Positions 1 through 64,000 of a DNA stretch of 64,000 bases are shown piece by piece; position 1 is the stretch's first letter, and each line of letters starts with the position of its first letter. A program made the position numbers and the translations under genes. The DNA is from a virus. Where the stretch lies: positions 17,255 to 81,254 of IMG/VR virus record IMGVR_UViG_3300021490_000002; one strand, 5' to 3'. The notes beneath the pieces are model-generated. The model was given only the letters and a program-made list of their open reading frames with translations, searched no databases and was not told the origin of the DNA.

Positions 1-294
1 TGGTTAGTCTTAGCTAATCTTTTGCGTGTTGCTGCTTATACTGCTAAAGACTTGACTAAAGAGGGTAATGTAGAGATAAATAAGTTATGGACAAAATTGA
101 CGGATACTCTTAAACCAAGTAATATAATTAGAGAAATAAAAACAGATAGGAAAAGACCTAAGAAAAAAGTAGAGGCTAAAAACGTGAATGAAGCTGTAAT
201 GTCTGAGGATGATGATATTGTAAAAACTTTTGTTGGGTCTATTGGAGCACAGGTTCAAACGCCATTAAAAATAACTAAGAAGAGGGTGAGATAA
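1..294 (+). CDS. Partial protein upstream of the tape measure (3' end only)
   Basis: The frame is open from the first base and ends with TAA just before the tape-measure start, so this is the C-terminal part (about 97 residues) of a gene that begins outside the window. The visible part is strongly charged, with a basic stretch around positions 130-180 (DRKRPKKKVEAK) and a basic C-terminus (KITKKRVR). By position it could be a tail assembly chaperone or tube-associated protein, which normally precede the tape measure. No motif confirms this, so the function is unassigned. A TTG at 22 could start a shorter product but has no Shine-Dalgarno site. Confidence 0.6.
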   Translation, partial: WLVLANLLRVAAYTAKDLTKEGNVEINKLWTKLTDTLKPSNIIREIKTDRKRPKKKVEAKNVNEAVMSEDDDIVKTFVGSIGAQVQTPLKITKKRVR

Positions 295-3200
295 ATGCCT
301 AACATGGAAGGTTTTACTGTTCCGTTTAAATTGATTGTAGATGCAGCGGGAAGTATTGACAAAGTAATTAACGAACTGCTGGGACAGTTAAGGCAGTTAC
401 AGAATAATGTTAATATCAAAATTGATGCAGACTTAGGTATAGATACGGCTAGGTTCATAAAGGACCTAAATAAAGTAAAGCTAGACGTTTCAAGATTTAA
501 AATTGACATTCCTGTTTATGCAAATACAAAGGCCTTAGAATTAGTAAAAAAGACGGTAAAAGTTGACGTTGAAGCTGTCAAGGAATCTCTTACATCTTTA
601 GTTGACTCCTACACAAAAAGGTTCGAGCAACTTGTAAATACAACCAAAGCTATTTCTAAACTTAAGCTCACTTCTCCTTCCCAGCAGAAAGAGTTTGAGG
701 CACTTTTCCAAGAAGGTGTTAGGCAGTTAAATATGATGAAGACTGCCATTGAAAACGTGTATGCTCATCTCCAGCATTTATCTGTAAGGTTGGCTTCTGC
801 TGCATCTGCAGGAAATAAACAATTGATAACGGAGATAGCTGGGCAGTATAGTCAGCTATCCAAAATTTCCGCAGAAGTTACAAAACGGATAGAGGAACGT
901 TTTTCCAAATCATTTGACTCCTTATTGAAACAAGCAACGGCTTTTGCAAATGAAATAAATACTATTAGTGGAAGCTTAGTCATACCAACGTTCTTGACTG
1001 GGGAGGGAATACATAGGGGTGGATATTTTAAGGAGCTGATTGCAGAGGCTGAAAAATTTAAACGGGTTTTGATGAGCGTTACGATGGACGAAAAGCAGGT
1101 TGGGGAGTTACTGCAAGGGTTTGACTATAGTGGTATTTCTGCAATGCGGGCTGAAGTTAGTAGGTTACAAGGAGAAATGTCTTTCCTTATTGATACTATA
1201 CAAAAAGTAAAAGGGGAAGGAGGAGAGGAAGGAGCAAAGAAAGAAATTGATATTTCCCCGTATTTAAAGAAGTTCAAGGAAATTCGCTCCCAATTACTTC
1301 GTGTAAGTGAGGAATATAAAGCTTTTGTTTCCCAGCAATTAGAAAGTAACCTGCAGCTAAAAACTGGGGAAGAAGGTTGGAGAAAGAGTTTAAATGTAAT
1401 CTCATCTATTGTTGACATGGCTGCTAAGTACAAGAGCCAAATACTTACCCTAACCGAATATTTGAAAGAAGGATACAATATTTTAAAGGTGCAGGATAGT
1501 TTCTATAGCGCCCTATTATCTCTGGCCAGAAGTGGTCAGGAAGTGGAAGCTAAGAAGGTTGCTGACTTAGTTAAAGAGTCGAAATTTTTAGAGCAAGCAG
1601 AACAATACCTCAGTAACTTAGTTAGATATGAAAGAGAATACTCAGAGGCTCTAGGAAGTTCATTGGTTGGTGTGAGAGGGCGGAAGGTGTTTCTTGAAGA
1701 GCAGCTAAGGGTATTGAAGTCAATGTTTGTTTTAACTGAGGGGACGAATGCTGCAAATATATTTGACCAGTTAGTGCAGACTCAGGAAAAGCTAGCCGAA
1801 ACAACTGCTCTTGAGAAATTTAAAAATGACTTAGCTTCCATCGGGACGACTATATCTTCTTCTCCTTTAGCTGCTACAAAACGTTTAATCAAGGCCGTAA
1901 ACGAATATAGCTTGGCTACAGGGAAGTCTGCTGCTGAATCTGAAACTACACTTTCTGCTATCACTACGCTAATCAACCAACTTGTTACAAATTATAAGAA
2001 ATTGGACAATTTGAAACTCCCGACTGAGACTGTACTAAACTTTAAAAAACAGATTGTGGACTCTCTTGATATAATTACTCAATTAGGAGTTGTTAGTGAA
2101 TCTACTGCAAAAGAGATAAGAAAGGCCTTTGGAAGTGAACAAATAAAACTGGAATCTCTTTCCTTCCAGTTATCTGCCCAGAAGGATATTGCTCGTAATC
2201 TGGAAAAGGTTCTTGCTTTACAAGTGGCTGGAGTTGATGTGGTTAAGAACTTAGAGGAGATGGAACGCCAGTATATTAGAGCTAAGAGAGATGGTGTAGA
2301 TATAGAAAATTTTCTCCTGAAGGCCGTTGAGAATAGATATGCTGTTACGAATAACTTAGTGGAAGTTTACAGGAGGTTTGTAGAATTAGGTAAAGATGTG
2401 AACTTGATGCCTAAGCAACAACTAGCTCAGTTGGAATCTGCAAAGAAAACTCTGGAATTAATTGTTGGGTTGTCAAAGAAGTTGTCCGAGGAAGAGCGTC
2501 TAAAACTTGGAGTGGATACGGAATCTATCAAGACCTATAAAACTGAACTTATGAGCTTAATTGCCGAGAGAACAAAAGAGGTTGAGCAGATAAAAGTATC
2601 GGAAGAATTTGAGTCTAAGGCCATAGAGCTGATACGGCGTAGAAGTAGGCTTGAAGCCGAAGTAAGACAATCTCTAGCTGAAGGGACTAAACTAATCTCG
2701 GAGGCTACCAACCAGTATAGAGAGTATTTGTCAGTCGTAGATAAGGTTATACTAGCTATTCAGAAAGGGGTGATAGGAGTTGAAGAAGACCTCAGCTTAA
2801 GCGAAGTAAAGAAAAATGTAGTGTCCTCTATAGCCAAAGAATATCAAACCCTAGTTTCTCTTTCCCAGAAGTATGAGGCAGGCTCTATTGAGCACATACG
2901 TATTCTGGAGCAACAAAAGAATCTGTTGAAGGGAATGTTAGACCTGGTTGGGACAGGTAAGTTTGAATTTCCTGTAGGTGGTTTTGAAAATGTGGAAGCT
3001 ATTAAAAAGGCATACCAGTCTGTCGTAGAAACTATCCAGAGGCTTACAATTCCTACAAAAGAATCTATGTTTGCTATTGACACAAGTAAGTTGGTTGCTC
3101 TGGAAGAAAAGGTAAAGGTAATTAAAAGGAACCTGGAAGCCACAGAATTTAAAATTTCTATTGACACTTCGGATTTCATTAAAACTATTGATTCAACCGA

Positions 3201-6200
3201 ACAGGTAAAAACTTCCTTGCGCAGTTACGCTTCTGCACTCCGTTCTCTATACACAGAACAACTTAGGAATAAGGCAGCAACGGATGAGCAGAGGATATCC
3301 ACACTTAAAACACTCACTTCTGTAGAACAAGAGTTAAACATAACTACTGAATTTGAGCGTAGGTTGAAGTCTTTAAGCGACTATCTTGCATCTAAGAGTA
3401 CAACCCTAGAGCAGTTCTTTTCTTCTCCAGAAACAGTCTTACAAAGACTTACTACGACTGAATTGAATACTTTGCAGAGGCGTCTTACTGACGTTGGCGT
3501 TGTTTTGCAGAAAGTATTTACAGTCACCCCCACAACTAATCCTTTTAAGGCCCTAGCTGACTCTGCAAAGGTTTTAGAGGATAGAATAAAAGGGGTGCGT
3601 GAAGTAATGGCAGGGCTGAAGGAAGTTAGCTTTGCTGATATTCTTAAGGAGCGTGAAGCTACCCTTACTGCCCAGATTAAAGAGAGAATAGCAGACCTGC
3701 AGCAAGGTGGAAATGTTATTGAAAAATGGCGGAGGCTGATAGAATCTGTAAATACTGCTCTTAAAGAAGGCGTGTCTATAAACGATGAAATGCTATCTGT
3801 CTTGTTTAAAGAAGAAACTATTTACAGAAAAATTTATGAGTATGCTCAGCAATTAGTTAATTATGCGACTGCAAATATAGATAAGCTTCCAAAAAACATA
3901 CAACAAACCTTAGCCACTCAAGCAAACGAGGCTAAGAAAATCTTAGAGCAATATTCTGGAGTAGGAAATTTTGAAGGATACTCGGAATTCACTAAGTCCC
4001 TGACTTCTTTAAATAAACAGGTTGGTGTTGGAGAGTTTGAGAATATTACAAAGGCAATGAATCAGTTAGAAGAGGTTAGGCGTGTTATTAGTGAAATGGG
4101 AGAGGCATTTATTGGTCCTACTAGAAAAATCAAGAGCGACTATGAAGCTGTAGGTGGCTTTGTAGATGCTACCGTTAAAGAGATAAAGAAGTGGAGGGAT
4201 TTAAATGACCAGATTTTGAAAGATGCTAACTTTATTAAAAATGTTGATGAAGAGACTTACAATATCAAACGGAAGGATGTTCAAGAGCTAAACAACATGG
4301 TTCGTCTTCTCCAGAGGGCACAAGAGCTTAACGCTCGTCTCCAATCATATTCAGTCAAGACAGGCGTTTCTCTGGAGGAGATGAAGACTCCAGAGGGTTT
4401 GTTGAAGCTAAACGAAGCTACTAAAAGCACACCTAAGCTCTACCTTGACATTCTGAAGGCGAACGATGAGTACGCAAAGTTATTGAAGCAGATTTCTGAC
4501 ACTATCCCAAAATCTAAGGAACTTCAGGAAATTTTTGGGGCTTACGCTAGTGCCTTTGATAAGGCTGCTAGAGAAGCAGATGAGGTTAATACAAAGTTAA
4601 AGACTTTAGAAACATTAAAAGAAAAGCAAGTCAGACGGGAAGCTGGTGCATCTATCTTGGATATATTTAGACTTAATTGGTTTATCCAGCTACGTTTATT
4701 CTGGCAGGCATACTTGTTCCTCGGAAGATTAAATGAGGAAGCTATAGAATTCCTACATAACATGAAACTTTTAGGCGCAATTACTCAAGCCTCCTCTCAA
4801 GATATCGAAACCTTAACTAATGCTTTTGATGAGCTAGGAAAGACTGTTGCCTATTCTATGTCTGAGTTGGCAAAAGCTGGAACAGAGATAGCTAAGGCTG
4901 GTTATTCTATCCAGGATACAATTAAGATTTTAGAAACAGGGTCTAAGCTAGCGTACACAACGGGTGCATCTATAGAAGATTCAGCAAACGTTATTACTAC
5001 TGTATTACGTGCATGGAGTATGGATGCAGGTAGGGCAGAAGAGGTTTCCAACATTCTTTTTAATACAATTGTTAATTCTAAAGCCTCTCTCGATGGGTTA
5101 AAGACGGCTATTGGATATGTTGCAGGTATTGCTCCGCAGGCAAATGTTACTTTTTCTGAAATATCTGCTATGTTAGGTATTCTTACAAACGCTGGATTAC
5201 AAGCGTCTAAAGCAGGTACATACACTAGACAGTTTATTAATGCACTTTTAAACCCGTCAGCCAAACTCATAGATTCTCTACATAAAGTCGGATTATCTTT
5301 GTCTGATGTTGACATAAAGTCAGGAGGAATAATTAAGGTCTTGCAACGGATGCACGATGCTGGTTTTAATGTAGCGGATGCTTTTGATAGTATGAATGTG
5401 AGAGCAGCATCGGCGTTCTCTGTATTGATTAGAAATACTGATATTTTAGAGGAATTTACAAATACGTTGGAGTCCCAGCAGGTATTGTTAGATGCATTTG
5501 GCGAGAGTGCTGATTCCTTAAAAGCGCATTTAACACTTATGGTAAATAGTCTGGTTACTGAGTTTGCAAAGAATATGGATTCGTTGAGTCCTGTTATAGA
5601 AGGTGTACTGGCTGGAGCTGAGGATATGATAACGGGCGTCTTACGCCTTGTAGAGTTATTTATTGGATGGATGGATAATCTTGGCTATACAGGGAAACAG
5701 ACGGCAGTTAAATTTTCTGAAATAACCACTGTTATGCTTGCCTTAGTTAGTGCTATGGGACTCCTAAGTAAAATAATGCCCAAACTTATCGGCCTTTTTG
5801 AACTTTTCGCAGGTGCTCTTAATCCCTGGGTTTTTGTTGCTCTTACAACGGCCTTTGGGAGTTTCTTGGCATTGGCCCGAGCCTCTATCTCTGATATTGA
5901 TGAGGTGACAGGAAAACTCTCAGACTTACGTGATTCTTTAAAAGAGCTCCAGAGTATAGCTAAAGAGGGTATAAATATAAGGGTGAAGCTAGAACGTGGA
6001 ATAGAGATAGCGAATTTGGGAAATGTGTTTCGGGATAAACTGCAGGAGTTTTATAAAGTTGCATCTTCAGGGAACCAGAAGTTAATTCAAAAGATGTTTT
6101 CCCGTGGAGATGTAAAAGTAGTAGTTAGAGCTTTTATGGAGTCTGTAACTTCTGCACTCATGAACTATCCTGATAAAGATATACAGGAGATAGGTAAGCG

Positions 6201-9200
6201 CCTTCGTGACCAGATATTTACAATGGAAGCTGGACCAGAAGAAGTGGCAAGAACTGTTGAACAATTTTATACGACACTGACAAAGTTAAATGGTGCCTTC
6301 CTGAAAAACGCCGATATTTTGAAAGGTAAGTGGACTTCAGCGTTAGAAAAAGGGACTACAGTTCTTGAAAAGTTAGATGATACAATGCACCAGTTAATTG
6401 ATTCGTTTAAAGTTTTGAAAGAAAAGAAAGCTGACCTTGAATCTTTGGATTGGGAAGCTAGCCCTCAAACAATAGATACGGTTACAAAGGCTTTTACTGA
6501 GAGTAGGAAGCAATATCTTGAAAATCTTAAAAAGACTTTTGCTATCATCCAAGCATCTTTCTCTGCAATTCCAAAAACTAAAGAGGGGATTCCACAACTA
6601 GAGATACTGCAGGGACAATTAGAAAGGTTAAAAATTATAATTTCAGAAGTTACTAGTTTAAAGGGCGAGAATGCTATCTTTTCTAAAGACGAAGTGGCTA
6701 AGTTAAAAGAGATGACAAACGCAATAGATGAATTTGAAAATAAGATTAATGTAACAAAGGCTACTATACAAAAAACTGTAGATGAGACTATAACTGATAT
6801 ATCGAGTAAGGTTACACAAAAGACTAAGGAAAGTATTCAACAAGCAGACATGGCTATTTTAAAGGAGGTTGATAAACTACTTAAAGACCTAAAAAGTCTA
6901 ACCTCAAAAGTTACTGTCGGCGTTAAACTTACTCTTCTTTCTCCCCAGAAAGGGAATATTGCCAACTTGAAAAAGGACCTCTCTGATGTTTACGAGAAGA
7001 CTCAAACAATATTAGCTTCTATCACACATCTATCTCGTGGAGTATTTTCTTTATCCTCTTCACAAGCAAAAGAGCTAGTACAATCCCTTGAACAGATATG
7101 GACGGCCATTTCTACGGATTTGAAGAGGACTGCAAAAGATGGGGTGGTTACCTTTGATGAAATAACTAAAGCAGCCGAAAGATTAAGAAGCAGCACATCC
7201 TTACGTCAATTTAGCTTAGAAGGTTTAATGCGTGTTCTGGGAGTAGGAAGAGAGGCAGTGCAGGCTCTTGAGAATGAGGTAAATGCAGGTCTCCTAGATA
7301 CTTTCAGTAATTTGGAATTTAAGATTAATGAAGTGGGTAAGGCCCTTGAGTATATTCAAAAGCATCGGAAGGCTTTTGATGCCAAGGATGTGAAACAAGT
7401 TGTTAATCTCTTGGATAATCTCTTAAATAAGCAAGTTCAGTTCTTACAAACTATAACTCAAGCCTCCACTTCTATCTTCCAGAGCGCTAACTATGCTATG
7501 TCGATTTCTTCTTCCATACGGGAGGCATTTACAGGGACGGCCTCTTTGGACGATTTACTAGGTGTTTCTGATACTATCAAGTCGCTGGAAAAACTAAAGG
7601 GGAATGTAACTGATGTAATAATTGAGTTTGATGCGCTTCATAGTAAGTTTGGTGACTTATCAGCGCTTTTAGGGAAGAATGCAGAGAATTCTATGATTGC
7701 GCAACAGGCATTCGCTAAGCTGGGACGAACTGCCTCACAAAGGTTGGATGGTCTTGTGGATAGTTTGAGAAGTAGTGCTACTGAAATAAAGAACATTACA
7801 AATGAAATCAAAAATCTTAATGTTGAAATAGCAAAGATAAAATTTGATTGGCTAAAGACCTTAGAAGAATTTAAAGTTAAGTATAAAGGACCTGAATATG
7901 AATTTAAGGCACAACAAGAGAATTTAATAAATCAAGGAAAGTATGTTCAGGAAGTTCTACAAAATAACCCTTCCATAGATACTGTTGTCTCTGCATTAAC
8001 TGAATTTAGAAATAGCTTGATAGAGTTTGCAAAAGCTAACGCCTATCAACGTGTAGGAAAAGAATCTTTTACAAGGGCGGAGGAGATTACTAAAGCTATC
8101 ATTCAACTGCGGGAGAAGCAAAAAGCTCTACTAGAGGCAAGACTTCAGATTCAGTTGAACTATTATGCTATGGTCTCAAAATTTGCATTGTCGGTGATTG
8201 ACTTGCTGGGAAGGATTAAAGGAATTCTTGGAGAGCTTTACAAAGTAACGGCAGGGCAAAAAGCAGCAGGAGAAGCTGCTACTAAGGGTCAAGAGGGAGT
8301 TAAAGCACCAAAAGCACCTACTGGAGTGAAGCCAGAGGCAGGTAAGCTACAACCGCCAACTAAAGCAACTAAACCAACTACACCGCCAGCTCCTACTACT
8401 ACTCCAGAAGTTGCAAAGACCCCCAACATAAATACACAAAGTTTACAGGAATACGCACAAAAGTTGATGGAGTCATCCCAGAGGTTAAAACAGTCTTCTG
8501 CTGATTTGAATAGTTTTATCAATAGTTTAAGTAAGTTAGGTGGGGCTTTAAAGAGACAGAAAGTGAATGTGTTGTCAGCTAAAGAAGCCTTGATGAATTA
8601 TTCAGCTAGTCTCGGGACTATTAATAGTATAATTCAGCAAACTTTTAATTCAATGGCAGACACTATTAGGGGAACTTTAGCTAATGTTATGACCTCAGCA
8701 CTAAAGCAAGCATTTGAAGGTGACGTGGATTGGTATGGATTGTTTAGTGCTTTTTACTACCAGATTATGCAAATGTATTTTGATATGCTGCTAAAGATAA
8801 TGATGCAGGCGATGATTCAAAAGTTAGGCGGGAAAGAGTTAATGGATACTTTGTTCGGAACGTCAAATGCTTCGGCTTTTCAATCAGCGGTAGCTTCTAG
8901 TGCCACGTCTTTTTCATCTGCAGTTAATAATGCGTCAACTGAAATTATAACGGCTGGGCAAACATTTCATTACTATGTAGCTAACGCTGCTTTAGCTATC
9001 CAAAACGCTGCTGCTTCCTTGGCTGCAGCGTCAGCGTCAAGTGCAGCTAGTACTGCTTTTAATCCAGTTTCTTTGATGGGTCCGATGATGTCTTTACTAT
9101 CTGGAGCTGCTGGAGCTGGTGCGCCTGGAGGCGGTGGAGCCAAGCCTCCTTCTGGTCCTTATAATAATCTTCAACTACCTAAGCCTCAATTCCCGTCATA

Positions 9201-9819
9201 TAAGGTATTTAAAGGCGGTTTAATTCCAGGCTATTATACTGGGGGTGTAGTTTTAGATTCATTTGATGACAGTGAATTGCCCGCTTTTGCCTCTGGAGGA
9301 TTTGCGGGATTGGTAAGGAAAGGGCAGACAGATAAAGATTCCGTTGTAGCAAAGCTTGCAAAAAATGAATTTGTAGTAAATAATAGGATTGTCAGCGAAC
9401 TCGGGGTGGATTTTTTTGAAAAGATAAACCAGGGTGATTTTGTAAGTGCACAATCGTTACTAAATAAAAAGATAATACATACGCCAACTGCAAATCCTGT
9501 TAATACTGGAAGAGAAGTTATGAAGTTTGCAAATACATTTAGTAGCATAAAAACCCAGGAAGTAAGACCTATTAATGTAGGGCTGGAAATACCCGAAGCT
9601 GGAAAGTTCTCAAGGCGGGAGCCTTCAAAAGAAACAACAAAAGAGCAACCATCTAAAACGTTTCCTTCCCCAGAAACAGAGGCTCCAAGAGTTGAGGTGG
9701 TAAATATAGCAGAGCCTGCAATAGCCAGAAGGTATATTAATTCTACTGAGGGTAAGGAGCGGATTGTGAACATAATAACAGGACAACCATTATTTAAACG
9801 ATACTTTTCAAAATTTTAA
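295..9819 (+). CDS. Tail tape measure protein, very long (3174 aa)
   Basis: This protein sets tail length and is threaded through the tail tube. It starts at ATG 295 after GAGGGTGAGATAA. Most of it is charged alpha-helix and coiled coil, as in tape measures. A core resembling the TP901 tape-measure domain lies at about residues 1487-1718, in a Gly/Ala-rich helical region (for example GTEIAKAGYSIQDTI). A hydrophobic region follows at about 1812-1862 and could span a membrane. A Pro/Thr/Lys-rich linker lies near 2670-2705 and an Ala/Gly-rich part near 2900-2960. Siphophage tape measures correspond to about 0.15 nm of tail per residue, which would give a tail near 475 nm. Virion proteins follow directly. 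The family call is firm; the length is an inference. Confidence 0.95.
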   Translation: MPNMEGFTVPFKLIVDAAGSIDKVINELLGQLRQLQNNVNIKIDADLGIDTARFIKDLNKVKLDVSRFKIDIPVYANTKALELVKKTVKVDVEAVKESLTSLVDSYTKRFEQLVNTTKAISKLKLTSPSQQKEFEALFQEGVRQLNMMKTAIENVYAHLQHLSVRLASAASAGNKQLITEIAGQYSQLSKISAEVTKRIEERFSKSFDSLLKQATAFANEINTISGSLVIPTFLTGEGIHRGGYFKELIAEAEKFKRVLMSVTMDEKQVGELLQGFDYSGISAMRAEVSRLQGEMSFLIDTIQKVKGEGGEEGAKKEIDISPYLKKFKEIRSQLLRVSEEYKAFVSQQLESNLQLKTGEEGWRKSLNVISSIVDMAAKYKSQILTLTEYLKEGYNILKVQDSFYSALLSLARSGQEVEAKKVADLVKESKFLEQAEQYLSNLVRYEREYSEALGSSLVGVRGRKVFLEEQLRVLKSMFVLTEGTNAANIFDQLVQTQEKLAETTALEKFKNDLASIGTTISSSPLAATKRLIKAVNEYSLATGKSAAESETTLSAITTLINQLVTNYKKLDNLKLPTETVLNFKKQIVDSLDIITQLGVVSESTAKEIRKAFGSEQIKLESLSFQLSAQKDIARNLEKVLALQVAGVDVVKNLEEMERQYIRAKRDGVDIENFLLKAVENRYAVTNNLVEVYRRFVELGKDVNLMPKQQLAQLESAKKTLELIVGLSKKLSEEERLKLGVDTESIKTYKTELMSLIAERTKEVEQIKVSEEFESKAIELIRRRSRLEAEVRQSLAEGTKLISEATNQYREYLSVVDKVILAIQKGVIGVEEDLSLSEVKKNVVSSIAKEYQTLVSLSQKYEAGSIEHIRILEQQKNLLKGMLDLVGTGKFEFPVGGFENVEAIKKAYQSVVETIQRLTIPTKESMFAIDTSKLVALEEKVKVIKRNLEATEFKISIDTSDFIKTIDSTEQVKTSLRSYASALRSLYTEQLRNKAATDEQRISTLKTLTSVEQELNITTEFERRLKSLSDYLASKSTTLEQFFSSPETVLQRLTTTELNTLQRRLTDVGVVLQKVFTVTPTTNPFKALADSAKVLEDRIKGVREVMAGLKEVSFADILKEREATLTAQIKERIADLQQGGNVIEKWRRLIESVNTALKEGVSINDEMLSVLFKEETIYRKIYEYAQQLVNYATANIDKLPKNIQQTLATQANEAKKILEQYSGVGNFEGYSEFTKSLTSLNKQVGVGEFENITKAMNQLEEVRRVISEMGEAFIGPTRKIKSDYEAVGGFVDATVKEIKKWRDLNDQILKDANFIKNVDEETYNIKRKDVQELNNMVRLLQRAQELNARLQSYSVKTGVSLEEMKTPEGLLKLNEATKSTPKLYLDILKANDEYAKLLKQISDTIPKSKELQEIFGAYASAFDKAAREADEVNTKLKTLETLKEKQVRREAGASILDIFRLNWFIQLRLFWQAYLFLGRLNEEAIEFLHNMKLLGAITQASSQDIETLTNAFDELGKTVAYSMSELAKAGTEIAKAGYSIQDTIKILETGSKLAYTTGASIEDSANVITTVLRAWSMDAGRAEEVSNILFNTIVNSKASLDGLKTAIGYVAGIAPQANVTFSEISAMLGILTNAGLQASKAGTYTRQFINALLNPSAKLIDSLHKVGLSLSDVDIKSGGIIKVLQRMHDAGFNVADAFDSMNVRAASAFSVLIRNTDILEEFTNTLESQQVLLDAFGESADSLKAHLTLMVNSLVTEFAKNMDSLSPVIEGVLAGAEDMITGVLRLVELFIGWMDNLGYTGKQTAVKFSEITTVMLALVSAMGLLSKIMPKLIGLFELFAGALNPWVFVALTTAFGSFLALARASISDIDEVTGKLSDLRDSLKELQSIAKEGINIRVKLERGIEIANLGNVFRDKLQEFYKVASSGNQKLIQKMFSRGDVKVVVRAFMESVTSALMNYPDKDIQEIGKRLRDQIFTMEAGPEEVARTVEQFYTTLTKLNGAFLKNADILKGKWTSALEKGTTVLEKLDDTMHQLIDSFKVLKEKKADLESLDWEASPQTIDTVTKAFTESRKQYLENLKKTFAIIQASFSAIPKTKEGIPQLEILQGQLERLKIIISEVTSLKGENAIFSKDEVAKLKEMTNAIDEFENKINVTKATIQKTVDETITDISSKVTQKTKESIQQADMAILKEVDKLLKDLKSLTSKVTVGVKLTLLSPQKGNIANLKKDLSDVYEKTQTILASITHLSRGVFSLSSSQAKELVQSLEQIWTAISTDLKRTAKDGVVTFDEITKAAERLRSSTSLRQFSLEGLMRVLGVGREAVQALENEVNAGLLDTFSNLEFKINEVGKALEYIQKHRKAFDAKDVKQVVNLLDNLLNKQVQFLQTITQASTSIFQSANYAMSISSSIREAFTGTASLDDLLGVSDTIKSLEKLKGNVTDVIIEFDALHSKFGDLSALLGKNAENSMIAQQAFAKLGRTASQRLDGLVDSLRSSATEIKNITNEIKNLNVEIAKIKFDWLKTLEEFKVKYKGPEYEFKAQQENLINQGKYVQEVLQNNPSIDTVVSALTEFRNSLIEFAKANAYQRVGKESFTRAEEITKAIIQLREKQKALLEARLQIQLNYYAMVSKFALSVIDLLGRIKGILGELYKVTAGQKAAGEAATKGQEGVKAPKAPTGVKPEAGKLQPPTKATKPTTPPAPTTTPEVAKTPNINTQSLQEYAQKLMESSQRLKQSSADLNSFINSLSKLGGALKRQKVNVLSAKEALMNYSASLGTINSIIQQTFNSMADTIRGTLANVMTSALKQAFEGDVDWYGLFSAFYYQIMQMYFDMLLKIMMQAMIQKLGGKELMDTLFGTSNASAFQSAVASSATSFSSAVNNASTEIITAGQTFHYYVANAALAIQNAAASLAAASASSAASTAFNPVSLMGPMMSLLSGAAGAGAPGGGGAKPPSGPYNNLQLPKPQFPSYKVFKGGLIPGYYTGGVVLDSFDDSELPAFASGGFAGLVRKGQTDKDSVVAKLAKNEFVVNNRIVSELGVDFFEKINQGDFVSAQSLLNKKIIHTPTANPVNTGREVMKFANTFSSIKTQEVRPINVGLEIPEAGKFSRREPSKETTKEQPSKTFPSPETEAPRVEVVNIAEPAIARRYINSTEGKERIVNIITGQPLFKRYFSKF

Positions 9820-9831
9820 GGAGGAGATTGT

Positions 9832-11415
9832 ATGGCTGTTCAGTGTGATTATATTAAAGGGCTGGCCTCTGACTATAAAGATATGTTATCTATTATAGTC
9901 GGCTGGCTTACAGGAGTAGTTGAAGGGCAACCTCCGTGTAGTTCAGCGTCTTGGACTAAACTACAGGATTATGTGGACTCGGATGGGGAACGATGTGTAA
10001 TTTTAAAGAGTCAACCTGCTGATGAGTTACCTTTGTATGTGGGCCTCAAGACCTTTCGTGGATATGAGGGATTTCAACAGGAAGGGATTCAAATAAATGC
10101 CTACACTAATTTTGACCCCGATTTAGAATGGGATTGTCAGGCTGGCTCTTTAGCGGTAAGGGACAACTATAATTCCCAGTCTCATTTTTATGAGGGATGC
10201 CCTGCCGTTTTAGTAGGTAATCAACCCGTTTGTTATTGGTTGAAGGCTACAGACACACATATAGTTTGTATGATAAGGACTCCCACGGTTCCGCTAACAT
10301 CCGATTATACTAAGTATAGAGGAGCGTTTGTTAATGAAATGTTCTACTTGGGATGGGGTAAGAGATTAGTGCCTAAAGAAGGTTATCCGTATCCTATGGT
10401 GTGTAGCGGAACTACTTATACCCTCGGAACTCCAACACGTCCTATTCAAAGGAATTTTGTCTATGATAATGTATATGGGTCGCTCAGACATATTCCTCCA
10501 TTTTATTGGGACTACATGATGTATGAGGGGATACAGAGTTTGGTGTTTTGCTATTTAGAATACACCACTACGATTAATAGAGAACCCCATATAAAAACTC
10601 GCTGGCCTTTTGAGCACGTTCCCCCGACAAACTCCTATGAACCACACCATCCTGGGTCATTACCCTTAGCTGATTTTACTAACCCAATTTGCGGGCCTAA
10701 AGATTCAGAGGTTACTGCTTTGCTATCCATTCCTACAGTGCCTTTTCATGATGGTGAAAATGTTCCTTTTGGTGAAATGAGTCGTAAAGAGTCTTTATAC
10801 GATGGGAAGCTTATATTCACTTACGACCAGGTTCAACTATCTAACAGGGCTTTGTACTTTGATGGCCTATGGGGTTGGTTTTCAACTTATCCTGTTAGAA
10901 ATTCTTTTGTTCAAAGCTTATGTCATTGCACCTTAAAAGTATATGAATGTGGCTCGCATAATTACTTAAACGATATCGGTGTTCCTCTCCCAGTATCCGC
11001 CTACCCTCTGGGAGTGAAACACGACCAAATACAAGCACACTTTGGGTGGAATCCAGCAGAGATAGTAGAGTCGTTTAATGATAGACGTCTGCTTATCCCA
11101 GTTTACTATTCTGTTGTTAATTCTATTATGGAAATGCAATCGTGTACTCGTGAGGAATTTGGTGGTAGTGGTATATCTTATGATGATGAACAAGACAGAA
11201 TACAAATAGCTGGAATCCTTGATGACTTATATTTTGTTCCAGGTTTAGGTCTTTCAGCACAAGATTTACTTAAAATAAGCACCCCAGATGGTGACCTTAA
11301 TTTTATTGTAGTTCAAGATGTATATAGGTCAGGACCGTTTAATTTGGCAGTTATGAAATTAGGTATAAAAGAATGGCATGAAGAAAACCCTGGGCTAGAA
11401 GCTCCCAGAGGGTAA
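9832..11415 (+). CDS. Large virion/tail protein, first of a pair
   Basis: A 527-residue protein starting at ATG 9832 after a strong AAGGAGGAG site, 12 bases behind the tape measure. It is rich in Tyr, Trp, Pro and Cys and predicted to be mostly beta, typical of tail or appendage proteins. The stretch around residues 172-190 (FYLGWGKRLVPKEGYPYP) resembles a motif I associate with large phage structural proteins of unknown function. There is no signal peptide or membrane helix. The next gene begins with a similar MAV start and has comparable length and composition, so the two probably act together at the tail. The exact role is unknown. Confidence 0.75.
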   Translation: MAVQCDYIKGLASDYKDMLSIIVGWLTGVVEGQPPCSSASWTKLQDYVDSDGERCVILKSQPADELPLYVGLKTFRGYEGFQQEGIQINAYTNFDPDLEWDCQAGSLAVRDNYNSQSHFYEGCPAVLVGNQPVCYWLKATDTHIVCMIRTPTVPLTSDYTKYRGAFVNEMFYLGWGKRLVPKEGYPYPMVCSGTTYTLGTPTRPIQRNFVYDNVYGSLRHIPPFYWDYMMYEGIQSLVFCYLEYTTTINREPHIKTRWPFEHVPPTNSYEPHHPGSLPLADFTNPICGPKDSEVTALLSIPTVPFHDGENVPFGEMSRKESLYDGKLIFTYDQVQLSNRALYFDGLWGWFSTYPVRNSFVQSLCHCTLKVYECGSHNYLNDIGVPLPVSAYPLGVKHDQIQAHFGWNPAEIVESFNDRRLLIPVYYSVVNSIMEMQSCTREEFGGSGISYDDEQDRIQIAGILDDLYFVPGLGLSAQDLLKISTPDGDLNFIVVQDVYRSGPFNLAVMKLGIKEWHEENPGLEAPRG

Positions 11416-11436
11416 AGTATAAATGGAGGTAAACTT

Positions 11437-12603
11437 ATGGCAGTACATTATGAATACAGAACTAATATAAGCCTGCCCGATTTAGTTAGAAACATAAAGG
11501 ACTTCCTTACTACTTATTCTCCTCCAGATGTTTCTACATTAATGTGGACGCTGGAGTACTCGTTAGATGCTGACCCTGGTAATTCCTTTTATACAGGCCC
11601 TATAGTATATATCTTAAGTAAGACCGTAGATGGAGGGGACAACAAGATTTATGCTAAAATTGTTTATCAGAACGATACTATTTATATTCTAGCATCTCCT
11701 GATTATGATGACACGACAGATAATACTGCTGACTTGATTTTGAAGGGTTCGCAGAAGAATGAGGCTGAAACACACAATGATGATGTAGCAGTGTATTTGG
11801 TGGATGAAACCTTAGTAACTCCTCAAGATGCTTTGGTCTGTAGAATAAAAATGAATGCTGACTTTGACCCTGCCAATGACCTTATAGCAAAAGCATGGTA
11901 TGTTAGACAGTTAGCTCCTTTACTAGATAGTCCTAATATAACTGATAGGAAAGAGACGGATATATTTTTCTGGCTATCGTTCGTTCGGGAAGAGGTTGGG
12001 GATAATCCAATTGATGTAAAAGGCTACTTTCAACATTTATCATTTGGAGTGTGTGGAGAAATTTTAACCGCAGATGTTGACCAGGGTAATGGTGTTGGCG
12101 TATATACCGCAGCAAGTTCTTTTGCGTTAGATAGTGAGTTGGATGAAGATGAGTCTCCTAGGACATATTGCGGTTGTGGCAACACTGATGATACTGCGGG
12201 CGCATGTATTTGTGTAGGTAACTGGGAAGGGAAGAAAACATGGTATTATCCAGGCACTATGTATGGATATGCTAGAGACCCCTTTGATGTACGCTTTTTT
12301 GTAAACCCTGCAAATGTCGGGTTTGACTTTACAGAACTTTGTAAATATTCCAACTATGCAGGAGTTAGGATATTGACTCCAAGTTATGTCTTTGGAAAGT
12401 ATGCAGGTCTCTGGAGGATAATTGCACGACTTCCGTTTTATTACACTGATTTGCTTGGCCTGTATGCAGGGGATATTGTTACTCATACAGATGAGAGTGG
12501 CGACACACACTCTTTCATTTTATTCCCGTTTGTACATTACAACTGTTCCATTGCTGCAGGCGCAAGACGTGGGTATGGAGTTCCTTTACCAACAGAAGAA
12601 TAA
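11437..12603 (+). CDS. Virion/tail protein, second of the pair
   Basis: A 388-residue protein with a good Shine-Dalgarno site (AATGGAGG), 21 bases after its partner. It is acidic in the middle and aromatic-rich at the C-terminus. A cysteine cluster at about residues 247-261 (YCGCG...GACICVG) could bind metal or form disulfides. No catalytic motif or hydrophobic segment is visible. Its position between the tape measure and the fibre genes suggests a structural tail protein. Function is not recognised. Confidence 0.7.
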   Translation: MAVHYEYRTNISLPDLVRNIKDFLTTYSPPDVSTLMWTLEYSLDADPGNSFYTGPIVYILSKTVDGGDNKIYAKIVYQNDTIYILASPDYDDTTDNTADLILKGSQKNEAETHNDDVAVYLVDETLVTPQDALVCRIKMNADFDPANDLIAKAWYVRQLAPLLDSPNITDRKETDIFFWLSFVREEVGDNPIDVKGYFQHLSFGVCGEILTADVDQGNGVGVYTAASSFALDSELDEDESPRTYCGCGNTDDTAGACICVGNWEGKKTWYYPGTMYGYARDPFDVRFFVNPANVGFDFTELCKYSNYAGVRILTPSYVFGKYAGLWRIIARLPFYYTDLLGLYAGDIVTHTDESGDTHSFILFPFVHYNCSIAAGARRGYGVPLPTEE

Positions 12604-12616
12604 TTGGACGGCGTGA

Positions 12617-15073
12617 ATGTATGGAGATTGTTACTTTTATGGATTCTCTAATTTTTATGGTGGGCCTGAGCTTGTTGGAGTTACTCGGGCCCCTGTCCAA
12701 TACATTTTACCTCCATTTGCCTGCCCAGAGTCAGGCGCTCCTAAAATACAATCACAAATATTACCTACCTACACTCCCGTAGGACAAGCTTTAGCGCCAA
12801 ATTCATCTGCCAATGAACTGGTTCGTACTTCAATAGAATTCCCTAAAGCGAAAATCCAAAAAGATTTTGTTAACATCCACGGACAAGAGCTAGATGTTAC
12901 TTTTTGTGGTTTTGGTATCTTTGGTCCTCCCTGCTTCTTCGGAGGCCACACGTATGTTTATGTAAATTTAAGACCATTTCTTTACGACAGTGAAATTTAT
13001 GATTTATACGCATACGAACAATCCATAGAAAACGTTCATGTTTATAAGGTTTTTCACGGTATTTCCGTTCTTAATTTTACTGAAGTTAAAACTAACTTTT
13101 CTGCGCCAGCAATAGAAACTTACGCAGTACTTTGTGATTCTTTTAAAAGTAGTGTTGACAACTTAATAGGAGTGACAGAGAAAAATTTTGTTGAAGTCTT
13201 ACTCACACTTCCTCAACCTAAACTGGATTTATTAGGTGGACCTGCGTGGAGGGGGCATTTATTTAAAGACCTCCCTACACCATTTCATCTTTTCTCCCCA
13301 GCTTTTTCAGATGCTATTGACATAGCTAAGGGACTGCATCCTAAGTATGCTTTTGGTTCAGAGTATAAGATTCCGACCCATATTCTTTCCTGGACGCAAC
13401 TATATACTGAATCAATGATTCTGTTTTCTACGGTTACAGGAGATATAATCCAATTAAGTTGGGATATGATTCCCCGCTCTGCTATTTACGGTGGAAATGT
13501 CCTTTACAGAAATTTTTATGGGACGCTCTACAGAGGTTTTTGGTATGACTTCGTAATGTATGTTGGTAAGGGCGTTCCTTCTACCTTATTTTTAACTGCG
13601 GACTTGACATGCGTTAGCAAACCAAATCTACCTGACATAGAGGTATTAGATTCTATTAAACACAGCCATACTGGAAACGAAGTCGCTCCTTTAATTCTTC
13701 GGGATTTATACGCAGCTACATTCCCTCAAAGAGATTTTATCGTACCTCATTTGAACTACAAAGATTATAGAGGGGTGATAGACTTTTTAGATAGTCTGAC
13801 TTTTACAGACGTGGGTGGTATTAAGCCTCCACTTTACGATATTTCTCTTGCTGGTTTGCCTAGTATTCTACTCACACCTTATTCTCCTTTAGATTCTGGA
13901 AAGAGCATATGCTATGGAACGGATTTGTTAGATACATTTATGGCTACACTGACATATCCTTTTTTGAGTGAAAACTTTAACATGGGTGCTTCTGCTTCCA
14001 GAATCATATATCCGACTCCAGAGTGGGTTGGGTTTACGGAGTATAGTTGTTTTGGTCTTGACAATCTGGACTCTATAGAACTTTCCTATAATTTAAATGC
14101 GCCGTCTCTTGTGGGGAATGACTATAGTTACCTACAGATGTTTGATGCCGATTTAAGTTGTAAAGTTTACGCTGATTTTGGGATGGATATTCTTGAAGAA
14201 TATAAAGTTTTAAATAACTTATGGAGTAGCGGTCCTATAAATGTAGTGTCAGATTGCCCTTCTTTTGAGCTTGCAGATTTTTGTTACGCTGAATTTACAT
14301 ATCGTATTGACATTATAGATTCTATTGATTCGGCAGTCCACTTAGCATCGCCCGAACACGGCCTTTATATCCATTCAATTCCATTGTTTACAACTACTTT
14401 CTGCAATCCTTCTGGATATGAGGAAGATGCGCAGGAAGCTATGATTATACATACATATGACAGCGACTTAGTTCCTGTTCCTTACGAAGCTATTGTATGT
14501 CCTCCACTGGAAGAGACTGAACTTTGCCCTGATGGTGCGCCGATATATTCGTTTGATACAGTAGAGTCATTTGAATACTTATATGAGCCGTACGGAGGGA
14601 ATCTATATGACCGTATGGCTATTCCTTTAAAAACCATAGAAGTGGAATCAAATTATTGCGCTTTTAAAGGAACTATTCCAACATTTATATTTTATATTCC
14701 AAATACAGTTGAAGGTAGGCCTGTCCATGCTTACAACATAACAAGTACGATAGAGTCATTTGAATTTCCGACAGTAACATGCTTTCAAAGTGTCTGTATT
14801 TTTAATAATATTACTGACATCCTTGACAATGTTGTTTTCTTATCCCAGCCAAAACCAAATTACTTGCGAGATTTTACAAATATTGTTAAGTTTTTCATAA
14901 CAGCAAAAACCGATATCATTGAGTATTATTGTGTAAATCCTTTTGTTGATATAATTGACTCAGTCTTATATACTGACTTTGAGCCTTTAATATGGTGGTT
15001 TGATTTTGCCTTGGAGTATGACTATGAGGATACTGGAAGGGAAGAGGTTTTATTGGGAATTCCCTTTGTATAA
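12617..15073 (+). CDS. Large aromatic-rich tail or fibre protein
   Basis: An 818-residue protein of unknown family. It is very rich in Phe, Tyr, Pro and Asp and poor in Lys/Arg, with repeated short segments of the kind FEL..FCYAEFTYRIDIIDSI, suggesting repeated beta-strands. Such composition is common in tail fibres and spikes. The Shine-Dalgarno site is weak (GGACGGCGTGA), and the gene starts 13 bases after its upstream neighbour, so it is probably co-transcribed and partly coupled. No enzyme motif was seen. A host-binding or baseplate role is inferred from composition and position only. Confidence 0.7.
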   Translation: MYGDCYFYGFSNFYGGPELVGVTRAPVQYILPPFACPESGAPKIQSQILPTYTPVGQALAPNSSANELVRTSIEFPKAKIQKDFVNIHGQELDVTFCGFGIFGPPCFFGGHTYVYVNLRPFLYDSEIYDLYAYEQSIENVHVYKVFHGISVLNFTEVKTNFSAPAIETYAVLCDSFKSSVDNLIGVTEKNFVEVLLTLPQPKLDLLGGPAWRGHLFKDLPTPFHLFSPAFSDAIDIAKGLHPKYAFGSEYKIPTHILSWTQLYTESMILFSTVTGDIIQLSWDMIPRSAIYGGNVLYRNFYGTLYRGFWYDFVMYVGKGVPSTLFLTADLTCVSKPNLPDIEVLDSIKHSHTGNEVAPLILRDLYAATFPQRDFIVPHLNYKDYRGVIDFLDSLTFTDVGGIKPPLYDISLAGLPSILLTPYSPLDSGKSICYGTDLLDTFMATLTYPFLSENFNMGASASRIIYPTPEWVGFTEYSCFGLDNLDSIELSYNLNAPSLVGNDYSYLQMFDADLSCKVYADFGMDILEEYKVLNNLWSSGPINVVSDCPSFELADFCYAEFTYRIDIIDSIDSAVHLASPEHGLYIHSIPLFTTTFCNPSGYEEDAQEAMIIHTYDSDLVPVPYEAIVCPPLEETELCPDGAPIYSFDTVESFEYLYEPYGGNLYDRMAIPLKTIEVESNYCAFKGTIPTFIFYIPNTVEGRPVHAYNITSTIESFEFPTVTCFQSVCIFNNITDILDNVVFLSQPKPNYLRDFTNIVKFFITAKTDIIEYYCVNPFVDIIDSVLYTDFEPLIWWFDFALEYDYEDTGREEVLLGIPFV

Positions 15074-15098
15074 AAAATTTTAAAAAAGGAGTTGGGTT

Positions 15099-15569
15099 AT
15101 GGCTTTACTATATCCACGTCCAGTGACTGCCTGTTACGGCGTTTGGTTTACACTGGAAAACGACATAACTTTACTTAAGTATTCGGGAAGGTTTGTTGGG
15201 TATTCTATTGACACGGGCGAGCTAGTTTTAGCTAATGGTCCAAATGTTAAGGAGATAATCGGTTGGTTAGATATGCCCAACGATGCTCGTGTGTATCAGA
15301 TGGAAAATGCGTATGAATCCATGAACAATCCAGATTACACTTACAAAGCTGGGGACCAGGTATTTCTAATTAATTCTATTCAGACTCGTTTTCTTATCCC
15401 AGCGGGAAGTGTGGCTGATTTGAAAGTTGGTATGTCTTATTCCTTGACAATTGATTCTGACGGAAATCAAGTATTAGGACCACCCACACAATTACCTTCG
15501 TACGTTGTCTTGGATAAGGTTGAGGCCGATAACTATGTTATGGTACATCTACTAACAACACATTATTAA
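15099..15569 (+). CDS. Small beta-rich virion protein
   Basis: A 156-residue protein starting at ATG 15099 after AAAAAAGGAGTTGGGTT. The second half (AGDQVFLINSIQTRFLI, then GMSYSLTIDSDGNQVLGP and YVVLDKVEADNYVMVHLL) has the alternating pattern of a small beta-barrel. It resembles the repeated domains of the appendage proteins at 29904-32453. Such domains are used for capsid or tail decoration. The protein lies directly before the duplicated tail fibre. The specific role is unknown. Confidence 0.6.
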   Translation: MALLYPRPVTACYGVWFTLENDITLLKYSGRFVGYSIDTGELVLANGPNVKEIIGWLDMPNDARVYQMENAYESMNNPDYTYKAGDQVFLINSIQTRFLIPAGSVADLKVGMSYSLTIDSDGNQVLGPPTQLPSYVVLDKVEADNYVMVHLLTTHY

Positions 15570-15586
15570 TTTAGAGGAGGTAAAGG

Positions 15587-17164
15587 ATGACTACTTTTTC
15601 TGAATGGTTCAACGTAAATTATCCAGGAGCGGGTGGTGGTAGCGGTGGTGGAAATATGAATACAGAGACTTATGACCCTGATGAGGATGGTATAGTTTCC
15701 AAGGCGGAGGCTCTCAGCGACGGAAACACTGAGGTTACTGCTTCTGAAGCTGCCGATGCAGTGTCTAAGTCTCACGAACAAAATACAGATACTGGAACAA
15801 CTGCTGAAGAGTTTTATATTGAACTTGATGGAGCTCAAATTCCAGTTAGAGCACATATTGAAAGCACTAATAATCCTCACCATGTTACTAAGTTTCAGAT
15901 AGGGTTAGGGAATGTAGAGAATATAAAAAATAATCTGAATGCTACACAACCACCCACAACAGTAGATGATGAAGGGGAAGGTTATTCTGTTGGTTCTAGG
16001 TGGATTGATGTTAATGAAAAGAAAGAATATGTTTGCTTAGATGCAACCGAAGGTGCTGCTATCTGGAAAGAGACAACATATATAGCTAGTGTCATCAATT
16101 CTTTTTTAGGCCTTTCAGATACTCCATCCACTTATAATGGAAGTGGAGGAAAGTTCTTACGTGTCTCTGATAGTGAGGATGGGATAGTTTTTGACACTGT
16201 ACCTGAAGGTAATGAAGGAGATATGCGCACAGATGTTTATGACCCCGACAAAGATGGTATAGTAACTAAAGCAGAGATTCTTAGTAATGGAAGTACTGAG
16301 GTTACTGCTTCTGAGGCTGCTGATGCGGTAGGAAAAGCACACAATCAAAATACAGATACGGGAACAACTGCTGAAGAGTTTTACATAGATACTGAAAATG
16401 CTAATATTCCTGTTAGGGCCCACATAGAGAACACCAACAATCCGCATCACGTGACAAAGAGTCAAATAGGTCTGGGTAATGTTGAAAACATAAAAAATAA
16501 CTTAAACGCTACAGTATCTCCTTCTTCCAGTAACGATAGTAGTGAGGGTTACTCTGTAGGTTCTAGGTGGGTTAATGTTGACTCAAAAAAGGAATACGTT
16601 TGTCTGGATGCGACTGAGGGTGCTGCTATCTGGAAAGAGACAACATACATAGCAGACGTTATTACCACGTTTTTAGGATTGTCTGATACTCCAGATACCT
16701 ACAGTGGAAGTGGAGGAAAGTTTGTTCAAGTTTCTGAGAATGAAGATGGCTTAGTTTTTACTGAGTCCGCTCCAAACGATATAACTGCCCTGGAGATTCT
16801 AAATAAACTAAAAACGGTTGACGGAGCTGGTAGCGGACTTGATACTGATTTTATTAGAGGCCTTCCTGGGGATTTCACTTGCAGTAAGAATCCAATTGGA
16901 TTTACTAAACTTCCAAACGGTATAATAATCCAATGGGGTAGAGTGGAAGAAGTTGAAGACGAACTTTGGGTTGTTTTTTATCCTATAGTTTTTCCAAATG
17001 ACGTGTTATTTATTACCTTATCTACTCCCGTTAGATATAATACACATATTCGTATGAAAAAAGATGAGGCTAATGTACTTGTTGAGGTGACAGATGCCTG
17101 GTTTTCTTTTAAAGGCGCACATAAAGAAGAAGCAGATTATTATTGGATAGCGTTAGGCTACTAA
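15587..17164 (+). CDS. Tail fibre protein with internal duplication and gp53-like C-terminus
   Basis: A 525-residue receptor-binding fibre. After a Gly/Ser-rich N-terminal linker, a unit of about 189 residues occurs twice (residues 24-212 and 213-394). Each copy has an Asp-rich EF-hand-like loop (DPDEDGIVSKAE or DPDKDGIVTKAE), the fibre motif NNPHHVTK.QIGLGNVENIKNN, an SRW(I/V)(D/N)V segment and a FLGLSDTP..Y module. The last ~100 residues (NGIIIQWGR ... YYWIALGY) match the C-terminal domain of gp53-type tail fibres, usually the distal receptor-binding part. The start is at ATG 15587 after AGAGGAGG. The next gene looks like its assembly chaperone. Calcium binding is inferred from the loops. 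Confidence 0.85.
   Translation: MTTFSEWFNVNYPGAGGGSGGGNMNTETYDPDEDGIVSKAEALSDGNTEVTASEAADAVSKSHEQNTDTGTTAEEFYIELDGAQIPVRAHIESTNNPHHVTKFQIGLGNVENIKNNLNATQPPTTVDDEGEGYSVGSRWIDVNEKKEYVCLDATEGAAIWKETTYIASVINSFLGLSDTPSTYNGSGGKFLRVSDSEDGIVFDTVPEGNEGDMRTDVYDPDKDGIVTKAEILSNGSTEVTASEAADAVGKAHNQNTDTGTTAEEFYIDTENANIPVRAHIENTNNPHHVTKSQIGLGNVENIKNNLNATVSPSSSNDSSEGYSVGSRWVNVDSKKEYVCLDATEGAAIWKETTYIADVITTFLGLSDTPDTYSGSGGKFVQVSENEDGLVFTESAPNDITALEILNKLKTVDGAGSGLDTDFIRGLPGDFTCSKNPIGFTKLPNGIIIQWGRVEEVEDELWVVFYPIVFPNDVLFITLSTPVRYNTHIRMKKDEANVLVEVTDAWFSFKGAHKEEADYYWIALGY
15656..16768. repeat. Tandem in-gene duplication, period about 567 bp
   Basis: Two adjacent copies (about 15656-16222 and 16223-16768) encode the duplicated fibre unit. 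Protein identity between copies is high (for example KEYVCLDATEGAAIWKETTYIA appears in both), while many third codon positions differ. That indicates an older duplication kept by selection rather than a very recent one. The second copy ends shortly before the C-terminal receptor-type domain. Confidence 0.85.
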
Positions 17165-17183
17165 TTAAAAGGAGGTTATTAGC

Positions 17184-17750
17184 ATGAAATACGGTGTTTT
17201 TGATGAGAAAGGATTACCACAGGGATTTTACGATAGTAAAATTCACGGTTCTAACATTCCGACAGATGCGGTAGAAATTTCCGATAGTGTATGGTTGGAG
17301 CTTATTCAAAATCCTGGGAAAAGGGCTTATGTTGGTGGGACTATTATTGACATTTCTGCTAAGAAGTGGGACTCTTCTACAAATCAATGGGTAGATAAAA
17401 GCACAGACGAAATTTTGAATCCTTTGAAGGAAGCAAAAGCTGCTAAGCTAAAGGCAGAACTTCAGGACTTTGTATATTCGCATTATGATAACGGCACACA
17501 AGCTAGTTTCCTTTCTCTTTACCAGCTTGCAAAGGATAAAGGCAGAACCGATATAATTACTGAAATCCAAAAGGTATGGGCATGGGTGAATACCGTCATG
17601 AATTACTACTACAACAAAAAATCCAGCATCCTAAACGCAACATCAATAGATGAGTTGAATGCTATAACATGGGATTGGAGTGAAGTAGAGGAGACGGAGC
17701 ATATTGAACTATCCACAATTATGGCAATGTTTAATCAAGAACAGCAATAA
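17184..17750 (+). CDS. Tail fibre assembly chaperone-like protein
   Basis: A 188-residue protein. Its N-terminus (YGVFDEKGLPQGFYDSKIHG, then IPTDAVEISDSVWLELI) resembles tail fibre assembly (Caudo_TAP-like) proteins, which act in the infected cell to fold or trimerise fibres. The middle is a Lys/Ala-rich helix followed by an aromatic helical C-terminus. The location immediately after the gp53-like fibre gene matches the usual fibre-chaperone order. It has a strong Shine-Dalgarno site (AAAAGGAGG) and no membrane segment. Confidence 0.7.
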   Translation: MKYGVFDEKGLPQGFYDSKIHGSNIPTDAVEISDSVWLELIQNPGKRAYVGGTIIDISAKKWDSSTNQWVDKSTDEILNPLKEAKAAKLKAELQDFVYSHYDNGTQASFLSLYQLAKDKGRTDIITEIQKVWAWVNTVMNYYYNKKSSILNATSIDELNAITWDWSEVEETEHIELSTIMAMFNQEQQ

Positions 17751-17765
17751 TAAAGGGGGCATAAA

Positions 17766-17948
17766 ATGAAGATTTCGTTTTTTAAAGCAATTTCTTTGGT
17801 AGGTCTTTTGGCAGAGGAATTAACTGAAATCGCAGCGGACGGAAAAATAACTATCAAAGAGGCTATCGGTTTGGTAGAGAAAATTTGTGAAAAACTTGGA
17901 ATAGACTTTGATAAAGAGGGGATAGATATTATAAAAAAGGAGGGCTAA
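17766..17948 (+). CDS. Small hypothetical protein (60 aa)
   Basis: A short helical protein starting at ATG 17766 after AAAGGGGGC. It has an N-terminal amphipathic or mildly hydrophobic helix (FFKAISLVGLLAEEL) and then an EF-hand-like acidic stretch (AADGKITIKEAIGLVEKI). It sits between the fibre chaperone and a DUF1353 protein, with 4 bases to the next gene, so it is part of the operon. Function is unknown. Confidence 0.55.
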   Translation: MKISFFKAISLVGLLAEELTEIAADGKITIKEAIGLVEKICEKLGIDFDKEGIDIIKKEG

Positions 17949-17952
17949 CGAA

Positions 17953-18378
17953 ATGCCTTTCATTGGCGACATTATAACAAAACAACTTCCCCCAAGAATA
18001 GAGAAAAGGAAACTTTTTGGAATAATTCCTTATAAGAAAACTATTCTTGAGTGGGAAGTTTATGAGCCCTTGACATATGTGGATGAAATTTTTGAAATAA
18101 AAATTACAGTTCCGAAGGGAGCTACGACAGATTTCGCATCTACGCCTCGTATTGTCTGGCCTGTTCTTCCTCCAGTAGGACGCTACAGCGGGCCTGCTAT
18201 AGTTCATGACTATATGTATAGGCATGGACTATATAATAGAAAGATAGCTGACTTTGTATTTCTTCATGCCATGATGGACATTGGAGTTCCTACCTGGAAA
18301 CAAGTTGTAATGTTTGAGGCAGTCAGATTATTTGGGTGGAAATCATATAGAAAGTTGGAAAAACTCAGAGAGGGTTAG
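17953..18378 (+). CDS. DUF1353 family protein
   Basis: A 141-residue protein with the DUF1353 signature: TTDFASTPRIVWPVLPP.GRY followed by GPAIVHDYMYRHGLY at about residues 56-94, and an acidic/aromatic C-terminal helix. Members are common in phages and prophages. Conserved Asp, His and Tyr residues suggest an enzyme, but the activity is not established to my knowledge. It lies between small phage genes and the collar protein. Confidence 0.8.
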   Translation: MPFIGDIITKQLPPRIEKRKLFGIIPYKKTILEWEVYEPLTYVDEIFEIKITVPKGATTDFASTPRIVWPVLPPVGRYSGPAIVHDYMYRHGLYNRKIADFVFLHAMMDIGVPTWKQVVMFEAVRLFGWKSYRKLEKLREG

Positions 18379-18380
18379 TA

Positions 18381-19082
18381 ATGCAATTTGCATTTAATCC
18401 ATTTACAGATTCTTTAGATGCCGTTGGAGGTGGGGGAGCTGGGTTTGCATCAGGAAGCATTATATGGTGGCCAGATACACTAGCTCCTCCATCTGGATGG
18501 TTAAAATGCGATGGGTCTTTGGTCAGCAAAGAAGATTACCCTGCTTTATTTGAAGTTATTGGATATACTTTTGGACAGGATAATGGTCGAAACATACCAT
18601 TAATCGTAGAGCATTCTGACTACACATCATCTACTGGAACTGTAAGAGCATCTTCTGAGTATAGCTCAAGCTATCGTGCCTGGTATCCACTTACTACTTC
18701 CCAGCCCACCTACTGTTCTGCAACTACAAGTTCTGGAGAATGGTGGGAGTATGAATTTACAGAACCAAAATTAGTTGCCAAGTTTACTATTAATGTGAAA
18801 GCTAATTCTTTTACAATTAGATTAGAAGGCAGTAACGACGGCTCAACATATACAACGTTAATGGAAGGTGTATCCATAAATAATGGAACACATACTGTTG
18901 ACATCCCAGAAGCTGCTCAAGCTGAGTTTTTAATTTATCGGTTGACAATGACAAGTTCTGGGAATTGGTTCTGGTTTGATGACTTCCAATTTTATGACTA
19001 TATTCCTCCTGACCCTAATCTTTTTGGTCTTCCTAATATTAATACTGGAATTAGTAACATAATAGCAATAATCAGAGTTTAA
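18381..19082 (+). CDS. Tail collar protein with an inserted discoidin-like domain
   Basis: A 233-residue appendage protein. It begins with the short motif FNPFTDSLD, a Gly-rich linker and a phage tail-collar domain (GSIIWWPDTLAPPSGWLKCDG, then DYPALFEVIGYTFG, residues ~26-70). The expected end of the collar domain (FGLPNINTG) appears only at residues ~215-224. The ~140 residues between them resemble an F5/8 type C (discoidin) carbohydrate-binding fold: TVRASSEYSSSYRAW, EWWEYEFTEPKLVAKF, IRLEGSNDGSTYTTL. The product is probably a surface-binding tail decoration. It starts 2 bases after the DUF1353 gene. Confidence 0.75.
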   Translation: MQFAFNPFTDSLDAVGGGGAGFASGSIIWWPDTLAPPSGWLKCDGSLVSKEDYPALFEVIGYTFGQDNGRNIPLIVEHSDYTSSTGTVRASSEYSSSYRAWYPLTTSQPTYCSATTSSGEWWEYEFTEPKLVAKFTINVKANSFTIRLEGSNDGSTYTTLMEGVSINNGTHTVDIPEAAQAEFLIYRLTMTSSGNWFWFDDFQFYDYIPPDPNLFGLPNINTGISNIIAIIRV

Positions 19083-19096
19083 GGAGTGTTGGTCTT

Positions 19097-20179
19097 ATGG
19101 GACTCGTATATAATCCTTTTACTAATAACTTAGATTATGTAAGAGATGCTGAAAGCGGTGGGGGAGCTAATCTCTTTCCAGGCGATATAATCACTACATT
19201 AAACTGGACAGACAGAAGTCCCGATGACTTTGACATATTTGGATATACAAAGTCATTTCCCTTAAATGTGACTAACGGAGCTAACCATCCTTATGGAAAT
19301 CAAGTGCGTGTGCCATATCAACATGATGTTAGAACTGTTGATAACACATTCTGGATGTTTTCAGGTTGTAATAATGCTGGCTTGACATCTTTAGTTAGAT
19401 ACTACGACCCAAAAACAAATAGCTGGACCAGTAGGGGAAATGCTCCTATCACTATCCGCAGTGGGATTACATTATACGACTCTAACAGAGATGTTTTTTA
19501 TTATGGAATGGGATATACAAATTATAATGCTACGAATTATACGAACAGATTCTTTGTTTATAGTCCTTCAACAAATACGTGGATGGAGCTCTCTCCTTTT
19601 CCAGAAAGTGAGGATGCAACAAGGGCATGTGCAATCGTCGAAGGGAGCTACGTTTATGTGTTTGGCGGGCCGTTGCGTAAAATTTATAGGTATGATATAG
19701 ACACAGATACTTGGGAATATTTAGATGAATATACTGATGGGACTGTTCAACTCGCCACAAAAGTTTCTGATGGAAGTATTATTTGCAAAAAATTTGTTAA
19801 TGCTACGTTGCGAAAGATTATAAAGTTTAGAATTCCCGATTTTCACAACTATGAGGAGGTCTGCTCAGATACTTCTGCTCTTACCAATGGTAGTGATGTT
19901 GGAAGTGAGAAGTTTGCTGAATTCAACGGGCTTTTGGTAATGTCTTATGTGGACTATTCAGCACAATACTATGAAAACCCTCATATTATTGCTTTTGATT
20001 TATTTAATAACAAGTATCTTGGGACAATAGCTAATAAAACGTTAGCTTGTTTAAACACAGCTTATGGATTTACCTCCGATGGAACTTTAATAGCAATAGG
20101 AGGGACTACGTTTAATAACCAACACGTGTGGCTGGTAAAGGACTTTGGAAGGGTGGCAAGAATGCTTATTAAGAAATAA
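19097..20179 (+). CDS. Kelch-repeat (beta-propeller) tail protein
   Basis: A 360-residue protein. The N-terminus (MGLVYNPFTNNLDYV) carries the same NPF motif as the collar protein and probably attaches to the same virion site. The rest contains Kelch-type blades: YDPKTNSWTSRGNAPI, YSPSTNTWMELSPFP and YDIDTDTWEYLDEY, with hydrophobic strands such as GSYVYVFGG between them. A beta-propeller at a tail tip would be expected to bind protein or sugar. Shine-Dalgarno site AAGGAGTG. Confidence 0.8.
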   Translation: MGLVYNPFTNNLDYVRDAESGGGANLFPGDIITTLNWTDRSPDDFDIFGYTKSFPLNVTNGANHPYGNQVRVPYQHDVRTVDNTFWMFSGCNNAGLTSLVRYYDPKTNSWTSRGNAPITIRSGITLYDSNRDVFYYGMGYTNYNATNYTNRFFVYSPSTNTWMELSPFPESEDATRACAIVEGSYVYVFGGPLRKIYRYDIDTDTWEYLDEYTDGTVQLATKVSDGSIICKKFVNATLRKIIKFRIPDFHNYEEVCSDTSALTNGSDVGSEKFAEFNGLLVMSYVDYSAQYYENPHIIAFDLFNNKYLGTIANKTLACLNTAYGFTSDGTLIAIGGTTFNNQHVWLVKDFGRVARMLIKK

Positions 20180-20193
20180 TAAGGGTTTAAGCT

Positions 20194-20544
20194 ATGGGAG
20201 ATTTTTCGAGCCAATTAGTGCAGATAGTTGATGCGATTGACTCTACTATTTTGTGGTTGAGCCTAAAAATATTCCTTGCCGTTTTGTTAGGATTGTTTCT
20301 TAAAAATATGGCTCAGAGTATTTTTGCTTACTTGGACTTTCGCTCCAACAAATACGTTTGCGTTGGAAGAAAAGTCCTCGTAAACAACTTTGAAGGCGTA
20401 ATTACAAGCATTACGTTTAAATTCATAATTATAGAAAATAAAGAACAAAGCCTACTCCTTCCAACTACCAGATGGAAGGAGTACGACTGGAAATTTTTTC
20501 ATAATATTAGTCGGGAAGATTCAATAACCTTAAGTTACTTTTAA
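20194..20544 (+). CDS. MscS-like mini membrane protein A
   Basis: A 116-residue protein. Residues ~17-37 (STILWLSLKIFLAVLLGLFL) form one transmembrane helix. It is followed by KNMAQSIFAYLDFRS and a small beta domain (CVGRKVLVNNFEGVITSI, then IIIENKEQSLLLPTTRW). The order pore-like helix, basic linker, G.V.V..FEG.I..I, strand and P(N/T/K)(S/T) resembles the beta domain of mechanosensitive channel MscS, but the outer helices and C-terminal cage are missing. A paralogue is encoded at 25956-26279. It is the last + gene before an antisense gene. Channel activity is unproven. Confidence 0.6.
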   Translation: MGDFSSQLVQIVDAIDSTILWLSLKIFLAVLLGLFLKNMAQSIFAYLDFRSNKYVCVGRKVLVNNFEGVITSITFKFIIIENKEQSLLLPTTRWKEYDWKFFHNISREDSITLSYF

Positions 20545-20545
20545 C

Positions 20546-21526
20546 TTACAAAATTGGATATATTGCATTAACCTCAATAGGCCTATTCCTAACATAGGGA
20601 TTATCAGGCTCTAAAACAATAAAGTAAGTTGAGCAATCATAAACCTTTTCCACCCTGAACTCTTTTAACTTTCTAGTTGACAATTTTGTCTCCTTAAAGT
20701 TTTCCAACTTTAATTCTCCTCCCGTGGAAAATGTGACGTCAGTTTCCGAAAATAGACTTACTAAAGTCATTAACCTATCAACTGTTTTAATTTGAAGCTT
20801 TTTGATTAGAAGCTTGACAAGATAAATCAGGTCTGTCTTCTTAAACCTCCATTCTACTATCCCAGAAGTAATACTTTTCTGGGAAACGAGAGGAAGGAGG
20901 TTGAGAGACTTACAGATTATATCGTAATAGTCTTTCCACCAAGAAGACGTTAAACGGAATATGAAAAAGTTACTTTTTAACTTGACTTTTTTCAATATGA
21001 ACGAAAGTTTTAAGAATAAATATAGCGACATATAATAATTTTCAACGGAGTAGTTGATAAATGTTGTATCTACTTCATTGTAATTTTTGTGGATGTCTGG
21101 AGGGATAAAGTCTTCCCATTGAGGATAGTTCTTAACTATCCTTGACACCAGAGATTGTGTTCTTCCGTTTTGTGTGTATAAGGATACTAATGATTTTATG
21201 ACGTTTGTAATTAATACGTCTTTTGTAACCCCTAATGTATGTGTGTCTCTTAGACTAAAATTCCCTCTAACGGCAAGCTTTTTAATATTTATTTTTCTTT
21301 CTTGCGAATGATGAAGGACGTAGTAACCATAAGTACCTACAGACACATATCCTCTAGTTTTACCTAATACTTGGACTGTTCTTACTGGTATCACCGTCCT
21401 ATTCCCAGATAAAATAAATACAGGCTTGCTTAACTGGTGGATACCTTGTATATTAGGACACAAGTTGAATGCAGGTAAAAGGCCATCTCTTGTTCTGAAA
21501 ATTGAGGTTATGGGATACGCAAGCAT
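20546..21526 (-). CDS. Antisense lone gene; possible degenerate intein/homing-endonuclease-like protein
   Basis: A 326-residue, Lys/Leu-rich protein on the opposite strand to the surrounding tail genes. It starts at 21526 behind CTGGAGGT. The N-terminal part (NRTVIPVRTVQVLG, YVSVGTYGYYVL and INIKKLAVRGN at residues ~42-90) resembles the splicing block B region of inteins. The C-terminus (VEKVYDC...VLEPDNPYVRNRPIEVNAI) resembles block F. The middle has helices and basic strands compatible with a diverged LAGLIDADG protein. The block B TxxH histidine and the terminal HN/Cys are absent, so self-splicing is not expected. An unrelated phage moron gene remains possible. Confidence 0.35.
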   Translation of the reverse strand: MLAYPITSIFRTRDGLLPAFNLCPNIQGIHQLSKPVFILSGNRTVIPVRTVQVLGKTRGYVSVGTYGYYVLHHSQERKINIKKLAVRGNFSLRDTHTLGVTKDVLITNVIKSLVSLYTQNGRTQSLVSRIVKNYPQWEDFIPPDIHKNYNEVDTTFINYSVENYYMSLYLFLKLSFILKKVKLKSNFFIFRLTSSWWKDYYDIICKSLNLLPLVSQKSITSGIVEWRFKKTDLIYLVKLLIKKLQIKTVDRLMTLVSLFSETDVTFSTGGELKLENFKETKLSTRKLKEFRVEKVYDCSTYFIVLEPDNPYVRNRPIEVNAIYPIL

Positions 21527-21535
21527 AAATCAGAA

Positions 21536-21545
21536 CCTCCAGGAG
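21536..21545. promoter_or_regulatory. Overlapping divergent ribosome binding sites
   Basis: The ten bases CCTCCAGGAG serve both directions. On the - strand GGAGG lies 9 bases before the antisense gene start at 21526. On the + strand AGGAG lies 10 bases before ATG 21556. The two genes are only 29 bases apart. I see no clear sigma70 promoter within the gap, so any promoters must lie inside the neighbouring coding regions. Confidence 0.6.
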
Positions 21546-21555
21546 TTTAATTGCT

Positions 21556-22128
21556 ATGATATCCTCTAGTGGGAAAAAGGTTAAACTAACTATAGATTTT
21601 GTCAACGAGATAGTTCCTGCGATTAATGACGAGGATATTTCCAGAATCAGCTTTAACATTCCTAGTATTTATTACACAATTTCTGTTGACATTATTGACT
21701 CTATGATGGCTAACTGGCTTTACGTTGTCTCTTGTAATAAAAGCGTTGGGAATCTTATAAACAATTTCTCTCTAGTTCCGTTTAGACTGGATGCACTTTC
21801 TGTCAAGGATGCATACTTTGTACAAGAAGAGAATAGAATGGTTTGGACAGTAGAGGAACTTATAGAAGAAAGGCTCACTTGGAAGATAGCAAGCAAAGTC
21901 TTAGTCATAAATACAAACGAAAGTTATGGAGGTATTGTTGACTTTGTGTCTGGGAGCCAACACGTATTGATTACCTCTTCTCCTTATGACCATAGAACTG
22001 TTTATGAATCCACGTTTTTAACTCCTTTAATTAAAGGCAGATTTATAACTCATGAAAGGAGAGGACGAGAGTTCATAGCTAAAATAGAGATAGATGCAGA
22101 GGAGTTTAAAAGATGCCTAACATCATAG
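21556..22128 (+). CDS. Tail-tip region protein, unknown (190 aa)
   Basis: A 190-residue mixed alpha/beta protein restarting the + operon after the antisense gene. It has no signal peptide or catalytic motif. Hydrophobic strand patterns (KKVKLTIDFVNEIVPAI, KVLVINTNE, HVLITSSPYD) suggest a small structural domain. It overlaps the next gene by 16 bases, implying translational coupling, and lies just upstream of adaptor- and hub-like proteins. By position it may be a distal tail or tail-tip component. Confidence 0.6.
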   Translation: MISSSGKKVKLTIDFVNEIVPAINDEDISRISFNIPSIYYTISVDIIDSMMANWLYVVSCNKSVGNLINNFSLVPFRLDALSVKDAYFVQEENRMVWTVEELIEERLTWKIASKVLVINTNESYGGIVDFVSGSQHVLITSSPYDHRTVYESTFLTPLIKGRFITHERRGREFIAKIEIDAEEFKRCLTS

Positions 22129-22784
22129 TAATACCGTTGGTGTATCTGGAAAGAAAAAAGACGCCTGAAGTAAGGCCCAACATGGAACAACCAGAGACTA
22201 TCGTTGAACAACAAGAATTTGAATCTCGTGTTGTGTTTAAGGTGGACGTTGCAGTGGCAAATCCTAAAATAAAGGTTCCCTTTAAAAGCACTGTATCATA
22301 CTTACATGCAAAATATATTCGCAACCTTGTATTATCCGCTAGAGCTAAAAGTTTGTATGAGGCTGGATACGAAATTTATGTAACACATCCACTAAGGCAT
22401 TTTACACCTGTATCTATCGAACCTCCTTACATCTTGACAGAATCGGAAGAGTTTAATGAGTATATTGAAACAACATATCAGACATTTGATAACTTTGTTG
22501 CTTGTCTCGTTATTGACACATTCTACACCGTCCACTCGTACTATTTAACCTGCAAACGTGTAATAAGCGATGATATGCCTGAATTTACAAAAATAGAAAT
22601 CTTGTCTTCTTCTCCAGAACTCAACATAATTGAGGGGACTATTGATAGGGCATACCTAAGCTACCCTGTTAAATTACTTCCTACTGACTTTACTGTTACT
22701 ATAACTCATAGTGAAGGAAATGCGTATGATGTAACCGTAAGCGCAAGTGTTGACGGAACTATTGACAAGCGTATTTTACTGTAA
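22113..22784 (+). CDS. Tail-tip region protein, unknown (223 aa)
   Basis: A 223-residue, mainly beta protein starting within the end of the upstream gene, with AGGAG about 10 bases before its ATG. It contains repeated Tyr/Thr-rich strands (YEIYVTHPLRHFTPVSI, VTITHSEGNAYDVTVSASV). No family is recognised. The order small protein, this protein, adaptor-like protein, hub-like protein resembles siphophage tail-tip modules, so a structural tail role is likely but unproven. Confidence 0.6.
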   Translation: MPNIIVIPLVYLERKKTPEVRPNMEQPETIVEQQEFESRVVFKVDVAVANPKIKVPFKSTVSYLHAKYIRNLVLSARAKSLYEAGYEIYVTHPLRHFTPVSIEPPYILTESEEFNEYIETTYQTFDNFVACLVIDTFYTVHSYYLTCKRVISDDMPEFTKIEILSSSPELNIIEGTIDRAYLSYPVKLLPTDFTVTITHSEGNAYDVTVSASVDGTIDKRILL

Positions 22785-22796
22785 AGGAGTGAGGCC

Positions 22797-23549
22797 TTGA
22801 TACATAATAAAATTTACATATTTGGAAAATCTAGCGTCACTTACCATAATATCCCGCTACATTATGATATTATGGTGATTCCCTATCCGCAGGCGATAGA
22901 TTATAAGAATATTGCAGATAGAATGGATTTTACTGGCGTATTAATGGACATGGGCACTGGAACGTTTGAGCCTATATTTCTTAGGAAACTACCTATATTT
23001 CAAAAAATCTTTAATGTATTTCTCCCTAATAGAGCTGAAATAAACAAAATGTTGGACCTCCAGTTTTTGATAGAGGGGCGTTACCTATCCTTTTGGTTTA
23101 CTGCTATGGAAGAGGATTTTAGACCTGTTGGCTATGCTCCTTTCCATGTTCCAGATGAATTTGAGATTTATAAGTACGAAGCTGGGATGCAGTATTTTTA
23201 TAGTTTAAACTGGGGTCAGAAATCAATTGAGGATGTTTATAAGCAGAGAATGGTCGCTATTGTATATGATGGATTTTCCAAAATTCACTTTAACCAAATT
23301 TCGTCTATGGAAATTCAATTAGACTATAGGGTTCTAAAAGTAAACTTGGATTATCCTATGCCAGAAATAATCGTAAGTGATATTGATGTAATTACTACGT
23401 TTTTGTATGTGCGAAGTAATAAGGAAGATATTACTTTTAACTTTGTTACGTCTGATATTGCCTATGTTACTTTGGACTTGGTTGAGGACTACAAAAATTA
23501 TTATAACCCATTTACTGAGTCTCCAAAGATTTACCCTGAAGGAGTGTAA
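22797..23549 (+). CDS. Tail-tip adaptor-like protein, TTG start
   Basis: A 250-residue protein. The only start near the ribosome site is TTG 22797, 6 bases after AAAGGAGTG; the next in-frame ATG would remove 24 residues. The central motif (LPNRAEINKMLDLQFLIEGRYLSFWFTAMEEDFRPV) resembles the Arg/Phe-rich motif 'R....FF..R.GR...FWLP...D' seen in tail proteins encoded just upstream of gene transfer agent-type hubs. A DUF2163-like hub gene follows 2 bases later, as expected for a distal tail/adaptor protein. Confidence 0.6.
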   Translation: MIHNKIYIFGKSSVTYHNIPLHYDIMVIPYPQAIDYKNIADRMDFTGVLMDMGTGTFEPIFLRKLPIFQKIFNVFLPNRAEINKMLDLQFLIEGRYLSFWFTAMEEDFRPVGYAPFHVPDEFEIYKYEAGMQYFYSLNWGQKSIEDVYKQRMVAIVYDGFSKIHFNQISSMEIQLDYRVLKVNLDYPMPEIIVSDIDVITTFLYVRSNKEDITFNFVTSDIAYVTLDLVEDYKNYYNPFTESPKIYPEGV

Positions 23550-23551
23550 AT

Positions 23552-24529
23552 ATGTCTTGGCAAACCTGGGAAGAAGCAGTAACCGTAGGCCACGTTATTT
23601 ACCTGTATCAGTTTGACTTCTATTCTACTTATAGTGATACTACTTCGGTCGGATTCTGTACTGGGCGGAGTGAAATTGTGTATAACGGATTGACATTTTA
23701 CCCACGTCCAATAGTTCACTCGGCTATAAAGTTTACTTACGGAGATGTAGATACTACAATCCATCTTCCAGCTACAAAGTACTGGATAGATATATTTTTT
23801 AAGACAGAGTTTCTTAAGTGTGACCTTACTATTTATCGCTATAAGGAGGAGTTGAACGGAGCTATTATTCTTTTCAAAGGAAAATACAAAAAAGCTTCAC
23901 TAAAAACGACTACTATTGATGTAGAGTTCGGATTAGGTCTTAACCTTGCTAACTCCGAAGTCATTACTTATTGGGTCCAGCGATACTGTAATCATATTAT
24001 CTATGATAAATATTGTGGCCTTTCACAAGATGCCTACAAGGCGGAATATACTAATTTTAACATTACTGGAGACAATGTGGTAGAGTTGCCTAGCTCTCCA
24101 TATTTTTTAGGAGATTCCTTTGATGACTTTTGGAGAGAAGGGTTGGTCATCCTTATGGGAGGTGTGGAGATACCTAACGTCACTTTTTTTGAGCTTCCTG
24201 TCCCAAATTTAATAGCTTCTGTTTTATCACCGACTTCGTTTTCACTTAAATGGAATATTCCAGACTATGTTATGAATTATGCTAACAAAAAGATTACTAT
24301 ACTTCCCAATTGCATAGGTGACTTAGATAGATGTAAGCTACTTTTTGGCAATCTTCCCAGGGCATGTGGGTGGCCCGATATGCCGTCAAATATGCTTACA
24401 AGCGATACTCTTAGCGATACGTCGGTGCGTAATAGAGGCAATATCGGTCAGATGTGCTTGGGCGATGAATCTGAAAACAATGATAATAATGACGACAATC
24501 CAGACCATAGTGGAGATTGGGGTCCATGA
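23552..24529 (+). CDS. Tail hub protein, DUF2163/BR0599-like, probable Fe-S cysteines
   Basis: A 325-residue protein resembling the hub proteins of gene transfer agents and related siphophages. N-terminal strands carry a GRSEIVYNGLTFYPRPI-type segment. The C-terminal part has the signature QRYCNHIIYDKYCG (Cys146, Cys155), LPNCIGDLDRCKLLFGN (Cys254, Cys261) and ACGWPDMP (Cys272). In the Rhodobacter gene transfer agent hub, cysteines in this region hold a 4Fe-4S cluster. Here enough are kept to do so, which is an inference. The tail is acidic and Asn/Asp-rich (ENNDNNDDNPD). The gene ends in an ATGA overlap with the next one. Confidence 0.75.
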   Translation: MSWQTWEEAVTVGHVIYLYQFDFYSTYSDTTSVGFCTGRSEIVYNGLTFYPRPIVHSAIKFTYGDVDTTIHLPATKYWIDIFFKTEFLKCDLTIYRYKEELNGAIILFKGKYKKASLKTTTIDVEFGLGLNLANSEVITYWVQRYCNHIIYDKYCGLSQDAYKAEYTNFNITGDNVVELPSSPYFLGDSFDDFWREGLVILMGGVEIPNVTFFELPVPNLIASVLSPTSFSLKWNIPDYVMNYANKKITILPNCIGDLDRCKLLFGNLPRACGWPDMPSNMLTSDTLSDTSVRNRGNIGQMCLGDESENNDNNDDNPDHSGDWGP

Positions 24530-24924
24530 GCGTAATTGTCGGTAGATTTAAACAAATTTTAAGAAATAACCCCAAGTTGCGAAAGGTTCTCAAGTTACGA
24601 TATAATCGCCCCACCAATGAACTTTTCTCATACTTACTTGACAAAAGAAATAGAATGGCTGACAATTTATCTGAATGTTTAAGTTATAATAGACGTAACT
24701 TAAAGGAATGTCTGGAGAAAAAGTTAGGATTACAATTGGAATGGGTAGATGACATTGCAGATAGCGGAACATATATATTAATCCAAAATGCTAGAGTATC
24801 AATTATCACAAACAAATTAGTTATCGGTCGGACCTGTGCTGACGAAATAACTCTTAGGCAGAAGTATTCGAACGAGGGATTAAGATTGTTTAAAAAGCTT
24901 AAAGTGGTGGAATATGAGACATAA
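24526..24924 (+). CDS. Small tail-tip region protein (132 aa)
   Basis: Start chosen at ATG 24526 because it overlaps the hub stop in an ATGA arrangement; an ATG 9 bases earlier is also possible. The basic N-terminus (RFKQILRNNPKLRKVLKLRYNR) is followed by a helical segment with two cysteines (ECLSYNRRNLKECLEKKLG) and a basic C-terminal half. In gene transfer agents an NlpC/P60 peptidase gene occupies this place, but no Cys-His-His peptidase pattern is visible. Function is unknown. Confidence 0.55.
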   Translation: MSVIVGRFKQILRNNPKLRKVLKLRYNRPTNELFSYLLDKRNRMADNLSECLSYNRRNLKECLEKKLGLQLEWVDDIADSGTYILIQNARVSIITNKLVIGRTCADEITLRQKYSNEGLRLFKKLKVVEYET

Positions 24925-25969
24925 AGAAGTATTCGTATTTTGTGCTACAATATTTATGTATGTTCTACTATCCCCACATATACTAATTTCTACTGGAAAT
25001 CGTAATTTAGTAAACAAAAAAGTTGTTATAGTTTCATCTTATAATCCATTCAATGTATGTTATAGGCCACAAATGCTTGGAATTATAGATTGCCTACGAG
25101 ATAAACATTATATAAGAGACGATGAAGTTGTTCAAATATACTATTTAAGAGCGAAAACTAAAAATATTAATCCCGCAGATATTAGTGATGTTGCTGATGA
25201 TATTGTAAAAAACATAATCGAAAACTTTCCTAATCTAAGTTTTGTGGTTACCGTAGATGATATTGCTTTTAACTATGTTGGTATTAGGCTGGCAAATATA
25301 GGTTATAAAGTTATATTCAGTGGATTAAATCTTCCACTGACTTTTTACAAAAGTAGATTAAACAACAACGCCGAGGTGGCTGGAGTAGAGGAAATAATAA
25401 GACTAGAAAAACTTTGGGACCTTTTAGATTTGGCTGCATTGACGCCAAAGACTTATTATGTTGTCACAAGTTCCTGCACTTTTATGTCATATACCGAAAA
25501 GGCCTTGATTGATACCCTATCAAACGAATTTAATAAACGAGGTATTTCAAACATCCAAACTATTTCCTTCCCAGATACAACATCTTTGACTGATTTTATT
25601 CAGAAACTACAAAAAGAGGAATTTTCAGTAATTTTTATAACTGCTCAGCGATTATACGACCCTCCCACTAGAAGACTTGTAAGTATGGAAAAGATAGTTA
25701 AGATTGTTACAAGTTTAAATATGCGTCATTTGGAAGTAGTATTCAACTTACTCTTAAGCAAAGAGTACAATGCAGCTATTTCTACCTCTGTTAATTTTTA
25801 TAATATGGGCATGTTAGCTGGGAATATCCTGATAAATTTTCAGTCTGGCAAAATAAAACAACCAGAGGTACGTCTTGGCTGTAATGTGTCACGCTTAGAA
25901 GCGTTGGGGTTGTTTTATAAAATATTTTCAAATAAAGATATAAGGGAGAGGATAGATGAACTTTATTAA
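24914..25969 (+). CDS. Periplasmic ABC substrate-binding-like protein
   Basis: A 351-residue protein with an N-terminal hydrophobic export signal (VFVFCATIFMYVLLSPHILI, residues ~6-25) and no clear lipobox. The mature part resembles the ABC_sub_bind family: KVVIVSSYNP at residues ~36-45, NLSFVVTVDDIAFNYVGIRL followed by YKVIFSGLNLP at ~110-140, and an end near NMGMLAGNILINF.SGK. This family forms type I periplasmic-binding folds in ABC importers and in sensor domains of signalling proteins. Finding one within tail-tip genes is unusual. It overlaps the following TM protein by 14 bases, so the two are probably made together. Confidence 0.75.
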   Translation: MRHKEVFVFCATIFMYVLLSPHILISTGNRNLVNKKVVIVSSYNPFNVCYRPQMLGIIDCLRDKHYIRDDEVVQIYYLRAKTKNINPADISDVADDIVKNIIENFPNLSFVVTVDDIAFNYVGIRLANIGYKVIFSGLNLPLTFYKSRLNNNAEVAGVEEIIRLEKLWDLLDLAALTPKTYYVVTSSCTFMSYTEKALIDTLSNEFNKRGISNIQTISFPDTTSLTDFIQKLQKEEFSVIFITAQRLYDPPTRRLVSMEKIVKIVTSLNMRHLEVVFNLLLSKEYNAAISTSVNFYNMGMLAGNILINFQSGKIKQPEVRLGCNVSRLEALGLFYKIFSNKDIRERIDELY

Positions 25970-26279
25970 AAACTACATACTATCGGATTACTCAATTATT
26001 CTCCAGGGATTGGTTATACTTATTATTTTATTGTTTCTCTCAGGACGTGTCGTATCTTCGGTGAAAAAAGATACTATAACTTACTTGCAAAGTATGTCTG
26101 TAAAAGGTAAAGGGGTAGTAAATGTTTACAAGAATGTGAGAGAGATAGTGATTGAAGGTTCTAATGTAGGGCAGAATTCCCAGTCCTTCGTTTTCCCAAA
26201 AAGTCGTTGGGTGACTATCAAAGCGAAAAAAGATGTTACTACAGATGAGGAGCAAATTCTAATAATTGAATTAAAATAA
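25956..26279 (+). CDS. MscS-like mini membrane protein B
   Basis: A 107-residue protein starting inside the end of the binding-protein gene. One transmembrane helix (SIILQGLVILIILLFLSG, residues ~13-30) is followed by RVVSSVKKDTITYLQSM and a beta domain (GKGVVNVYKNVREIVIEG, then SFVFPKSRWVTIKAKKD). The segment FVFPKSRW aligns with LLLPTTRW of the protein at 20194-20544, and both match the place of the Pro-Asn-Ser end of the MscS beta domain. The two are therefore probable paralogues. It likely sits in the inner membrane with its beta domain in the cytoplasm. The role is unknown. Confidence 0.6.
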   Translation: MNFIKNYILSDYSIILQGLVILIILLFLSGRVVSSVKKDTITYLQSMSVKGKGVVNVYKNVREIVIEGSNVGQNSQSFVFPKSRWVTIKAKKDVTTDEEQILIIELK

Positions 26280-26300
26280 ATTTGCACTTTGGAGGGTTAA

Positions 26301-26573
26301 ATGCTTGACGTATTGAACTTATCTAACGTTACTCTTGTAGCTCTAACCAAACTTCTTTTGATTTTTGCAGCAATTTGTGTCTTTGTTATCTATATACTGG
26401 GAAAGGGAGTAAGTTCGTTGGATAAACGAATGGAAAATATCGAGGAAACATTGTCTCAGTTATCTCCCGCTATTACTGAAATAAACATAATACTTTCTGC
26501 TCTACTTAAGATTTCTAACATAGAAAAAAGTAGTTTGATTAAAAATAAAAAGGAGGTAGATGATGTCAACTAA
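26301..26573 (+). CDS. Small membrane protein with coiled coil
   Basis: A 90-residue protein with one transmembrane helix (LVALTKLLLIFAAICVFVIYILG, residues ~12-34) and a heptad-like helix (VSSLDKRMENIEETLSQL...INIILSALLKI) ending in a charged tail. Holins and tail-associated membrane proteins can look like this; nothing decides between them. It follows the MscS-like protein after 21 bases with TTTGGAGGG as Shine-Dalgarno site, and overlaps the next gene. Confidence 0.55.
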   Translation: MLDVLNLSNVTLVALTKLLLIFAAICVFVIYILGKGVSSLDKRMENIEETLSQLSPAITEINIILSALLKISNIEKSSLIKNKKEVDDVN

Positions 26574-26865
26574 GGGAGGAGATAAGGCTGTAGGCGGTTC
26601 TGGCGGTGCTGGTAATATGTCTGCATTTGGATGGATTTCGATGGGCGTAACCTTATTGACTGTAGTGTTTGCGTTATTTTCTAAGGGCCATAATGATAAG
26701 ACCGAAACGGCAGATGTTTCTGTAGAAATTACTCCGCCCCATACGGATTCGCAACCTCTGCCCAGAACTTACGGTACGTGTAAGGTTAGGGCTAACACAG
26801 TTTGGTGGGGAAATCTTGTGATTAAAGACAGTACTATGGACGAAATAAACAAACGCTACTACTAG
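26563..26865 (+). CDS. Tail-tip (J/megatron) fragment-like protein
   Basis: ATG 26563 is preferred because it lies 6 bases after AGGAGG; an adjacent ATG at 26560 is only 3 bases away from it. The protein has a Gly-rich start, a hydrophobic helix (FGWISMGVTLLTVVFALF, residues ~25-42) and a C-terminal segment SQPLPRTYGTCKVRANTVWWGNL. The pattern P..YG...V.....VWWGNL is typical of the N-terminal part of large tail-tip proteins (lambda J, gene transfer agent gp15 type). Here it is a separate 100-residue protein followed by further tip genes, suggesting a split tail-tip protein. Confidence 0.6.
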   Translation: MSTKGGDKAVGGSGGAGNMSAFGWISMGVTLLTVVFALFSKGHNDKTETADVSVEITPPHTDSQPLPRTYGTCKVRANTVWWGNLVIKDSTMDEINKRYY

Positions 26866-26877
26866 AGGAGATAGACT

Positions 26878-28185
26878 ATGCCTGCATTATCAACCGCTTT
26901 TACTGTAGTTAGCATAGCAGCCTCGCTAATTCTTCTAATGGGAGGAAAAAAGAAAGCTAAAAAGGCGAAGAATAAACCCGTAGGAAAGCGTATTTGGTCC
27001 GACCACTTACTTGCTTGTGCTTATTATTCTCCCAGAACTGTATGTCTATACTTTAATGTCATCTTAGTAACTGGTGATAGATTTTTATTTACAGACCCGA
27101 TGCCTATGGCCGAATTCTGGGGACACGAATATGACATAGGGCACGCTATATACGATACAAGTACTAACGCATACACAAATGTGGGCATAGCAGATTGCTT
27201 CACCATAGAATACCCTGGTTCGTCTATGCCTGATAATTTCTTTGATACGCTAGATGAGTTGGAGCGAGCAAATAGAATACCAAAATTTAGTAGAGGTGAC
27301 GGTGCAAACCCACAATATAAAACACATTCGTTAGGAGTCGCCACATTTGCCGTCAATCAGGGATTTATGGGGGTTAATAACGGAGCTATTCCTGGCTACC
27401 AAGCGATACTAACAATAATTCCAGGAACAGTTTACTTACTCATGAAGTATGGGGAACCATTAGGTCTAGGAGACTCCTCATATTGGGTTCGGTTTAGGAA
27501 GTCTAATTATTGCGGAGATGTAGTAGATTTAAACCCTATCGCAATAGTTACAGATATCCTACTAGACTTGTATAGAGTAGAGGATATTGATTGGACGTCA
27601 GCAGCATCTATAGGAGGAAGATTAATCACAACATTTCCATATATGTGGTTTTCTCTTGCTTACAAAAATAACAGATATTCGGATGTTCTGGAAACCATGT
27701 CTAAAATAGCTCGTATAGCCGTGAATCTTTCTAGTGATGGAAAGATTAGGTTTAAACTCCTGTATGACCCTTACGAGGACGTATCTTCTCTTCCAGTAGT
27801 AAGACTTGAACGCATGACGGACGTTACGATAGAAAAGCCATCAACAGATTCGTCAGATGTGATAAACGAATTTAAGGCAAGATACCTTGCTTGTCGTATT
27901 GATGAAGTATATGACGGAACTGGAGATGATGCTTACGAATACTTATATAATAGCGCTGCTGCCCCTCCAGTTGCGAATATGGCTCATGCGATGCTTATAG
28001 GAGCTAGAAAAAGACAATCTTTAAACCTAGATTACTTACATTGGATAGACGATGTAAAGGCCTACCTGGAAGATATGCTTGACATATTCAGTAAACCAAC
28101 AATTAGTGGGTCTATTAAAACTTCCTTCGCCTACAACTACTTAAATGTAGGTGATGGGTTTACCATAGAAGTTCCTCTGGAGTAG
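26878..28185 (+). CDS. Tail-tip protein, J/megatron-like middle part
   Basis: A 435-residue protein. It starts with a hydrophobic helix (AFTVVSIAASLILLMGG) and a Lys-rich stop-transfer segment (KKKAKKAKNKP). A region DIDWTSAASIGGRLITTFP, then YSDVLETMSKIARIAVNLSSDGKIRFKLLYDP at residues ~235-305 resembles the hub domain of tail-tip proteins. It ends with a strand pair YLNVGDGFTIEVP. Together with the preceding P..YG protein and the next gene it probably forms the tail tip. It starts 12 bases after its neighbour with AGAGGAG as Shine-Dalgarno site. Confidence 0.6.
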   Translation: MPALSTAFTVVSIAASLILLMGGKKKAKKAKNKPVGKRIWSDHLLACAYYSPRTVCLYFNVILVTGDRFLFTDPMPMAEFWGHEYDIGHAIYDTSTNAYTNVGIADCFTIEYPGSSMPDNFFDTLDELERANRIPKFSRGDGANPQYKTHSLGVATFAVNQGFMGVNNGAIPGYQAILTIIPGTVYLLMKYGEPLGLGDSSYWVRFRKSNYCGDVVDLNPIAIVTDILLDLYRVEDIDWTSAASIGGRLITTFPYMWFSLAYKNNRYSDVLETMSKIARIAVNLSSDGKIRFKLLYDPYEDVSSLPVVRLERMTDVTIEKPSTDSSDVINEFKARYLACRIDEVYDGTGDDAYEYLYNSAAAPPVANMAHAMLIGARKRQSLNLDYLHWIDDVKAYLEDMLDIFSKPTISGSIKTSFAYNYLNVGDGFTIEVPLE

Positions 28186-28189
28186 AACT

Positions 28190-29560
28190 ATGAGCGAAAA
28201 TTTATTAAAAATTTATGCAACTGTAATAAGTAAAACCATTAACGAGTATCCTAGCGAGACTATTGATATTGAATTTAAAGAGTATAGGGAGATTGCAGAA
28301 CAAGGAGAATTATATATTCCTTCTGTTCCTCCTCTTCCAAGTCCTTTAGCTGAGGATAAACCCCTTCCCTTTTTGGTCGTTAAAACATCTCCCTTAATAA
28401 CAGGCGTTTCCAACGTAATGTTCCCAGCGCATATTACAAGTGGTACATTTAACTCATTTTCAGTCTTTGAAAAGAATGAATATACAAACGACCCTGTTAA
28501 CGCTGAGGCCATCGCATCTTACGGGTCTCCTGAAGCTACATTAATTGGAAAATTGGCGACGCCTGTAGATTTGAGGGAAAGTATCGACACCGTAGAAGTT
28601 ACACTAGAGGGAGTAAGTAGTGAAAACGAAAGACTTCCTGAAGATTATTACAATAGACTGGGGGAATTTTTTGAGGAAGATACCCTAACAAATTGGGTCT
28701 TACTTACAGATATTGACTACCCAGAAATAGGTGAAGACGAGGATTCTACTCCTGTTATCCATGCCTTTGGTATAGGATACTTATTCAGAGTATTTCGCAG
28801 CGTAATTTTATCTCCAGAAGAACCTATTAGAATCCAATTACAAGGTTTTCTTAATGTAGATGTCGGAGCGGACCGTTACTTAAAACTATTGGATATGGGA
28901 AAGTCAGTAGTATTTTTAAATAGTACTTCCACCGCCTCAAGCTACGGCATTACCCTTGCTCCAGTAACTAATGTTTTTTTCTGTGACCTTGCCCTTGTTG
29001 GTGTTGAATCTAATGTGATTGGGATAGCCTATTCTATGTTTTCTACTGAAGGAAAAAAGACCGAAAACGATGGAATTGTACCTGCCGAATATTCGTCGTA
29101 CCCCAAACCGTACATAACAGTGAATAGTGAGTTAAATCCTATTCCTGGAGGGACAGACACTTATTTGATAGTTAGAAGTGTAGATACACTTGACTTGAGG
29201 TTTTTTTATTATTCACCTAGAATGTTAGATAACTCACAAAATCCGTTGGATATAACGCCTTCTAACGGTATTGAACCGACCACTTCAATTAATGAAGTTG
29301 CATTACATGGTGTAACTGAAAATGTTAACGTGATTTTTAAGTTTACTGCTGTCGCTCCAGATGGAACTCCTACGGGAGAAGTATATACTAAAGTATTCCA
29401 GATACAAACTATAGGGTATAGGATATCTATAGGTGAAATTATAGGGGCATTAGGAGGGGCTCCTAGATTCGACATTACGGCATATCCTGACCTTACAGGA
29501 AATTTATACTACACAACGTCAGAAAGTAATAAAGTGCATGTGGAGGTATCCGATGTATAA
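28190..29560 (+). CDS. Tail-tip/baseplate protein (456 aa)
   Basis: It begins 4 bases after the J-like protein; the hydrophilic product has no membrane segment. It is Pro-, Glu- and Ser-rich in the first half and becomes beta-rich with a fibronectin-like look near the end (HGVTENVNVIFKFTAVAPDG, then YTKVFQIQTIGYRISI). Such domains are common at the distal end of tail-tip proteins. It ends in an ATGTATAA overlap with the next gene. The assignment rests on context. Confidence 0.6.
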   Translation: MSENLLKIYATVISKTINEYPSETIDIEFKEYREIAEQGELYIPSVPPLPSPLAEDKPLPFLVVKTSPLITGVSNVMFPAHITSGTFNSFSVFEKNEYTNDPVNAEAIASYGSPEATLIGKLATPVDLRESIDTVEVTLEGVSSENERLPEDYYNRLGEFFEEDTLTNWVLLTDIDYPEIGEDEDSTPVIHAFGIGYLFRVFRSVILSPEEPIRIQLQGFLNVDVGADRYLKLLDMGKSVVFLNSTSTASSYGITLAPVTNVFFCDLALVGVESNVIGIAYSMFSTEGKKTENDGIVPAEYSSYPKPYITVNSELNPIPGGTDTYLIVRSVDTLDLRFFYYSPRMLDNSQNPLDITPSNGIEPTTSINEVALHGVTENVNVIFKFTAVAPDGTPTGEVYTKVFQIQTIGYRISIGEIIGALGGAPRFDITAYPDLTGNLYYTTSESNKVHVEVSDV

Positions 29561-29900
29561 ATTTGCACTGGAAGACAAACCAGTTTTAAATAAAGACTTG
29601 ATGTTTGTCAGATTAGTCAAAGTAGATAATTTTTTAGAGATTGAACGCTTATACCAGGATAAAGTAATTTCCACAATTTTTCCTCCTTTATTTAATAACT
29701 ATATTTTAGTGTTCGCAGAAAACGATAACTCAAAACTAAACGGAATTGTGTTGTGGCTGGAGGGAAACGCAGGAAAAGCAAAGTTAGTAAAGCCAAGTAG
29801 TTTACCTGAAGAGCAACTACGTCTCTTGGCAAAAAATGCGTTGGGGTTGGCTTATAACACACCATATACATCTATAGACCTAAATCCATTAGAGAGGTAG
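29553..29900 (+). CDS. Small hypothetical protein (115 aa)
   Basis: The start at ATG 29553 is preferred over ATG 29538 because GGAGGT lies 5-6 bases before it and it overlaps the upstream stop in ATGTATAA. It is a mixed alpha/beta protein with strands such as YILVFAENDNSK and GIVLWLEGNAGKAKLV and a helical end. No family is recognised. It sits between the tail tip and a run of paralogous appendage proteins. Confidence 0.55.
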   Translation: MYKFALEDKPVLNKDLMFVRLVKVDNFLEIERLYQDKVISTIFPPLFNNYILVFAENDNSKLNGIVLWLEGNAGKAKLVKPSSLPEEQLRLLAKNALGLAYNTPYTSIDLNPLER

Positions 29901-29903
29901 ATA

Positions 29904-30728
29904 ATGCTGAAAAAGATAGAATACGATACTGTTGGTTGGAATATGTTAATTCATTTAAATATGATGAATTATGTGTATAAGTACGGGTCAAATTTTTTTG
30001 CGACTGATAAGGTTATGGGAAATGTTGATGAAAAACGTGTGGTAACTATAAATTCAGCAGGATTTCTAGCTTTATGTGAGCCTGACCAATATCCTGTTGG
30101 TGTGTGTACCTTATTGGAAGATGGATTAGCTTATGTTCAAATATTGGGAGAAGCTACGGTTGCTACTTCGACTGGAATAGATACAACTTTAATAGGAAAA
30201 TACGCCTATGTAGATGACACAGGATATGTAAATGTATCTCAGTCTATGTCAGACCTATACCCACCATATCGTATTATAGGAGTATGTACAGAAGTTATTA
30301 ACGCAAGTACAATTAAGGTAGTATTAGAGGGACGAGCAAACCACCCCGCTTTGTTCCCAGAATATGTAACTCCAGCTACTTTATTTTACGAAGGGTCGTC
30401 TGACTCTCCTTTATATGTAGTAAAACTTACTGGTGAAGTTGACTTAGCGACGGGAAACGTAAACGTCGGAGACTATTTATATGAAGGAACTGAAGGAGTA
30501 AGCTCTACGGAAATCGTAGGTAATCGTCTATCTATTGAATTTATACCTACATTTAGTTTTACTCCAGTATATTTGGCGTCACATTATCATTCAACACCAT
30601 CAAGCATTAGTGTAAATTGCTCATCAACTGTTGCTGACATTTTCTTGTTTGATTTGAACGGTAATCCTTTAGACTGGTTAAGTGGAAGTGAAAATCCTAA
30701 AATATTTTTTCTAGCACACGGGGAGTAA
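29904..30728 (+). CDS. Appendage/decoration protein, copy 1 of 3
   Basis: A 274-residue protein. The central domain (YPVGVCTLLEDGLAYVQILGEA, then GKYAYVDDTGYVNV and RIIGVCTEVINASTIKVVLEG) is a repeating beta-barrel module found in phage fibre and decoration proteins. A second module (GDYLYEGTEGVSSTE) and a short final strand (NPKIFFLAHG) follow. The layout and the C-terminal ending recur in the next two genes, so the three are probably paralogues forming a tail or head appendage. Confidence 0.6.
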   Translation: MLKKIEYDTVGWNMLIHLNMMNYVYKYGSNFFATDKVMGNVDEKRVVTINSAGFLALCEPDQYPVGVCTLLEDGLAYVQILGEATVATSTGIDTTLIGKYAYVDDTGYVNVSQSMSDLYPPYRIIGVCTEVINASTIKVVLEGRANHPALFPEYVTPATLFYEGSSDSPLYVVKLTGEVDLATGNVNVGDYLYEGTEGVSSTEIVGNRLSIEFIPTFSFTPVYLASHYHSTPSSISVNCSSTVADIFLFDLNGNPLDWLSGSENPKIFFLAHGE

Positions 30729-30732
30729 TGCA

Positions 30733-31626
30733 ATGTCCGCATATTTAATGTTTCACCCATCAACTTTACATTGGATAGATTCGGGAAATAAATTTTTCAT
30801 AAACTTATTGAATGACAACTTTTTACTAATGTCAAAATATTTAACCCCCTACTGCATCTTTATTCCTAGTGTGGGGTCGGCACCTATAAAAATGCACGAG
30901 ATAGCATATGCGGTTTTCTTTGAAAATATGACAAGACTGGCCTGTAGTAATGTGGATAATGGTTGTGGGATAGCAGGTGTTGTTGTAGGAAGAGATGAAG
31001 AGAGGAGACACCTATTGTTAAAGATGGGGGGAGTAGCCTATGTAAGATACGTTGGAGAGGTCTCTCCAGGAGACTTGCTCGGCGTGGCTGGAACCAAAGC
31101 TATAAAAATCACAAGCCCTGTAGATAAACGCTATGTAGTCGGAACCTGTATTAAGGTTTTATCAAACTACAATTTGGCACTAGTAAGATTAAGAAATTTT
31201 GCTACACATACAGACTTAGTTAATGTGGATAGCTTCCTACTTCCACCCCAGCTATTCGCTGGAGCAAGCTCTGGAAGTAGAACTGCAGTCTTCTTTGTGT
31301 ATGCAAAATATACGGCTGCAGATAATTCCGTTCACATAATTTCCACAACAGAAAAACAATTTACTGCTGACGGAAATGTAAGTGGTTTCACCAAACATCC
31401 TCTCCATCCAGATATTCTTCTTTCTGATATAAACGGCGATGAAATTGTATTATACTTAAAAACTTCCTTACATAAATCCTTCACAACCTTGCGTATGGAA
31501 TCTACTCCACCCAGGTACAACATTAAGCAAATAGACGACACCGTGATTCTTACACCAAAACCTGGAGCTAGTATAGCAGATTTAGATGATAAACCATTTA
31601 CTATAACTATATGGGGGGTCTGCTGA
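30733..31626 (+). CDS. Appendage/decoration protein, copy 2 of 3
   Basis: A 297-residue protein with the same architecture as its upstream neighbour: GVVVGRDEERRHLLLKMGGVAYVRYVGEV, then VSPGDLLGVAGTKAIKI and YVVGTCIKVLSNYNLALVRL, ending with DILLSDINGDEIVLYL and FTITIWGVC. It starts 4 bases after the upstream stop and ends in a TGATG overlap with the next gene. A structural role at the virion surface is inferred. Confidence 0.6.
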   Translation: MSAYLMFHPSTLHWIDSGNKFFINLLNDNFLLMSKYLTPYCIFIPSVGSAPIKMHEIAYAVFFENMTRLACSNVDNGCGIAGVVVGRDEERRHLLLKMGGVAYVRYVGEVSPGDLLGVAGTKAIKITSPVDKRYVVGTCIKVLSNYNLALVRLRNFATHTDLVNVDSFLLPPQLFAGASSGSRTAVFFVYAKYTAADNSVHIISTTEKQFTADGNVSGFTKHPLHPDILLSDINGDEIVLYLKTSLHKSFTTLRMESTPPRYNIKQIDDTVILTPKPGASIADLDDKPFTITIWGVC

Positions 31627-32453
31627 TGACTTTATCTATGGAAAAGGAAAATGGCTTATGGCTTCCAACAGTTGATATATCTCTAACATATAATGTTGGC
31701 GAAAACATTGACTTAATTGCTTTCTTTCCAGAAGTGGATGATAATTTTGGCCATTTAAATACCATGAGCGGATTTGCAACCACAACATTGGGATTCATTC
31801 CAGATTATAGTATTCATAAAGGAATTAGATTAACGTCATATGGGAACGAATTACACGATTCTAACAGTGACTTTCCTTGCTTTTATATAGGTTGTACCTG
31901 GAATTTCGACTTTACAGAAAGTAAACTTGTTCCTCCAGTAGTTCCTTTCGTTGGAAGGCTTGACATTCCTCTAAACCAGACATTTGATGATGGGAGGCTT
32001 GTCTATTATGTTGATGGTAACTTCACGGAGGAATCTGACGGAACTGAAGTAGCGGGATTGGTTTCCAAGGACCAACCTTTTGTATTCCCACTATCTTGTT
32101 TTATCTCTCTATTTGGGACCGCAGCTACCTCAAAACAGTTGTTTAGAGATAATGAACCTAGGCAGGTTATTTTCCTGCATTACGATAGTGAAAGCGGAAC
32201 TGGAGGAGGTGTAGCTAACATAAGATATGACGCTATAGAAAATCGTCATGTGCTGGATATAAGTACTGACAAGGCCTTGTTTAAACCTCCAATAGTTTTT
32301 GCTCAAGTTACTGGTGGGGATTTAGGAACTGTTATGGTCCAAGAAACAACAGTAGATTCTATCTATTTGAAAATTTATAAAACAGATGGTACTATAGATA
32401 CCAACGATAATCCTCAAACCTTTACCTTATTCGGAGTAGGAAGCTATGTATAA
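31626..32453 (+). CDS. Appendage/decoration protein, copy 3 of 3
   Basis: The start is placed at ATG 31626, which overlaps the upstream TGA and follows GGGGGT at a good distance; an ATG at 31611 is less likely. The 275-residue product ends, like its two neighbours, with an AVDSIYLKIYKTDGT..-type segment and QTFTLFGVG. The N-terminal part differs more (DISLTYNVGENIDLIAFFPEV). It is best viewed as a more diverged member of the same appendage family. Confidence 0.55.
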   Translation: MTLSMEKENGLWLPTVDISLTYNVGENIDLIAFFPEVDDNFGHLNTMSGFATTTLGFIPDYSIHKGIRLTSYGNELHDSNSDFPCFYIGCTWNFDFTESKLVPPVVPFVGRLDIPLNQTFDDGRLVYYVDGNFTEESDGTEVAGLVSKDQPFVFPLSCFISLFGTAATSKQLFRDNEPRQVIFLHYDSESGTGGGVANIRYDAIENRHVLDISTDKALFKPPIVFAQVTGGDLGTVMVQETTVDSIYLKIYKTDGTIDTNDNPQTFTLFGVGSYV

Positions 32454-33183
32454 TATTTTAGCCTCAGAACAAAGTGAATACCAACATATAATGGTAATTG
32501 AATTTTCTGGAGAAAAAAGATTATATTTAGATAACATTTTTCAGACATCCTTGCCCAACGACGACTACTACGAAATCTTACTGGATGGCGCCGAGCCTTC
32601 TGATGATATTTTAATTCTTGGAGGAGGTGACCTTACTTCTGTCCCAGTACTTCGTAGAAAAGGAATACAGAATTATAAGATTGTTGAAATTGACGAAATG
32701 GTGATAAATGTGTGTAAAATTTTTTGTCCAGTAAGAGAGGAGCGGTATAAAGATAAAATTGTAATTGGGGATGCATTTGAATACATACAAAGGGATGAAT
32801 CGTATGATGTGATTGCTATTGATTTATTGGGTTTTGCAGATTTAAATAAGTTATCTGATTTGTTGACATTAGAAGAATTTTTACGGAAAATTATTGACAG
32901 AACAAAAAAGTATTTTTCGGGTTTTATCGGATGTGGTATAAATGGATTAACTGCAGGAATTATACTGCGTGATTGGATAAGTAAGATAAACAAAGTGAAG
33001 AAGTTTTTTCTTATGTGTGATGAAGCTGGACAGATATTTTTTACTGCACACATAAACCCGAATATAAAGATGAGTCCAGCTACATTAGCAAAAACAATCT
33101 TTTACCCAACTTGGATTAATATTCCAAAGGTGCTGACAAATAAAAGTTTAACCGATAAAATGGCCTACTGCTCGGCTATTTAA
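32446..33183 (+). CDS. Spermidine-synthase-like methyltransferase-fold protein
   Basis: A 245-residue protein with the order of a polyamine aminopropyltransferase. A short N-terminal beta part (YQHIMVIEFSGEKRLYLDNIFQTS) is followed by LILGGGD (residues ~57-62), the ribose-binding KIVEIDEMVINVC (Glu81, Asp83), VIGDAFEYI (Asp109) and YDVIAIDLLGFAD. In true spermidine synthases the last motif is DS.DP, whose second Asp is catalytic; here that position is Gly. The YHE motif is reduced to YYEI. Binding of decarboxylated AdoMet or AdoMet is likely, but classical activity is doubtful. It overlaps the upstream gene by 8 bases. Confidence 0.7.
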   Translation: MYNILASEQSEYQHIMVIEFSGEKRLYLDNIFQTSLPNDDYYEILLDGAEPSDDILILGGGDLTSVPVLRRKGIQNYKIVEIDEMVINVCKIFCPVREERYKDKIVIGDAFEYIQRDESYDVIAIDLLGFADLNKLSDLLTLEEFLRKIIDRTKKYFSGFIGCGINGLTAGIILRDWISKINKVKKFFLMCDEAGQIFFTAHINPNIKMSPATLAKTIFYPTWINIPKVLTNKSLTDKMAYCSAI

Positions 33184-33200
33184 TATAGAAGGGGTTGGAG

Positions 33201-33608
33201 ATGAGTGATAGTTACAACTTAGTTGACCCAACAGTTCCAGATATATCTGCTGAGGATGTATCTTCCGAAAAGCCAGACGGTGTTTTAGATTTTTGCGTCC
33301 GTAACATTTCTTATGTAATCGGCAAGAATAGACAACTCATAGAAGAAGCTGAAGTTGGTTTTGATTCTTACATAGGTAAAAAACCTCATGTCGCTGCTCA
33401 ATTTCAAAACAATATGTTAAAGGCCCTTCAACTAGAAGCTGATTTAGTAAAGCTACTTCTAACTATCCGAGAATATACAAGAAAAGAAACCAAAGAATCT
33501 GGAGAGGATAGTAAGTATGTAGATAATAGAAAAATTGTAATAAATTTAGATAGTAATTCCAGGAGGATGTTGGCTGATGTTATCAGCGGAAAATTCTCTC
33601 ATAAGTAA
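33201..33608 (+). CDS. Candidate terminase small subunit
   Basis: A 135-residue, helical, mostly acidic protein directly upstream of the large terminase and overlapping it by 32 bases. ATG 33201 is chosen; AAGGGG lies about 7 bases before it, and a TTG six bases upstream is less likely. A helical centre (HVAAQFQNNMLKALQLEADLVKLLLTIREYTRKE) and a C-terminal strand (NRKIVINLDSNS) fit a small terminase, but no helix-turn-helix is evident. The call rests on position. Confidence 0.5.
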   Translation: MSDSYNLVDPTVPDISAEDVSSEKPDGVLDFCVRNISYVIGKNRQLIEEAEVGFDSYIGKKPHVAAQFQNNMLKALQLEADLVKLLLTIREYTRKETKESGEDSKYVDNRKIVINLDSNSRRMLADVISGKFSHK

Positions 33609-35190
33609 AGATGGGAAAATACAGGAAGAAATTCCTCGTGAAATTCTAGCCGAAGTGTGTGCTTTCCATTACGATGCGTTTATGTATTCTGTTCTTCCAG
33701 ACTTATTTTATACAAAGTCTTTTAGCCCATTCCATCGCTATCTACTAAAACTAATAGAAGATAATCAAAAAACGAGAAGGAGACGTGTTGTTGCAGGTCC
33801 CAGGGGATGGGGTAAATCCACTACTATTTCCGAAGGTGGTCCACTGTGGATTGTATGCAGAAATGATTATTTACCACCAAAGAAGCGTTATAAATATATT
33901 TTGCTAGTTTCTGACACGCAACCCCAAGCAGAAAAGAGATTGACAACCATAAAGGAATATTTGGAGTCCGATATAATTGCCTATTTATTTCCACACGCCC
34001 ACGGTCCTGGAAAAAAATGGAAAAGCTCAGAAATAATAACTAAAAACGATATCTTGATTGGAACTGCTGGTTTGAAATCTTCCATACGTGGAACTAAATA
34101 TAAAAATAGGAGGCCAGACCTTATTATAGTAGATGACCCTGACAACTTAGAATCTGTTACCTCTCCATCACTATCAGCAACTGTTGAAGAAGTGTTTACA
34201 AGAGACCTTGTAAAAGCAGGAAGTGAAGATGCAGACATTTTAGTAGTCGGAACTGTCCTTGCTAAAACTGCCTTAGTATATAAATTACTTTATAGTGAGG
34301 ACTACGCTGCCTGGGAAGGAAAGATTTTCAAAGCCCTTGTTTCTTTCCCAGAACGAATGGACTTATGGGATGAATTTGGAGAGATATTAAAAGACAGGGA
34401 GAATAAGTTTAGGAAAAAAGATGCTCTAAAATTTTATTTCGCACATAAGGAGGAGATGCTCAAAGGAGCTAAGTCATTATGGGAGGAAGTCTATCCAGTC
34501 AGAAAGCTAATGGAAGAATACTACTTAGAAGGCAGAAGAGCCTTTATGCTTGAAAAACAGAATGAGATAATTGAAGATGAGGAAGGAGTATTTAGACCAG
34601 AAAAATACAAGTATTACGAAGACGAAGAATTGGAAAAAATATATGCTTACCATCCTCTCATATATGTTTATGTTGACCCAACTGGAGGGAAACAGAAAAG
34701 CAGAGGAATTGGAAGAAGGAAAGGCGATTCCGACTTGTTTAGTTTATGTGCTTTAGCGAAACTGGATAATAATTTGATTTATTTTATTGACAATAAGGTA
34801 GGTCAATTAAGACAAAGCGAGCAGTATTTTCTAATATACAAGTTTATAAAAGAGTATGAGGAAAAAGGGTTAAGAATTTTTAAGTTGCTTGTAGAAGATA
34901 GAGGGGATAATTATTATGTCAACGGCCTAAAGGAATTTCTAACGAGACGTGGTTTACGCAGGCCTGTCCCACAAGTTGTTACCCATAGAGTGAATAAGGT
35001 TGAGAGGATATCAATGTTAGAGCCATACCTTGACAATTGGACTCTTATTCTTCCAGCTAACAGAAGGCGTTTTAAAGAATTTTACACTGAATTGGAAACA
35101 TATCCCTATTGTGATTTTGATGATGTTCTGGATAGTTTGTCTGGATGCTTCTTTGCAGCATATAAAACCTTTAGACTGAGGTATGCCTGA
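33577..35190 (+). CDS. Terminase large subunit (TerL)
   Basis: The 537-residue DNA-packaging motor. The ATPase part has Walker A GPRGWGKS (residues 74-81) and Walker B LIIVDDPD (about 182-189), with the coupling strand DADILVVGTV after it. The C-terminal RNase H-like nuclease starts at YVYVDPTGG (Asp367) and has LLVEDRGDNYY and a final Asp in CDFDDVLDSLSG. The start at ATG 33577 follows AGGAGG by 10 bases inside the upstream gene. The stop overlaps the next start (TGATG). The portal gene is far away on the other strand, which is unusual. Length and motifs suggest an intact enzyme. Confidence 0.93.
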   Translation: MLSAENSLISKDGKIQEEIPREILAEVCAFHYDAFMYSVLPDLFYTKSFSPFHRYLLKLIEDNQKTRRRRVVAGPRGWGKSTTISEGGPLWIVCRNDYLPPKKRYKYILLVSDTQPQAEKRLTTIKEYLESDIIAYLFPHAHGPGKKWKSSEIITKNDILIGTAGLKSSIRGTKYKNRRPDLIIVDDPDNLESVTSPSLSATVEEVFTRDLVKAGSEDADILVVGTVLAKTALVYKLLYSEDYAAWEGKIFKALVSFPERMDLWDEFGEILKDRENKFRKKDALKFYFAHKEEMLKGAKSLWEEVYPVRKLMEEYYLEGRRAFMLEKQNEIIEDEEGVFRPEKYKYYEDEELEKIYAYHPLIYVYVDPTGGKQKSRGIGRRKGDSDLFSLCALAKLDNNLIYFIDNKVGQLRQSEQYFLIYKFIKEYEEKGLRIFKLLVEDRGDNYYVNGLKEFLTRRGLRRPVPQVVTHRVNKVERISMLEPYLDNWTLILPANRRRFKEFYTELETYPYCDFDDVLDSLSGCFFAAYKTFRLRYA

Positions 35191-37916
35191 TGACTGACCC
35201 TTCTTATATTTATAGACCAAATTTTCCTTTAGTAGGGGCTAGACGGAATATTAAAGGCGAATACGAGCCTCAATTTAAAAGGGAAACTAAAACCATTTTT
35301 GGAGGCATCGTAAAGTTAAGGGAAGTCCCTCAGTTCTCTGGGATAGGAACCTCCATCTTTATAGATGGATTTACTGAAGTAACTACAGACCCAGGCCCCT
35401 TGCAGTTTAGAACAAACTACATAACAGGAAGGCTTTACTTTAATGCAGCCGATAATGGTAAAACAGTAACTATAGAATACTATGGGCTGGGCTCTCTAGT
35501 TGCGATAGATGAAATTAACTATATATGGTATCTCATAACAAAGAAATTCAGGTTCTTGTCACTATTTGATACCCCAGAATCGTATAACGAGGCCAGCTAC
35601 AAATATTTGCGAGTCAATAAAACAGGAACAGGCCTAATTTTCTCTGTCCCAGAATTAGGCGAAAGTATGTCAAGACTGGGAGTTTTTTATATCCCTGCTA
35701 ATGAAATTATTTCAGTTTCATCCGACTCTCTAAGTAAAGTTGATATTGTTAAAATTTATGAGGTAACTAACGGAGAAAGTACGTCTGGAGGCATAGAAAA
35801 CTCTAGCAGTTATGTGGAAGAGGTAGATGAGGCCACGGTTACTACTGTCGATAATTATTGGACATTATCTCTTCCAGTGATAGAAGCTGGAAAAGGATAC
35901 TACATTGAATGTAATGATGAGATAGATACATCGGATTGGAATTATATTGACAAAATATATTTTGATGAAAGTGTTTCGGCAGACGAGAAAATAAGGTATT
36001 TAATTAAGGCCGATGACGAATATTATGGCTGGAGTGGCTCTTACTTTTTTAAGCTAAATTCGTTTACGGGAGATTCTATCTTAGTAAATGGAATTTCAAA
36101 TGATGCCATACAGGCTCTAGGACCACAACATTTTGAAATTTTTGTAGGGAAAAGATTATCGTTTGTGGCATCTTTATCAACCCTTAGCGAAGACCACGCT
36201 CCTACTTTTAGAAATAAAATGACCGTAGAAGGATGGAAGGGAAAGACTTATCAAGAAACAAACGTGGTGAATGCTACATACTTTCCATCTGAAAATACAT
36301 GGAACTTGGAAAATACGTCAGATGAAGCTATTAATGTGGTTGCTATCTTTGGTTCTGGAAGGGACGACTCTTGTTGTAGTGTGTCTGCATTTACCTTTGA
36401 AGACCTTGCCCCAGATACTCCTGTGGAGATAAAAGCTAACATACAAACAACCTGTCAAGTAATGCAGTCTGTAACAGGCGAGACAGTTAGAGAAGGTATA
36501 TTATTACCAACTACTCCTGGTAGCTGGGAAGTAGTTGATAATCCTTATGCACTTCTGTTCGTAGAATATAGCGATACGTTTGCTTTAGAATTTGAAGAGT
36601 GTAAAAACATAGAAAACACGGGATATAACTTTAAAAGCATATTCAAGTTTAAAGATGGAAAAGTTGTTGATAGCTTAGGTAATTTTGTAAACTATGACAT
36701 AATAGGTGAAGTAGCTCCTGTTCCGACCCCGTTTGGAGTTGGCATCACTCTAAGACACCTACAAAGTCACGGCGTGAGGATATCAGACGACGGTAATGAT
36801 AATTGTGGTATTTGCTTCTTTATTAGAAGTTCTAACAATTACGTAACTTATTATATATTATCTACGAACAACCTTGTCTTAATGAGCGACATATATTCAA
36901 AGCTTGCTGTTACTGATAATACTTCTACCCGCACAGTTATTATGAATTATACAGACTCCAGAATCACAACACTTGGAAACTTTAGCTTTGCGGGGATTGG
37001 TCCTGGAGCTAGGGGATGGGCATACAATCCATCAAGTGATTCAATTATCGTAAAAACTAGAAATTCTACGGGAAATTGTATTTATATCGGTAGAGCACCT
37101 AACCAGCCAAGTCGCTGGGGGTCTGGGAATACAAATGCGACAGACCCTACAAAAGTACTTGATGTAGCTCTAGCGTGGGTTGGAGATGATGTAAATAACT
37201 TAGAGGTCATAAGATACGTGATTGACCAGTACCAATCCTTAATGTCTTACTATTCCAGTGCGTTCGGACAATACACAAAAACTAGACTACATCCCCCATT
37301 CAATTCGTCCGACATAACTGTTGACAATGTTTCTCCCAGAAACTTCTCTACTGATGAATTACTGAACTTTAATCCAAATAGGTATCTCGTGGAGCTAGAC
37401 GGTATCTTGTATAGATGGGATACCACAAATTTAGTCTTTGAAGAGGTCTCCTCTACAAGTAGTGCAGAAAATTTATATAACGCAGGAAATACTCTGGAGG
37501 AGATAGGAAACATTCCAGAGGATGCTTGGCATGACAAGAATCCTAGCACATTGGCGATATGGATAATAGCTTACACTGATTGGAATAGAGCTCCTGTAGT
37601 TCCTACTAAAGTAGATATTAACAAAACTGAGGTAACTGCTGATGGTTGGCGTGTGTTAAAGGCAGGTGAAGAATGTACGGTAGAGTGGTATCCAGGCAGA
37701 AGGATTTGGAGGGTAAAGCATCACCTACCAGAAAATTACACAATTAAGGTTATTGTAGCAGGACTTACAACCACAAATGTAAGGGCTCAGTACTTTACAG
37801 AATTGCTTGATACACCAGATTCTTTGGATTATCATACTCCCCAAGTATTAGCAGCAAAGAACGGCAGAGTTACAACAATCCCTTACATTAATCCGTGGAT
37901 ATTTCTTAGACCTTAA
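35190..37916 (+). CDS. Large tail/head fibre protein (908 aa)
   Basis: It is coupled to the terminase by a TGATG overlap. The N-terminal domain (FRTNYITGRLYFNAADNGKTVTIEYYGLGSLVAI, residues ~68-105) recurs in the protein at 42428-43075. It is followed by a FLSLFDTPESYNEASYKYLRV connector; a second DTP connector (ELLDTPDSLDYHTPQVL) lies near the C-terminus. The middle is beta-rich with Ser/Thr/Asn repeats, and a part around residues 480-680 (VRISDDGNDNCGICFFIRSSNN) may be a lectin-like jelly roll. Probably a long fibre or whisker. No enzyme motif was seen. Confidence 0.7.
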   Translation: MTDPSYIYRPNFPLVGARRNIKGEYEPQFKRETKTIFGGIVKLREVPQFSGIGTSIFIDGFTEVTTDPGPLQFRTNYITGRLYFNAADNGKTVTIEYYGLGSLVAIDEINYIWYLITKKFRFLSLFDTPESYNEASYKYLRVNKTGTGLIFSVPELGESMSRLGVFYIPANEIISVSSDSLSKVDIVKIYEVTNGESTSGGIENSSSYVEEVDEATVTTVDNYWTLSLPVIEAGKGYYIECNDEIDTSDWNYIDKIYFDESVSADEKIRYLIKADDEYYGWSGSYFFKLNSFTGDSILVNGISNDAIQALGPQHFEIFVGKRLSFVASLSTLSEDHAPTFRNKMTVEGWKGKTYQETNVVNATYFPSENTWNLENTSDEAINVVAIFGSGRDDSCCSVSAFTFEDLAPDTPVEIKANIQTTCQVMQSVTGETVREGILLPTTPGSWEVVDNPYALLFVEYSDTFALEFEECKNIENTGYNFKSIFKFKDGKVVDSLGNFVNYDIIGEVAPVPTPFGVGITLRHLQSHGVRISDDGNDNCGICFFIRSSNNYVTYYILSTNNLVLMSDIYSKLAVTDNTSTRTVIMNYTDSRITTLGNFSFAGIGPGARGWAYNPSSDSIIVKTRNSTGNCIYIGRAPNQPSRWGSGNTNATDPTKVLDVALAWVGDDVNNLEVIRYVIDQYQSLMSYYSSAFGQYTKTRLHPPFNSSDITVDNVSPRNFSTDELLNFNPNRYLVELDGILYRWDTTNLVFEEVSSTSSAENLYNAGNTLEEIGNIPEDAWHDKNPSTLAIWIIAYTDWNRAPVVPTKVDINKTEVTADGWRVLKAGEECTVEWYPGRRIWRVKHHLPENYTIKVIVAGLTTTNVRAQYFTELLDTPDSLDYHTPQVLAAKNGRVTTIPYINPWIFLRP

Positions 37917-37928
37917 AGGAGAGAAAGC

Positions 37929-38234
37929 ATGATTCATAGGGAAAAACCAGGGGCAGATACCGAAGTCGTACTTTACACTTCCATCTCCAGAACGTATAAT
38001 ATTTTGTATATAGCTAATAACTCAGAAGAGGAAGACTTCGCTACTGTCGCTCTTCTTAAGTCTGGAGAGACAGGTGTCCAGGATAAAGAAATCTACCCAT
38101 CTCTAAGAATACCTCCACACGACACATTTATTACATCACCAATTCCCCTAGACCAGACAGAATCAATCGCAGTCAAATCAGCAGGCGGAAACCTGGTATT
38201 TACATTGTTAGTATCAAGTGTTTACGAAGGGTAA
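37929..38234 (+). CDS. Small beta-sandwich virion protein
   Basis: A 101-residue protein with strand pattern VVLYTSISRTYNILYIANNS, FATVALLKSG, PPHDTFITSPIPLDQTESIAV and NLVFTLLVSSVYEG. This pattern is typical of small phage decoration or tail-completion proteins placed next to fibres. Shine-Dalgarno site AAAGGAGAG. Function is inferred from fold pattern and context only. Confidence 0.6.
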   Translation: MIHREKPGADTEVVLYTSISRTYNILYIANNSEEEDFATVALLKSGETGVQDKEIYPSLRIPPHDTFITSPIPLDQTESIAVKSAGGNLVFTLLVSSVYEG

Positions 38235-38236
38235 CA

Positions 38237-38248
38237 TTAAACGTTTAA
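38237..38248. promoter_or_regulatory. 12-bp perfect palindrome before the basic protein gene
   Basis: TTAAACGTTTAA is a perfect 12-bp palindrome between two tightly packed genes, 16 bases before ATG 38265. It could be a protein-binding site or part of a processing hairpin. No promoter was seen beside it, and AT-rich sequence makes such palindromes fairly common. Confidence 0.3.
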
Positions 38249-38264
38249 AGGGGGTCTTGACAAA

Positions 38265-38591
38265 ATGGCTAGAAGAAAAGTTAGAAAAAAGACAACGAGG
38301 GTAAAAAACAGAAGTAAATTCCCAAAGTCTCTAAAGAAGATGTTTCAAAAGGGTGGGAAACTACTAACACAAAAGAGACGTAGGGAACTCCCAGCCAGGT
38401 ATTTTTTACTTCCAAAGCAACGGAAGTATCCGTACGTGAATCCAAATACTGGGAAGCCTTCTGTTTATCTTTTAACTGCAGCTTATAGAAGGGCCAAACA
38501 ATATCATAGAAATGATATAGCTGCCAAAGCTGCAAGATTGTTGAAAAGATATTTTGGAATAACTCCTGGAGAAAGAAGGAGAAGAAGGTAG
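38265..38591 (+). CDS. Very basic protein (108 aa), probable nucleic acid binding
   Basis: It is extremely rich in Arg and Lys, starting MARRKVRKKTTRVKNRS and ending GERRRRR. The middle (LPARYFLLPKQRKYPYVNPNTG.PSVYLLTAAYRRAKQY) resembles a short phage motif in which an RKYP sequence precedes a helix of Ala/Arg/Lys. Such proteins may bind packaged DNA or sit in the capsid interior. It lies between virion genes, with GGGGG about 10 bases before the start. Confidence 0.65.
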   Translation: MARRKVRKKTTRVKNRSKFPKSLKKMFQKGGKLLTQKRRRELPARYFLLPKQRKYPYVNPNTGKPSVYLLTAAYRRAKQYHRNDIAAKAARLLKRYFGITPGERRRRR

Positions 38592-38597
38592 TAAGAT

Positions 38598-40316
38598 ATG
38601 TTCCAAAAGTTTGGTAGAGGCCTAACCCAACCCTGGTCATTTTTGGATTTAAATGACACACCCAACTCATACTCCCTACCAGAGGGCCTGTTTCAAATAG
38701 CCAAAACAGGCGACCAAGTAGTGGTAGCTCCTGTAGTTCCCGTTTATCGTATGGGAACTGCAGGAGAAAATATTAGTAAAGGGAATGTTGTCTATATTGG
38801 GTCGGATGGAAATTATTATCAGCCAACTGAATATTCTAAGGATTATGACATAGTTGGAGTGGCTTATAATGATGCTGCTGAAGGCGATTCATTACTAATT
38901 ATTGTCTTCGGCATTATTAATGGTTTTGAAAATTTAAAAACAGGGAAGAAGTATTTTCTCGATAAAAACTTGCACTTAACTACAGATACATTAAAAGGTA
39001 AAATTCAGTATGGTATCGCAGTCTCAGAGACTGAAATATTAATAGAATTATTTTCAGGAACAAGTACCTTCGGAGGTGGTGGAATGATAGATATGTTTGA
39101 AAAAAGGGAGGAGTATGATTCCAACGGAAACCTTATTTTTGAAGGTTCTGCTCCTCCAGGAAGTAAGGAGTCAGACCCTGTTTGGTTTATCCAAAGATAT
39201 ATCTATGAATCAAACAGTAGAAAAGTAACCCGTTTGTTTGCAAATAGAGATACTGAATTCAACAAGGTTTGGCGCTATAGGGAATACTATAATTACTTTG
39301 ATGTTTTTAGCGAATTATACGAATATGACGAAAATGGATTTTTGAAGTATAAAGGGAAAGGAATTCCTGGAGCTACACCTGACTCTCTAGGCTGGGTAAT
39401 TGCAAGAAATACGGCTGATGCTAACGGTAACACCATTGAGCTGGGGTATGCTGAAGGAAATCGTATAACGCATAAGAACATCTGGAACAACAGAGAGTCT
39501 TACAATTACGAGGTTGGGCACGTTGTTCTCATAGAATATGATACGCATGGATATATTGTATATAAAGGCACAAGCGAAGCTGGAAAACAAACAGATAAAC
39601 CTATTTGGACCATAGAAAAGTATGTTTATTACGGAAATAAGTTGTATTCAATTGGCGTCGAAGAGAACGTTGCGTGGGATAATAGGGAAGCATATGACTA
39701 CTCTTCCAAATATATCTACTTATCCTCTGCAGATGGGACTTACATTGGAGTCGCTGAGTCTCCAGCTTACCCTACAGACCCTGTGTGGGAGATAACTAAA
39801 GTTGTGACTGACCCAGATACAGGCAACGTTATCAAAATCCAAAAGAGGACTTCAGTTCGCTGGAGTGAAAAAGAAACGCTAGACTATACTCAGGAATATT
39901 GTGAGCTTTATGATTACGATGACGACGGAAAGCTTATTTATGTAGGTAAAACTAATACTCCTGGGCATGAAGAATGGAAGAATATTTGGGTAATAGAAAA
40001 GAATGTTATAGATGAAGCTACAGGACAATTGTTGCACGTATCAGTTGCTAACAAGAACCTAGAAAGCGACAACGTTTGGTCTCTCAGAGAGTCATATAAT
40101 TATGATGAAGGAATCATTAGAATATATGATTACGATACTGACGGAAAAGTAATTTACGAAGGACATACAGTTGCAGGCGCTAAAACATCAGACCCTGCGT
40201 TTTTAATATATAAATTTAACTATGATGTTGACAGGAATATTGTCTCAAAACTATTACCAAATACAGACCCACAGGAATATAATAAAGTATGGGACGATAG
40301 GGCCACATACTTTTAA
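38598..40316 (+). CDS. Repeat-rich tail fibre protein (572 aa)
   Basis: The N-terminus carries a FLDLNDTPNSYSLPEG connector, followed by a beta-barrel module (PVYRMGTAGENISKGNVVYIGSDG, then YDIVGVAYNDAAEGDSLLIIVFG). From residue ~165 there are six repeats of about 70 residues with the consensus YDxDGxLxYxG ... DPVWxIxK, ending in W..RE.YDY. These could form a long beta fibre. It is the last gene of the + strand block; its stop overlaps the bidirectional terminator. Confidence 0.75.
   Translation: MFQKFGRGLTQPWSFLDLNDTPNSYSLPEGLFQIAKTGDQVVVAPVVPVYRMGTAGENISKGNVVYIGSDGNYYQPTEYSKDYDIVGVAYNDAAEGDSLLIIVFGIINGFENLKTGKKYFLDKNLHLTTDTLKGKIQYGIAVSETEILIELFSGTSTFGGGGMIDMFEKREEYDSNGNLIFEGSAPPGSKESDPVWFIQRYIYESNSRKVTRLFANRDTEFNKVWRYREYYNYFDVFSELYEYDENGFLKYKGKGIPGATPDSLGWVIARNTADANGNTIELGYAEGNRITHKNIWNNRESYNYEVGHVVLIEYDTHGYIVYKGTSEAGKQTDKPIWTIEKYVYYGNKLYSIGVEENVAWDNREAYDYSSKYIYLSSADGTYIGVAESPAYPTDPVWEITKVVTDPDTGNVIKIQKRTSVRWSEKETLDYTQEYCELYDYDDDGKLIYVGKTNTPGHEEWKNIWVIEKNVIDEATGQLLHVSVANKNLESDNVWSLRESYNYDEGIIRIYDYDTDGKVIYEGHTVAGAKTSDPAFLIYKFNYDVDRNIVSKLLPNTDPQEYNKVWDDRATYF
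39090..40316. repeat. Six tandem ~70-residue coding repeats
   Basis: The six units begin near the segments YDSNGNLIFEG, YDENGFLKYKG, YDTHGYIVYKG, SADGTYIGVAE, YDDDGKLIYVG and YDTDGKVIYEG, each followed by a (D/K)P.W.I.K strand and a W..RE.YDY turn. Unit four is the most diverged. The regular spacing suggests growth by duplication of one structural unit of a fibre. Confidence 0.7.
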
Positions 40317-40352
40317 AATACAGTGGGGTCTAAGTCAGCCCCACTGTATTTT
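40315..40352. terminator. Bidirectional transcription terminator
   Basis: A perfect 14-bp inverted repeat (AAAATACAGTGGGG / CCCCACTGTATTTT) with a 10-base loop lies between two convergent gene blocks. The A and T ends of the stem give a U-run in either direction, so it should stop the + structural operon and the - portal operon. It overlaps the stop codons of both flanking genes. Confidence 0.92.
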
Positions 40353-41103
40353 GGTACAACATCTTTTCTGCACTTAAATCAAAGTCGATATAAATTCCAC
40401 TTACACCCCTTCCTTTCCTTTCCAGAATCTTACTTACATAGAATGGGTATGTTAAGGTAAAGTTGCTCTCATACTTCTTTCCTATATGGTAAGGTAAGAC
40501 GACAAACCAGCAATTATCAATAATTGGAGAGGGAATATGAACGTGGTAAACTATCTTGTTTTCTACAAAATAGTTAAAAAAGTTGATAAAATTCTTAGCT
40601 ACTCCTATTGTAGCTCCTGGAAGGATGAAAATCTTATCATCTATAGCGTTAATGACGTCCAGATTCACCTGACTTAGTCTCAGTTCATGAAATGCAGTTA
40701 CTGGAGGACAAAAGCAAATAAGGTCGTGTTCTTTTAAAGGGAAGTCAGCCGTGTCAGGAATTTCTTTCGGAATCGTTGGAATATTTTTACTCTCAACACT
40801 TTCCAATGTATATAAAAACTTATTAGTTAAATTAACCCTTTCAACGTTTACGTCTCTTACCAGATAGAATAGGTCATCCACAACGAGAGGCCTCTTTATA
40901 TTAAACGCCTTGATAATATCTGTAAGAAAGGTACTAAAACAATTATAAACTGGAACTGATATTATATCTACATACGCAACACAACCATTTAACACATATA
41001 TTGTCTGACCTAACTTTTTCAAAATAAGAAAAGAATATGGAAAAGTCTCGTAATATTTTAATGCGTTATCATCTTTTATCTCAATGAGAAAGCTCATCTC
41101 CAA
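40330..41103 (-). CDS. Unknown protein at the end of the portal operon (257 aa)
   Basis: A 257-residue mixed alpha/beta protein without signal peptide. It is rich in Phe, Tyr and Val with several hydrophobic strands (PYSFLILKKLGQTIYVLNGCVAYVDII, then DKIFILPGATIGVAKNFINFFNYF). No family is recognised. It overlaps its upstream neighbour by 23 bases and ends in the bidirectional terminator. Position at the end of the portal/scaffold operon suggests a head-related role, which is not supported by a motif. Confidence 0.6.
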   Translation of the reverse strand: MEMSFLIEIKDDNALKYYETFPYSFLILKKLGQTIYVLNGCVAYVDIISVPVYNCFSTFLTDIIKAFNIKRPLVVDDLFYLVRDVNVERVNLTNKFLYTLESVESKNIPTIPKEIPDTADFPLKEHDLICFCPPVTAFHELRLSQVNLDVINAIDDKIFILPGATIGVAKNFINFFNYFVENKIVYHVHIPSPIIDNCWFVVLPYHIGKKYESNFTLTYPFYVSKILERKGRGVSGIYIDFDLSAEKMLYQNTVGLT

Positions 41104-41314
41104 CTCCTTTTGAACACACTTCGTCCTCTAGGGCCTGTAAAGCATCCCAAAATCTTCTCCGCATTTCCCTATTGAATTCATCTTCCAACTGAGGATTTCC
41201 TGTCGGATTATTTTGTGTTGGAAAAGGATTCTGCATTAAGGCCTTTAGCCAATAGTACTCTTCTTCAGTTAGTTCTAATATTAATTTCTTTTCTACCTTG
41301 ACACTCATTTTCAT
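41081..41314 (-). CDS. Small helical protein (77 aa)
   Basis: ATG 41314 is preferred: GAGGAGGT lies 5 bases before it, whereas the longer frame would begin with TTG inside the same ribosome site. ATG 41308 is an alternative. The product is charged and helical (ILELTEEEYYWLKALMQN, then LEDEFNREMRRRFWDALQAL). It may be a small regulator or head accessory protein. Function is unknown. Confidence 0.55.
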   Translation of the reverse strand: MKMSVKVEKKLILELTEEEYYWLKALMQNPFPTQNNPTGNPQLEDEFNREMRRRFWDALQALEDEVCSKGVGDELSH

Positions 41315-41325
41315 ACCATACCTCC

Positions 41326-41853
41326 TCAAAAGTTTATGTTAATTGCCCTAGTCGTCCCATTTTTTTCAATCTCAAATTTACTATGTATGAGGCTTAAAAA
41401 GGATAGAGGAAGATGAATAGGCTTGTAGTAAAATTCTGGAGGCACATAAGAATAATGTTTGATGGTAATACATGGAACCTCCTTTTTGTTGTACTCCTCT
41501 ATAGCCCAGTATATGTTATAAAACCCTGCAATAAGAACAGGCGTATTTTTATAAATCTCAACTACTGGAGGTAGTAATAATTTCCTTCCAAACTTTACTG
41601 CTTTACAATCATCTGAGACGTCAATACTTTTTTCTAAAAGTAAAGCATAAAAAAGCTTATGTGCCTGCTCCTTCTCCGAATTATTGTCCTCTTTATCTGG
41701 GTATGTTGTAAATAAAGAATCTACGGAAAGGTACTCTATCTGGATTAAAGAAGACTTATATAAAGGAAGCTTCTTATCAGATATAGTTAAATTCCTAATG
41801 GCATTTGTAACTTCATTTCCATTAAATACTTTGTATGTATTTAAAGATTTCAT
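41326..41853 (-). CDS. Hypothetical protein, weak ParB-like pattern
   Basis: A 175-residue protein. Its centre (LPPVVEIYKNTPVLIAGFYNIYWAIEEYNKKEVPCITI, residues ~94-131) faintly follows the ParB/sulfiredoxin layout of P.V...NG..I.G.HR..A......PV.V, but the GHHR residues are replaced by GFYNI. A nuclease role is therefore unlikely, and the similarity may be chance. Shine-Dalgarno site AGGGAGGG. It lies among head genes. Confidence 0.5.
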   Translation of the reverse strand: MKSLNTYKVFNGNEVTNAIRNLTISDKKLPLYKSSLIQIEYLSVDSLFTTYPDKEDNNSEKEQAHKLFYALLLEKSIDVSDDCKAVKFGRKLLLPPVVEIYKNTPVLIAGFYNIYWAIEEYNKKEVPCITIKHYSYVPPEFYYKPIHLPLSFLSLIHSKFEIEKNGTTRAININF

Positions 41854-41875
41854 TGTTCCCTCCCTATGCCAAAAA

Positions 41876-42415
41876 TTATTTATTGTTAGTTTGTGTTGGC
41901 CTATAAGGAGAGGTTGGTTTTATAGAAAAACGACCTCCGATAATCCCTGTTTCCTTTAATACTAACTCCGACTCCTCTTTAATAGGCAACTTTCCGTGTT
42001 CTTTCGTATATTTGCGAACAAAGGCAAGGTAATCTTCAGGTTCGACTGCTGCTCTCATAGGGGATGGCTTCCTATTTAATAACTCTTGCTTTCTCCTAAG
42101 ACCTCTAATTTCTTCCCCCAGAATAAACCTAAAATTTGTGACAAAACTTTCAGGCATGTCTAAAAATCCATCTATTTTATCTTTAGGAACGTTTAACCTT
42201 TGAATCAAACCTCCAACTGGAGAAAAGGGCTGGTAAACTACTTTTCCTTTATGCTTAACTTCTTTGTATGCTTCGTTTGTATTCTCGTGTAATTCCAATT
42301 GGATATAACAACCTTCAACTTCATAATACGTGTTTTTCTCCGTAACAAAACCACCTATCACCTTCCCAGAGCTCATTAAGATAAATTTTAGTTCCTTCCC
42401 ATAAAGTTCGCCCAT
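41876..42415 (-). CDS. Hypothetical head-region protein (179 aa)
   Basis: The N-terminal third (KELKFILMSSGKVIGGFVTEKNTYYEVEGCYIQLEL) looks like a small Sm-fold-type beta barrel as found in some phage proteins. The rest is helical and basic (ILGEEIRGLRRKQELLNRKP, then EDYLAFVRKYTKEHGKLPIKEESELV). No catalytic motif was seen. It is co-transcribed with the neighbouring virion-type genes. Function is unknown. Confidence 0.55.
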   Translation of the reverse strand: MGELYGKELKFILMSSGKVIGGFVTEKNTYYEVEGCYIQLELHENTNEAYKEVKHKGKVVYQPFSPVGGLIQRLNVPKDKIDGFLDMPESFVTNFRFILGEEIRGLRRKQELLNRKPSPMRAAVEPEDYLAFVRKYTKEHGKLPIKEESELVLKETGIIGGRFSIKPTSPYRPTQTNNK

Positions 42416-42427
42416 AGAAATTCTCCT

Positions 42428-43075
42428 TTACTTTTCAGGGATGAATAAATGTGTAGCCCTATATTTTACAGTAACTGAATTATTTGCGTCATTATTGACA
42501 ATAGTTGAGTAATAATTATCCATGTCGTCTGGATAATGAATAAATATGTCAACTTCGGTAGTAGCTAATTTATATACATGCTCTTCAACTAAGACATATA
42601 CCTCTGTTACTAAAGTCTCTTCCAAAGTAAGCGTAGCTCCTGCACCTATTTCTATATCTCCAGATAGGAACTTGTTTACTGCAGCCAGTTCATAGACATA
42701 ATTAAAATCTATTGCGTCTATGATTGAGCCCATGCCTGTATAATCTACCCTTACAGTGGTCCCAATTTTACTTTCATTAAAAAATACTAATTGTTGGTAA
42801 GGAGCAACAAAATATTGGTCCACACCTGGAGGGAAAGTGTTAGTTCCAGTTATTAACTCACCTGTATCCATGTTAATTACAGTAATCATTCCACTTGTTC
42901 CGAGGGCAGATACAGGACGCTCATATAGCCTTACATATCCAACATTACTATATTTTGGATGCTCAACTATTTCAAGCACATCTGACCTGGGCTGAAAATC
43001 ATTACCCTCTGTAGGAGTAGCTCTTCTATTGATTACAGGAATACGAGGACCAACACCATGACTTGCAACATACAT
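42428..43075 (-). CDS. Virion protein sharing a domain with the 908-aa fibre
   Basis: A 215-residue beta-rich protein. Residues ~69-131 (ITVINMDTGELITG, then LVFFNESKIGTTVRVDYTGMGSIIDAIDFNYVYEL) match the N-terminal domain of the fibre at 35190 (GRLYFNAADNGKTVTIEYYGLGSLVAIDEINYIWYL). The C-terminal part adds further beta strands. It probably attaches to the head or the head-tail joint. It is encoded just downstream of scaffold and an unknown protein. Confidence 0.65.
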   Translation of the reverse strand: MYVASHGVGPRIPVINRRATPTEGNDFQPRSDVLEIVEHPKYSNVGYVRLYERPVSALGTSGMITVINMDTGELITGTNTFPPGVDQYFVAPYQQLVFFNESKIGTTVRVDYTGMGSIIDAIDFNYVYELAAVNKFLSGDIEIGAGATLTLEETLVTEVYVLVEEHVYKLATTEVDIFIHYPDDMDNYYSTIVNNDANNSVTVKYRATHLFIPEK

Positions 43076-43076
43076 C

Positions 43077-43922
43077 CTAAGTCCTCCTTATTTTAAAATA
43101 AAGTTTATAAACGACATCTATAAAACTTCCCGTATCTGTTGCCCGACCTATTTCACCAAGTATTTCAGAAGTCTCCAAAACTTCTTTTTCACTAATTTGA
43201 TAGTTGGCCTTGAGCTCACTAAAGAAGGCATTTTTAAAATAGTCTAAAAGAGCTATTTTCAATGGAAATATGCCAAACTTTTGCAAATACGACTCAAATA
43301 ATTCGCTGAATTCATTTATTGGCGACTCCAGCAGAGCTGCAATGAATTCTTTTTGCTCTGTTTGATAGTTACTAAGTTGCGTCATTACTTCTCTCCTATT
43401 CGTAGCCCTTTGTAGATGTTTGGCAAAGAACTTTAAAACACTTATTCTTCCTTGACTCACATCATATAATTTTTCTGCTATGGCCTTATTGTATTTCCAT
43501 AAACATTTTTTAGCCAAATTCTTGGTGACAAAATCCACTGCATCCAGAGTCAAGTTCCCAATAATAATTCTATTGGGAGATACTATTTCATCTTCAAAAA
43601 ATATTCCTACATTACTTTTGTCAATGAAATACGATACAAACTTTCTGTCTGGGATATGGACAAAAAAATAAATTTCCTTTATGGCGGGAGACTTTAATAC
43701 TCGTAAAGTCTTATCTGTTCTAACACATAGAGCCATTTTATCTATATAAACTACATTTTCACTTCCTAAAATATTCTGGAGGAGTAGCAAAGGAATGTCA
43801 GGTTCGCTTGCAACAAATTGGGTGCAGGGGAGGATTCCCTCCCCCAGCTCATATTCATCTAAATGTTTGTTTGACTGCATTAAGGCAGAGAATAATTCCA
43901 AAGGGTCTTTATTCTTCCTCAT
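43077..43922 (-). CDS. Unknown head-operon protein (281 aa)
   Basis: It follows the scaffold gene with a 14-base overlap, the place where a major capsid protein is often encoded. However, the sequence does not look like a HK97-type capsid protein: it is helical in the second half (AEKLYDVSQGRISVLKFFAKHLQRAT, then FSELFESYLQKFG) with strands in the first half (AIKEIYFFVHIPDRKF). It is best left as a head-related protein of unknown function. Confidence 0.6.
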   Translation of the reverse strand: MRKNKDPLELFSALMQSNKHLDEYELGEGILPCTQFVASEPDIPLLLLQNILGSENVVYIDKMALCVRTDKTLRVLKSPAIKEIYFFVHIPDRKFVSYFIDKSNVGIFFEDEIVSPNRIIIGNLTLDAVDFVTKNLAKKCLWKYNKAIAEKLYDVSQGRISVLKFFAKHLQRATNRREVMTQLSNYQTEQKEFIAALLESPINEFSELFESYLQKFGIFPLKIALLDYFKNAFFSELKANYQISEKEVLETSEILGEIGRATDTGSFIDVVYKLYFKIRRT

Positions 43923-44754
43923 CCTTCTTCCCTAGCTTTCTTTCTCTTGGTTGAATTACAAATTCATAATATTCCTCATCTGTAAGTCCCATTGAAGCAG
44001 CCCTTCTTTTATCTTCTGGACTCAACTCTACTTTCTTTCCTCCTTCTCCGCCACCTCCACCTTCACCAGTGTCTTCTCTAGGAGTCTTCTTTTGAGGTGG
44101 TTCGCCCTTAACTAAATTTGAATTCTCTGGAGCAGATAAGAATTTTTCTAAGAATTCCTTTGGAGATAATTCTGCGATACCGCCAGACTCTGTTTTCTCT
44201 TCTACGACATATTCTCCATCCTCATTCACCTTAAAGAAATGTTTTGTAATTAAATATATTTGTTCTGGATTGACTGCGTTCATCTGCGTGGCAAGGTTTA
44301 CCAGCTCAGCTTTCAACTTATAATCACTAAGTTCTCTTACTTTTTGTTCCCTTTCTTCTAATGCGCTTTTCACCTTCTCATACTCATCTTTAGGGACATA
44401 GTTCTCTAGCTGCTTTTTCAGCTTATCTAGCTCTCCAAGTAATTTCTCCTTTTCGTAGCGCTCCTTCTCCAACTCGTCCATCCGCTTCTTTTTCTCTTCC
44501 TCTTCCTTCTCCTTATACTTCTGCAATTCCTCTTCCAAAGACTTATACTTTTCCAGTTCTTCCTGTAGGGACTGTAAAGAATTTAGCTGTTCTTGAAGGT
44601 CGTTCATTTGTTTTTGAAGCTCACGGCGCTCTTTCTTTAACTTGTCTCTCTGTTCTATAACCTTCTTAAACTCAGTTTCAGGAATATACTTCCCTTCACC
44701 ACCTCCACCTTCAGGTGGAGTAGGATTGTTGTTATTAACTTTTCCATCACCCAT
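43909..44754 (-). CDS. Scaffold-like coiled-coil protein
   Basis: A 281-residue protein. A Gly/Pro-rich start is followed by a long charged coiled coil (residues ~25-130, Glu/Lys/Leu heptads). A compact region resembling phage scaffolds comes next (VNLATQMNAVNPEQIYLITKHFFKVNEDGEYVV, then LSPKEFLEKFLSAPENSNLV), then a disordered Gly/Glu-rich linker and a short C-terminal helix. It is encoded directly after portal and preceded by a consensus promoter at 44788-44816, consistent with a need for high expression. Confidence 0.75.
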   Translation of the reverse strand: MGDGKVNNNNPTPPEGGGGEGKYIPETEFKKVIEQRDKLKKERRELQKQMNDLQEQLNSLQSLQEELEKYKSLEEELQKYKEKEEEEKKKRMDELEKERYEKEKLLGELDKLKKQLENYVPKDEYEKVKSALEEREQKVRELSDYKLKAELVNLATQMNAVNPEQIYLITKHFFKVNEDGEYVVEEKTESGGIAELSPKEFLEKFLSAPENSNLVKGEPPQKKTPREDTGEGGGGGEGGKKVELSPEDKRRAASMGLTDEEYYEFVIQPRERKLGKKDEEE

Positions 44755-44787
44755 AGTTTATACCTCCTTCATATATGATTTCTGTTG

Positions 44788-44816
44788 ATTATATATTTAT
44801 TTCTTATTGCTGTCAA
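44788..44816 (-). promoter_or_regulatory. Consensus sigma70 promoter for scaffold and downstream genes
   Basis: On the - strand TTGACA (44816-44811), a 17-base spacer and TATAAT (44793-44788) match the sigma70 consensus at every position. The -35 box lies inside the 3' end of the portal gene. Transcription would start near 44781, giving a short leader before AAGGAGG and the scaffold ATG at 44754. Confidence 0.9.
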
Positions 44817-46257
44817 CTGCAGAAAAGGAAACCATCTTAGCTAATTTACCTTTTTGTATCTGGGAAATAGGAAGAGGAAGGATATACGTTAGTTCTCTAA
44901 TTAATTCGGAGACGTATTCTGGGGATAAACCTGTTTGCACTAAATTGGAAATATTTAAAGTTGATACAATCCAGGACTGTAGTGAGTCTAAGGAAAAAGT
45001 ATCTGGGTATAATATTTCAAGGTCATCCCCTGCTTCTTTACCTATATACTTTCCAATCGTCTGGAATATTCTTTTTTCAACTAGGGCCATACTTTTACAA
45101 AATTTTGCAAGCTTATTAGATACATACTCCATATCAAACGAACCGTCGTATCTCTGTATCCCAGACAAATACATTGCAAAAAATATTGCGTCTCTCACAA
45201 TCTTCCACACATTTCCCATACCGCTGACTGGAGGGGAAATGTAGTTTGGAGGATGTCCTGTATTTGCAGGAAATGTTAGAACAGTGGACTTTGCTAATCT
45301 CCGTAATGCAGGGTCCAGCCCTTGTTCAATAAATGAGTCTGCATTAGCTAGTTCAAGGTAGAGGTTATATTCTTCATCGTATTGCATCTGTCTTAATTCA
45401 GATTGTTTGGCTTGCCATTCTTCAATACTTCCATCGTCTGGAAGTGTAAGCTGGTAAAATGCATTTCTTTCCCCCAGCTCCTCTGCGAGCGAGATGTTGT
45501 TTAAAATTCCTTTCATTATGTAAGCTAATCCCAAACCTAATCCTTGGCGTCTATTGATTCTGAAAGAAGACGGAAAGTTGAGCTGAAACACAGGTGTGTA
45601 GCCTAACCCATGCTCAAATGGCTTTACGATATTGTTACCGTTCTCATCAACTTCATAAATTTTTTCGTAATCTACGATAATATAAACATCTACTTCATCT
45701 CCCTCAACAACTTTTGTTGTTTTAAAGGTTGCCCACATAAATCCATGCCGTCTCCTCTTATCCCAATTGATTAACTGGGTAGGAGAAAATAAGGAAACTG
45801 TAGGCATTATTTCTTCCGCAGAACTACTATACTCTGGAAAGTCCACCCCTTCGTCTATAGAGGTAAATGCGTAATCAACAAAGATATATGCCGAGCCAAA
45901 GTAAGCAGATAAGATTCCTGCCTCACACATAAAGTCGTCCAACGGGTCTCCATAACCCGTAGCATCGTCAATAAAATCCAAATATTCATCTACGCCTTTT
46001 CTAATTACACCCTCTTTAAAAATTGGCTCTACAAAAGAATTCAAAACCTTTCTAGCTATGTCAAAGTACCATGCTCTTTTCAAACGAGTTTGATAGGCAG
46101 AAGAGTCTTCAAAGCTATGTTGTAATAAATAATCTTTCGTAACAAAGTCTTCCCCACCTTCAAGAGCATCTAATAGAAAGTCATATTCGTTGGCATATTT
46201 ATCATACAAAGGATGATTGTCCATGCGGTCTTTTATACCAGGTAATTTGTAACCCAT
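44797..46257 (-). CDS. Portal protein (DUF4055-like)
   Basis: The dodecameric portal through which DNA is packaged. ATG 46257 is preferred over the TTG at 46272, which lies within the ribosome site GGGGGG. The N-terminal part (DYLLQHSFEDSSAYQTRLKRAWYFDIARKVLNSFVEPIF) matches the DUF4055 portal pattern of a helix with E...Y..R..RA..... and V....G...F. Further segments (SAYFGSAYIFVDYA, GYTPVFQLNFPSS and a C-terminal helical part with SNLVQTGLSPEYVSELIREL) agree with a portal. Length 486 residues is normal. It is followed by the scaffold. Confidence 0.8.
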   Translation of the reverse strand: MGYKLPGIKDRMDNHPLYDKYANEYDFLLDALEGGEDFVTKDYLLQHSFEDSSAYQTRLKRAWYFDIARKVLNSFVEPIFKEGVIRKGVDEYLDFIDDATGYGDPLDDFMCEAGILSAYFGSAYIFVDYAFTSIDEGVDFPEYSSSAEEIMPTVSLFSPTQLINWDKRRRHGFMWATFKTTKVVEGDEVDVYIIVDYEKIYEVDENGNNIVKPFEHGLGYTPVFQLNFPSSFRINRRQGLGLGLAYIMKGILNNISLAEELGERNAFYQLTLPDDGSIEEWQAKQSELRQMQYDEEYNLYLELANADSFIEQGLDPALRRLAKSTVLTFPANTGHPPNYISPPVSGMGNVWKIVRDAIFFAMYLSGIQRYDGSFDMEYVSNKLAKFCKSMALVEKRIFQTIGKYIGKEAGDDLEILYPDTFSLDSLQSWIVSTLNISNLVQTGLSPEYVSELIRELTYILPLPISQIQKGKLAKMVSFSAVDSNKK

Positions 46258-46272
46258 ACGAGTACCCCCCAA

Positions 46273-48846
46273 TTATTTTTGCCAAATTTCTGTTGCCTTA
46301 CAATCGGCCTCTAGTGGAATCTTCCACATAAAATCCTTTACAAACGGATATTTCTCTTTGATTTTATTTTCCATACAATCCTTGACTAGACTTTTTATGT
46401 AATCTTGAGGGACGTCATTTCTGACTTCTAAGATGACTTCATCATGAACTTCTCCCCAGAAATTTACCTTATTTATGTATAAAGGGCAACTTATCTTTTT
46501 TCCAGCCCTTCTTACAATTACCTTTTCCGACCTTAGCCTCTCCATAATAGTATTGAGAGCCATCAAGAAAATGTCTGATGCAGTAGATTGGACGCATGTA
46601 TTGACCGCTTTTCTGTAAACACTAGCATCCAACTTATTAAACCTTCTGATTCTTCCAGTAGCCGTCCTAATAAAAAGATTTTTTTCTACAAATGCATGGA
46701 CTTCTTGTATCCAATTGTATATAGATTGCATTCCCTCAAAATAATCGTCAATAAATTTTTGTGCCGTTTCTGTATCCCAACTTCCATCAGGTAATTTCAT
46801 TTTTAACCTCTTAGCGAGGCCTTCTGCAGTCATTCCATATAAAATTCCAAAAGTAATTGTTTTAGCACGTTGTCTGTAAGTTATCACTCCATGTTTCTTG
46901 TTTTCCTCATCCAACTTGATAAGTTCATCATATGGAATCTTAAATGCCTTTGATGCAACATAAGAATGGAAGTCAAGTCCAGAAACACAAGCTTCCAATA
47001 TCTCCTCAGATTTAGCATAAGCGCCTGCAACCCTTACCTCAATCTGGGAATAGTCAGCAGACAATAAATAATACCCTGGCCTAGCCCTAAATAAAGCTCG
47101 CATTGCAGAATCTCTAGGAATATTCTGTATGTTTATCTGGTTTGTTTTTCCTAGTCCTACAACATCACTTCCACCAGACGAGGTCCTACCAGAACGAGTT
47201 GTATTTGTCTTGAAAGAAGCATAAACCAAATCTCCCTGCCGTCTTTGTTTAATCCCCTTGACGTATGTATTAAATTCCTTGGATATTTTCCTATAAAGCA
47301 AGAGTAATTTCGATAAAGTATGATTTTTTCCTTCCTCCGTCTCCATGAATTCCACTAAGACTTCTTTTTTCAAGGAAGTAAAGTTTAAGTGTGGGAAAAA
47401 CTGATTATACACTTCTAGTAACTGAGGATTTGAATTAGGATTAATTTCACACCCATATTTTTTCTTATACCATTTTCCCTCTGGTGTATTTCGTATATGT
47501 CGGAGTAGGATTTCAACTTTAGCACTTAATTTTTTTTCCACCTTTTTCCACATTTCTTCATTGATTGTTATACCATTAGCTTCCATATCCCGCAACGCAT
47601 TCTTAGCATCCATCACAATACTATAAATAAAGTCTAACTTGTTCTTCTTTACTTCCTGCAGCGCTAAAAAATATAATATAGAAGTTACCACACCATCACC
47701 AGCACAATATTTGTAAATCTCTTCTGGAGAAAGGAAATCAAGGTTTTTCTCCTTCTTTGCTCTCGCTTTTATTTCGCCTCCCCAGTGTGAAAGTTCAGGA
47801 ACATATTCGTAGGCCAAAGAAGCCAAATTATACTTTTTTCTTCCTTGGTTAATAAGATAACAGGCATCCATAGGGTCGCCAGAGATTCGCACTCTAATTC
47901 CAGTATGCTTATAAATAACACCCGTATCGTACGTGGCGTTAAAAGCAACGGCCTTTGTTTTATCCAATGCCCTAGCCAAATCCGCAGTCCATTCTCCCGT
48001 ATATATAATTACTTTTTCTTTTGGATACTCAAGCGTAAATTTTCCAGGACTGTATGTAGTTTCAGGTAGGCTTTGGAAGAAAGTAAATACAGTACAAATA
48101 TGATTGCAATATTCTTTACCGTAAAACCAATCTAGTGCTGACCTACCTTTAGCATCAACCTCACATTTTGTTTCCAGGTCAAAAGTAACAATCTTCCCCT
48201 CGTATTCTTTTAATTTTTCTATCATTTCTTTTTCTGAGGAAACTTTAGTGAAGTAAAAATCAAAAGAAGATTGGAAATTTATCCCTGGAATTTCCCTAAA
48301 TAAATTTTCAATTGTTTTGCCTTCATGCTTTAGGAATTCACCATAAGCTCTTTTTACAGATTGTTTATCGGGAGAACCAAAACTCCACTCTACATGACGA
48401 CGGATGTAATAGGCTGGATGGTAAATACATGCATAGAATTTTCCGTCTTTCTGAATAACTTTTCCGTGCGTTTCTTTTAACTCCAAGCCGAGGATTCTTT
48501 TCACTGCAAACTGACCTAATAATATAAATAGATTTCCTTTAAATCTATCTAATTCATGTTTATGAAGTTTAAAACATCTCTTGGCCGTAGGCTCTAATAG
48601 TTTTTCTCCATCGGGAAAGCACTTTACTACATTAAACCTGTATGTATCTTTCCTTTCAATCCCAAATTTTGCTAGTAACTTAAATATGAATTCTCCACTC
48701 ATTCCAACTAAATTGTCCCCCTGAATAGATTCCTGTCTTCCAGGAGACTCACCTATAAGACAGACTTTCCCTTTTGGATTTCCTCTAGTAGGAACATATT
48801 TATTAGCCACGAATTGACATTTAAAACAAGCTTCTGTTTTAGGCAT
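46273..48846 (-). CDS. UDG-family A DNA polymerase fusion
   Basis: An 857-residue replicative polymerase with three parts. Residues 1-170 are a family 4-like uracil-DNA glycosylase: Fe-S cysteines C7, C10, C76 and C91, motif GESPG (32-36) and HPA (143-145). Residues ~215-395 form a 3'-5' exonuclease with FDLET (D223, E225), NATYD (N303, D307) and CAGD (D384). Residues ~410-857 form a Pol I palm and fingers: motif A DYSQIEVR (from D598), motif B RAKTITFGILYG (R660, K662, F666, Y670) and motif C VHDEV (H801-E803). Phe666 suggests normal discrimination against dideoxynucleotides. The enzyme appears intact. It overlaps the primase-helicase gene by 8 bases. Confidence 0.95.
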   Translation of the reverse strand: MPKTEACFKCQFVANKYVPTRGNPKGKVCLIGESPGRQESIQGDNLVGMSGEFIFKLLAKFGIERKDTYRFNVVKCFPDGEKLLEPTAKRCFKLHKHELDRFKGNLFILLGQFAVKRILGLELKETHGKVIQKDGKFYACIYHPAYYIRRHVEWSFGSPDKQSVKRAYGEFLKHEGKTIENLFREIPGINFQSSFDFYFTKVSSEKEMIEKLKEYEGKIVTFDLETKCEVDAKGRSALDWFYGKEYCNHICTVFTFFQSLPETTYSPGKFTLEYPKEKVIIYTGEWTADLARALDKTKAVAFNATYDTGVIYKHTGIRVRISGDPMDACYLINQGRKKYNLASLAYEYVPELSHWGGEIKARAKKEKNLDFLSPEEIYKYCAGDGVVTSILYFLALQEVKKNKLDFIYSIVMDAKNALRDMEANGITINEEMWKKVEKKLSAKVEILLRHIRNTPEGKWYKKKYGCEINPNSNPQLLEVYNQFFPHLNFTSLKKEVLVEFMETEEGKNHTLSKLLLLYRKISKEFNTYVKGIKQRRQGDLVYASFKTNTTRSGRTSSGGSDVVGLGKTNQINIQNIPRDSAMRALFRARPGYYLLSADYSQIEVRVAGAYAKSEEILEACVSGLDFHSYVASKAFKIPYDELIKLDEENKKHGVITYRQRAKTITFGILYGMTAEGLAKRLKMKLPDGSWDTETAQKFIDDYFEGMQSIYNWIQEVHAFVEKNLFIRTATGRIRRFNKLDASVYRKAVNTCVQSTASDIFLMALNTIMERLRSEKVIVRRAGKKISCPLYINKVNFWGEVHDEVILEVRNDVPQDYIKSLVKDCMENKIKEKYPFVKDFMWKIPLEADCKATEIWQK

Positions 48847-50578
48847 CTGTAGCCTCCTCTAAATATTTATCCTGAGTAAAGGCCATTAAATCTTCCACGT
48901 AAAAGATATTACAACGACCGCCTTTGGTATATCTTCCAGCATCCACCTTGACCGACATATCTGGAACAAAAGAAGAGTCAGAGTCTGCAGACCTTTCCCT
49001 ATGAACAATTACAATTGTATCTGAGTCAGATGCTCCTGCACCTGTCCACGCAATATCAAAATAGTTCATGTTCTCTGCTTTCTTTATATCTATCTTCTTT
49101 GGCTGGGCGATAGCTACAATAATAGCATTTAAGTCTATAGTTAGAACTTTTAGTGTTTTATAAATATTTTCAATGGCCTCTACTTTTGTTTGATTTTTTG
49201 GTATATTTCTGACCATATACTGGACATTATCAAAAACAAAAAATTTCACCCCATATTTATGGTGTACATCCCTAAATGTGTTTTCTAGTTGTTGTGGAGT
49301 TAAAGTCCCCTGGAAGCCTAAGTATAAGGGAATATTCTTCATGACAAAATTGAGTAATTCTACCTTTCCTACCGACCTTCCTATCCCATAATACATGCCA
49401 ACAGCCATGTTTAAAATAACCTGCGGAGGCATTTCCATACAATAAAATAATGTAGGAATACCATTCAACGCATAATATAAAGCTAAAGACAAACTAAACG
49501 TAGTCTTACCCACTTTAGGTAGGCCTGTTAAAGTAATTAGCTGCCCTTCTCTAAAACCAGAGTTTAAAATTTTGTTAAATGATTTGAGATAAGTAGGATA
49601 GTATTCAACGTTAGTTTCTTCTATGGCTAAATCTACTATATCCTTCGGCGTATAAATAGACGGGATTTCAGGAGACTTGGCCTGGGTCTTCAATCGTCTA
49701 ACTGCATCTTTCCCATATTTCTTATAATAGTCGGCTAGGTCACATCCCTCTGGGATAGGAAGGATATAGCACCTATACCTTCCTAACCTTTCCAACCATT
49801 TCTCTATTCCCTTTTTCCCAGCTTCGTCACCATCAAAGGCTAGATATATTTTTTCTGCTTTAGAAAGCAGCTCAACCCAACGGTCATCTATAGAAGTAGC
49901 TCCATTAGTCACTCCAACAGCGTTCGTAAACCCACAGGCAAAAGCAATTATAGTATCCTTTTCACCTTCACATAGAATAATTTCCTTCGCTTTTCCTGTA
50001 TGCAATACCGTCTCTCTAAAGAGCATGTTAGGAGCATCTTTTAACTTCTTATACTTTCCTTCTGACTCATCCTCTCCAAACCACACTCTTAATTTTATAT
50101 CATAGAGCTGGGGATTTCTACCGCCTTCTAAGTCAACAAAGTGGGGTATAACTAAGTACTGCCTTCCTTCTCTCTCCAGATAGCCTAGCTTAAACAATCT
50201 AACAATTTTTTCACTAATGCCCCATTCATCTAATAATATCTGGAGTAAGTATGCGTTCTTTTTCTGTAATAAATTTGCGTGTGCTCTTTCTACAAGTTTA
50301 TAATTTTCCTCTGAGACAGGTTTTACCTTCTTTCCTTTAGGTCCACTTACACTTTTAACTAAACCTAAGAGTTTCTTAAGTTTAAATAAATTGCCTGAGA
50401 TATTATCGCTAGTATGGTGATTGGCATGTTTACAATCCCATAAACCATTAAATTTATTAATATAAAATTTCCAGTCAGATAGCTTACATATAGGACACGT
50501 CTTAACTACAATTTGGGAGTCCGTTTCTCGATACTCCCAACCCATAGCTTGAACAAAATCAAGAGGAGACTCTTGCAC
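48839..50578 (-). CDS. Primase-helicase (T7 gp4-like)
   Basis: A 579-residue bifunctional replication protein. An N-terminal zinc-finger-like set (CPIC at 28-31, then CKHANHH at 49-55) precedes a linker and a TOPRIM domain (ILCEGEKD at 201-208 with Glu204; FDGDEAG at 248-254). The C-terminal DnaB/RecA-type helicase has Walker A GLPKVGKT (352-359), VFD (Walker B, near 448-450) and an arginine-rich end (RERSADSDSS). It primes lagging-strand synthesis and unwinds DNA. It is encoded directly upstream of the polymerase. Confidence 0.92.
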   Translation of the reverse strand: MQESPLDFVQAMGWEYRETDSQIVVKTCPICKLSDWKFYINKFNGLWDCKHANHHTSDNISGNLFKLKKLLGLVKSVSGPKGKKVKPVSEENYKLVERAHANLLQKKNAYLLQILLDEWGISEKIVRLFKLGYLEREGRQYLVIPHFVDLEGGRNPQLYDIKLRVWFGEDESEGKYKKLKDAPNMLFRETVLHTGKAKEIILCEGEKDTIIAFACGFTNAVGVTNGATSIDDRWVELLSKAEKIYLAFDGDEAGKKGIEKWLERLGRYRCYILPIPEGCDLADYYKKYGKDAVRRLKTQAKSPEIPSIYTPKDIVDLAIEETNVEYYPTYLKSFNKILNSGFREGQLITLTGLPKVGKTTFSLSLALYYALNGIPTLFYCMEMPPQVILNMAVGMYYGIGRSVGKVELLNFVMKNIPLYLGFQGTLTPQQLENTFRDVHHKYGVKFFVFDNVQYMVRNIPKNQTKVEAIENIYKTLKVLTIDLNAIIVAIAQPKKIDIKKAENMNYFDIAWTGAGASDSDTIVIVHRERSADSDSSFVPDMSVKVDAGRYTKGGRCNIFYVEDLMAFTQDKYLEEATDA

Positions 50579-50590
50579 AACTACACCCTC

Positions 50591-51505
50591 CTATTTCAGA
50601 ACCGTATTGACAATTCTTATTTTATGGAAGCCTAATCTGGAGAATAAAGACAAAACCTCACATTCGGTGAAAAGTTCGGAGTGAGGAAGTATCCATAGAT
50701 AGGGCTTATATCTAATTATAAAACTCTTTAGTTTTTCTTCTAACTCTTGAAGCAAAGAAGAACTAAGAATGATTCCTAGCTTTTTTAGTTGATAACCTTT
50801 GGAAACAGTAAGGTAGGCACACTCCCAAAAGCTAAACCCTAAATTTTTATGTGGAAATATTTTTATTAATTGTTTCTTGACAAAACATCTGGAAAAATGA
50901 ACCTTTAAGAAAGGTTTTTTATTATCTCTTTTACTATCTCTTATATGTAGAAGTTTCTTATGGGCACTACTTATAGTCTCTTTTAAATTGTCGAGGTCAG
51001 GATATAAAAAAGTGGGTTTATTCCTGCAAGTATAAAGCATCAATTTTTCTATAGCAATCAATGATGCTGGGATATAAGAAAAGTTATCAGAGGTATTTAT
51101 TAGAAGACATAGATAGTATATTCTAAATGCATCTTTCCTTCTCAATTTGACCTCTTCTGTCGCTTTACAAAAAATAGGAAGGAAATCCCTAGGAAGAGCT
51201 GCATAACTACTTCCTTCTCTTTCCAGAATGTTCAGAGCTACTGGAATTACTTTATCAGAGAGAATATGTTTTGGAGTTGGAGTGAAATAAGGATACTTGT
51301 TTTTGTAATATTCTAGCGACTTTTTTATTACGGCAGTAAAGATTTCAACATCTTTTAGGTTAGGATACTTTATGAGTAGGTCATATATTTGTTTCTCACT
51401 TATGAGACTTCTTACTTCGTCTTGCGGAAAGTTTGACTCCCAGATTTCTTGCAGCAAATTCAAATAGTTGCGTATGATTCTGGGAGATAATCTCTGTAAC
51501 AACAT
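50591..51505 (-). CDS. Unknown replication-region protein (304 aa)
   Basis: A 304-residue basic, helix-rich protein between the primase-helicase and a small DNA-binding-like protein. ATG 51505 follows AAGGAGT by 7-8 bases, so the start is convincing even though the gene overlaps its upstream neighbour by 110 bases. No motif is recognised; Lys/Arg-rich parts (HKKLLHIRDSKRDNKKPFLK) could bind nucleic acid. A helicase loader or accessory role is a guess from position. Confidence 0.6.
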   Translation of the reverse strand: MLLQRLSPRIIRNYLNLLQEIWESNFPQDEVRSLISEKQIYDLLIKYPNLKDVEIFTAVIKKSLEYYKNKYPYFTPTPKHILSDKVIPVALNILEREGSSYAALPRDFLPIFCKATEEVKLRRKDAFRIYYLCLLINTSDNFSYIPASLIAIEKLMLYTCRNKPTFLYPDLDNLKETISSAHKKLLHIRDSKRDNKKPFLKVHFSRCFVKKQLIKIFPHKNLGFSFWECAYLTVSKGYQLKKLGIILSSSLLQELEEKLKSFIIRYKPYLWILPHSELFTECEVLSLFSRLGFHKIRIVNTVLK

Positions 51506-51737
51506 TGACCAAACTCCTTATCAAAATGTTAATAGGTATTCCAACCTCACTGCTTAACCTTCTGAGTTTATCTAAAGTCCTTTTCTCTAACTCCATTTTA
51601 AAAGGTAATAAATAAGTATTTGAATCTGGAGTTGGAGGCAATATAGGCGGATTACAAGTATCCTTCAATGCCTCCAGAAATAGTAAGAAGACAAAGTCTC
51701 TAAACGATTCATACTCCTTTTCTCTGAATTTACTCAT
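51396..51737 (-). CDS. Ribbon-helix-helix-like small DNA-binding protein
   Basis: A 113-residue protein. The segment LLPFKMELEKRTLDKLRRLSSEVGIPINILIRSLVNVV (residues ~43-80) has the strand-helix-helix pattern of Arc/CopG regulators, and the C-terminus is basic (ARRSKKSHK). The start at ATG 51737 has no clear Shine-Dalgarno site and lies just after a terminator hairpin, so expression is probably low or read-through dependent. It shares 110 bases with the next gene. It may regulate replication genes. Confidence 0.6.
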   Translation of the reverse strand: MSKFREKEYESFRDFVFLLFLEALKDTCNPPILPPTPDSNTYLLPFKMELEKRTLDKLRRLSSEVGIPINILIRSLVNVVTEIISQNHTQLFEFAARNLGVKLSARRSKKSHK

Positions 51738-51751
51738 AACATTCTAAAATC

Positions 51752-51778
51752 AAGGCCACCTTATTTAAAGGTGGCCTT
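51752..51778 (-). terminator. Hairpin terminator after the Lys-rich protein gene
   Basis: The perfect stem AAGGCCACCTT / AAGGTGGCCTT with a 5-base loop lies 7 bases beyond the stop of the gene at 51786. Read on the - strand it is followed by GATTTTA, a short U-run. Partial read-through would feed the replication genes downstream. Confidence 0.8.
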
Positions 51779-51785
51779 TGTTTCC

Positions 51786-52388
51786 TTAATCCTGTTCTAT
51801 TGTTTCTTGTCGATATTCTAACACATGAACAACACCATCATGTTCCAGACTCAGAGATACTTCTATTAATCCTTGGTCTATTGCATCGACCAAAAGTGAG
51901 ATAAGTCTAGCGAGTTTTGTTCCTTTTCCTGCTGGTCTAAGTTTATCCCTTTCCTCTACTTCCTGCGGTTTAGTTTCAATTACCTCTTCCACTTTCTCCT
52001 CTACTTTTTCTTCCACTTTCTCTTCCACTTTCTCCTCTACTTTCTTTTTAGACTTGGGTGTAGCTTTCTTCTTAGTTGCCTGTTTTTGTTTTGTGGTTTC
52101 TTTCTTCGCAGATGCCTTCTTTTTCGCAGGTGCTTTCTTTTTAGCTGGTTTCTCTAATTCATCTGGGTCTAAGATAGGTTCAGGCTCTACAGGCCCAGAA
52201 GTTTCCTCTGACCCATCTACCTCTGGAGAAGGAACGTCAGGTGAAGTCTCTATTTTCACCTCGTTTTCGTCCGCTTCTTCAGCAGGAACAAAATCGCTAC
52301 AACCAATCTCGTCTGGATTGGTGTCCTCGGATACCCCTTGGCAAGCTCCTTCTTTAAAAAAGATACACTCTCCACATCTTTTTGCCAT
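51786..52388 (-). CDS. Histone-like Lys-rich protein with N-terminal cysteine cluster
   Basis: A 200-residue protein in three parts. The N-terminus has four main cysteines (CGECIFFKEGAC...IGCSDF, residues 5-30), a possible zinc or Fe-S site. A disordered acidic/Pro part leads into an AKKKA-rich, histone H1-like segment (81-115) and five KVEE repeats (116-135). The C-terminal ~50 residues form a compact domain (LARLISLLVDAIDQGLIEVSLSLEHDG). It could bind DNA or bridge proteins in the replication region. Shine-Dalgarno site AGGAGGT. Confidence 0.65.
   Translation of the reverse strand: MAKRCGECIFFKEGACQGVSEDTNPDEIGCSDFVPAEEADENEVKIETSPDVPSPEVDGSEETSGPVEPEPILDPDELEKPAKKKAPAKKKASAKKETTKQKQATKKKATPKSKKKVEEKVEEKVEEKVEEKVEEVIETKPQEVEERDKLRPAGKGTKLARLISLLVDAIDQGLIEVSLSLEHDGVVHVLEYRQETIEQD
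51984..52043. repeat. Five 12-bp tandem repeats coding KVEE
   Basis: The 60 bases encode five successive Lys-Val-Glu-Glu units. The copies differ mostly at third codon positions (GTG/GTA, GAG/GAA). Tandem 12-mers of this type can change copy number by slippage, so the length may vary among related phages. Confidence 0.8.
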
Positions 52389-52399
52389 ATTTTTACCTC

Positions 52400-52588
52400 C
52401 TATTCATCTTTGTTTTCTAAGGAAATCTTACGATATTCTTTCAAGGCATTCCCTAGACTTGTACTTACCTTTCGTGCTTGTCTTGCACTAACCTTAGTCC
52501 CTTTTGTTTTGTAAAGGGTGTGGTAAGTTACGAATTCATGCCACAGACTTACACATTCTTCAAACTTTGCATCAAGTTCTGGTATCAT
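52400..52588 (-). CDS. Small helical protein (62 aa)
   Basis: A short protein starting at ATG 52588 after AAGGAGG. It appears all-helical and amphipathic (LDAKFEECVSLWHEFVTYHTLYK, then ARQARKVSTSLGNALKEYRKI). It lies between the SSB gene and the Lys-rich protein gene. Histone-like or SSB-partner roles are possible, but there is no motif. Confidence 0.6.
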   Translation of the reverse strand: MIPELDAKFEECVSLWHEFVTYHTLYKTKGTKVSARQARKVSTSLGNALKEYRKISLENKDE

Positions 52589-52615
52589 AGCTAAACCTCC
52601 TTAAATATAATATTG

Positions 52616-53371
52616 TTAAAATGGAACATCGTCATCTTCAAACCCAAAATTGTCCTCATCCGAACTATCCTCACCAAAGTCTTCCCCTTGAAGTGATGGA
52701 GTTTTAAAACCATTCTTCATCACCTCTGTATCCCAGGGAGTGACCGCTGAAACATAATGGACGTAAGTTACTACAAAAGGAATCTTGTTTTGTCCATCTA
52801 TATTAGGTAATATTTTCAGACGGACAGTACTATCGGTTTGCATGTCGTTAGCTGGAACAAAAAGAGGGAAGTCTTTCTTTAGATACAATAAAGTTAGAAG
52901 CTCGTGAGGATTCCTGATATCATACCTCAAAATCCTTTGATTGAAAAACTTTGAGGTATCTATTGGCTTCTGAATATAATCCGCAGAATAAGATGGATAA
53001 TCCTCACCTTTCTTTTTCTTCAATACTACAACTCCACCATTTGTTAAATGCGTGGGAGATGGACTCCACCTCAAATCTGGGTCGGTCTCAGATACCTTTT
53101 CAATAATGTACTTAGAGACACGAATAGGCCAATTAAAAAGCACTACCTTTTTGTTAAACTTTGCATTAGACTCACAATTTAGAACTAGCGCATAACTCCA
53201 GACTTGTTTTTTGAAGTAGGCCTTCCTCCCCTCGTTTTCCTTCCCAGCATCAAATAACTTCGCTGCCTTCTCACAATGAATACAATCATAACCAAAAATC
53301 TTTTTGATGCAGGGAACATAAGTCCCAGAAGAACTTAACTCTTGAGTAAAGTCATTCAATCCTTCCCACAT
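52616..53371 (-). CDS. Single-stranded DNA-binding protein, gp32-like
   Basis: A 251-residue protein. The N-terminal part has a zinc-site-like motif (VPCIKKIFGYDCIHCEKA, residues ~19-36), then strands VWSYALVLNCESNAKF and VVLFNWPIRVSKYII that suit an OB-fold as in T4 gp32. The C-terminus is very acidic and ends DDDVPF, as in many SSBs whose tails bind partner proteins. It is the first gene after the promoter at 53430-53458, in line with a need for large amounts during replication. Confidence 0.75.
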   Translation of the reverse strand: MWEGLNDFTQELSSSGTYVPCIKKIFGYDCIHCEKAAKLFDAGKENEGRKAYFKKQVWSYALVLNCESNAKFNKKVVLFNWPIRVSKYIIEKVSETDPDLRWSPSPTHLTNGGVVVLKKKKGEDYPSYSADYIQKPIDTSKFFNQRILRYDIRNPHELLTLLYLKKDFPLFVPANDMQTDSTVRLKILPNIDGQNKIPFVVTYVHYVSAVTPWDTEVMKNGFKTPSLQGEDFGEDSSDEDNFGFEDDDVPF

Positions 53372-53429
53372 ACCTAAAACCTCCTGACTTAATTTTTTTG
53401 TTTAACCCAATTACCCATAACCTATGTAT

Positions 53430-53458
53430 AGTATATATGTTTACTAGCTAGTTGTCAA
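53430..53458 (-). promoter_or_regulatory. Strong sigma70 promoter upstream of the SSB gene
   Basis: Read on the - strand: TTGACA (53458-53453), 17-base spacer, TATACT (53435-53430). The spacer contains the perfect palindrome ACTAGCTAGT (53443-53452), and the -35 box is embedded in GTTGTCAAC (53451-53459). Both could be operator elements. The -35 box overlaps the stop region of the upstream gene. It drives SSB and following genes. Confidence 0.88.
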
Positions 53459-54221
53459 CCCCTTCTTTTACATTTTTTAAAATTCCCCTAAATATTTTAA
53501 ATAAATCTTTTTTCATGGCTTTATACTCGGGGGTATCTGGAGAATAGAGATAGGGTCTGAATAGGATTCCGTGTAACGGCCTTCCTAAATGGTCGTGGAC
53601 TGGGTAAGTTATCGTTTCTTCTATTTTTGAAGATAGAATTGTAAAAGATGTCGTGGAAATATCTTGAATAACTAGAGTATCAGAAGCAAAGTCAGAAGAC
53701 AGAACCGCATAGTCCGACACCATCATACACACGTGTGGAGGTACAAGAATACCACCAACCGACATTATGTAAGGAGAGCATAGAATGTCACCGCACATAA
53801 ATGTCTCTGGGTTGATAATTGGAAAATATGCAACATCCTTTCGTTTAACACATTTAAGAAGGATATATGCTAGAAATGCCTGCATCCTCATGTTTAACAA
53901 AAGTAAGTCATCCCAATCTTCCGCAGCCCGTCTTGTATTCATTAAGAGAGATGGGTAGGTCAAAATTCCACTTTCTATGAGTACACCTAAAACGGACCCT
54001 ATACAATCTGTTCCTACTCCAGGCACCAGCATGTATCTTTTTGTAGGTGTTCTTTTCCAACGTAGCGCAGTTCTATATAATTCAATTTTCAACTCAGTAG
54101 AATTAAATAGCTCCTTACATGCAAGCTTCTTGTCTGGTTTAAGGATTTGATAATGATGTAACAATACCTCTAGTAAATTTTTGTTGTATCCAACTATTTT
54201 TACTTCAACGGGCGTTACCAT
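53448..54221 (-). CDS. Unknown protein next to RecA (257 aa)
   Basis: A 257-residue protein coupled to the RecA-like gene by an ATGGTAA overlap. It has a helical N-terminal half (LLEVLLHHYQILKPDKKLACKELF) and a beta-rich C-terminal half (VSDYAVLSSDFASDTLVIQDISTTSFTIL), with several cysteines. No nuclease or ATPase motif is visible. Placement with recombination genes suggests a partner in DNA metabolism. Confidence 0.6.
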   Translation of the reverse strand: MVTPVEVKIVGYNKNLLEVLLHHYQILKPDKKLACKELFNSTELKIELYRTALRWKRTPTKRYMLVPGVGTDCIGSVLGVLIESGILTYPSLLMNTRRAAEDWDDLLLLNMRMQAFLAYILLKCVKRKDVAYFPIINPETFMCGDILCSPYIMSVGGILVPPHVCMMVSDYAVLSSDFASDTLVIQDISTTSFTILSSKIEETITYPVHDHLGRPLHGILFRPYLYSPDTPEYKAMKKDLFKIFRGILKNVKEGVDN

Positions 54222-55321
54222 AACAACTCTTCCTTTATCTTTTCTACTATATCTCCTTTCTCAATTAGGTTAACATAGTCCTTATCATATCTCCCTTCCT
54301 GATAGACCTTACCATTGTAAGAAAAATTTGGGAAAACATCAGATTCAGAACCCTTCTTCGTCCAAGCACTTTTGTTGTTTAGTTTGGCCAGGCCTAATAG
54401 CGAAGCTAAAGGCAAAACGCCAGCATACTTATGGACTGGATTTTTAATGAAGTAAACAGGAAAAAAGGTTTTATTATGTATTATCCCATCTCTTGTCTTT
54501 TCCACTTCAGCCAAAAGCCAATATCCCATTATCTTCCCGTTCTTATTTATCTTACCATAGTTCATCAACTTTACACCATCATCTCTATAGTAATCTATTG
54601 CCACTCCAGTTGTTTTAGACTCACCGCTACCGAATTGAGATGGATTATAAATTATATGATTAGTAGCAATAATCATTGTCTTTTCATCAAGTATTCCTGT
54701 AAGTCTCCTCAACGTTTCATGCCATCTTTTGGCCCGCCTTCCTTGGTCCTCTACCAACTTTATTTGTTCTGGGAAGGAAGGAATGGAATCAATAAAAAAG
54801 ATAATTGGCGGAGAGTCTTTCAATATCTTACGTCCAATATTCTCCACTACTACTTCTTCTTTCAACGCACTCTTCTTCTGCTCCCTCTTCTTCTCATCCT
54901 TCTCCAGAGCATCTATCCTCGCTAGCCTAAATCTAAACTCTATATTGTGTAGAATTTCCAGTATTTTTTCATAACAATGGATGATTGTTGGGATAGTCTT
55001 TTTTGGAACTATTATAAGCCTATCCAAATCAAGACCTAAACTTTTCATTCTTGCATAATTCTTATGTGCGTTTTCTCCATCCAGAATTACAGCTATCGCA
55101 TTATCGTACTTTCTATGCAGCTCTCTAATAACTTGTAGTCCGATTAAGGATTTTCCCGTTTTAGAAAGGCCATACAATTCATGAATGCTACCGAAGGAAA
55201 ATCCGCCATATAACATCAAGTCTAGGCCCAAAACTCCTGTTGAAACTTTTTCTTGACTCCCTTCTGAGGTTGAAGCTTTTCTTAATTCTCCTACAATAGT
55301 TCTTACATCTACTTTACCCAT
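54215..55321 (-). CDS. RecA/UvsX-like recombinase
   Basis: A 368-residue ATPase for strand exchange. ATG 55321 lies 6 bases after AGGAGAGA and is preferred to an upstream TTG. After a short helical N-terminus, residues 27-60 (STGVLGLDLMLYGGFSFGSIHELYGLSKTGKS) contain Walker A at 51-58. Walker B is IIFFIDSIPSFP. A charged helical insertion (ALEKDEKKREQKKSALKEE) sits between them, longer than in bacterial RecA. A loop typical of RecA-like DNA binding follows. It lies next to a RuvC-like nuclease gene. Confidence 0.88.
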   Translation of the reverse strand: MGKVDVRTIVGELRKASTSEGSQEKVSTGVLGLDLMLYGGFSFGSIHELYGLSKTGKSLIGLQVIRELHRKYDNAIAVILDGENAHKNYARMKSLGLDLDRLIIVPKKTIPTIIHCYEKILEILHNIEFRFRLARIDALEKDEKKREQKKSALKEEVVVENIGRKILKDSPPIIFFIDSIPSFPEQIKLVEDQGRRAKRWHETLRRLTGILDEKTMIIATNHIIYNPSQFGSGESKTTGVAIDYYRDDGVKLMNYGKINKNGKIMGYWLLAEVEKTRDGIIHNKTFFPVYFIKNPVHKYAGVLPLASLLGLAKLNNKSAWTKKGSESDVFPNFSYNGKVYQEGRYDKDYVNLIEKGDIVEKIKEELLW

Positions 55322-55856
55322 CACCAATCTCTCCTGAAAGTTTTGCTAAACCATACATTCCTATTAACAAAGAATCTGAAATTCCATCATTATTTTTTAT
55401 TTTGGTTGACAAATGAGGAAACAAACTCTTTGCCCTGGACAGGGATTGTTGCTTTAAGTATTTTCTACGTTTAGTTTTATCAGTAGCTTTCTTTCTAGGA
55501 ACTGTAATTTTGTGATACTTCTGCCACTCTTTCGGAGTGACATTAATAACTGGAATGTCAAATATTATGAAAGGTGCAAAGTAGCATCCATTGGTAAAAC
55601 CATAATTAAACATAGAAACAACGCCCTGACCAGAGTATGCTTGGCCTTTCTCAAAGAAACAAACAGGCCTTACCCTATACTTTGTTTTAGTGTATAAAAT
55701 CAATCTTTTTAACTTATTAATTAAGTCAACCATATCATCGGATGGTTTTAAACCGAAAACATCAACAACTTCTGGAAAGCCAGAATCTTCTCTGGCTAGT
55801 ATAGCCAAGCCTCCTGACTTTCCAGGGTCCACACCAAAAACTACCGTATAACTCAC
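55314..55856 (-). CDS. RuvC-like Holliday junction resolvase
   Basis: A 180-residue RNase H-fold nuclease. Metal-binding acids are visible at Asp10 (GVDPGKSGG), Glu69 (FFEKGQA) and Asp157/Asp161 (NDGISDSLLIG). A Lys-rich segment (TVPRKKATDKTKRRKYLKQQ) lies before the last motif. It resolves branched recombination or packaging intermediates. It overlaps the RecA gene by 8 bases, so the two are probably translated together. Confidence 0.85.
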   Translation of the reverse strand: MSYTVVFGVDPGKSGGLAILAREDSGFPEVVDVFGLKPSDDMVDLINKLKRLILYTKTKYRVRPVCFFEKGQAYSGQGVVSMFNYGFTNGCYFAPFIIFDIPVINVTPKEWQKYHKITVPRKKATDKTKRRKYLKQQSLSRAKSLFPHLSTKIKNNDGISDSLLIGMYGLAKLSGEIGDG

Positions 55857-55858
55857 CT

Positions 55859-56191
55859 TTACATCCTCTTTTTATGCTTTCCAGACATAATATCTTTAAC
55901 AACCTTACGTGAATCTACGTTACTTACAATTGAAATTCCTGTAATCGCTTCAATATATCCTTTTTGTATTTCCTCGGGAATCTCAAATGTAATCATTATA
56001 TCGTCGGCTCTCACTGCAGGAGATGCATCCGTCTGAAATAAAGGCGGTAAGTAAGGCGCTAATTGTAATGTTACACTATTTTGTTTCGCTACAGGAACAA
56101 TCAATAACGGATTGTCTATGCCACCAGACTCGTGTAACTTACCTACTACCAACTCCTTAGTAACCAACTTCGCTCCTATAATCTTACTCAT
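55859..56191 (-). CDS. Lsm/Sm-like small phage protein
   Basis: The start is placed at ATG 56191 (MSKIIGAK), 5-6 bases after AGGAGGGG; an upstream ATG within the previous gene is unlikely. The 110-residue product begins with a strand pattern (AKLVTKELVVGKLHESG...PLLIVPVAKQNSVTLQLAPYLPPLF) like Sm-fold proteins of phages that start with LVTGE-type strands, then ADDIMITFEIPEEIQKGYIEAITGI. The C-terminus is basic. A nucleic acid-binding role is plausible. Confidence 0.6.
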   Translation of the reverse strand: MSKIIGAKLVTKELVVGKLHESGGIDNPLLIVPVAKQNSVTLQLAPYLPPLFQTDASPAVRADDIMITFEIPEEIQKGYIEAITGISIVSNVDSRKVVKDIMSGKHKKRM

Positions 56192-56393
56192 TTTTCCCCT
56201 CCTTTGATTCTTCTTCTGGTTGTAAAACCTTAATTGGAGGTTCAAGCTTAGAATACCTATCTATAACTTGAACAATCCCCTCCCTAATCAAATCACTCCT
56301 ATTCCTACAAAAGTTTTCTTGAATACGGTCCAGTGCTTCCTTCAATTCCGCTGGAAGCACTACGTTGATAACTACAGATTTTTTCTCGTTCAT
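56184..56393 (-). CDS. Ribbon-helix-helix (CopG-type) transcription regulator
   Basis: A 69-residue protein. ATG 56393 follows GGAGGAG by 7 bases; the longer frame from 56435 would begin inside the promoter and is rejected. The sequence SVVINVVLPAELKEALDRIQENFCRNRSDLIREGIVQVIDRY is a classic strand-helix-helix. It is the first gene after a promoter that carries a perfect inverted repeat over its -10 box, so it very likely controls its own transcription and the RuvC/RecA/SSB genes behind it. Confidence 0.85.
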   Translation of the reverse strand: MNEKKSVVINVVLPAELKEALDRIQENFCRNRSDLIREGIVQVIDRYSKLEPPIKVLQPEEESKEGKNE

Positions 56394-56412
56394 AGTAAAT
56401 CTCCTCCCTGCT

Positions 56413-56437
56413 TTTTGTGTGCAAGATATACACAAAA
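56413..56437. promoter_or_regulatory. Operator-like inverted repeat over the -10 box
   Basis: TTTTGTGT (56413-56420) and ACACAAAA (56430-56437) are perfect 8-bp inverted arms separated by 9 bases. They lie on both sides of the -10 box and next to the transcription start of the RHH gene. RHH dimers typically bind short inverted repeats, and bound protein here would block RNA polymerase. Confidence 0.75.
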
Positions 56438-56451
56438 CTCCATCTTGTCAA
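56423..56451 (-). promoter_or_regulatory. sigma70 promoter of the RHH-RuvC-RecA operon
   Basis: On the - strand TTGACA (56451-56446) is followed by a 17-base spacer and TATCTT (56428-56423). The -10 box matches four of six consensus bases. The RHH start codon is about 30 bases downstream. It follows immediately after the terminator of the RNR gene. Confidence 0.78.
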
Positions 56452-56464
56452 CCATTTTATATGT

Positions 56465-56496
56465 ATATCAGACCAACATATAAGTTGGTCTGATAT
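56465..56496 (-). terminator. Terminator of the RNR gene
   Basis: A perfect 13-bp stem ATATCAGACCAAC / GTTGGTCTGATAT with a 6-base loop begins 5 bases after the RNR stop codon. The U-run on the - strand is imperfect (ACATATAAAA follows), so termination may be partial; the stem itself is strong. Confidence 0.75.
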
Positions 56497-56500
56497 TTTA

Positions 56501-59500
56501 CTAATTACATGCCGAATATCCGCAGTCTGGGTTTAAGCATGTGCCACTTCTACAGGAACCATAGCCTACACGGAAGGTTTTTTCACCACAAGCAGGGCAA
56601 ACTTGGAGGGAGCTTTTATCTATCTCTTCATCCTCACCAGTACTGTCAGTTTCCTTAAGTTCTTTGGCTTCTAGTAAGTAGTTTTCTAACAGATATCCGA
56701 TAGCACCGAAGACATCATTCACGGAAACGCTTTTGTTTTTGTCTGGGAGATAGAGAAAGAATCTGTCCCCACCACAAGTATCCAGAACTTTTATTATATC
56801 CTGGATAGTAACTCTATCCTTTTGCAGCACTTTTGATACTATTCTTCCCAAAGTTCGCAAGGCAATTGAAGAGAATGTATCCAAGGGTGTAAGGTCAAGG
56901 AAAATTTCTTTAAGTTCTCCATCCCAGTGGTTTCCTCTAAGGTATAAATTACCCCGAGGAGTCTTAACCTCTAATTGAAGTCCTGTCCTAATAAAAGGCC
57001 TTATCTTATCTTTCTTCTCTTCCTTTTCTGTATCTTTACCAAAATCAACTGGAGCCATGTTTAAACATCCATCTCTAAATACAGTCACACCTTTTAATTT
57101 ATGGTGATAAGCTGCAACAAATATCTCTTCCACATCTTTCGGAGTAGCGTCATTAGGGAGATTGTAGGTATAGGATATTCCCATGCATATATTGTCTTGA
57201 CCTACTGCGTGCATTTCCATTTTTCTCTTCCAATCTAATTCCAATTCAGTTTTTAACACATTTTGCACTTTTCTCGGAAACTCTTTTAAACCATCAGCCC
57301 TACCTTTATTGTTATAAATCTTTTCAAGAAGTTTCTCGTTGAAGTCAACACCATACCTCTCACAAATAATCTTCAAGGGCTCTGGGTAAACAGTCCATGT
57401 ATCTCCACTAGAAGTGTGTTTCTTCCAGCACAAAGAAAAATGAGGAACAAAAGAGTAAGAAGCACCACATGAAAGTGCAGTAGAACCAGTAGGCGCAATA
57501 CAAGTAACTAAACTATTTGCTATTCCTTTCTTCCAGTCGTAATAAGTATCGCCAACAATTTCCTTAAACTCCTCTATCTTTGAGTAGTATAGTCGCCCTA
57601 GAATATCTTCCATGTTATGCCTGGAAGAGAACTTAAGCGGTTTTAATAGTGGATTGTTGCTATAATCTTTCTCCTGGGCAAAATACATAGAGTAATGATA
57701 TGCCCTATAAGTTAGGAAGCTACATATTTTTCTAAACAATTCTATTGCTTCATCTGAATCATAAGGAATTTCCTTGAGAATTAGAACGTCTGCGTAGCCT
57801 ATCAATCCCAATCCAATAGGAGCTAGGCCTTCCATTAAATATTTAAAATTCTTATGCGGATATGCAGTCTTCTGTAAAATCCTATTTAAAGCTAACACAC
57901 CATACTTTATATAATAATCAAATAACTTCCAGTTTATTTCGTAATCTTCAGTCAACACCTTCACTAAGTTAATATGACCTAAATTACAAACAAACCAGTC
58001 TGGGCCTGAGACCTCGCCACAGTTCCCCGTACAAATGCCATTAAATACTAAAGCATGATTTACAAACTCAGTTGTATCAAATACAGGCTCTCTTCCCACA
58101 TACTCTATGGCTACCACTGTATCCTCTCGCTCATTTGTTACAGTTGGAAGCCCATCCAAGTATTCTGTAATCTCATCATAATAACGTGAATAAGGAACAC
58201 CTATGTTCTCGAGAAAATTGTTAATATCAATATCATCTTCTATTTTTAGTACATGAGTTGTCTTTTCTATTACACCGTTAAGAACTGGTTTTACTATCTT
58301 TTTCCTTGCACATCTTCTACTAAATATACCAAAGTAAGTAAGCAAGACTTGCAAATCTTTCAAAAAACTCTCATGTGGAGAAAAAATCTGTAAACAAAGA
58401 GATTGCTTTTCTTTACTTACAGTCCCTTTTCCTGCGAAGTATCCCACTATAAAGGCAGCTACCATTCGTTTCGTTCCAGACCAGACAACTTCTGGAATAG
58501 AGTATCTTGTTTCTTCAAAAACACCACAACTCTCTACAAACTCCTTAAGTTTCTCAGACGCAAGAATCTTCTTAACAACTCCCTTTTTAGAATCCTCTTT
58601 TTCAACCCATTTGGCATTCTCATCAATATATTTACGTATATAAGACAATAAAAGTTGTTCTAACAATATCTTTTCAGATTTGGTACGAATACAAAAACCT
58701 GCCTTTGAGTCATTCATATAACCATCAGCGATGAAAAAGCCTAAGATAAATCCCTTAGCATAGTCCTCATCAGTCCCTTCTGGAAGGTCAATGCCTCCGC
58801 TATAAATCCACACTTTGTCGCCGACATTCATATCAGCTAACTTTATTTTACCTCTATTTGTGTAAAAATCATGCCATCTAGTAGCTTTTAGTTCATATCC
58901 AGCTTTAGTCCTTACCAACCAAACATCTGCCTCTTTTGAAGTCATAAATACAGGAACAGCCTTAAAGTACTTTTTATCTTCATCCCCAGATTGCCTAATA
59001 TCCTGAACCACAACTAAATCCTTCCCCGAACGATATAAGTCTATTATCCGCTTATACCCCCATACAGTTAGCAATCTGGAGTCAGCAGTTACGCACGGGT
59101 TGGTTGAAATAATATCACCATAAGCTGGGTCAGGATTATCTATATTCATTCTATCATAAAATAATAAACCTGGGTCTCCACATTCCCATGCCTTGCTAAG
59201 AATTATCTTCCATAGTTCTTTACCATCAAATGTCTTTCCTGCATACGCAGACCTCTCTCCTATTGGAGATTGATACGGTATTTGCGCATCCCCATCACCT
59301 AATACTGCGTCCATAAATGCATCTGTTACACAAACTGATATATTCATGGAAGTAAACTTACTTCCTGTATTATCTTTAGCTAAAATAATATCCTTACAAT
59401 CAGGATGATTAAACATCGCTGATATCAGATTGGCTGCCCTCCTACTTTTTCCTCCAGACTTGACTTGTTCAGCAATTTCCTGAACGACTCTTAGATACGA

Positions 59501-59869
59501 TAAAGGTCCTGATGCCCTTCCACCGCTGGAGATAGGAGCGTTTCTTTCTCTTAAACGAGTTATTGGAATTCCTGCGCCACCACCATCTTTATATATAGTC
59601 GCAACTGTACGCCACATTTCAGTTATGGAATCCATAGAATCTTCAAGACCTGTTATAAAGCACGCACATAAACACTTTCCTGGGTCTCCAGCATTCATCA
59701 TAGCTGGTGTATTCAGTCTAAAGACATCGCCTTCAAGCATTTCAAAGTATATTCTCCTTTCCTCATCAATATTCCCCAAATAAGTAGCTATCCTCTTATG
59801 ACATTCTGTTATTGTCTCTCCAGGATTCAAATAGAGTTTTTCATATACTTTTTGTTTAACTGTCTCCAT
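56501..59869 (-). CDS. nrdJ: Class II ribonucleotide reductase with intein
   Basis: A 1122-residue precursor of the cobalamin-dependent reductase that makes deoxynucleotides; 764 residues after splicing. Extein features: FRLNTPAMMNAG, GDGGGAGIPI-type and GGRASGPLSYLRV segments near the N-terminus, and the conserved NP|CGE motif holding the radical cysteine (Cys617 of the precursor), followed by CNLGHINL. A C-terminal zinc-ribbon-like tail (CPACG ... CRSGTCLNPDCGYSAC) is typical of NrdJ. An intein (residues 259-616) splits NP from CGE. ATG 59869 follows GGAGGT. No NrdB or NrdG-like partner is seen in the window, as expected for class II. Confidence 0.92.
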   Translation of the reverse strand: METVKQKVYEKLYLNPGETITECHKRIATYLGNIDEERRIYFEMLEGDVFRLNTPAMMNAGDPGKCLCACFITGLEDSMDSITEMWRTVATIYKDGGGAGIPITRLRERNAPISSGGRASGPLSYLRVVQEIAEQVKSGGKSRRAANLISAMFNHPDCKDIILAKDNTGSKFTSMNISVCVTDAFMDAVLGDGDAQIPYQSPIGERSAYAGKTFDGKELWKIILSKAWECGDPGLLFYDRMNIDNPDPAYGDIISTNPCVTADSRLLTVWGYKRIIDLYRSGKDLVVVQDIRQSGDEDKKYFKAVPVFMTSKEADVWLVRTKAGYELKATRWHDFYTNRGKIKLADMNVGDKVWIYSGGIDLPEGTDEDYAKGFILGFFIADGYMNDSKAGFCIRTKSEKILLEQLLLSYIRKYIDENAKWVEKEDSKKGVVKKILASEKLKEFVESCGVFEETRYSIPEVVWSGTKRMVAAFIVGYFAGKGTVSKEKQSLCLQIFSPHESFLKDLQVLLTYFGIFSRRCARKKIVKPVLNGVIEKTTHVLKIEDDIDINNFLENIGVPYSRYYDEITEYLDGLPTVTNEREDTVVAIEYVGREPVFDTTEFVNHALVFNGICTGNCGEVSGPDWFVCNLGHINLVKVLTEDYEINWKLFDYYIKYGVLALNRILQKTAYPHKNFKYLMEGLAPIGLGLIGYADVLILKEIPYDSDEAIELFRKICSFLTYRAYHYSMYFAQEKDYSNNPLLKPLKFSSRHNMEDILGRLYYSKIEEFKEIVGDTYYDWKKGIANSLVTCIAPTGSTALSCGASYSFVPHFSLCWKKHTSSGDTWTVYPEPLKIICERYGVDFNEKLLEKIYNNKGRADGLKEFPRKVQNVLKTELELDWKRKMEMHAVGQDNICMGISYTYNLPNDATPKDVEEIFVAAYHHKLKGVTVFRDGCLNMAPVDFGKDTEKEEKKDKIRPFIRTGLQLEVKTPRGNLYLRGNHWDGELKEIFLDLTPLDTFSSIALRTLGRIVSKVLQKDRVTIQDIIKVLDTCGGDRFFLYLPDKNKSVSVNDVFGAIGYLLENYLLEAKELKETDSTGEDEEIDKSSLQVCPACGEKTFRVGYGSCRSGTCLNPDCGYSACN
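58022..59095 (-). mobile_element. Intein with LAGLIDADG endonuclease domain in nrdJ
   Basis: A 358-residue in-frame insertion starting at Cys259 (CVTADSRLLT) and ending Gly-Asn616 before Cys617. Splicing blocks: A at CVTADSRLL, B at ELKATRWHDFYTNRGKIKLADMNVGD (T330..H333), F at PVFDTTEFVNHALVFNGICTGN. The penultimate residue is Gly rather than His, which some inteins tolerate. LAGLIDADG helices: KGFILGFFIADGYM (residues ~372-385) and AFIVGYFAGKGTV (~472-484). In the second the catalytic acid is Lys, so the endonuclease may be inactive or a nickase. Confidence 0.92.
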
Positions 59870-59895
59870 TCATAACCTCCTTCCTACTTTTTAAC

Positions 59896-60099
59896 TTACT
59901 TAGCAATTTCCTCAATAATAGATATGTATGCCGACGGTCCCACAGTAAAGCTATCGGAAACGGCGATACCTTCTACTCTTACCCACTCTACTGGAATTCC
60001 ATCATCGTCATTACAACGTCTTGCGTCATCAAAGTCTTTCAAGTAGGCCATAGGACCTAAAACACATAACCTTTCTTTCTGTATGTCTTGACTATCCAT
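59896..60099 (-). CDS. Small hypothetical protein (67 aa)
   Basis: A 67-residue acidic protein between an appendage-like gene and nrdJ. Shine-Dalgarno site AGGGGGT precedes ATG 60099. The sequence (RLCVLGPMAYLKDFDDARRC..., IPVEWVRVEGIAVSDSF.VGPSAYISIIEEIAK) has an alternating strand pattern but no known motif. Confidence 0.55.
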   Translation of the reverse strand: MDSQDIQKERLCVLGPMAYLKDFDDARRCNDDDGIPVEWVRVEGIAVSDSFTVGPSAYISIIEEIAK

Positions 60100-60111
60100 A
60101 AAAACCCCCTA

Positions 60112-60798
60112 CTAAGCTGGCGTACCTCTAATAATTAGAGGCGGTATAATTCTTACCTCTAAGTCATTCCCTGCTTCCCTGGGATGGAAAAATACATCAC
60201 AACCAGTAAAATATTGAAGTGCACTATCTGATGTATTTAAGCATATAGGACCTGCACTCTCCGACTTCAACGAAACAGACTGCTTTATCCTTGGAACTCT
60301 TCCCGCATAAAGTGAACATAACTTATACCCAATACTATTTGGAAAAGTAACTTCTTGAAGTACCGATTCAGTTCCGCCAATAGTAGAAAATATTTGCAAT
60401 ACTCCTTCTGGGCATAACTTCCTTAAAGAGTATCTATCAGTTGCATTTGTAACTTCCACCCTAAATTCGTATGGAGTATTGTGGATATAGTATAAAGCCA
60501 GAATATAAACTCTTTTCATGGGAGTAGGGAATAAATACGTTCCCGAAACACCACCTAAAACCCCATTAAATTTAATTAAAACTGTATTTGGCCACACGGT
60601 ATCTAACACTACATCTACCCATTCGGAGTGAGTCCAAGTAAACTTTTCATAAATATCTTTAGCATTATTAAATACTTCAATAAGTTCCATAGACCCATCG
60701 ACAGAATGAGGAAACAAGTGTGGGTCAGTGCGGACAGGAACTTGTGCACATTCCCACCAACTCAAATTCCCTAAAAACGGATTATACTTAAATGGCAT
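60112..60798 (-). CDS. Virion appendage-like protein with NPF motif
   Basis: The start is placed at ATG 60798, 5 bases after AAGGGGG; a longer frame would run into the dUTPase gene. The 228-residue product begins MPFKYNPFLGNLSWW, matching the [YF]NPF..(N/S)L N-terminal tag of the collar (18381) and Kelch (19097) proteins. The rest is beta-rich (VLIKFNGVLGGVSGTYLFPTPMKRVYILALYYI). It is therefore probably a virion decoration protein located, unexpectedly, inside the nucleotide-metabolism operon. Confidence 0.6.
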   Translation of the reverse strand: MPFKYNPFLGNLSWWECAQVPVRTDPHLFPHSVDGSMELIEVFNNAKDIYEKFTWTHSEWVDVVLDTVWPNTVLIKFNGVLGGVSGTYLFPTPMKRVYILALYYIHNTPYEFRVEVTNATDRYSLRKLCPEGVLQIFSTIGGTESVLQEVTFPNSIGYKLCSLYAGRVPRIKQSVSLKSESAGPICLNTSDSALQYFTGCDVFFHPREAGNDLEVRIIPPLIIRGTPA

Positions 60799-60808
60799 AC
60801 GTACCCCC

Positions 60809-61339
60809 TTATGCTCCAGTATGACCAAAGCCACCTCTGGAAACTGTCTCTGTCTCCTTTTCTGTAAAAATAATTTCATATTTATAGCACATACGTTCTA
60901 CCACTCTAAATTGTGCTATTCTCTGTCCCAGCCTCAACGTAGTCCCCCGTGTAAAATATGCTACCAATCCCCAAATGTCCTCGTCACCTCTAAAATCATT
61001 ATCAATCACACCCATAGAATTTCCTACTAAAATCCCATGTTTAAGAAATAACGAACTTCTGGGAAGGAGATGAGCTTCGTAAGGTTCAGGGAGAGCTATA
61101 GAGACACCTAAATTCAAAACGCATCCAGTCCCTTTCTTAAAACTATACTCGTTGCCGTGTACCTCGTAATCTTTTCCATGAAGTATAGAATCTTTGCTTG
61201 CTGGATGTATTCCACAAAAACTTAAATCAATCCAATCGCCATGCATTTCTACTCTCGCAAAATCTGAATGGGTTTTGATAGCTATAATTACTGGTTTCCT
61301 AAGACCTACCTTTATAGTCCTCTCTGTTTGTTTTACCAT
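60809..61339 (-). CDS. dut: dUTPase (trimeric type)
   Basis: A 176-residue enzyme that hydrolyses dUTP to dUMP and keeps uracil out of DNA. Five motifs are visible: WIDLSF (motif 1 region), LPRSSL (motif 2), GNSMGVIDNDFRGDED (motif 3, with the catalytic Asp), GQRIAQFRV (motif 4) and RGGFGHTG (motif 5). Motif 1 is somewhat diverged from DAGYDL. The start follows TGGAGGT. The product dUMP would feed the thymidylate synthase encoded nearby. Confidence 0.88.
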   Translation of the reverse strand: MVKQTERTIKVGLRKPVIIAIKTHSDFARVEMHGDWIDLSFCGIHPASKDSILHGKDYEVHGNEYSFKKGTGCVLNLGVSIALPEPYEAHLLPRSSLFLKHGILVGNSMGVIDNDFRGDEDIWGLVAYFTRGTTLRLGQRIAQFRVVERMCYKYEIIFTEKETETVSRGGFGHTGA

Positions 61340-61340
61340 T

Positions 61341-61568
61341 TTACACCTCCACTTTCATATTTATTTTATCATAACAATCTTTGCATAGAAAAAAGACAGT
61401 TATTAAAGGATTGCTGCCTTTAAGTAGGGCCGATACAATATACCAATCTTCCTCCATATTTTTAATTGCTTTCTCACACCTTTTACAAACCATCTGTTCT
61501 TGAAATCTTCCCTTCTGTTCAGCGCTAAGCTTTATAATATTTTTAACTTCCATTGACATATTTTGCAT
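61341..61568 (-). CDS. Small zinc-ribbon-like protein (75 aa)
   Basis: A 75-residue protein with two CxxC pairs (VCKRCEKAI near residues 27-35 and FLCKDCYDKI near 61-70), the pattern of a treble-clef or zinc ribbon. It may bind DNA or protein. It starts 3 bases before the stop/start junction with its neighbour and lies directly before dUTPase in the operon. Confidence 0.6.
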   Translation of the reverse strand: MQNMSMEVKNIIKLSAEQKGRFQEQMVCKRCEKAIKNMEEDWYIVSALLKGSNPLITVFFLCKDCYDKINMKVEV

Positions 61569-61571
61569 GGT

Positions 61572-61856
61572 TTACTCCTCTATCTCTAAAATAGGTTCTC
61601 CCTTTTTTAAAGTTGTTGTACCTCCATGAAGGTGAAAGAGAACAGCCTTCAATTTGTCAGGTTGAAAATCCACTAAATAAAATATAACCCTCTTCTTCCT
61701 CCAGATATAAGAGCTCACCCTCACACATTTACCTGCAGGTATATCATCCGTAGATGTCAACCTTACAGTAAAAATATCTTTTTCAAAGATTTCCCAAGTA
61801 TCTTTTGAACTTCTGTGTGGGGGTAGAGAAGTTATAGTTCGTAAATGTAACTTCAT
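61572..61856 (-). CDS. Small beta-rich protein (94 aa)
   Basis: A 94-residue protein with strands (IFTVRLTSTDDIPAGKCVRVSSYIWRKKRVIFYLVDF, KLKAVLFHLHGG.TTLKKGEPILEI). The final GEPILEI and the overall strand order slightly resemble the beta-barrel of dUTPase, but none of the five motifs is present. It may be a shrunken relative or unrelated. It is co-encoded with dUTPase and thymidylate synthase. Confidence 0.5.
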   Translation of the reverse strand: MKLHLRTITSLPPHRSSKDTWEIFEKDIFTVRLTSTDDIPAGKCVRVSSYIWRKKRVIFYLVDFQPDKLKAVLFHLHGGTTTLKKGEPILEIEE

Positions 61857-61860
61857 TGTT

Positions 61861-62685
61861 TTACTCCCGTTTCTTATTTAGTCTAATTTCCATATAGTCT
61901 TTATGGAATGAATAAGCATGAATACCTTTAGATGAGTAAGCTATTGGACCAGGATTCACTCTGGGAAGAAAAGTTGCGACGTACTGATTGAGTAGGGCTA
62001 TTCCACCGATATTTGTAGGCCATCCGCCAACAGCATCCCAGGAACGGAATACAACATCTGTCTGGAGATAAAAGTTACCGTTATCGTCTTCTATAACTTT
62101 AAACCCAATACCCCTAAGACATGGACTTGTAAGCCTCTCTGTTTCGTCTTTATATGGGACTTCATATCCCAGATTTAATTCTGGATAACCAACGTTAATG
62201 TAGCAATGCTCGTTTCCATACCCGTGCTCTTTAAAATGATGTATGACCCACTCAATCATATTCGGAACTGCAATTCCTCTTCCTAATAAAGACAGTAGCT
62301 TCTTTTCCTGAGACGTATAAAACTTTGTAATTGTGTGATGGATAGGGGGCATTCTAAGTTCTCCACCGACTAGAAACGTCCCATATTTGTAGTGTTCATT
62401 TTCCGCAGTGACTCCGTTCAAAAGATAGTTTAAAAAATATTCTTCAATCTCCTCTTCAGATGTAGGTGCTGGAAGTCCAAAGTTTGGGGGAACATAGGGA
62501 CACTTAGGTTCGTGAGGATTGTGAATATAGCCCGCAATGTAATCCAACGAATACCTTGCCTCACCTTTGTAAGAACCTGACGTTATCTCGTATTTTTTAC
62601 CATAAGTATAAATAGCATTCAATATGTCAAACCAAGCATCATCCACCGTATAGTTTTCTAAGAAGATTGGTTTAAATTTTTTCAT
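61861..62685 (-). CDS. Diverged thymidylate synthase (ThyA fold)
   Basis: A 274-residue protein making dTMP from dUMP if active. The key ThyA residues can be aligned by eye: Cys189 in SPCLRG (catalytic PCH motif), RSWD at 214-217, WPTNIGGIALL with Asn225, and GIHAYSFHKDYME with His256 and Tyr258 (H.Y motif). The normal PCH is changed to PCL, and the N-terminal region is unlike E. coli ThyA. The neighbouring dUTPase gene supports the assignment. ThyX signature RHR was not found. Confidence 0.75.
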   Translation of the reverse strand: MKKFKPIFLENYTVDDAWFDILNAIYTYGKKYEITSGSYKGEARYSLDYIAGYIHNPHEPKCPYVPPNFGLPAPTSEEEIEEYFLNYLLNGVTAENEHYKYGTFLVGGELRMPPIHHTITKFYTSQEKKLLSLLGRGIAVPNMIEWVIHHFKEHGYGNEHCYINVGYPELNLGYEVPYKDETERLTSPCLRGIGFKVIEDDNGNFYLQTDVVFRSWDAVGGWPTNIGGIALLNQYVATFLPRVNPGPIAYSSKGIHAYSFHKDYMEIRLNKKRE

Positions 62686-62701
62686 CCTCTACCTCCTTCT
62701 G

Positions 62702-62902
62702 TCAATTATCTCTACAAATAAGCTCATCCTCTAATTCATCAATCTTGTTACGTATAGCTATCCTTACTAACATATCCTCCTCTTCAGCATACCACCTTTG
62801 TAAAAATCTTATTATGTTTTGCAAGTAATCGTTTGGAATACTGGAGACAGGAAGAACCTGTCCCCGTGCGTTTATCCAATACCCTGGAACAAAACATTCC
62901 AT
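62702..62902 (-). CDS. Small phage protein, paralogue of the one at 63283
   Basis: A 66-residue protein: a W(I)..RG.V segment (GYWINARGQVLPVSSI), then NDYLQNIIRFLQRWYAEEEDMLVRIAI and an acidic helix. The pattern 'W....G....I....L.N.I..L.R' is found in small phage proteins of unknown function. A second copy lies at 63283-63489. Shine-Dalgarno site AGGAGGTG. Confidence 0.6.
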   Translation of the reverse strand: MECFVPGYWINARGQVLPVSSIPNDYLQNIIRFLQRWYAEEEDMLVRIAIRNKIDELEDELICRDN

Positions 62903-62918
62903 CCTACACCTCCTTCAC

Positions 62919-63281
62919 TTACCACATACAATCTTTAGCTATATCTACCAATCTTAAAAAGACTTCATCCTTCACCTTTTCTTTTGGGTCTAACTCCTCG
63001 TAAGGAACAAGGTCTGGGTGAATCTTTTTAGATGGGTCGTAAACTGGACCATACTTCCAACCCATTTCAAAATACTTTGACATCCATGAATCGTGTGCTT
63101 CTTTAAAGTCCTGAAATTTCCTTTTCCCCGAACATAAATCAGTTATTAACTCAACAAATTGTTCCTTAAACTCAGGTTCTCTATCTTCCCAGGGAGCAGG
63201 AACTACAGGACAACCTAAACACTCTGCATGTAACCTTGCAGCCTCATACACAAACTTTGCTCTTGCTTCATTTGTATTCAT
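62919..63281 (-). CDS. RyR-domain protein
   Basis: A 120-residue protein. Residues ~62-115 (AHDSWMSKYFEMGWKYGPVYDPSKKIHPDLVPYEELDPKEKVKDE) match the RyR domain first described in ryanodine receptors and also seen in bacteria and phages: helix, GW.YGP...., HP.L.PY..L...EK. The N-terminal helix contains two cysteines (CLGCPVVPAPWEDREP). The molecular role in phages is unknown; a small-molecule or protein-binding function is possible. Confidence 0.78.
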   Translation of the reverse strand: MNTNEARAKFVYEAARLHAECLGCPVVPAPWEDREPEFKEQFVELITDLCSGKRKFQDFKEAHDSWMSKYFEMGWKYGPVYDPSKKIHPDLVPYEELDPKEKVKDEVFLRLVDIAKDCMW

Positions 63282-63282
63282 A

Positions 63283-63489
63283 TTAAAACGCTCCTCTTTT
63301 TAATAGTTCCTCTTCAACCTCTTCTATTTTTTCTAACAATGTCTTTTTATCCCAGCTACCAGATAACTCCTTCCGTTCATACTGCCTTTTAAGAAACCTC
63401 ACGATGTTTTGTAAATAAGAGGTTGAAATATCGGATAAATTATAGACCCTTCCTTTTTTATCAATCCATTTACCCCGAGCCATCAACAT
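63283..63489 (-). CDS. Small phage protein, paralogue of the one at 62702
   Basis: A 68-residue protein (GKWIDKKGRVYNLSDI, then STSYLQNIVRFLKRQYERKEL and an acidic helix ending EEELLKRG). It is similar in order and length to the protein at 62702. ATG 63489 is 4 bases and ATG 63483 is 10 bases after GGAGGGG; either could be used. The two copies flank the RyR-domain gene, suggesting duplication. Confidence 0.6.
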   Translation of the reverse strand: MLMARGKWIDKKGRVYNLSDISTSYLQNIVRFLKRQYERKELSGSWDKKTLLEKIEEVEEELLKRGAF

Positions 63490-63504
63490 TCCACCCCTCC
63501 AACC

Positions 63505-63756
63505 TTATTTATTCCCCTTTGATTTTCTGGAAGAGAGGAGTAAAGTTGTTTCTTCTAAAACTTTTTTCTTTACCTTCTCTACCTTACCTACATTCTTTGT
63601 GCTTTTGAATTTCGCCTTTCTTGAGTTTGAAATATCTCTTTTAACTTCATTAGGGGATTGTGTGTGAAGTTTTTTAAAGGTTTTAGTGCCTAAATTCATT
63701 CTAAACGATTCTTTGTTTTCTAATAGGCTAGCATATTTGAGTTTTCTTTTTTTCAT
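63505..63756 (-). CDS. Small very basic protein (83 aa)
   Basis: Lys/Arg/Ser-rich (starting MKKRKLKYASLLENKESF; KKVLEETTLLLSSRKSKGNK at the end), probably disordered and nucleic acid- or protein-binding. It overlaps the gene upstream by 29 bases, with a clear Shine-Dalgarno site (AAGGAGG) before ATG 63756. No motif is recognised. Confidence 0.55.
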   Translation of the reverse strand: MKKRKLKYASLLENKESFRMNLGTKTFKKLHTQSPNEVKRDISNSRKAKFKSTKNVGKVEKVKKKVLEETTLLLSSRKSKGNK

Positions 63757-63949
63757 AACAACCTCCTTGTTTTAAAATTTCTACCTTAAAGCCCCCAAAA
63801 GGCCTCAAGGAATCTACCATAAACTCCTTCCCGCAAGGACATACAGCTTTATACACTGTCTTTCCTGAGACCACATCGACAAAATAAGACGTATGTCCTG
63901 TAAGCGGTCTATGGATTCCTAACACACATAAGAGTTTACCTAAAAACAT
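63728..63949 (-). CDS. Small cysteine-containing protein (73 aa)
   Basis: A 73-residue protein with hydrophobic N-terminus (FLGKLLCVLGIHRPL), a CPCGK motif and further cysteines (GGCYEKKKTQIC). It resembles small phage or bacterial zinc-type proteins that begin with 'LLC.LG.H.' and have a CxCG pair. It is preceded by AAGGA, and its 3' end overlaps the next gene. Confidence 0.55.
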   Translation of the reverse strand: MFLGKLLCVLGIHRPLTGHTSYFVDVVSGKTVYKAVCPCGKEFMVDSLRPFGGFKVEILKQGGCYEKKKTQIC

Positions 63950-63951
63950 AA

Positions 63952-64000
63952 CTAAGCATCCTTTGTTTTTAGTGCTTGCCTTAACAATTCCAGCGGAACA
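63952..64000 (-). CDS. Partial gene at the window edge (C-terminus)
   Basis: Read from the right edge on the - strand, one frame gives VPLELLRQALKTKDA followed by TAG at 63954-63952, 3 bases before the next start. This spacing and the helical ending make it the likely 3' end of an upstream gene. Another frame is also open through the end, so the call is tentative. Confidence 0.4.
   Translation of the reverse strand, partial: VPLELLRQALKTKDA

What the first reader, a model, noticed from the sequence alone, without database searches (positions are those of the whole stretch)
1..64000. GATC appears to be completely absent from 64 kb
Reading the whole window by eye, including across block boundaries, I found no GATC on the + strand (GATC is palindromic, so on neither strand). 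With a base composition near 36% GC about 200 would be expected by chance (rough estimate). The avoidance is visible at codon level: Asp before a C-starting codon is written GAC (for example GACCCA at 34675-34680), while GAT is common elsewhere. Related sites such as GANTC and AGCT are frequent. This fits strong selection against a GATC-specific restriction or damage system (MboI/Sau3AI/DpnII type) in the host, and would be an unusually complete case.
Basis: partly seen in the sequence, partly recalled or inferred. Interest (0 to 1): 0.72.

Follow-up and report, generated by a model that had tools for sequence, protein, structure and literature searches.

The report
Phage genome purged of restriction sites
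The window is part of an 81-kb uncultured phage genome that has lost not only every GATC but also every copy of at least eight other short restriction-enzyme targets, an extreme example of a known phage defence (having no sites to cut) that also records the restriction systems its hosts probably carry.

Summary
GATC occurs 0 times in the 64-kb window (167 expected from a second-order Markov model) and 0 times in the whole 81,254-bp virus record (214 Markov, 178 with synonymous codons shuffled). GATC is one of at least nine independent targets that are missing entirely: also CCGG, CGCG, GCSGC, GTMKAC, TCTAGA, CCTNAGG, ACATGT and CAGCTG. GGTACC, CCATGG, GCATGC, ATCGAT and GATN4ATC are probable further cases. 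Several are degenerate or include non-palindromic words: GTAGAC is gone, and GCSGC is gone while GCWGC is in excess. That is the pattern of enzyme specificities, not of general palindrome or composition bias. No DNA methyltransferase, hypermodification or known anti-restriction gene was found. The best reading is a phage freed by selection of the sites of many Type II restriction systems carried by its host or hosts. The host is unidentified; neighbouring IMG sample numbers point to Guaymas Basin hydrothermal sediment. Complete site loss is known (phage K, GATC), and cyanophages in my control panel lack 8-13 hexamers, so this is an extreme new member of a known kind.

The parts
1..64000 (.). 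Stretch with zero GATC, CCGG and CGCG; also free of GCSGC, GTMKAC, TCTAGA, CCTNAGG, ACATGT, CAGCTG, GGTACC, CCATGG and GCATGC. The whole window is G000:C1:17255-81254 of an 81,254-bp virus record.
   Evidence: Word counts in the window and in the whole record; record placement.
34675..34680 (+).
   Evidence: Sequence check; 123 of 123 Asp codons before C are GAC.
40624..40633 (.). GATGAAAATC: the only GATN4ATC (BsaBI/MamI-type) site left in 81 kb (about 18 expected)
   Evidence: record position 57878; kept in all sampled contigs that cover it.
3196..3206 (.). The only ACCN5GGT left (about 8.6 expected)
   Evidence: record position 20450.
295..9819 (+). Tape-measure protein, 3,174 aa (PhageMin_Tail): long-tailed phage
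   Evidence: Pfam PF10145, E 1.7e-30.
33577..35190 (+). Terminase large subunit (phrog_38)
   Evidence: PHROGs E 2.4e-65.
46273..48846 (-). Family A DNA polymerase
   Evidence: PHROGs phrog_17, E 4.5e-103.
48839..50578 (-). DnaG/DnaB-type primase-helicase
   Evidence: PHROGs phrog_239 and phrog_19.
56501..59869 (-). Class II (NrdJ) ribonucleotide reductase carrying a LAGLIDADG intein inserted in the NPCGE motif
   Evidence: Pfam and NCBIfam; translation.
60809..61339 (-). dUTPase
   Evidence: Pfam PF00692, E 6.4e-13.
61861..62685 (-). Thymidylate-synthase homologue (C-terminal match to the methanogen type). The Asn of the P-x-NI motif is kept, so it looks dUMP-acting rather than a dCMP hydroxymethylase.
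   Evidence: NCBIfam TIGR03283, E 7e-13; sequence; the residue assignment is my reading.

Best explanation
The genome belongs to a tailed, bacterium-type phage that evades restriction by having no targets. Many Type II restriction-modification systems in its host lineage, or across the set of hosts it moves between, have each selected against their own recognition sequence. Synonymous changes, plus continued purging of new mutants, have driven GATC, CCGG, CGCG, GCSGC, GTMKAC, TCTAGA, CCTNAGG, ACATGT and CAGCTG to zero and several more close to zero. Shown: the complete absence, its excess over composition, codon and protein constraints, the degenerate enzyme-like motif shapes, and no detected protective gene in the phage. 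Inferred: that the cause is restriction, the number of systems, and that they sit in the host.
For: Zeros against large expectations in protein-preserving shuffles: GATC 178, CCGG 82, GTMKAC 59, CGCG 38, GCSGC 28, TCTAGA 23, CCTNAGG 16, ACATGT 15, CAGCTG 14.5. Twenty order-2 Markov simulations of 50 kb gave no such zero, while both ends of this genome gave nine each. The motifs have enzyme-like degeneracy: all four words of GTMKAC are absent, including non-palindromic GTAGAC/GTCTAC, while GTTAAC and GTGCAC remain; GCSGC is 0 while GCWGC is 90 vs 69.5; CCTNAGG is zero for every N. Palindromic neighbours are kept (AGGCCT 33 vs 15, CTGCAG 28 vs 15, AAGCTT 36 vs 38). No DPPY/NPPY/PCQ methyltransferase motif in any ORF, and no DNA methyltransferase, anti-restriction or integrase family among the matches seen. 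Other assemblies of the virus differ by 33 SNPs, none of which creates a site. Site elimination is an established anti-restriction strategy against Type II systems, strongest in non-temperate phages (PMC6286503).
Against: No host genome, methylome or restriction gene was linked to this phage; searches for spacer-like matches used one 20-kb piece against samples of four phyla and found nothing. The SNP test has no power (about 1.5 site-creating changes expected among 33). GCAN6TGC would be Type I-like, and Rusinov et al. saw no avoidance of Type I sites, so that weak case may be chance. The partial depletions (TCGA 35 vs 109-168, GTAC 109 vs 220-243, TACGTA, GTTAAC) are not explained individually. 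Only the first 25 of 52 Pfam and 104 PHROG families were printed for the pooled scan, so an unlisted weak match is possible.
Confidence: 0.86

Rival explanations
1. Only a GATC-specific system (MboI/Sau3AI/DpnII type) in the host shaped the genome.
For: GATC is the largest single deficit: 0 vs 167-219 in the window.
Against: CCGG, CGCG, GCSGC, GTMKAC, TCTAGA, CCTNAGG, ACATGT and CAGCTG do not contain GATC and are also zero.
Confidence: 0.03
2. The pressure comes from many different hosts or strains, each with a few restriction systems, so the absent set is the union over a host range rather than one cell's arsenal. This is a variant of the main explanation.
For: Partial depletions next to complete ones (TCGA, GTAC, CTAG) fit pressures of different age or host share. 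Near-identical virus contigs come from five samples.
Against: The complete zeros need strong, persistent selection for each motif, which is easier if the systems are met often or together. The two versions could not be separated here.
Confidence: 0.35
3. A general mutational or structural bias against palindromes or certain words, shared with the host, removed them.
For: Several other 6-bp palindromes are mildly depleted (GTTAAC 5 vs 19, TACGTA 7 vs 21).
Against: Non-palindromic GTAGAC is zero; other palindromes are at or above expectation (AGGCCT, CTGCAG, TAGCTA, AAATTT); GCSGC is absent but GCWGC is in excess; CCWGG is high (109 vs 75) while CCGG is zero.
Confidence: 0.04
4. Phage-encoded endonucleases used to destroy host DNA cut these words, and the phage had to lose them.
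For: Phages with such nucleases exist in principle (own knowledge).
Against: It would need about nine nucleases; the only nuclease-like domain noted besides resolvase and repair genes is the LAGLIDADG intein.
Confidence: 0.02
5. Artefact of assembly, library digestion or sequence handling.
For: None found.
Against: Contigs from several samples agree at 99.9-100% and lack the same words; digestion cannot produce a continuous site-free contig with intact ORFs.
Confidence: 0.01

Closest known systems
Staphylococcus phage K (Kayvirus): elimination of GATC, evasion of Sau3A
   Same: Zero GATC in a large lytic phage genome (PMC6532042; 0 vs 112.6 in its first 50 kb).
   Different: In the 50 kb tested phage K lacks three palindromes (GATC, GGCC, GGTACC); the present phage lacks nine there, including three tetramers.
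Cyanophages of filamentous hosts (Aphanizomenon CL131, Planktothrix PaV-LD, Nostoc A1)
   Same: 8-13 hexamer palindromes are zero in 50 kb, so loss of many targets at once is not unique; ACATGT is missing in all three and CAGCTG and GGTACC in two, as here.
   Different: None of the three lacks any 4-bp palindrome, so the summed expected count of missing sites is 83-129 there against about 270 here.
Thermus phage P23-45 and Moorella phage MTATph1
   Same: GATC 0 and 3 in 50 kb, with other palindromes missing.
   Different: Fewer independent targets and a smaller total.
Recognition-site avoidance as surveyed by Rusinov et al. 2018 (PMC6286503)
   Same: Complete elimination of Type II sites, 7.1% of host-matched Type II site-genome pairs.
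   Different: There the host enzyme was known; here the host is unknown and the targets are inferred from the phage alone.
T4-type DNA hypermodification
   Same: Both defeat restriction.
   Different: No modification gene was recognised here, and site loss is the strategy.

Membership tests
Phages using Type II restriction-site elimination | At least one Type II target at under 10% of expectation, with expectation over 15 | tested here: met
   GATC, CCGG, CGCG, GCSGC, GTMKAC, TCTAGA and CCTNAGG at 0 with expectation 15.7-178.
Phages using Type II restriction-site elimination | Deficit not explained by base, k-mer or codon composition | tested here: met
   Markov and protein-preserving shuffle nulls; simulations.
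Phages using Type II restriction-site elimination | Host carries the cognate restriction enzyme | not testable with these tools
   Host unidentified; samples of four phyla gave no host link.
Phages using Type II restriction-site elimination | Non-temperate lifestyle (where elimination is strongest) | tested here: inconclusive
   No integrase among the families seen, but the family lists were cut off and the record may lack its ends.
Base-hypermodified (T4-like) phages | dCMP/dUMP hydroxymethylase or other modification genes | tested here: inconclusive
   A thymidylate-synthase homologue with the dUMP-type Asn is present; no glycosyltransferase or DNA methyltransferase was recognised.
Phages protected by own DNA methyltransferase | DNA methyltransferase gene | tested here: not met
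   No catalytic motif in any of 90 ORFs and no Pfam or PADLOC DNA-methyltransferase match among those listed.

The most novel reading that the evidence does not exclude
The set of missing words is a readable negative imprint of a whole restriction arsenal: nine or more distinct Type II specificities, possibly up to about fourteen, acting on one phage lineage, so an unknown host's restriction repertoire could be predicted and the host recognised from the phage genome alone. GATC avoidance may even have reached the proteins: Asp followed by His or Gln is 27 against 62 expected, and is similarly low in phage K and the Moorella phage.
Probability: 0.5. Interest if true: 0.62.

Novelty: new member of a known kind. 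Interest (0 to 1): 0.42.

Why it matters
It is a very clean natural case of passive anti-restriction: many targets purged together with no detected protective gene. The missing words make a testable prediction of the host's restriction systems and could help assign hosts to uncultured viruses. There is also a practical warning: methods that cut at GATC (Sau3AI/DpnII Hi-C) cannot cut such a phage. The Guaymas mat Hi-C study used Sau3AI plus MluCI (PMC10159854), and only MluCI (AATT, 703 sites here) would cut this genome.

Tried and rejected
Host identification: terminase, polymerase, RNR and thymidylate synthase have only distant relatives (about 22-30% identity to phages; RNR 29-34% to many phyla), which says nothing about the host. 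DNA searches for spacer-like matches in 20 assorted genomes and in samples of Desulfobacterota, Nitrospirota, the Syntrophoarchaeum phylum and the Dehalococcoidia phylum gave chance-level hits; the hits whose surroundings were checked show no CRISPR arrays. Beggiatoaceae of Guaymas Basin, reported to carry restriction genes of foreign origin (cited in PMC6390638), are an untested candidate because no genome handle could be reached. NspI (RCATGY) was considered and rejected: ACATGT and GCATGC are zero, but ACATGC occurs 24 times. GCNGC, GTNNAC and GGNCC as whole motifs were rejected because many members remain. The SNP test for purifying selection has no power. No paper names the IMG samples of this virus.

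Full report
What was checked. The window has 64,000 bases at 37.4% GC and contains no GATC; 167 are expected from a second-order Markov model and 219 from base composition. It is positions 17,255-81,254 of an 81,254-bp virus record. I fetched the remaining 17 kb; the full record also has no GATC against 214 expected. Shuffling synonymous codons while keeping every protein gives 178 on average and never fewer than 142 in 100 shuffles. At codon level the avoidance is absolute in all three frames: Asp before C is GAC in 123 of 123 cases, Ile after a G-ending codon is never ATC, and TCN never follows xGA.

CCGG and CGCG are also completely absent (66 and 39 expected in the full record). Scans of longer and gapped words found further complete absences, with protein-preserving expectations in brackets: GTMKAC (59), GCSGC (28), TCTAGA (23), CCTNAGG (16), ACATGT (15), CAGCTG (14.5). 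Probable further cases are GGTACC (9), CCATGG (7-16), GCATGC (6-7.5), GATN4ATC (1 left of about 18), TTCGAA (1 of 14) and ATCGAT (0 of 7-15, confounded by a general TCGA deficit). Weak cases are GCAN6TGC (0 of 6.6) and ACCGAG (0 of 10.6). TCGA, GTAC, CTAG and CATG are partly depleted.

Why restriction. The motif shapes discriminate between explanations. GTMKAC is the AccI pattern, and its non-palindromic members are gone as well. GCSGC is gone while GCWGC is above expectation. CCTNAGG is gone for every N. Other palindromes, such as AGGCCT, CTGCAG, TAGCTA and AAGCTT, are normal or in excess. A general avoidance of palindromes, a codon bias or a simple mutational bias does not do this. The enzyme names attached to the motifs come from general knowledge of restriction enzymes, not from a database search here.

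Anatomy. The genome encodes a terminase, portal, capsid, a 3,174-aa tape-measure protein, family A polymerase, primase-helicase, UvsX-like recombinase, Holliday resolvase, dUTPase, thymidylate-synthase homologue and an intein-bearing class II RNR. Gene starts carry strong AGGAGG-type signals. This suggests a bacterial host. No DNA methyltransferase motif was found in any ORF and no DNA methyltransferase, anti-restriction or integrase family among the matches seen, with the caveat that the pooled lists were truncated.

Comparison. Over 50-kb pieces, this phage lacks nine palindromes with a summed expectation of about 270. Phage K lacks three (133), Thermus P23-45 six (188) and the Moorella phage four (40, with GATC down to 3); Aphanizomenon CL131 lacks 12 (129), Planktothrix PaV-LD 13 (123) and Nostoc A1 eight (83); T4, SPbeta, Ma-LMM01 and CP81 lack none. 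Twenty simulated sequences lacked none. The kind is therefore known, and site elimination has been surveyed (PMC6286503). The present phage has the largest total in this small, hand-picked panel, because three tetramers are gone at once.

Provenance and host. Near-identical contigs come from IMG samples 3300021482, 3300021491, 3300021494, 3300021503 and 3300021504. Samples 3300021469 and 3300021472 are Guaymas Basin hydrothermal sediments (PMC9723716), so this virus probably comes from the same project; that is inference from neighbouring numbers. Host searches failed, though they covered limited samples with one 20-kb piece each. Guaymas Beggiatoaceae, whose restriction genes were reported to be related to a wide range of organisms (cited in PMC6390638), are an untested candidate.

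A possible protein imprint. Asp followed by His or Gln is 27 against 62 expected here, with similarly low ratios in phage K (19/43) and the Moorella phage (24/55), against 0.63-0.98 in GATC-containing controls; Thermus P23-45, also GATC-free in the piece tested, is at 0.63. This is suggestive only.

Verdict. The finding is real and part of a broader, enzyme-shaped purge. The mechanism is very probably selection by many Type II restriction systems. It is an extreme new member of a known kind, and the missing link is the host.

Noticed in passing
window 56501-59869: Class II ribonucleotide reductase interrupted by a LAGLIDADG intein at the NPCGE motif; the Moorella phage RNR carries an insertion at the same place.
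   Followed up: partly
window 32446-33183: Spermidine-synthase-domain protein (PF01564, E 1.2e-12) just before the terminase; the Moorella phage MTATph1 carries an annotated S-adenosylmethionine decarboxylase, so polyamine genes may recur in such phages.
   Followed up: no
window 62919-63281: Small protein with a RyR domain (PF02026).
   Followed up: no
L001:4775-7849: Two adjacent ~500-aa proteins with concanavalin A-like Laminin_G_3 domains, possibly adsorption proteins.
   Followed up: no
whole record: Partial depletion of TCGA (35 vs 109-168) and GTAC (109 vs 220-243), perhaps older, weaker or newer restriction pressures.
   Followed up: partly
L005, L006, L007, L008: Distantly related phage contigs (28-29% terminase identity, 46-47% GC) show their own set of depleted sites: CCGG, GATC, GGCC and TCGA.
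   Followed up: no
L123, L124, L126 (first 50 kb of CL131, Nostoc A1, PaV-LD): Cyanophages of filamentous hosts lack 8-13 hexamer palindromes each; the passages on restriction in the CL131 paper do not mention this.
   Followed up: partly
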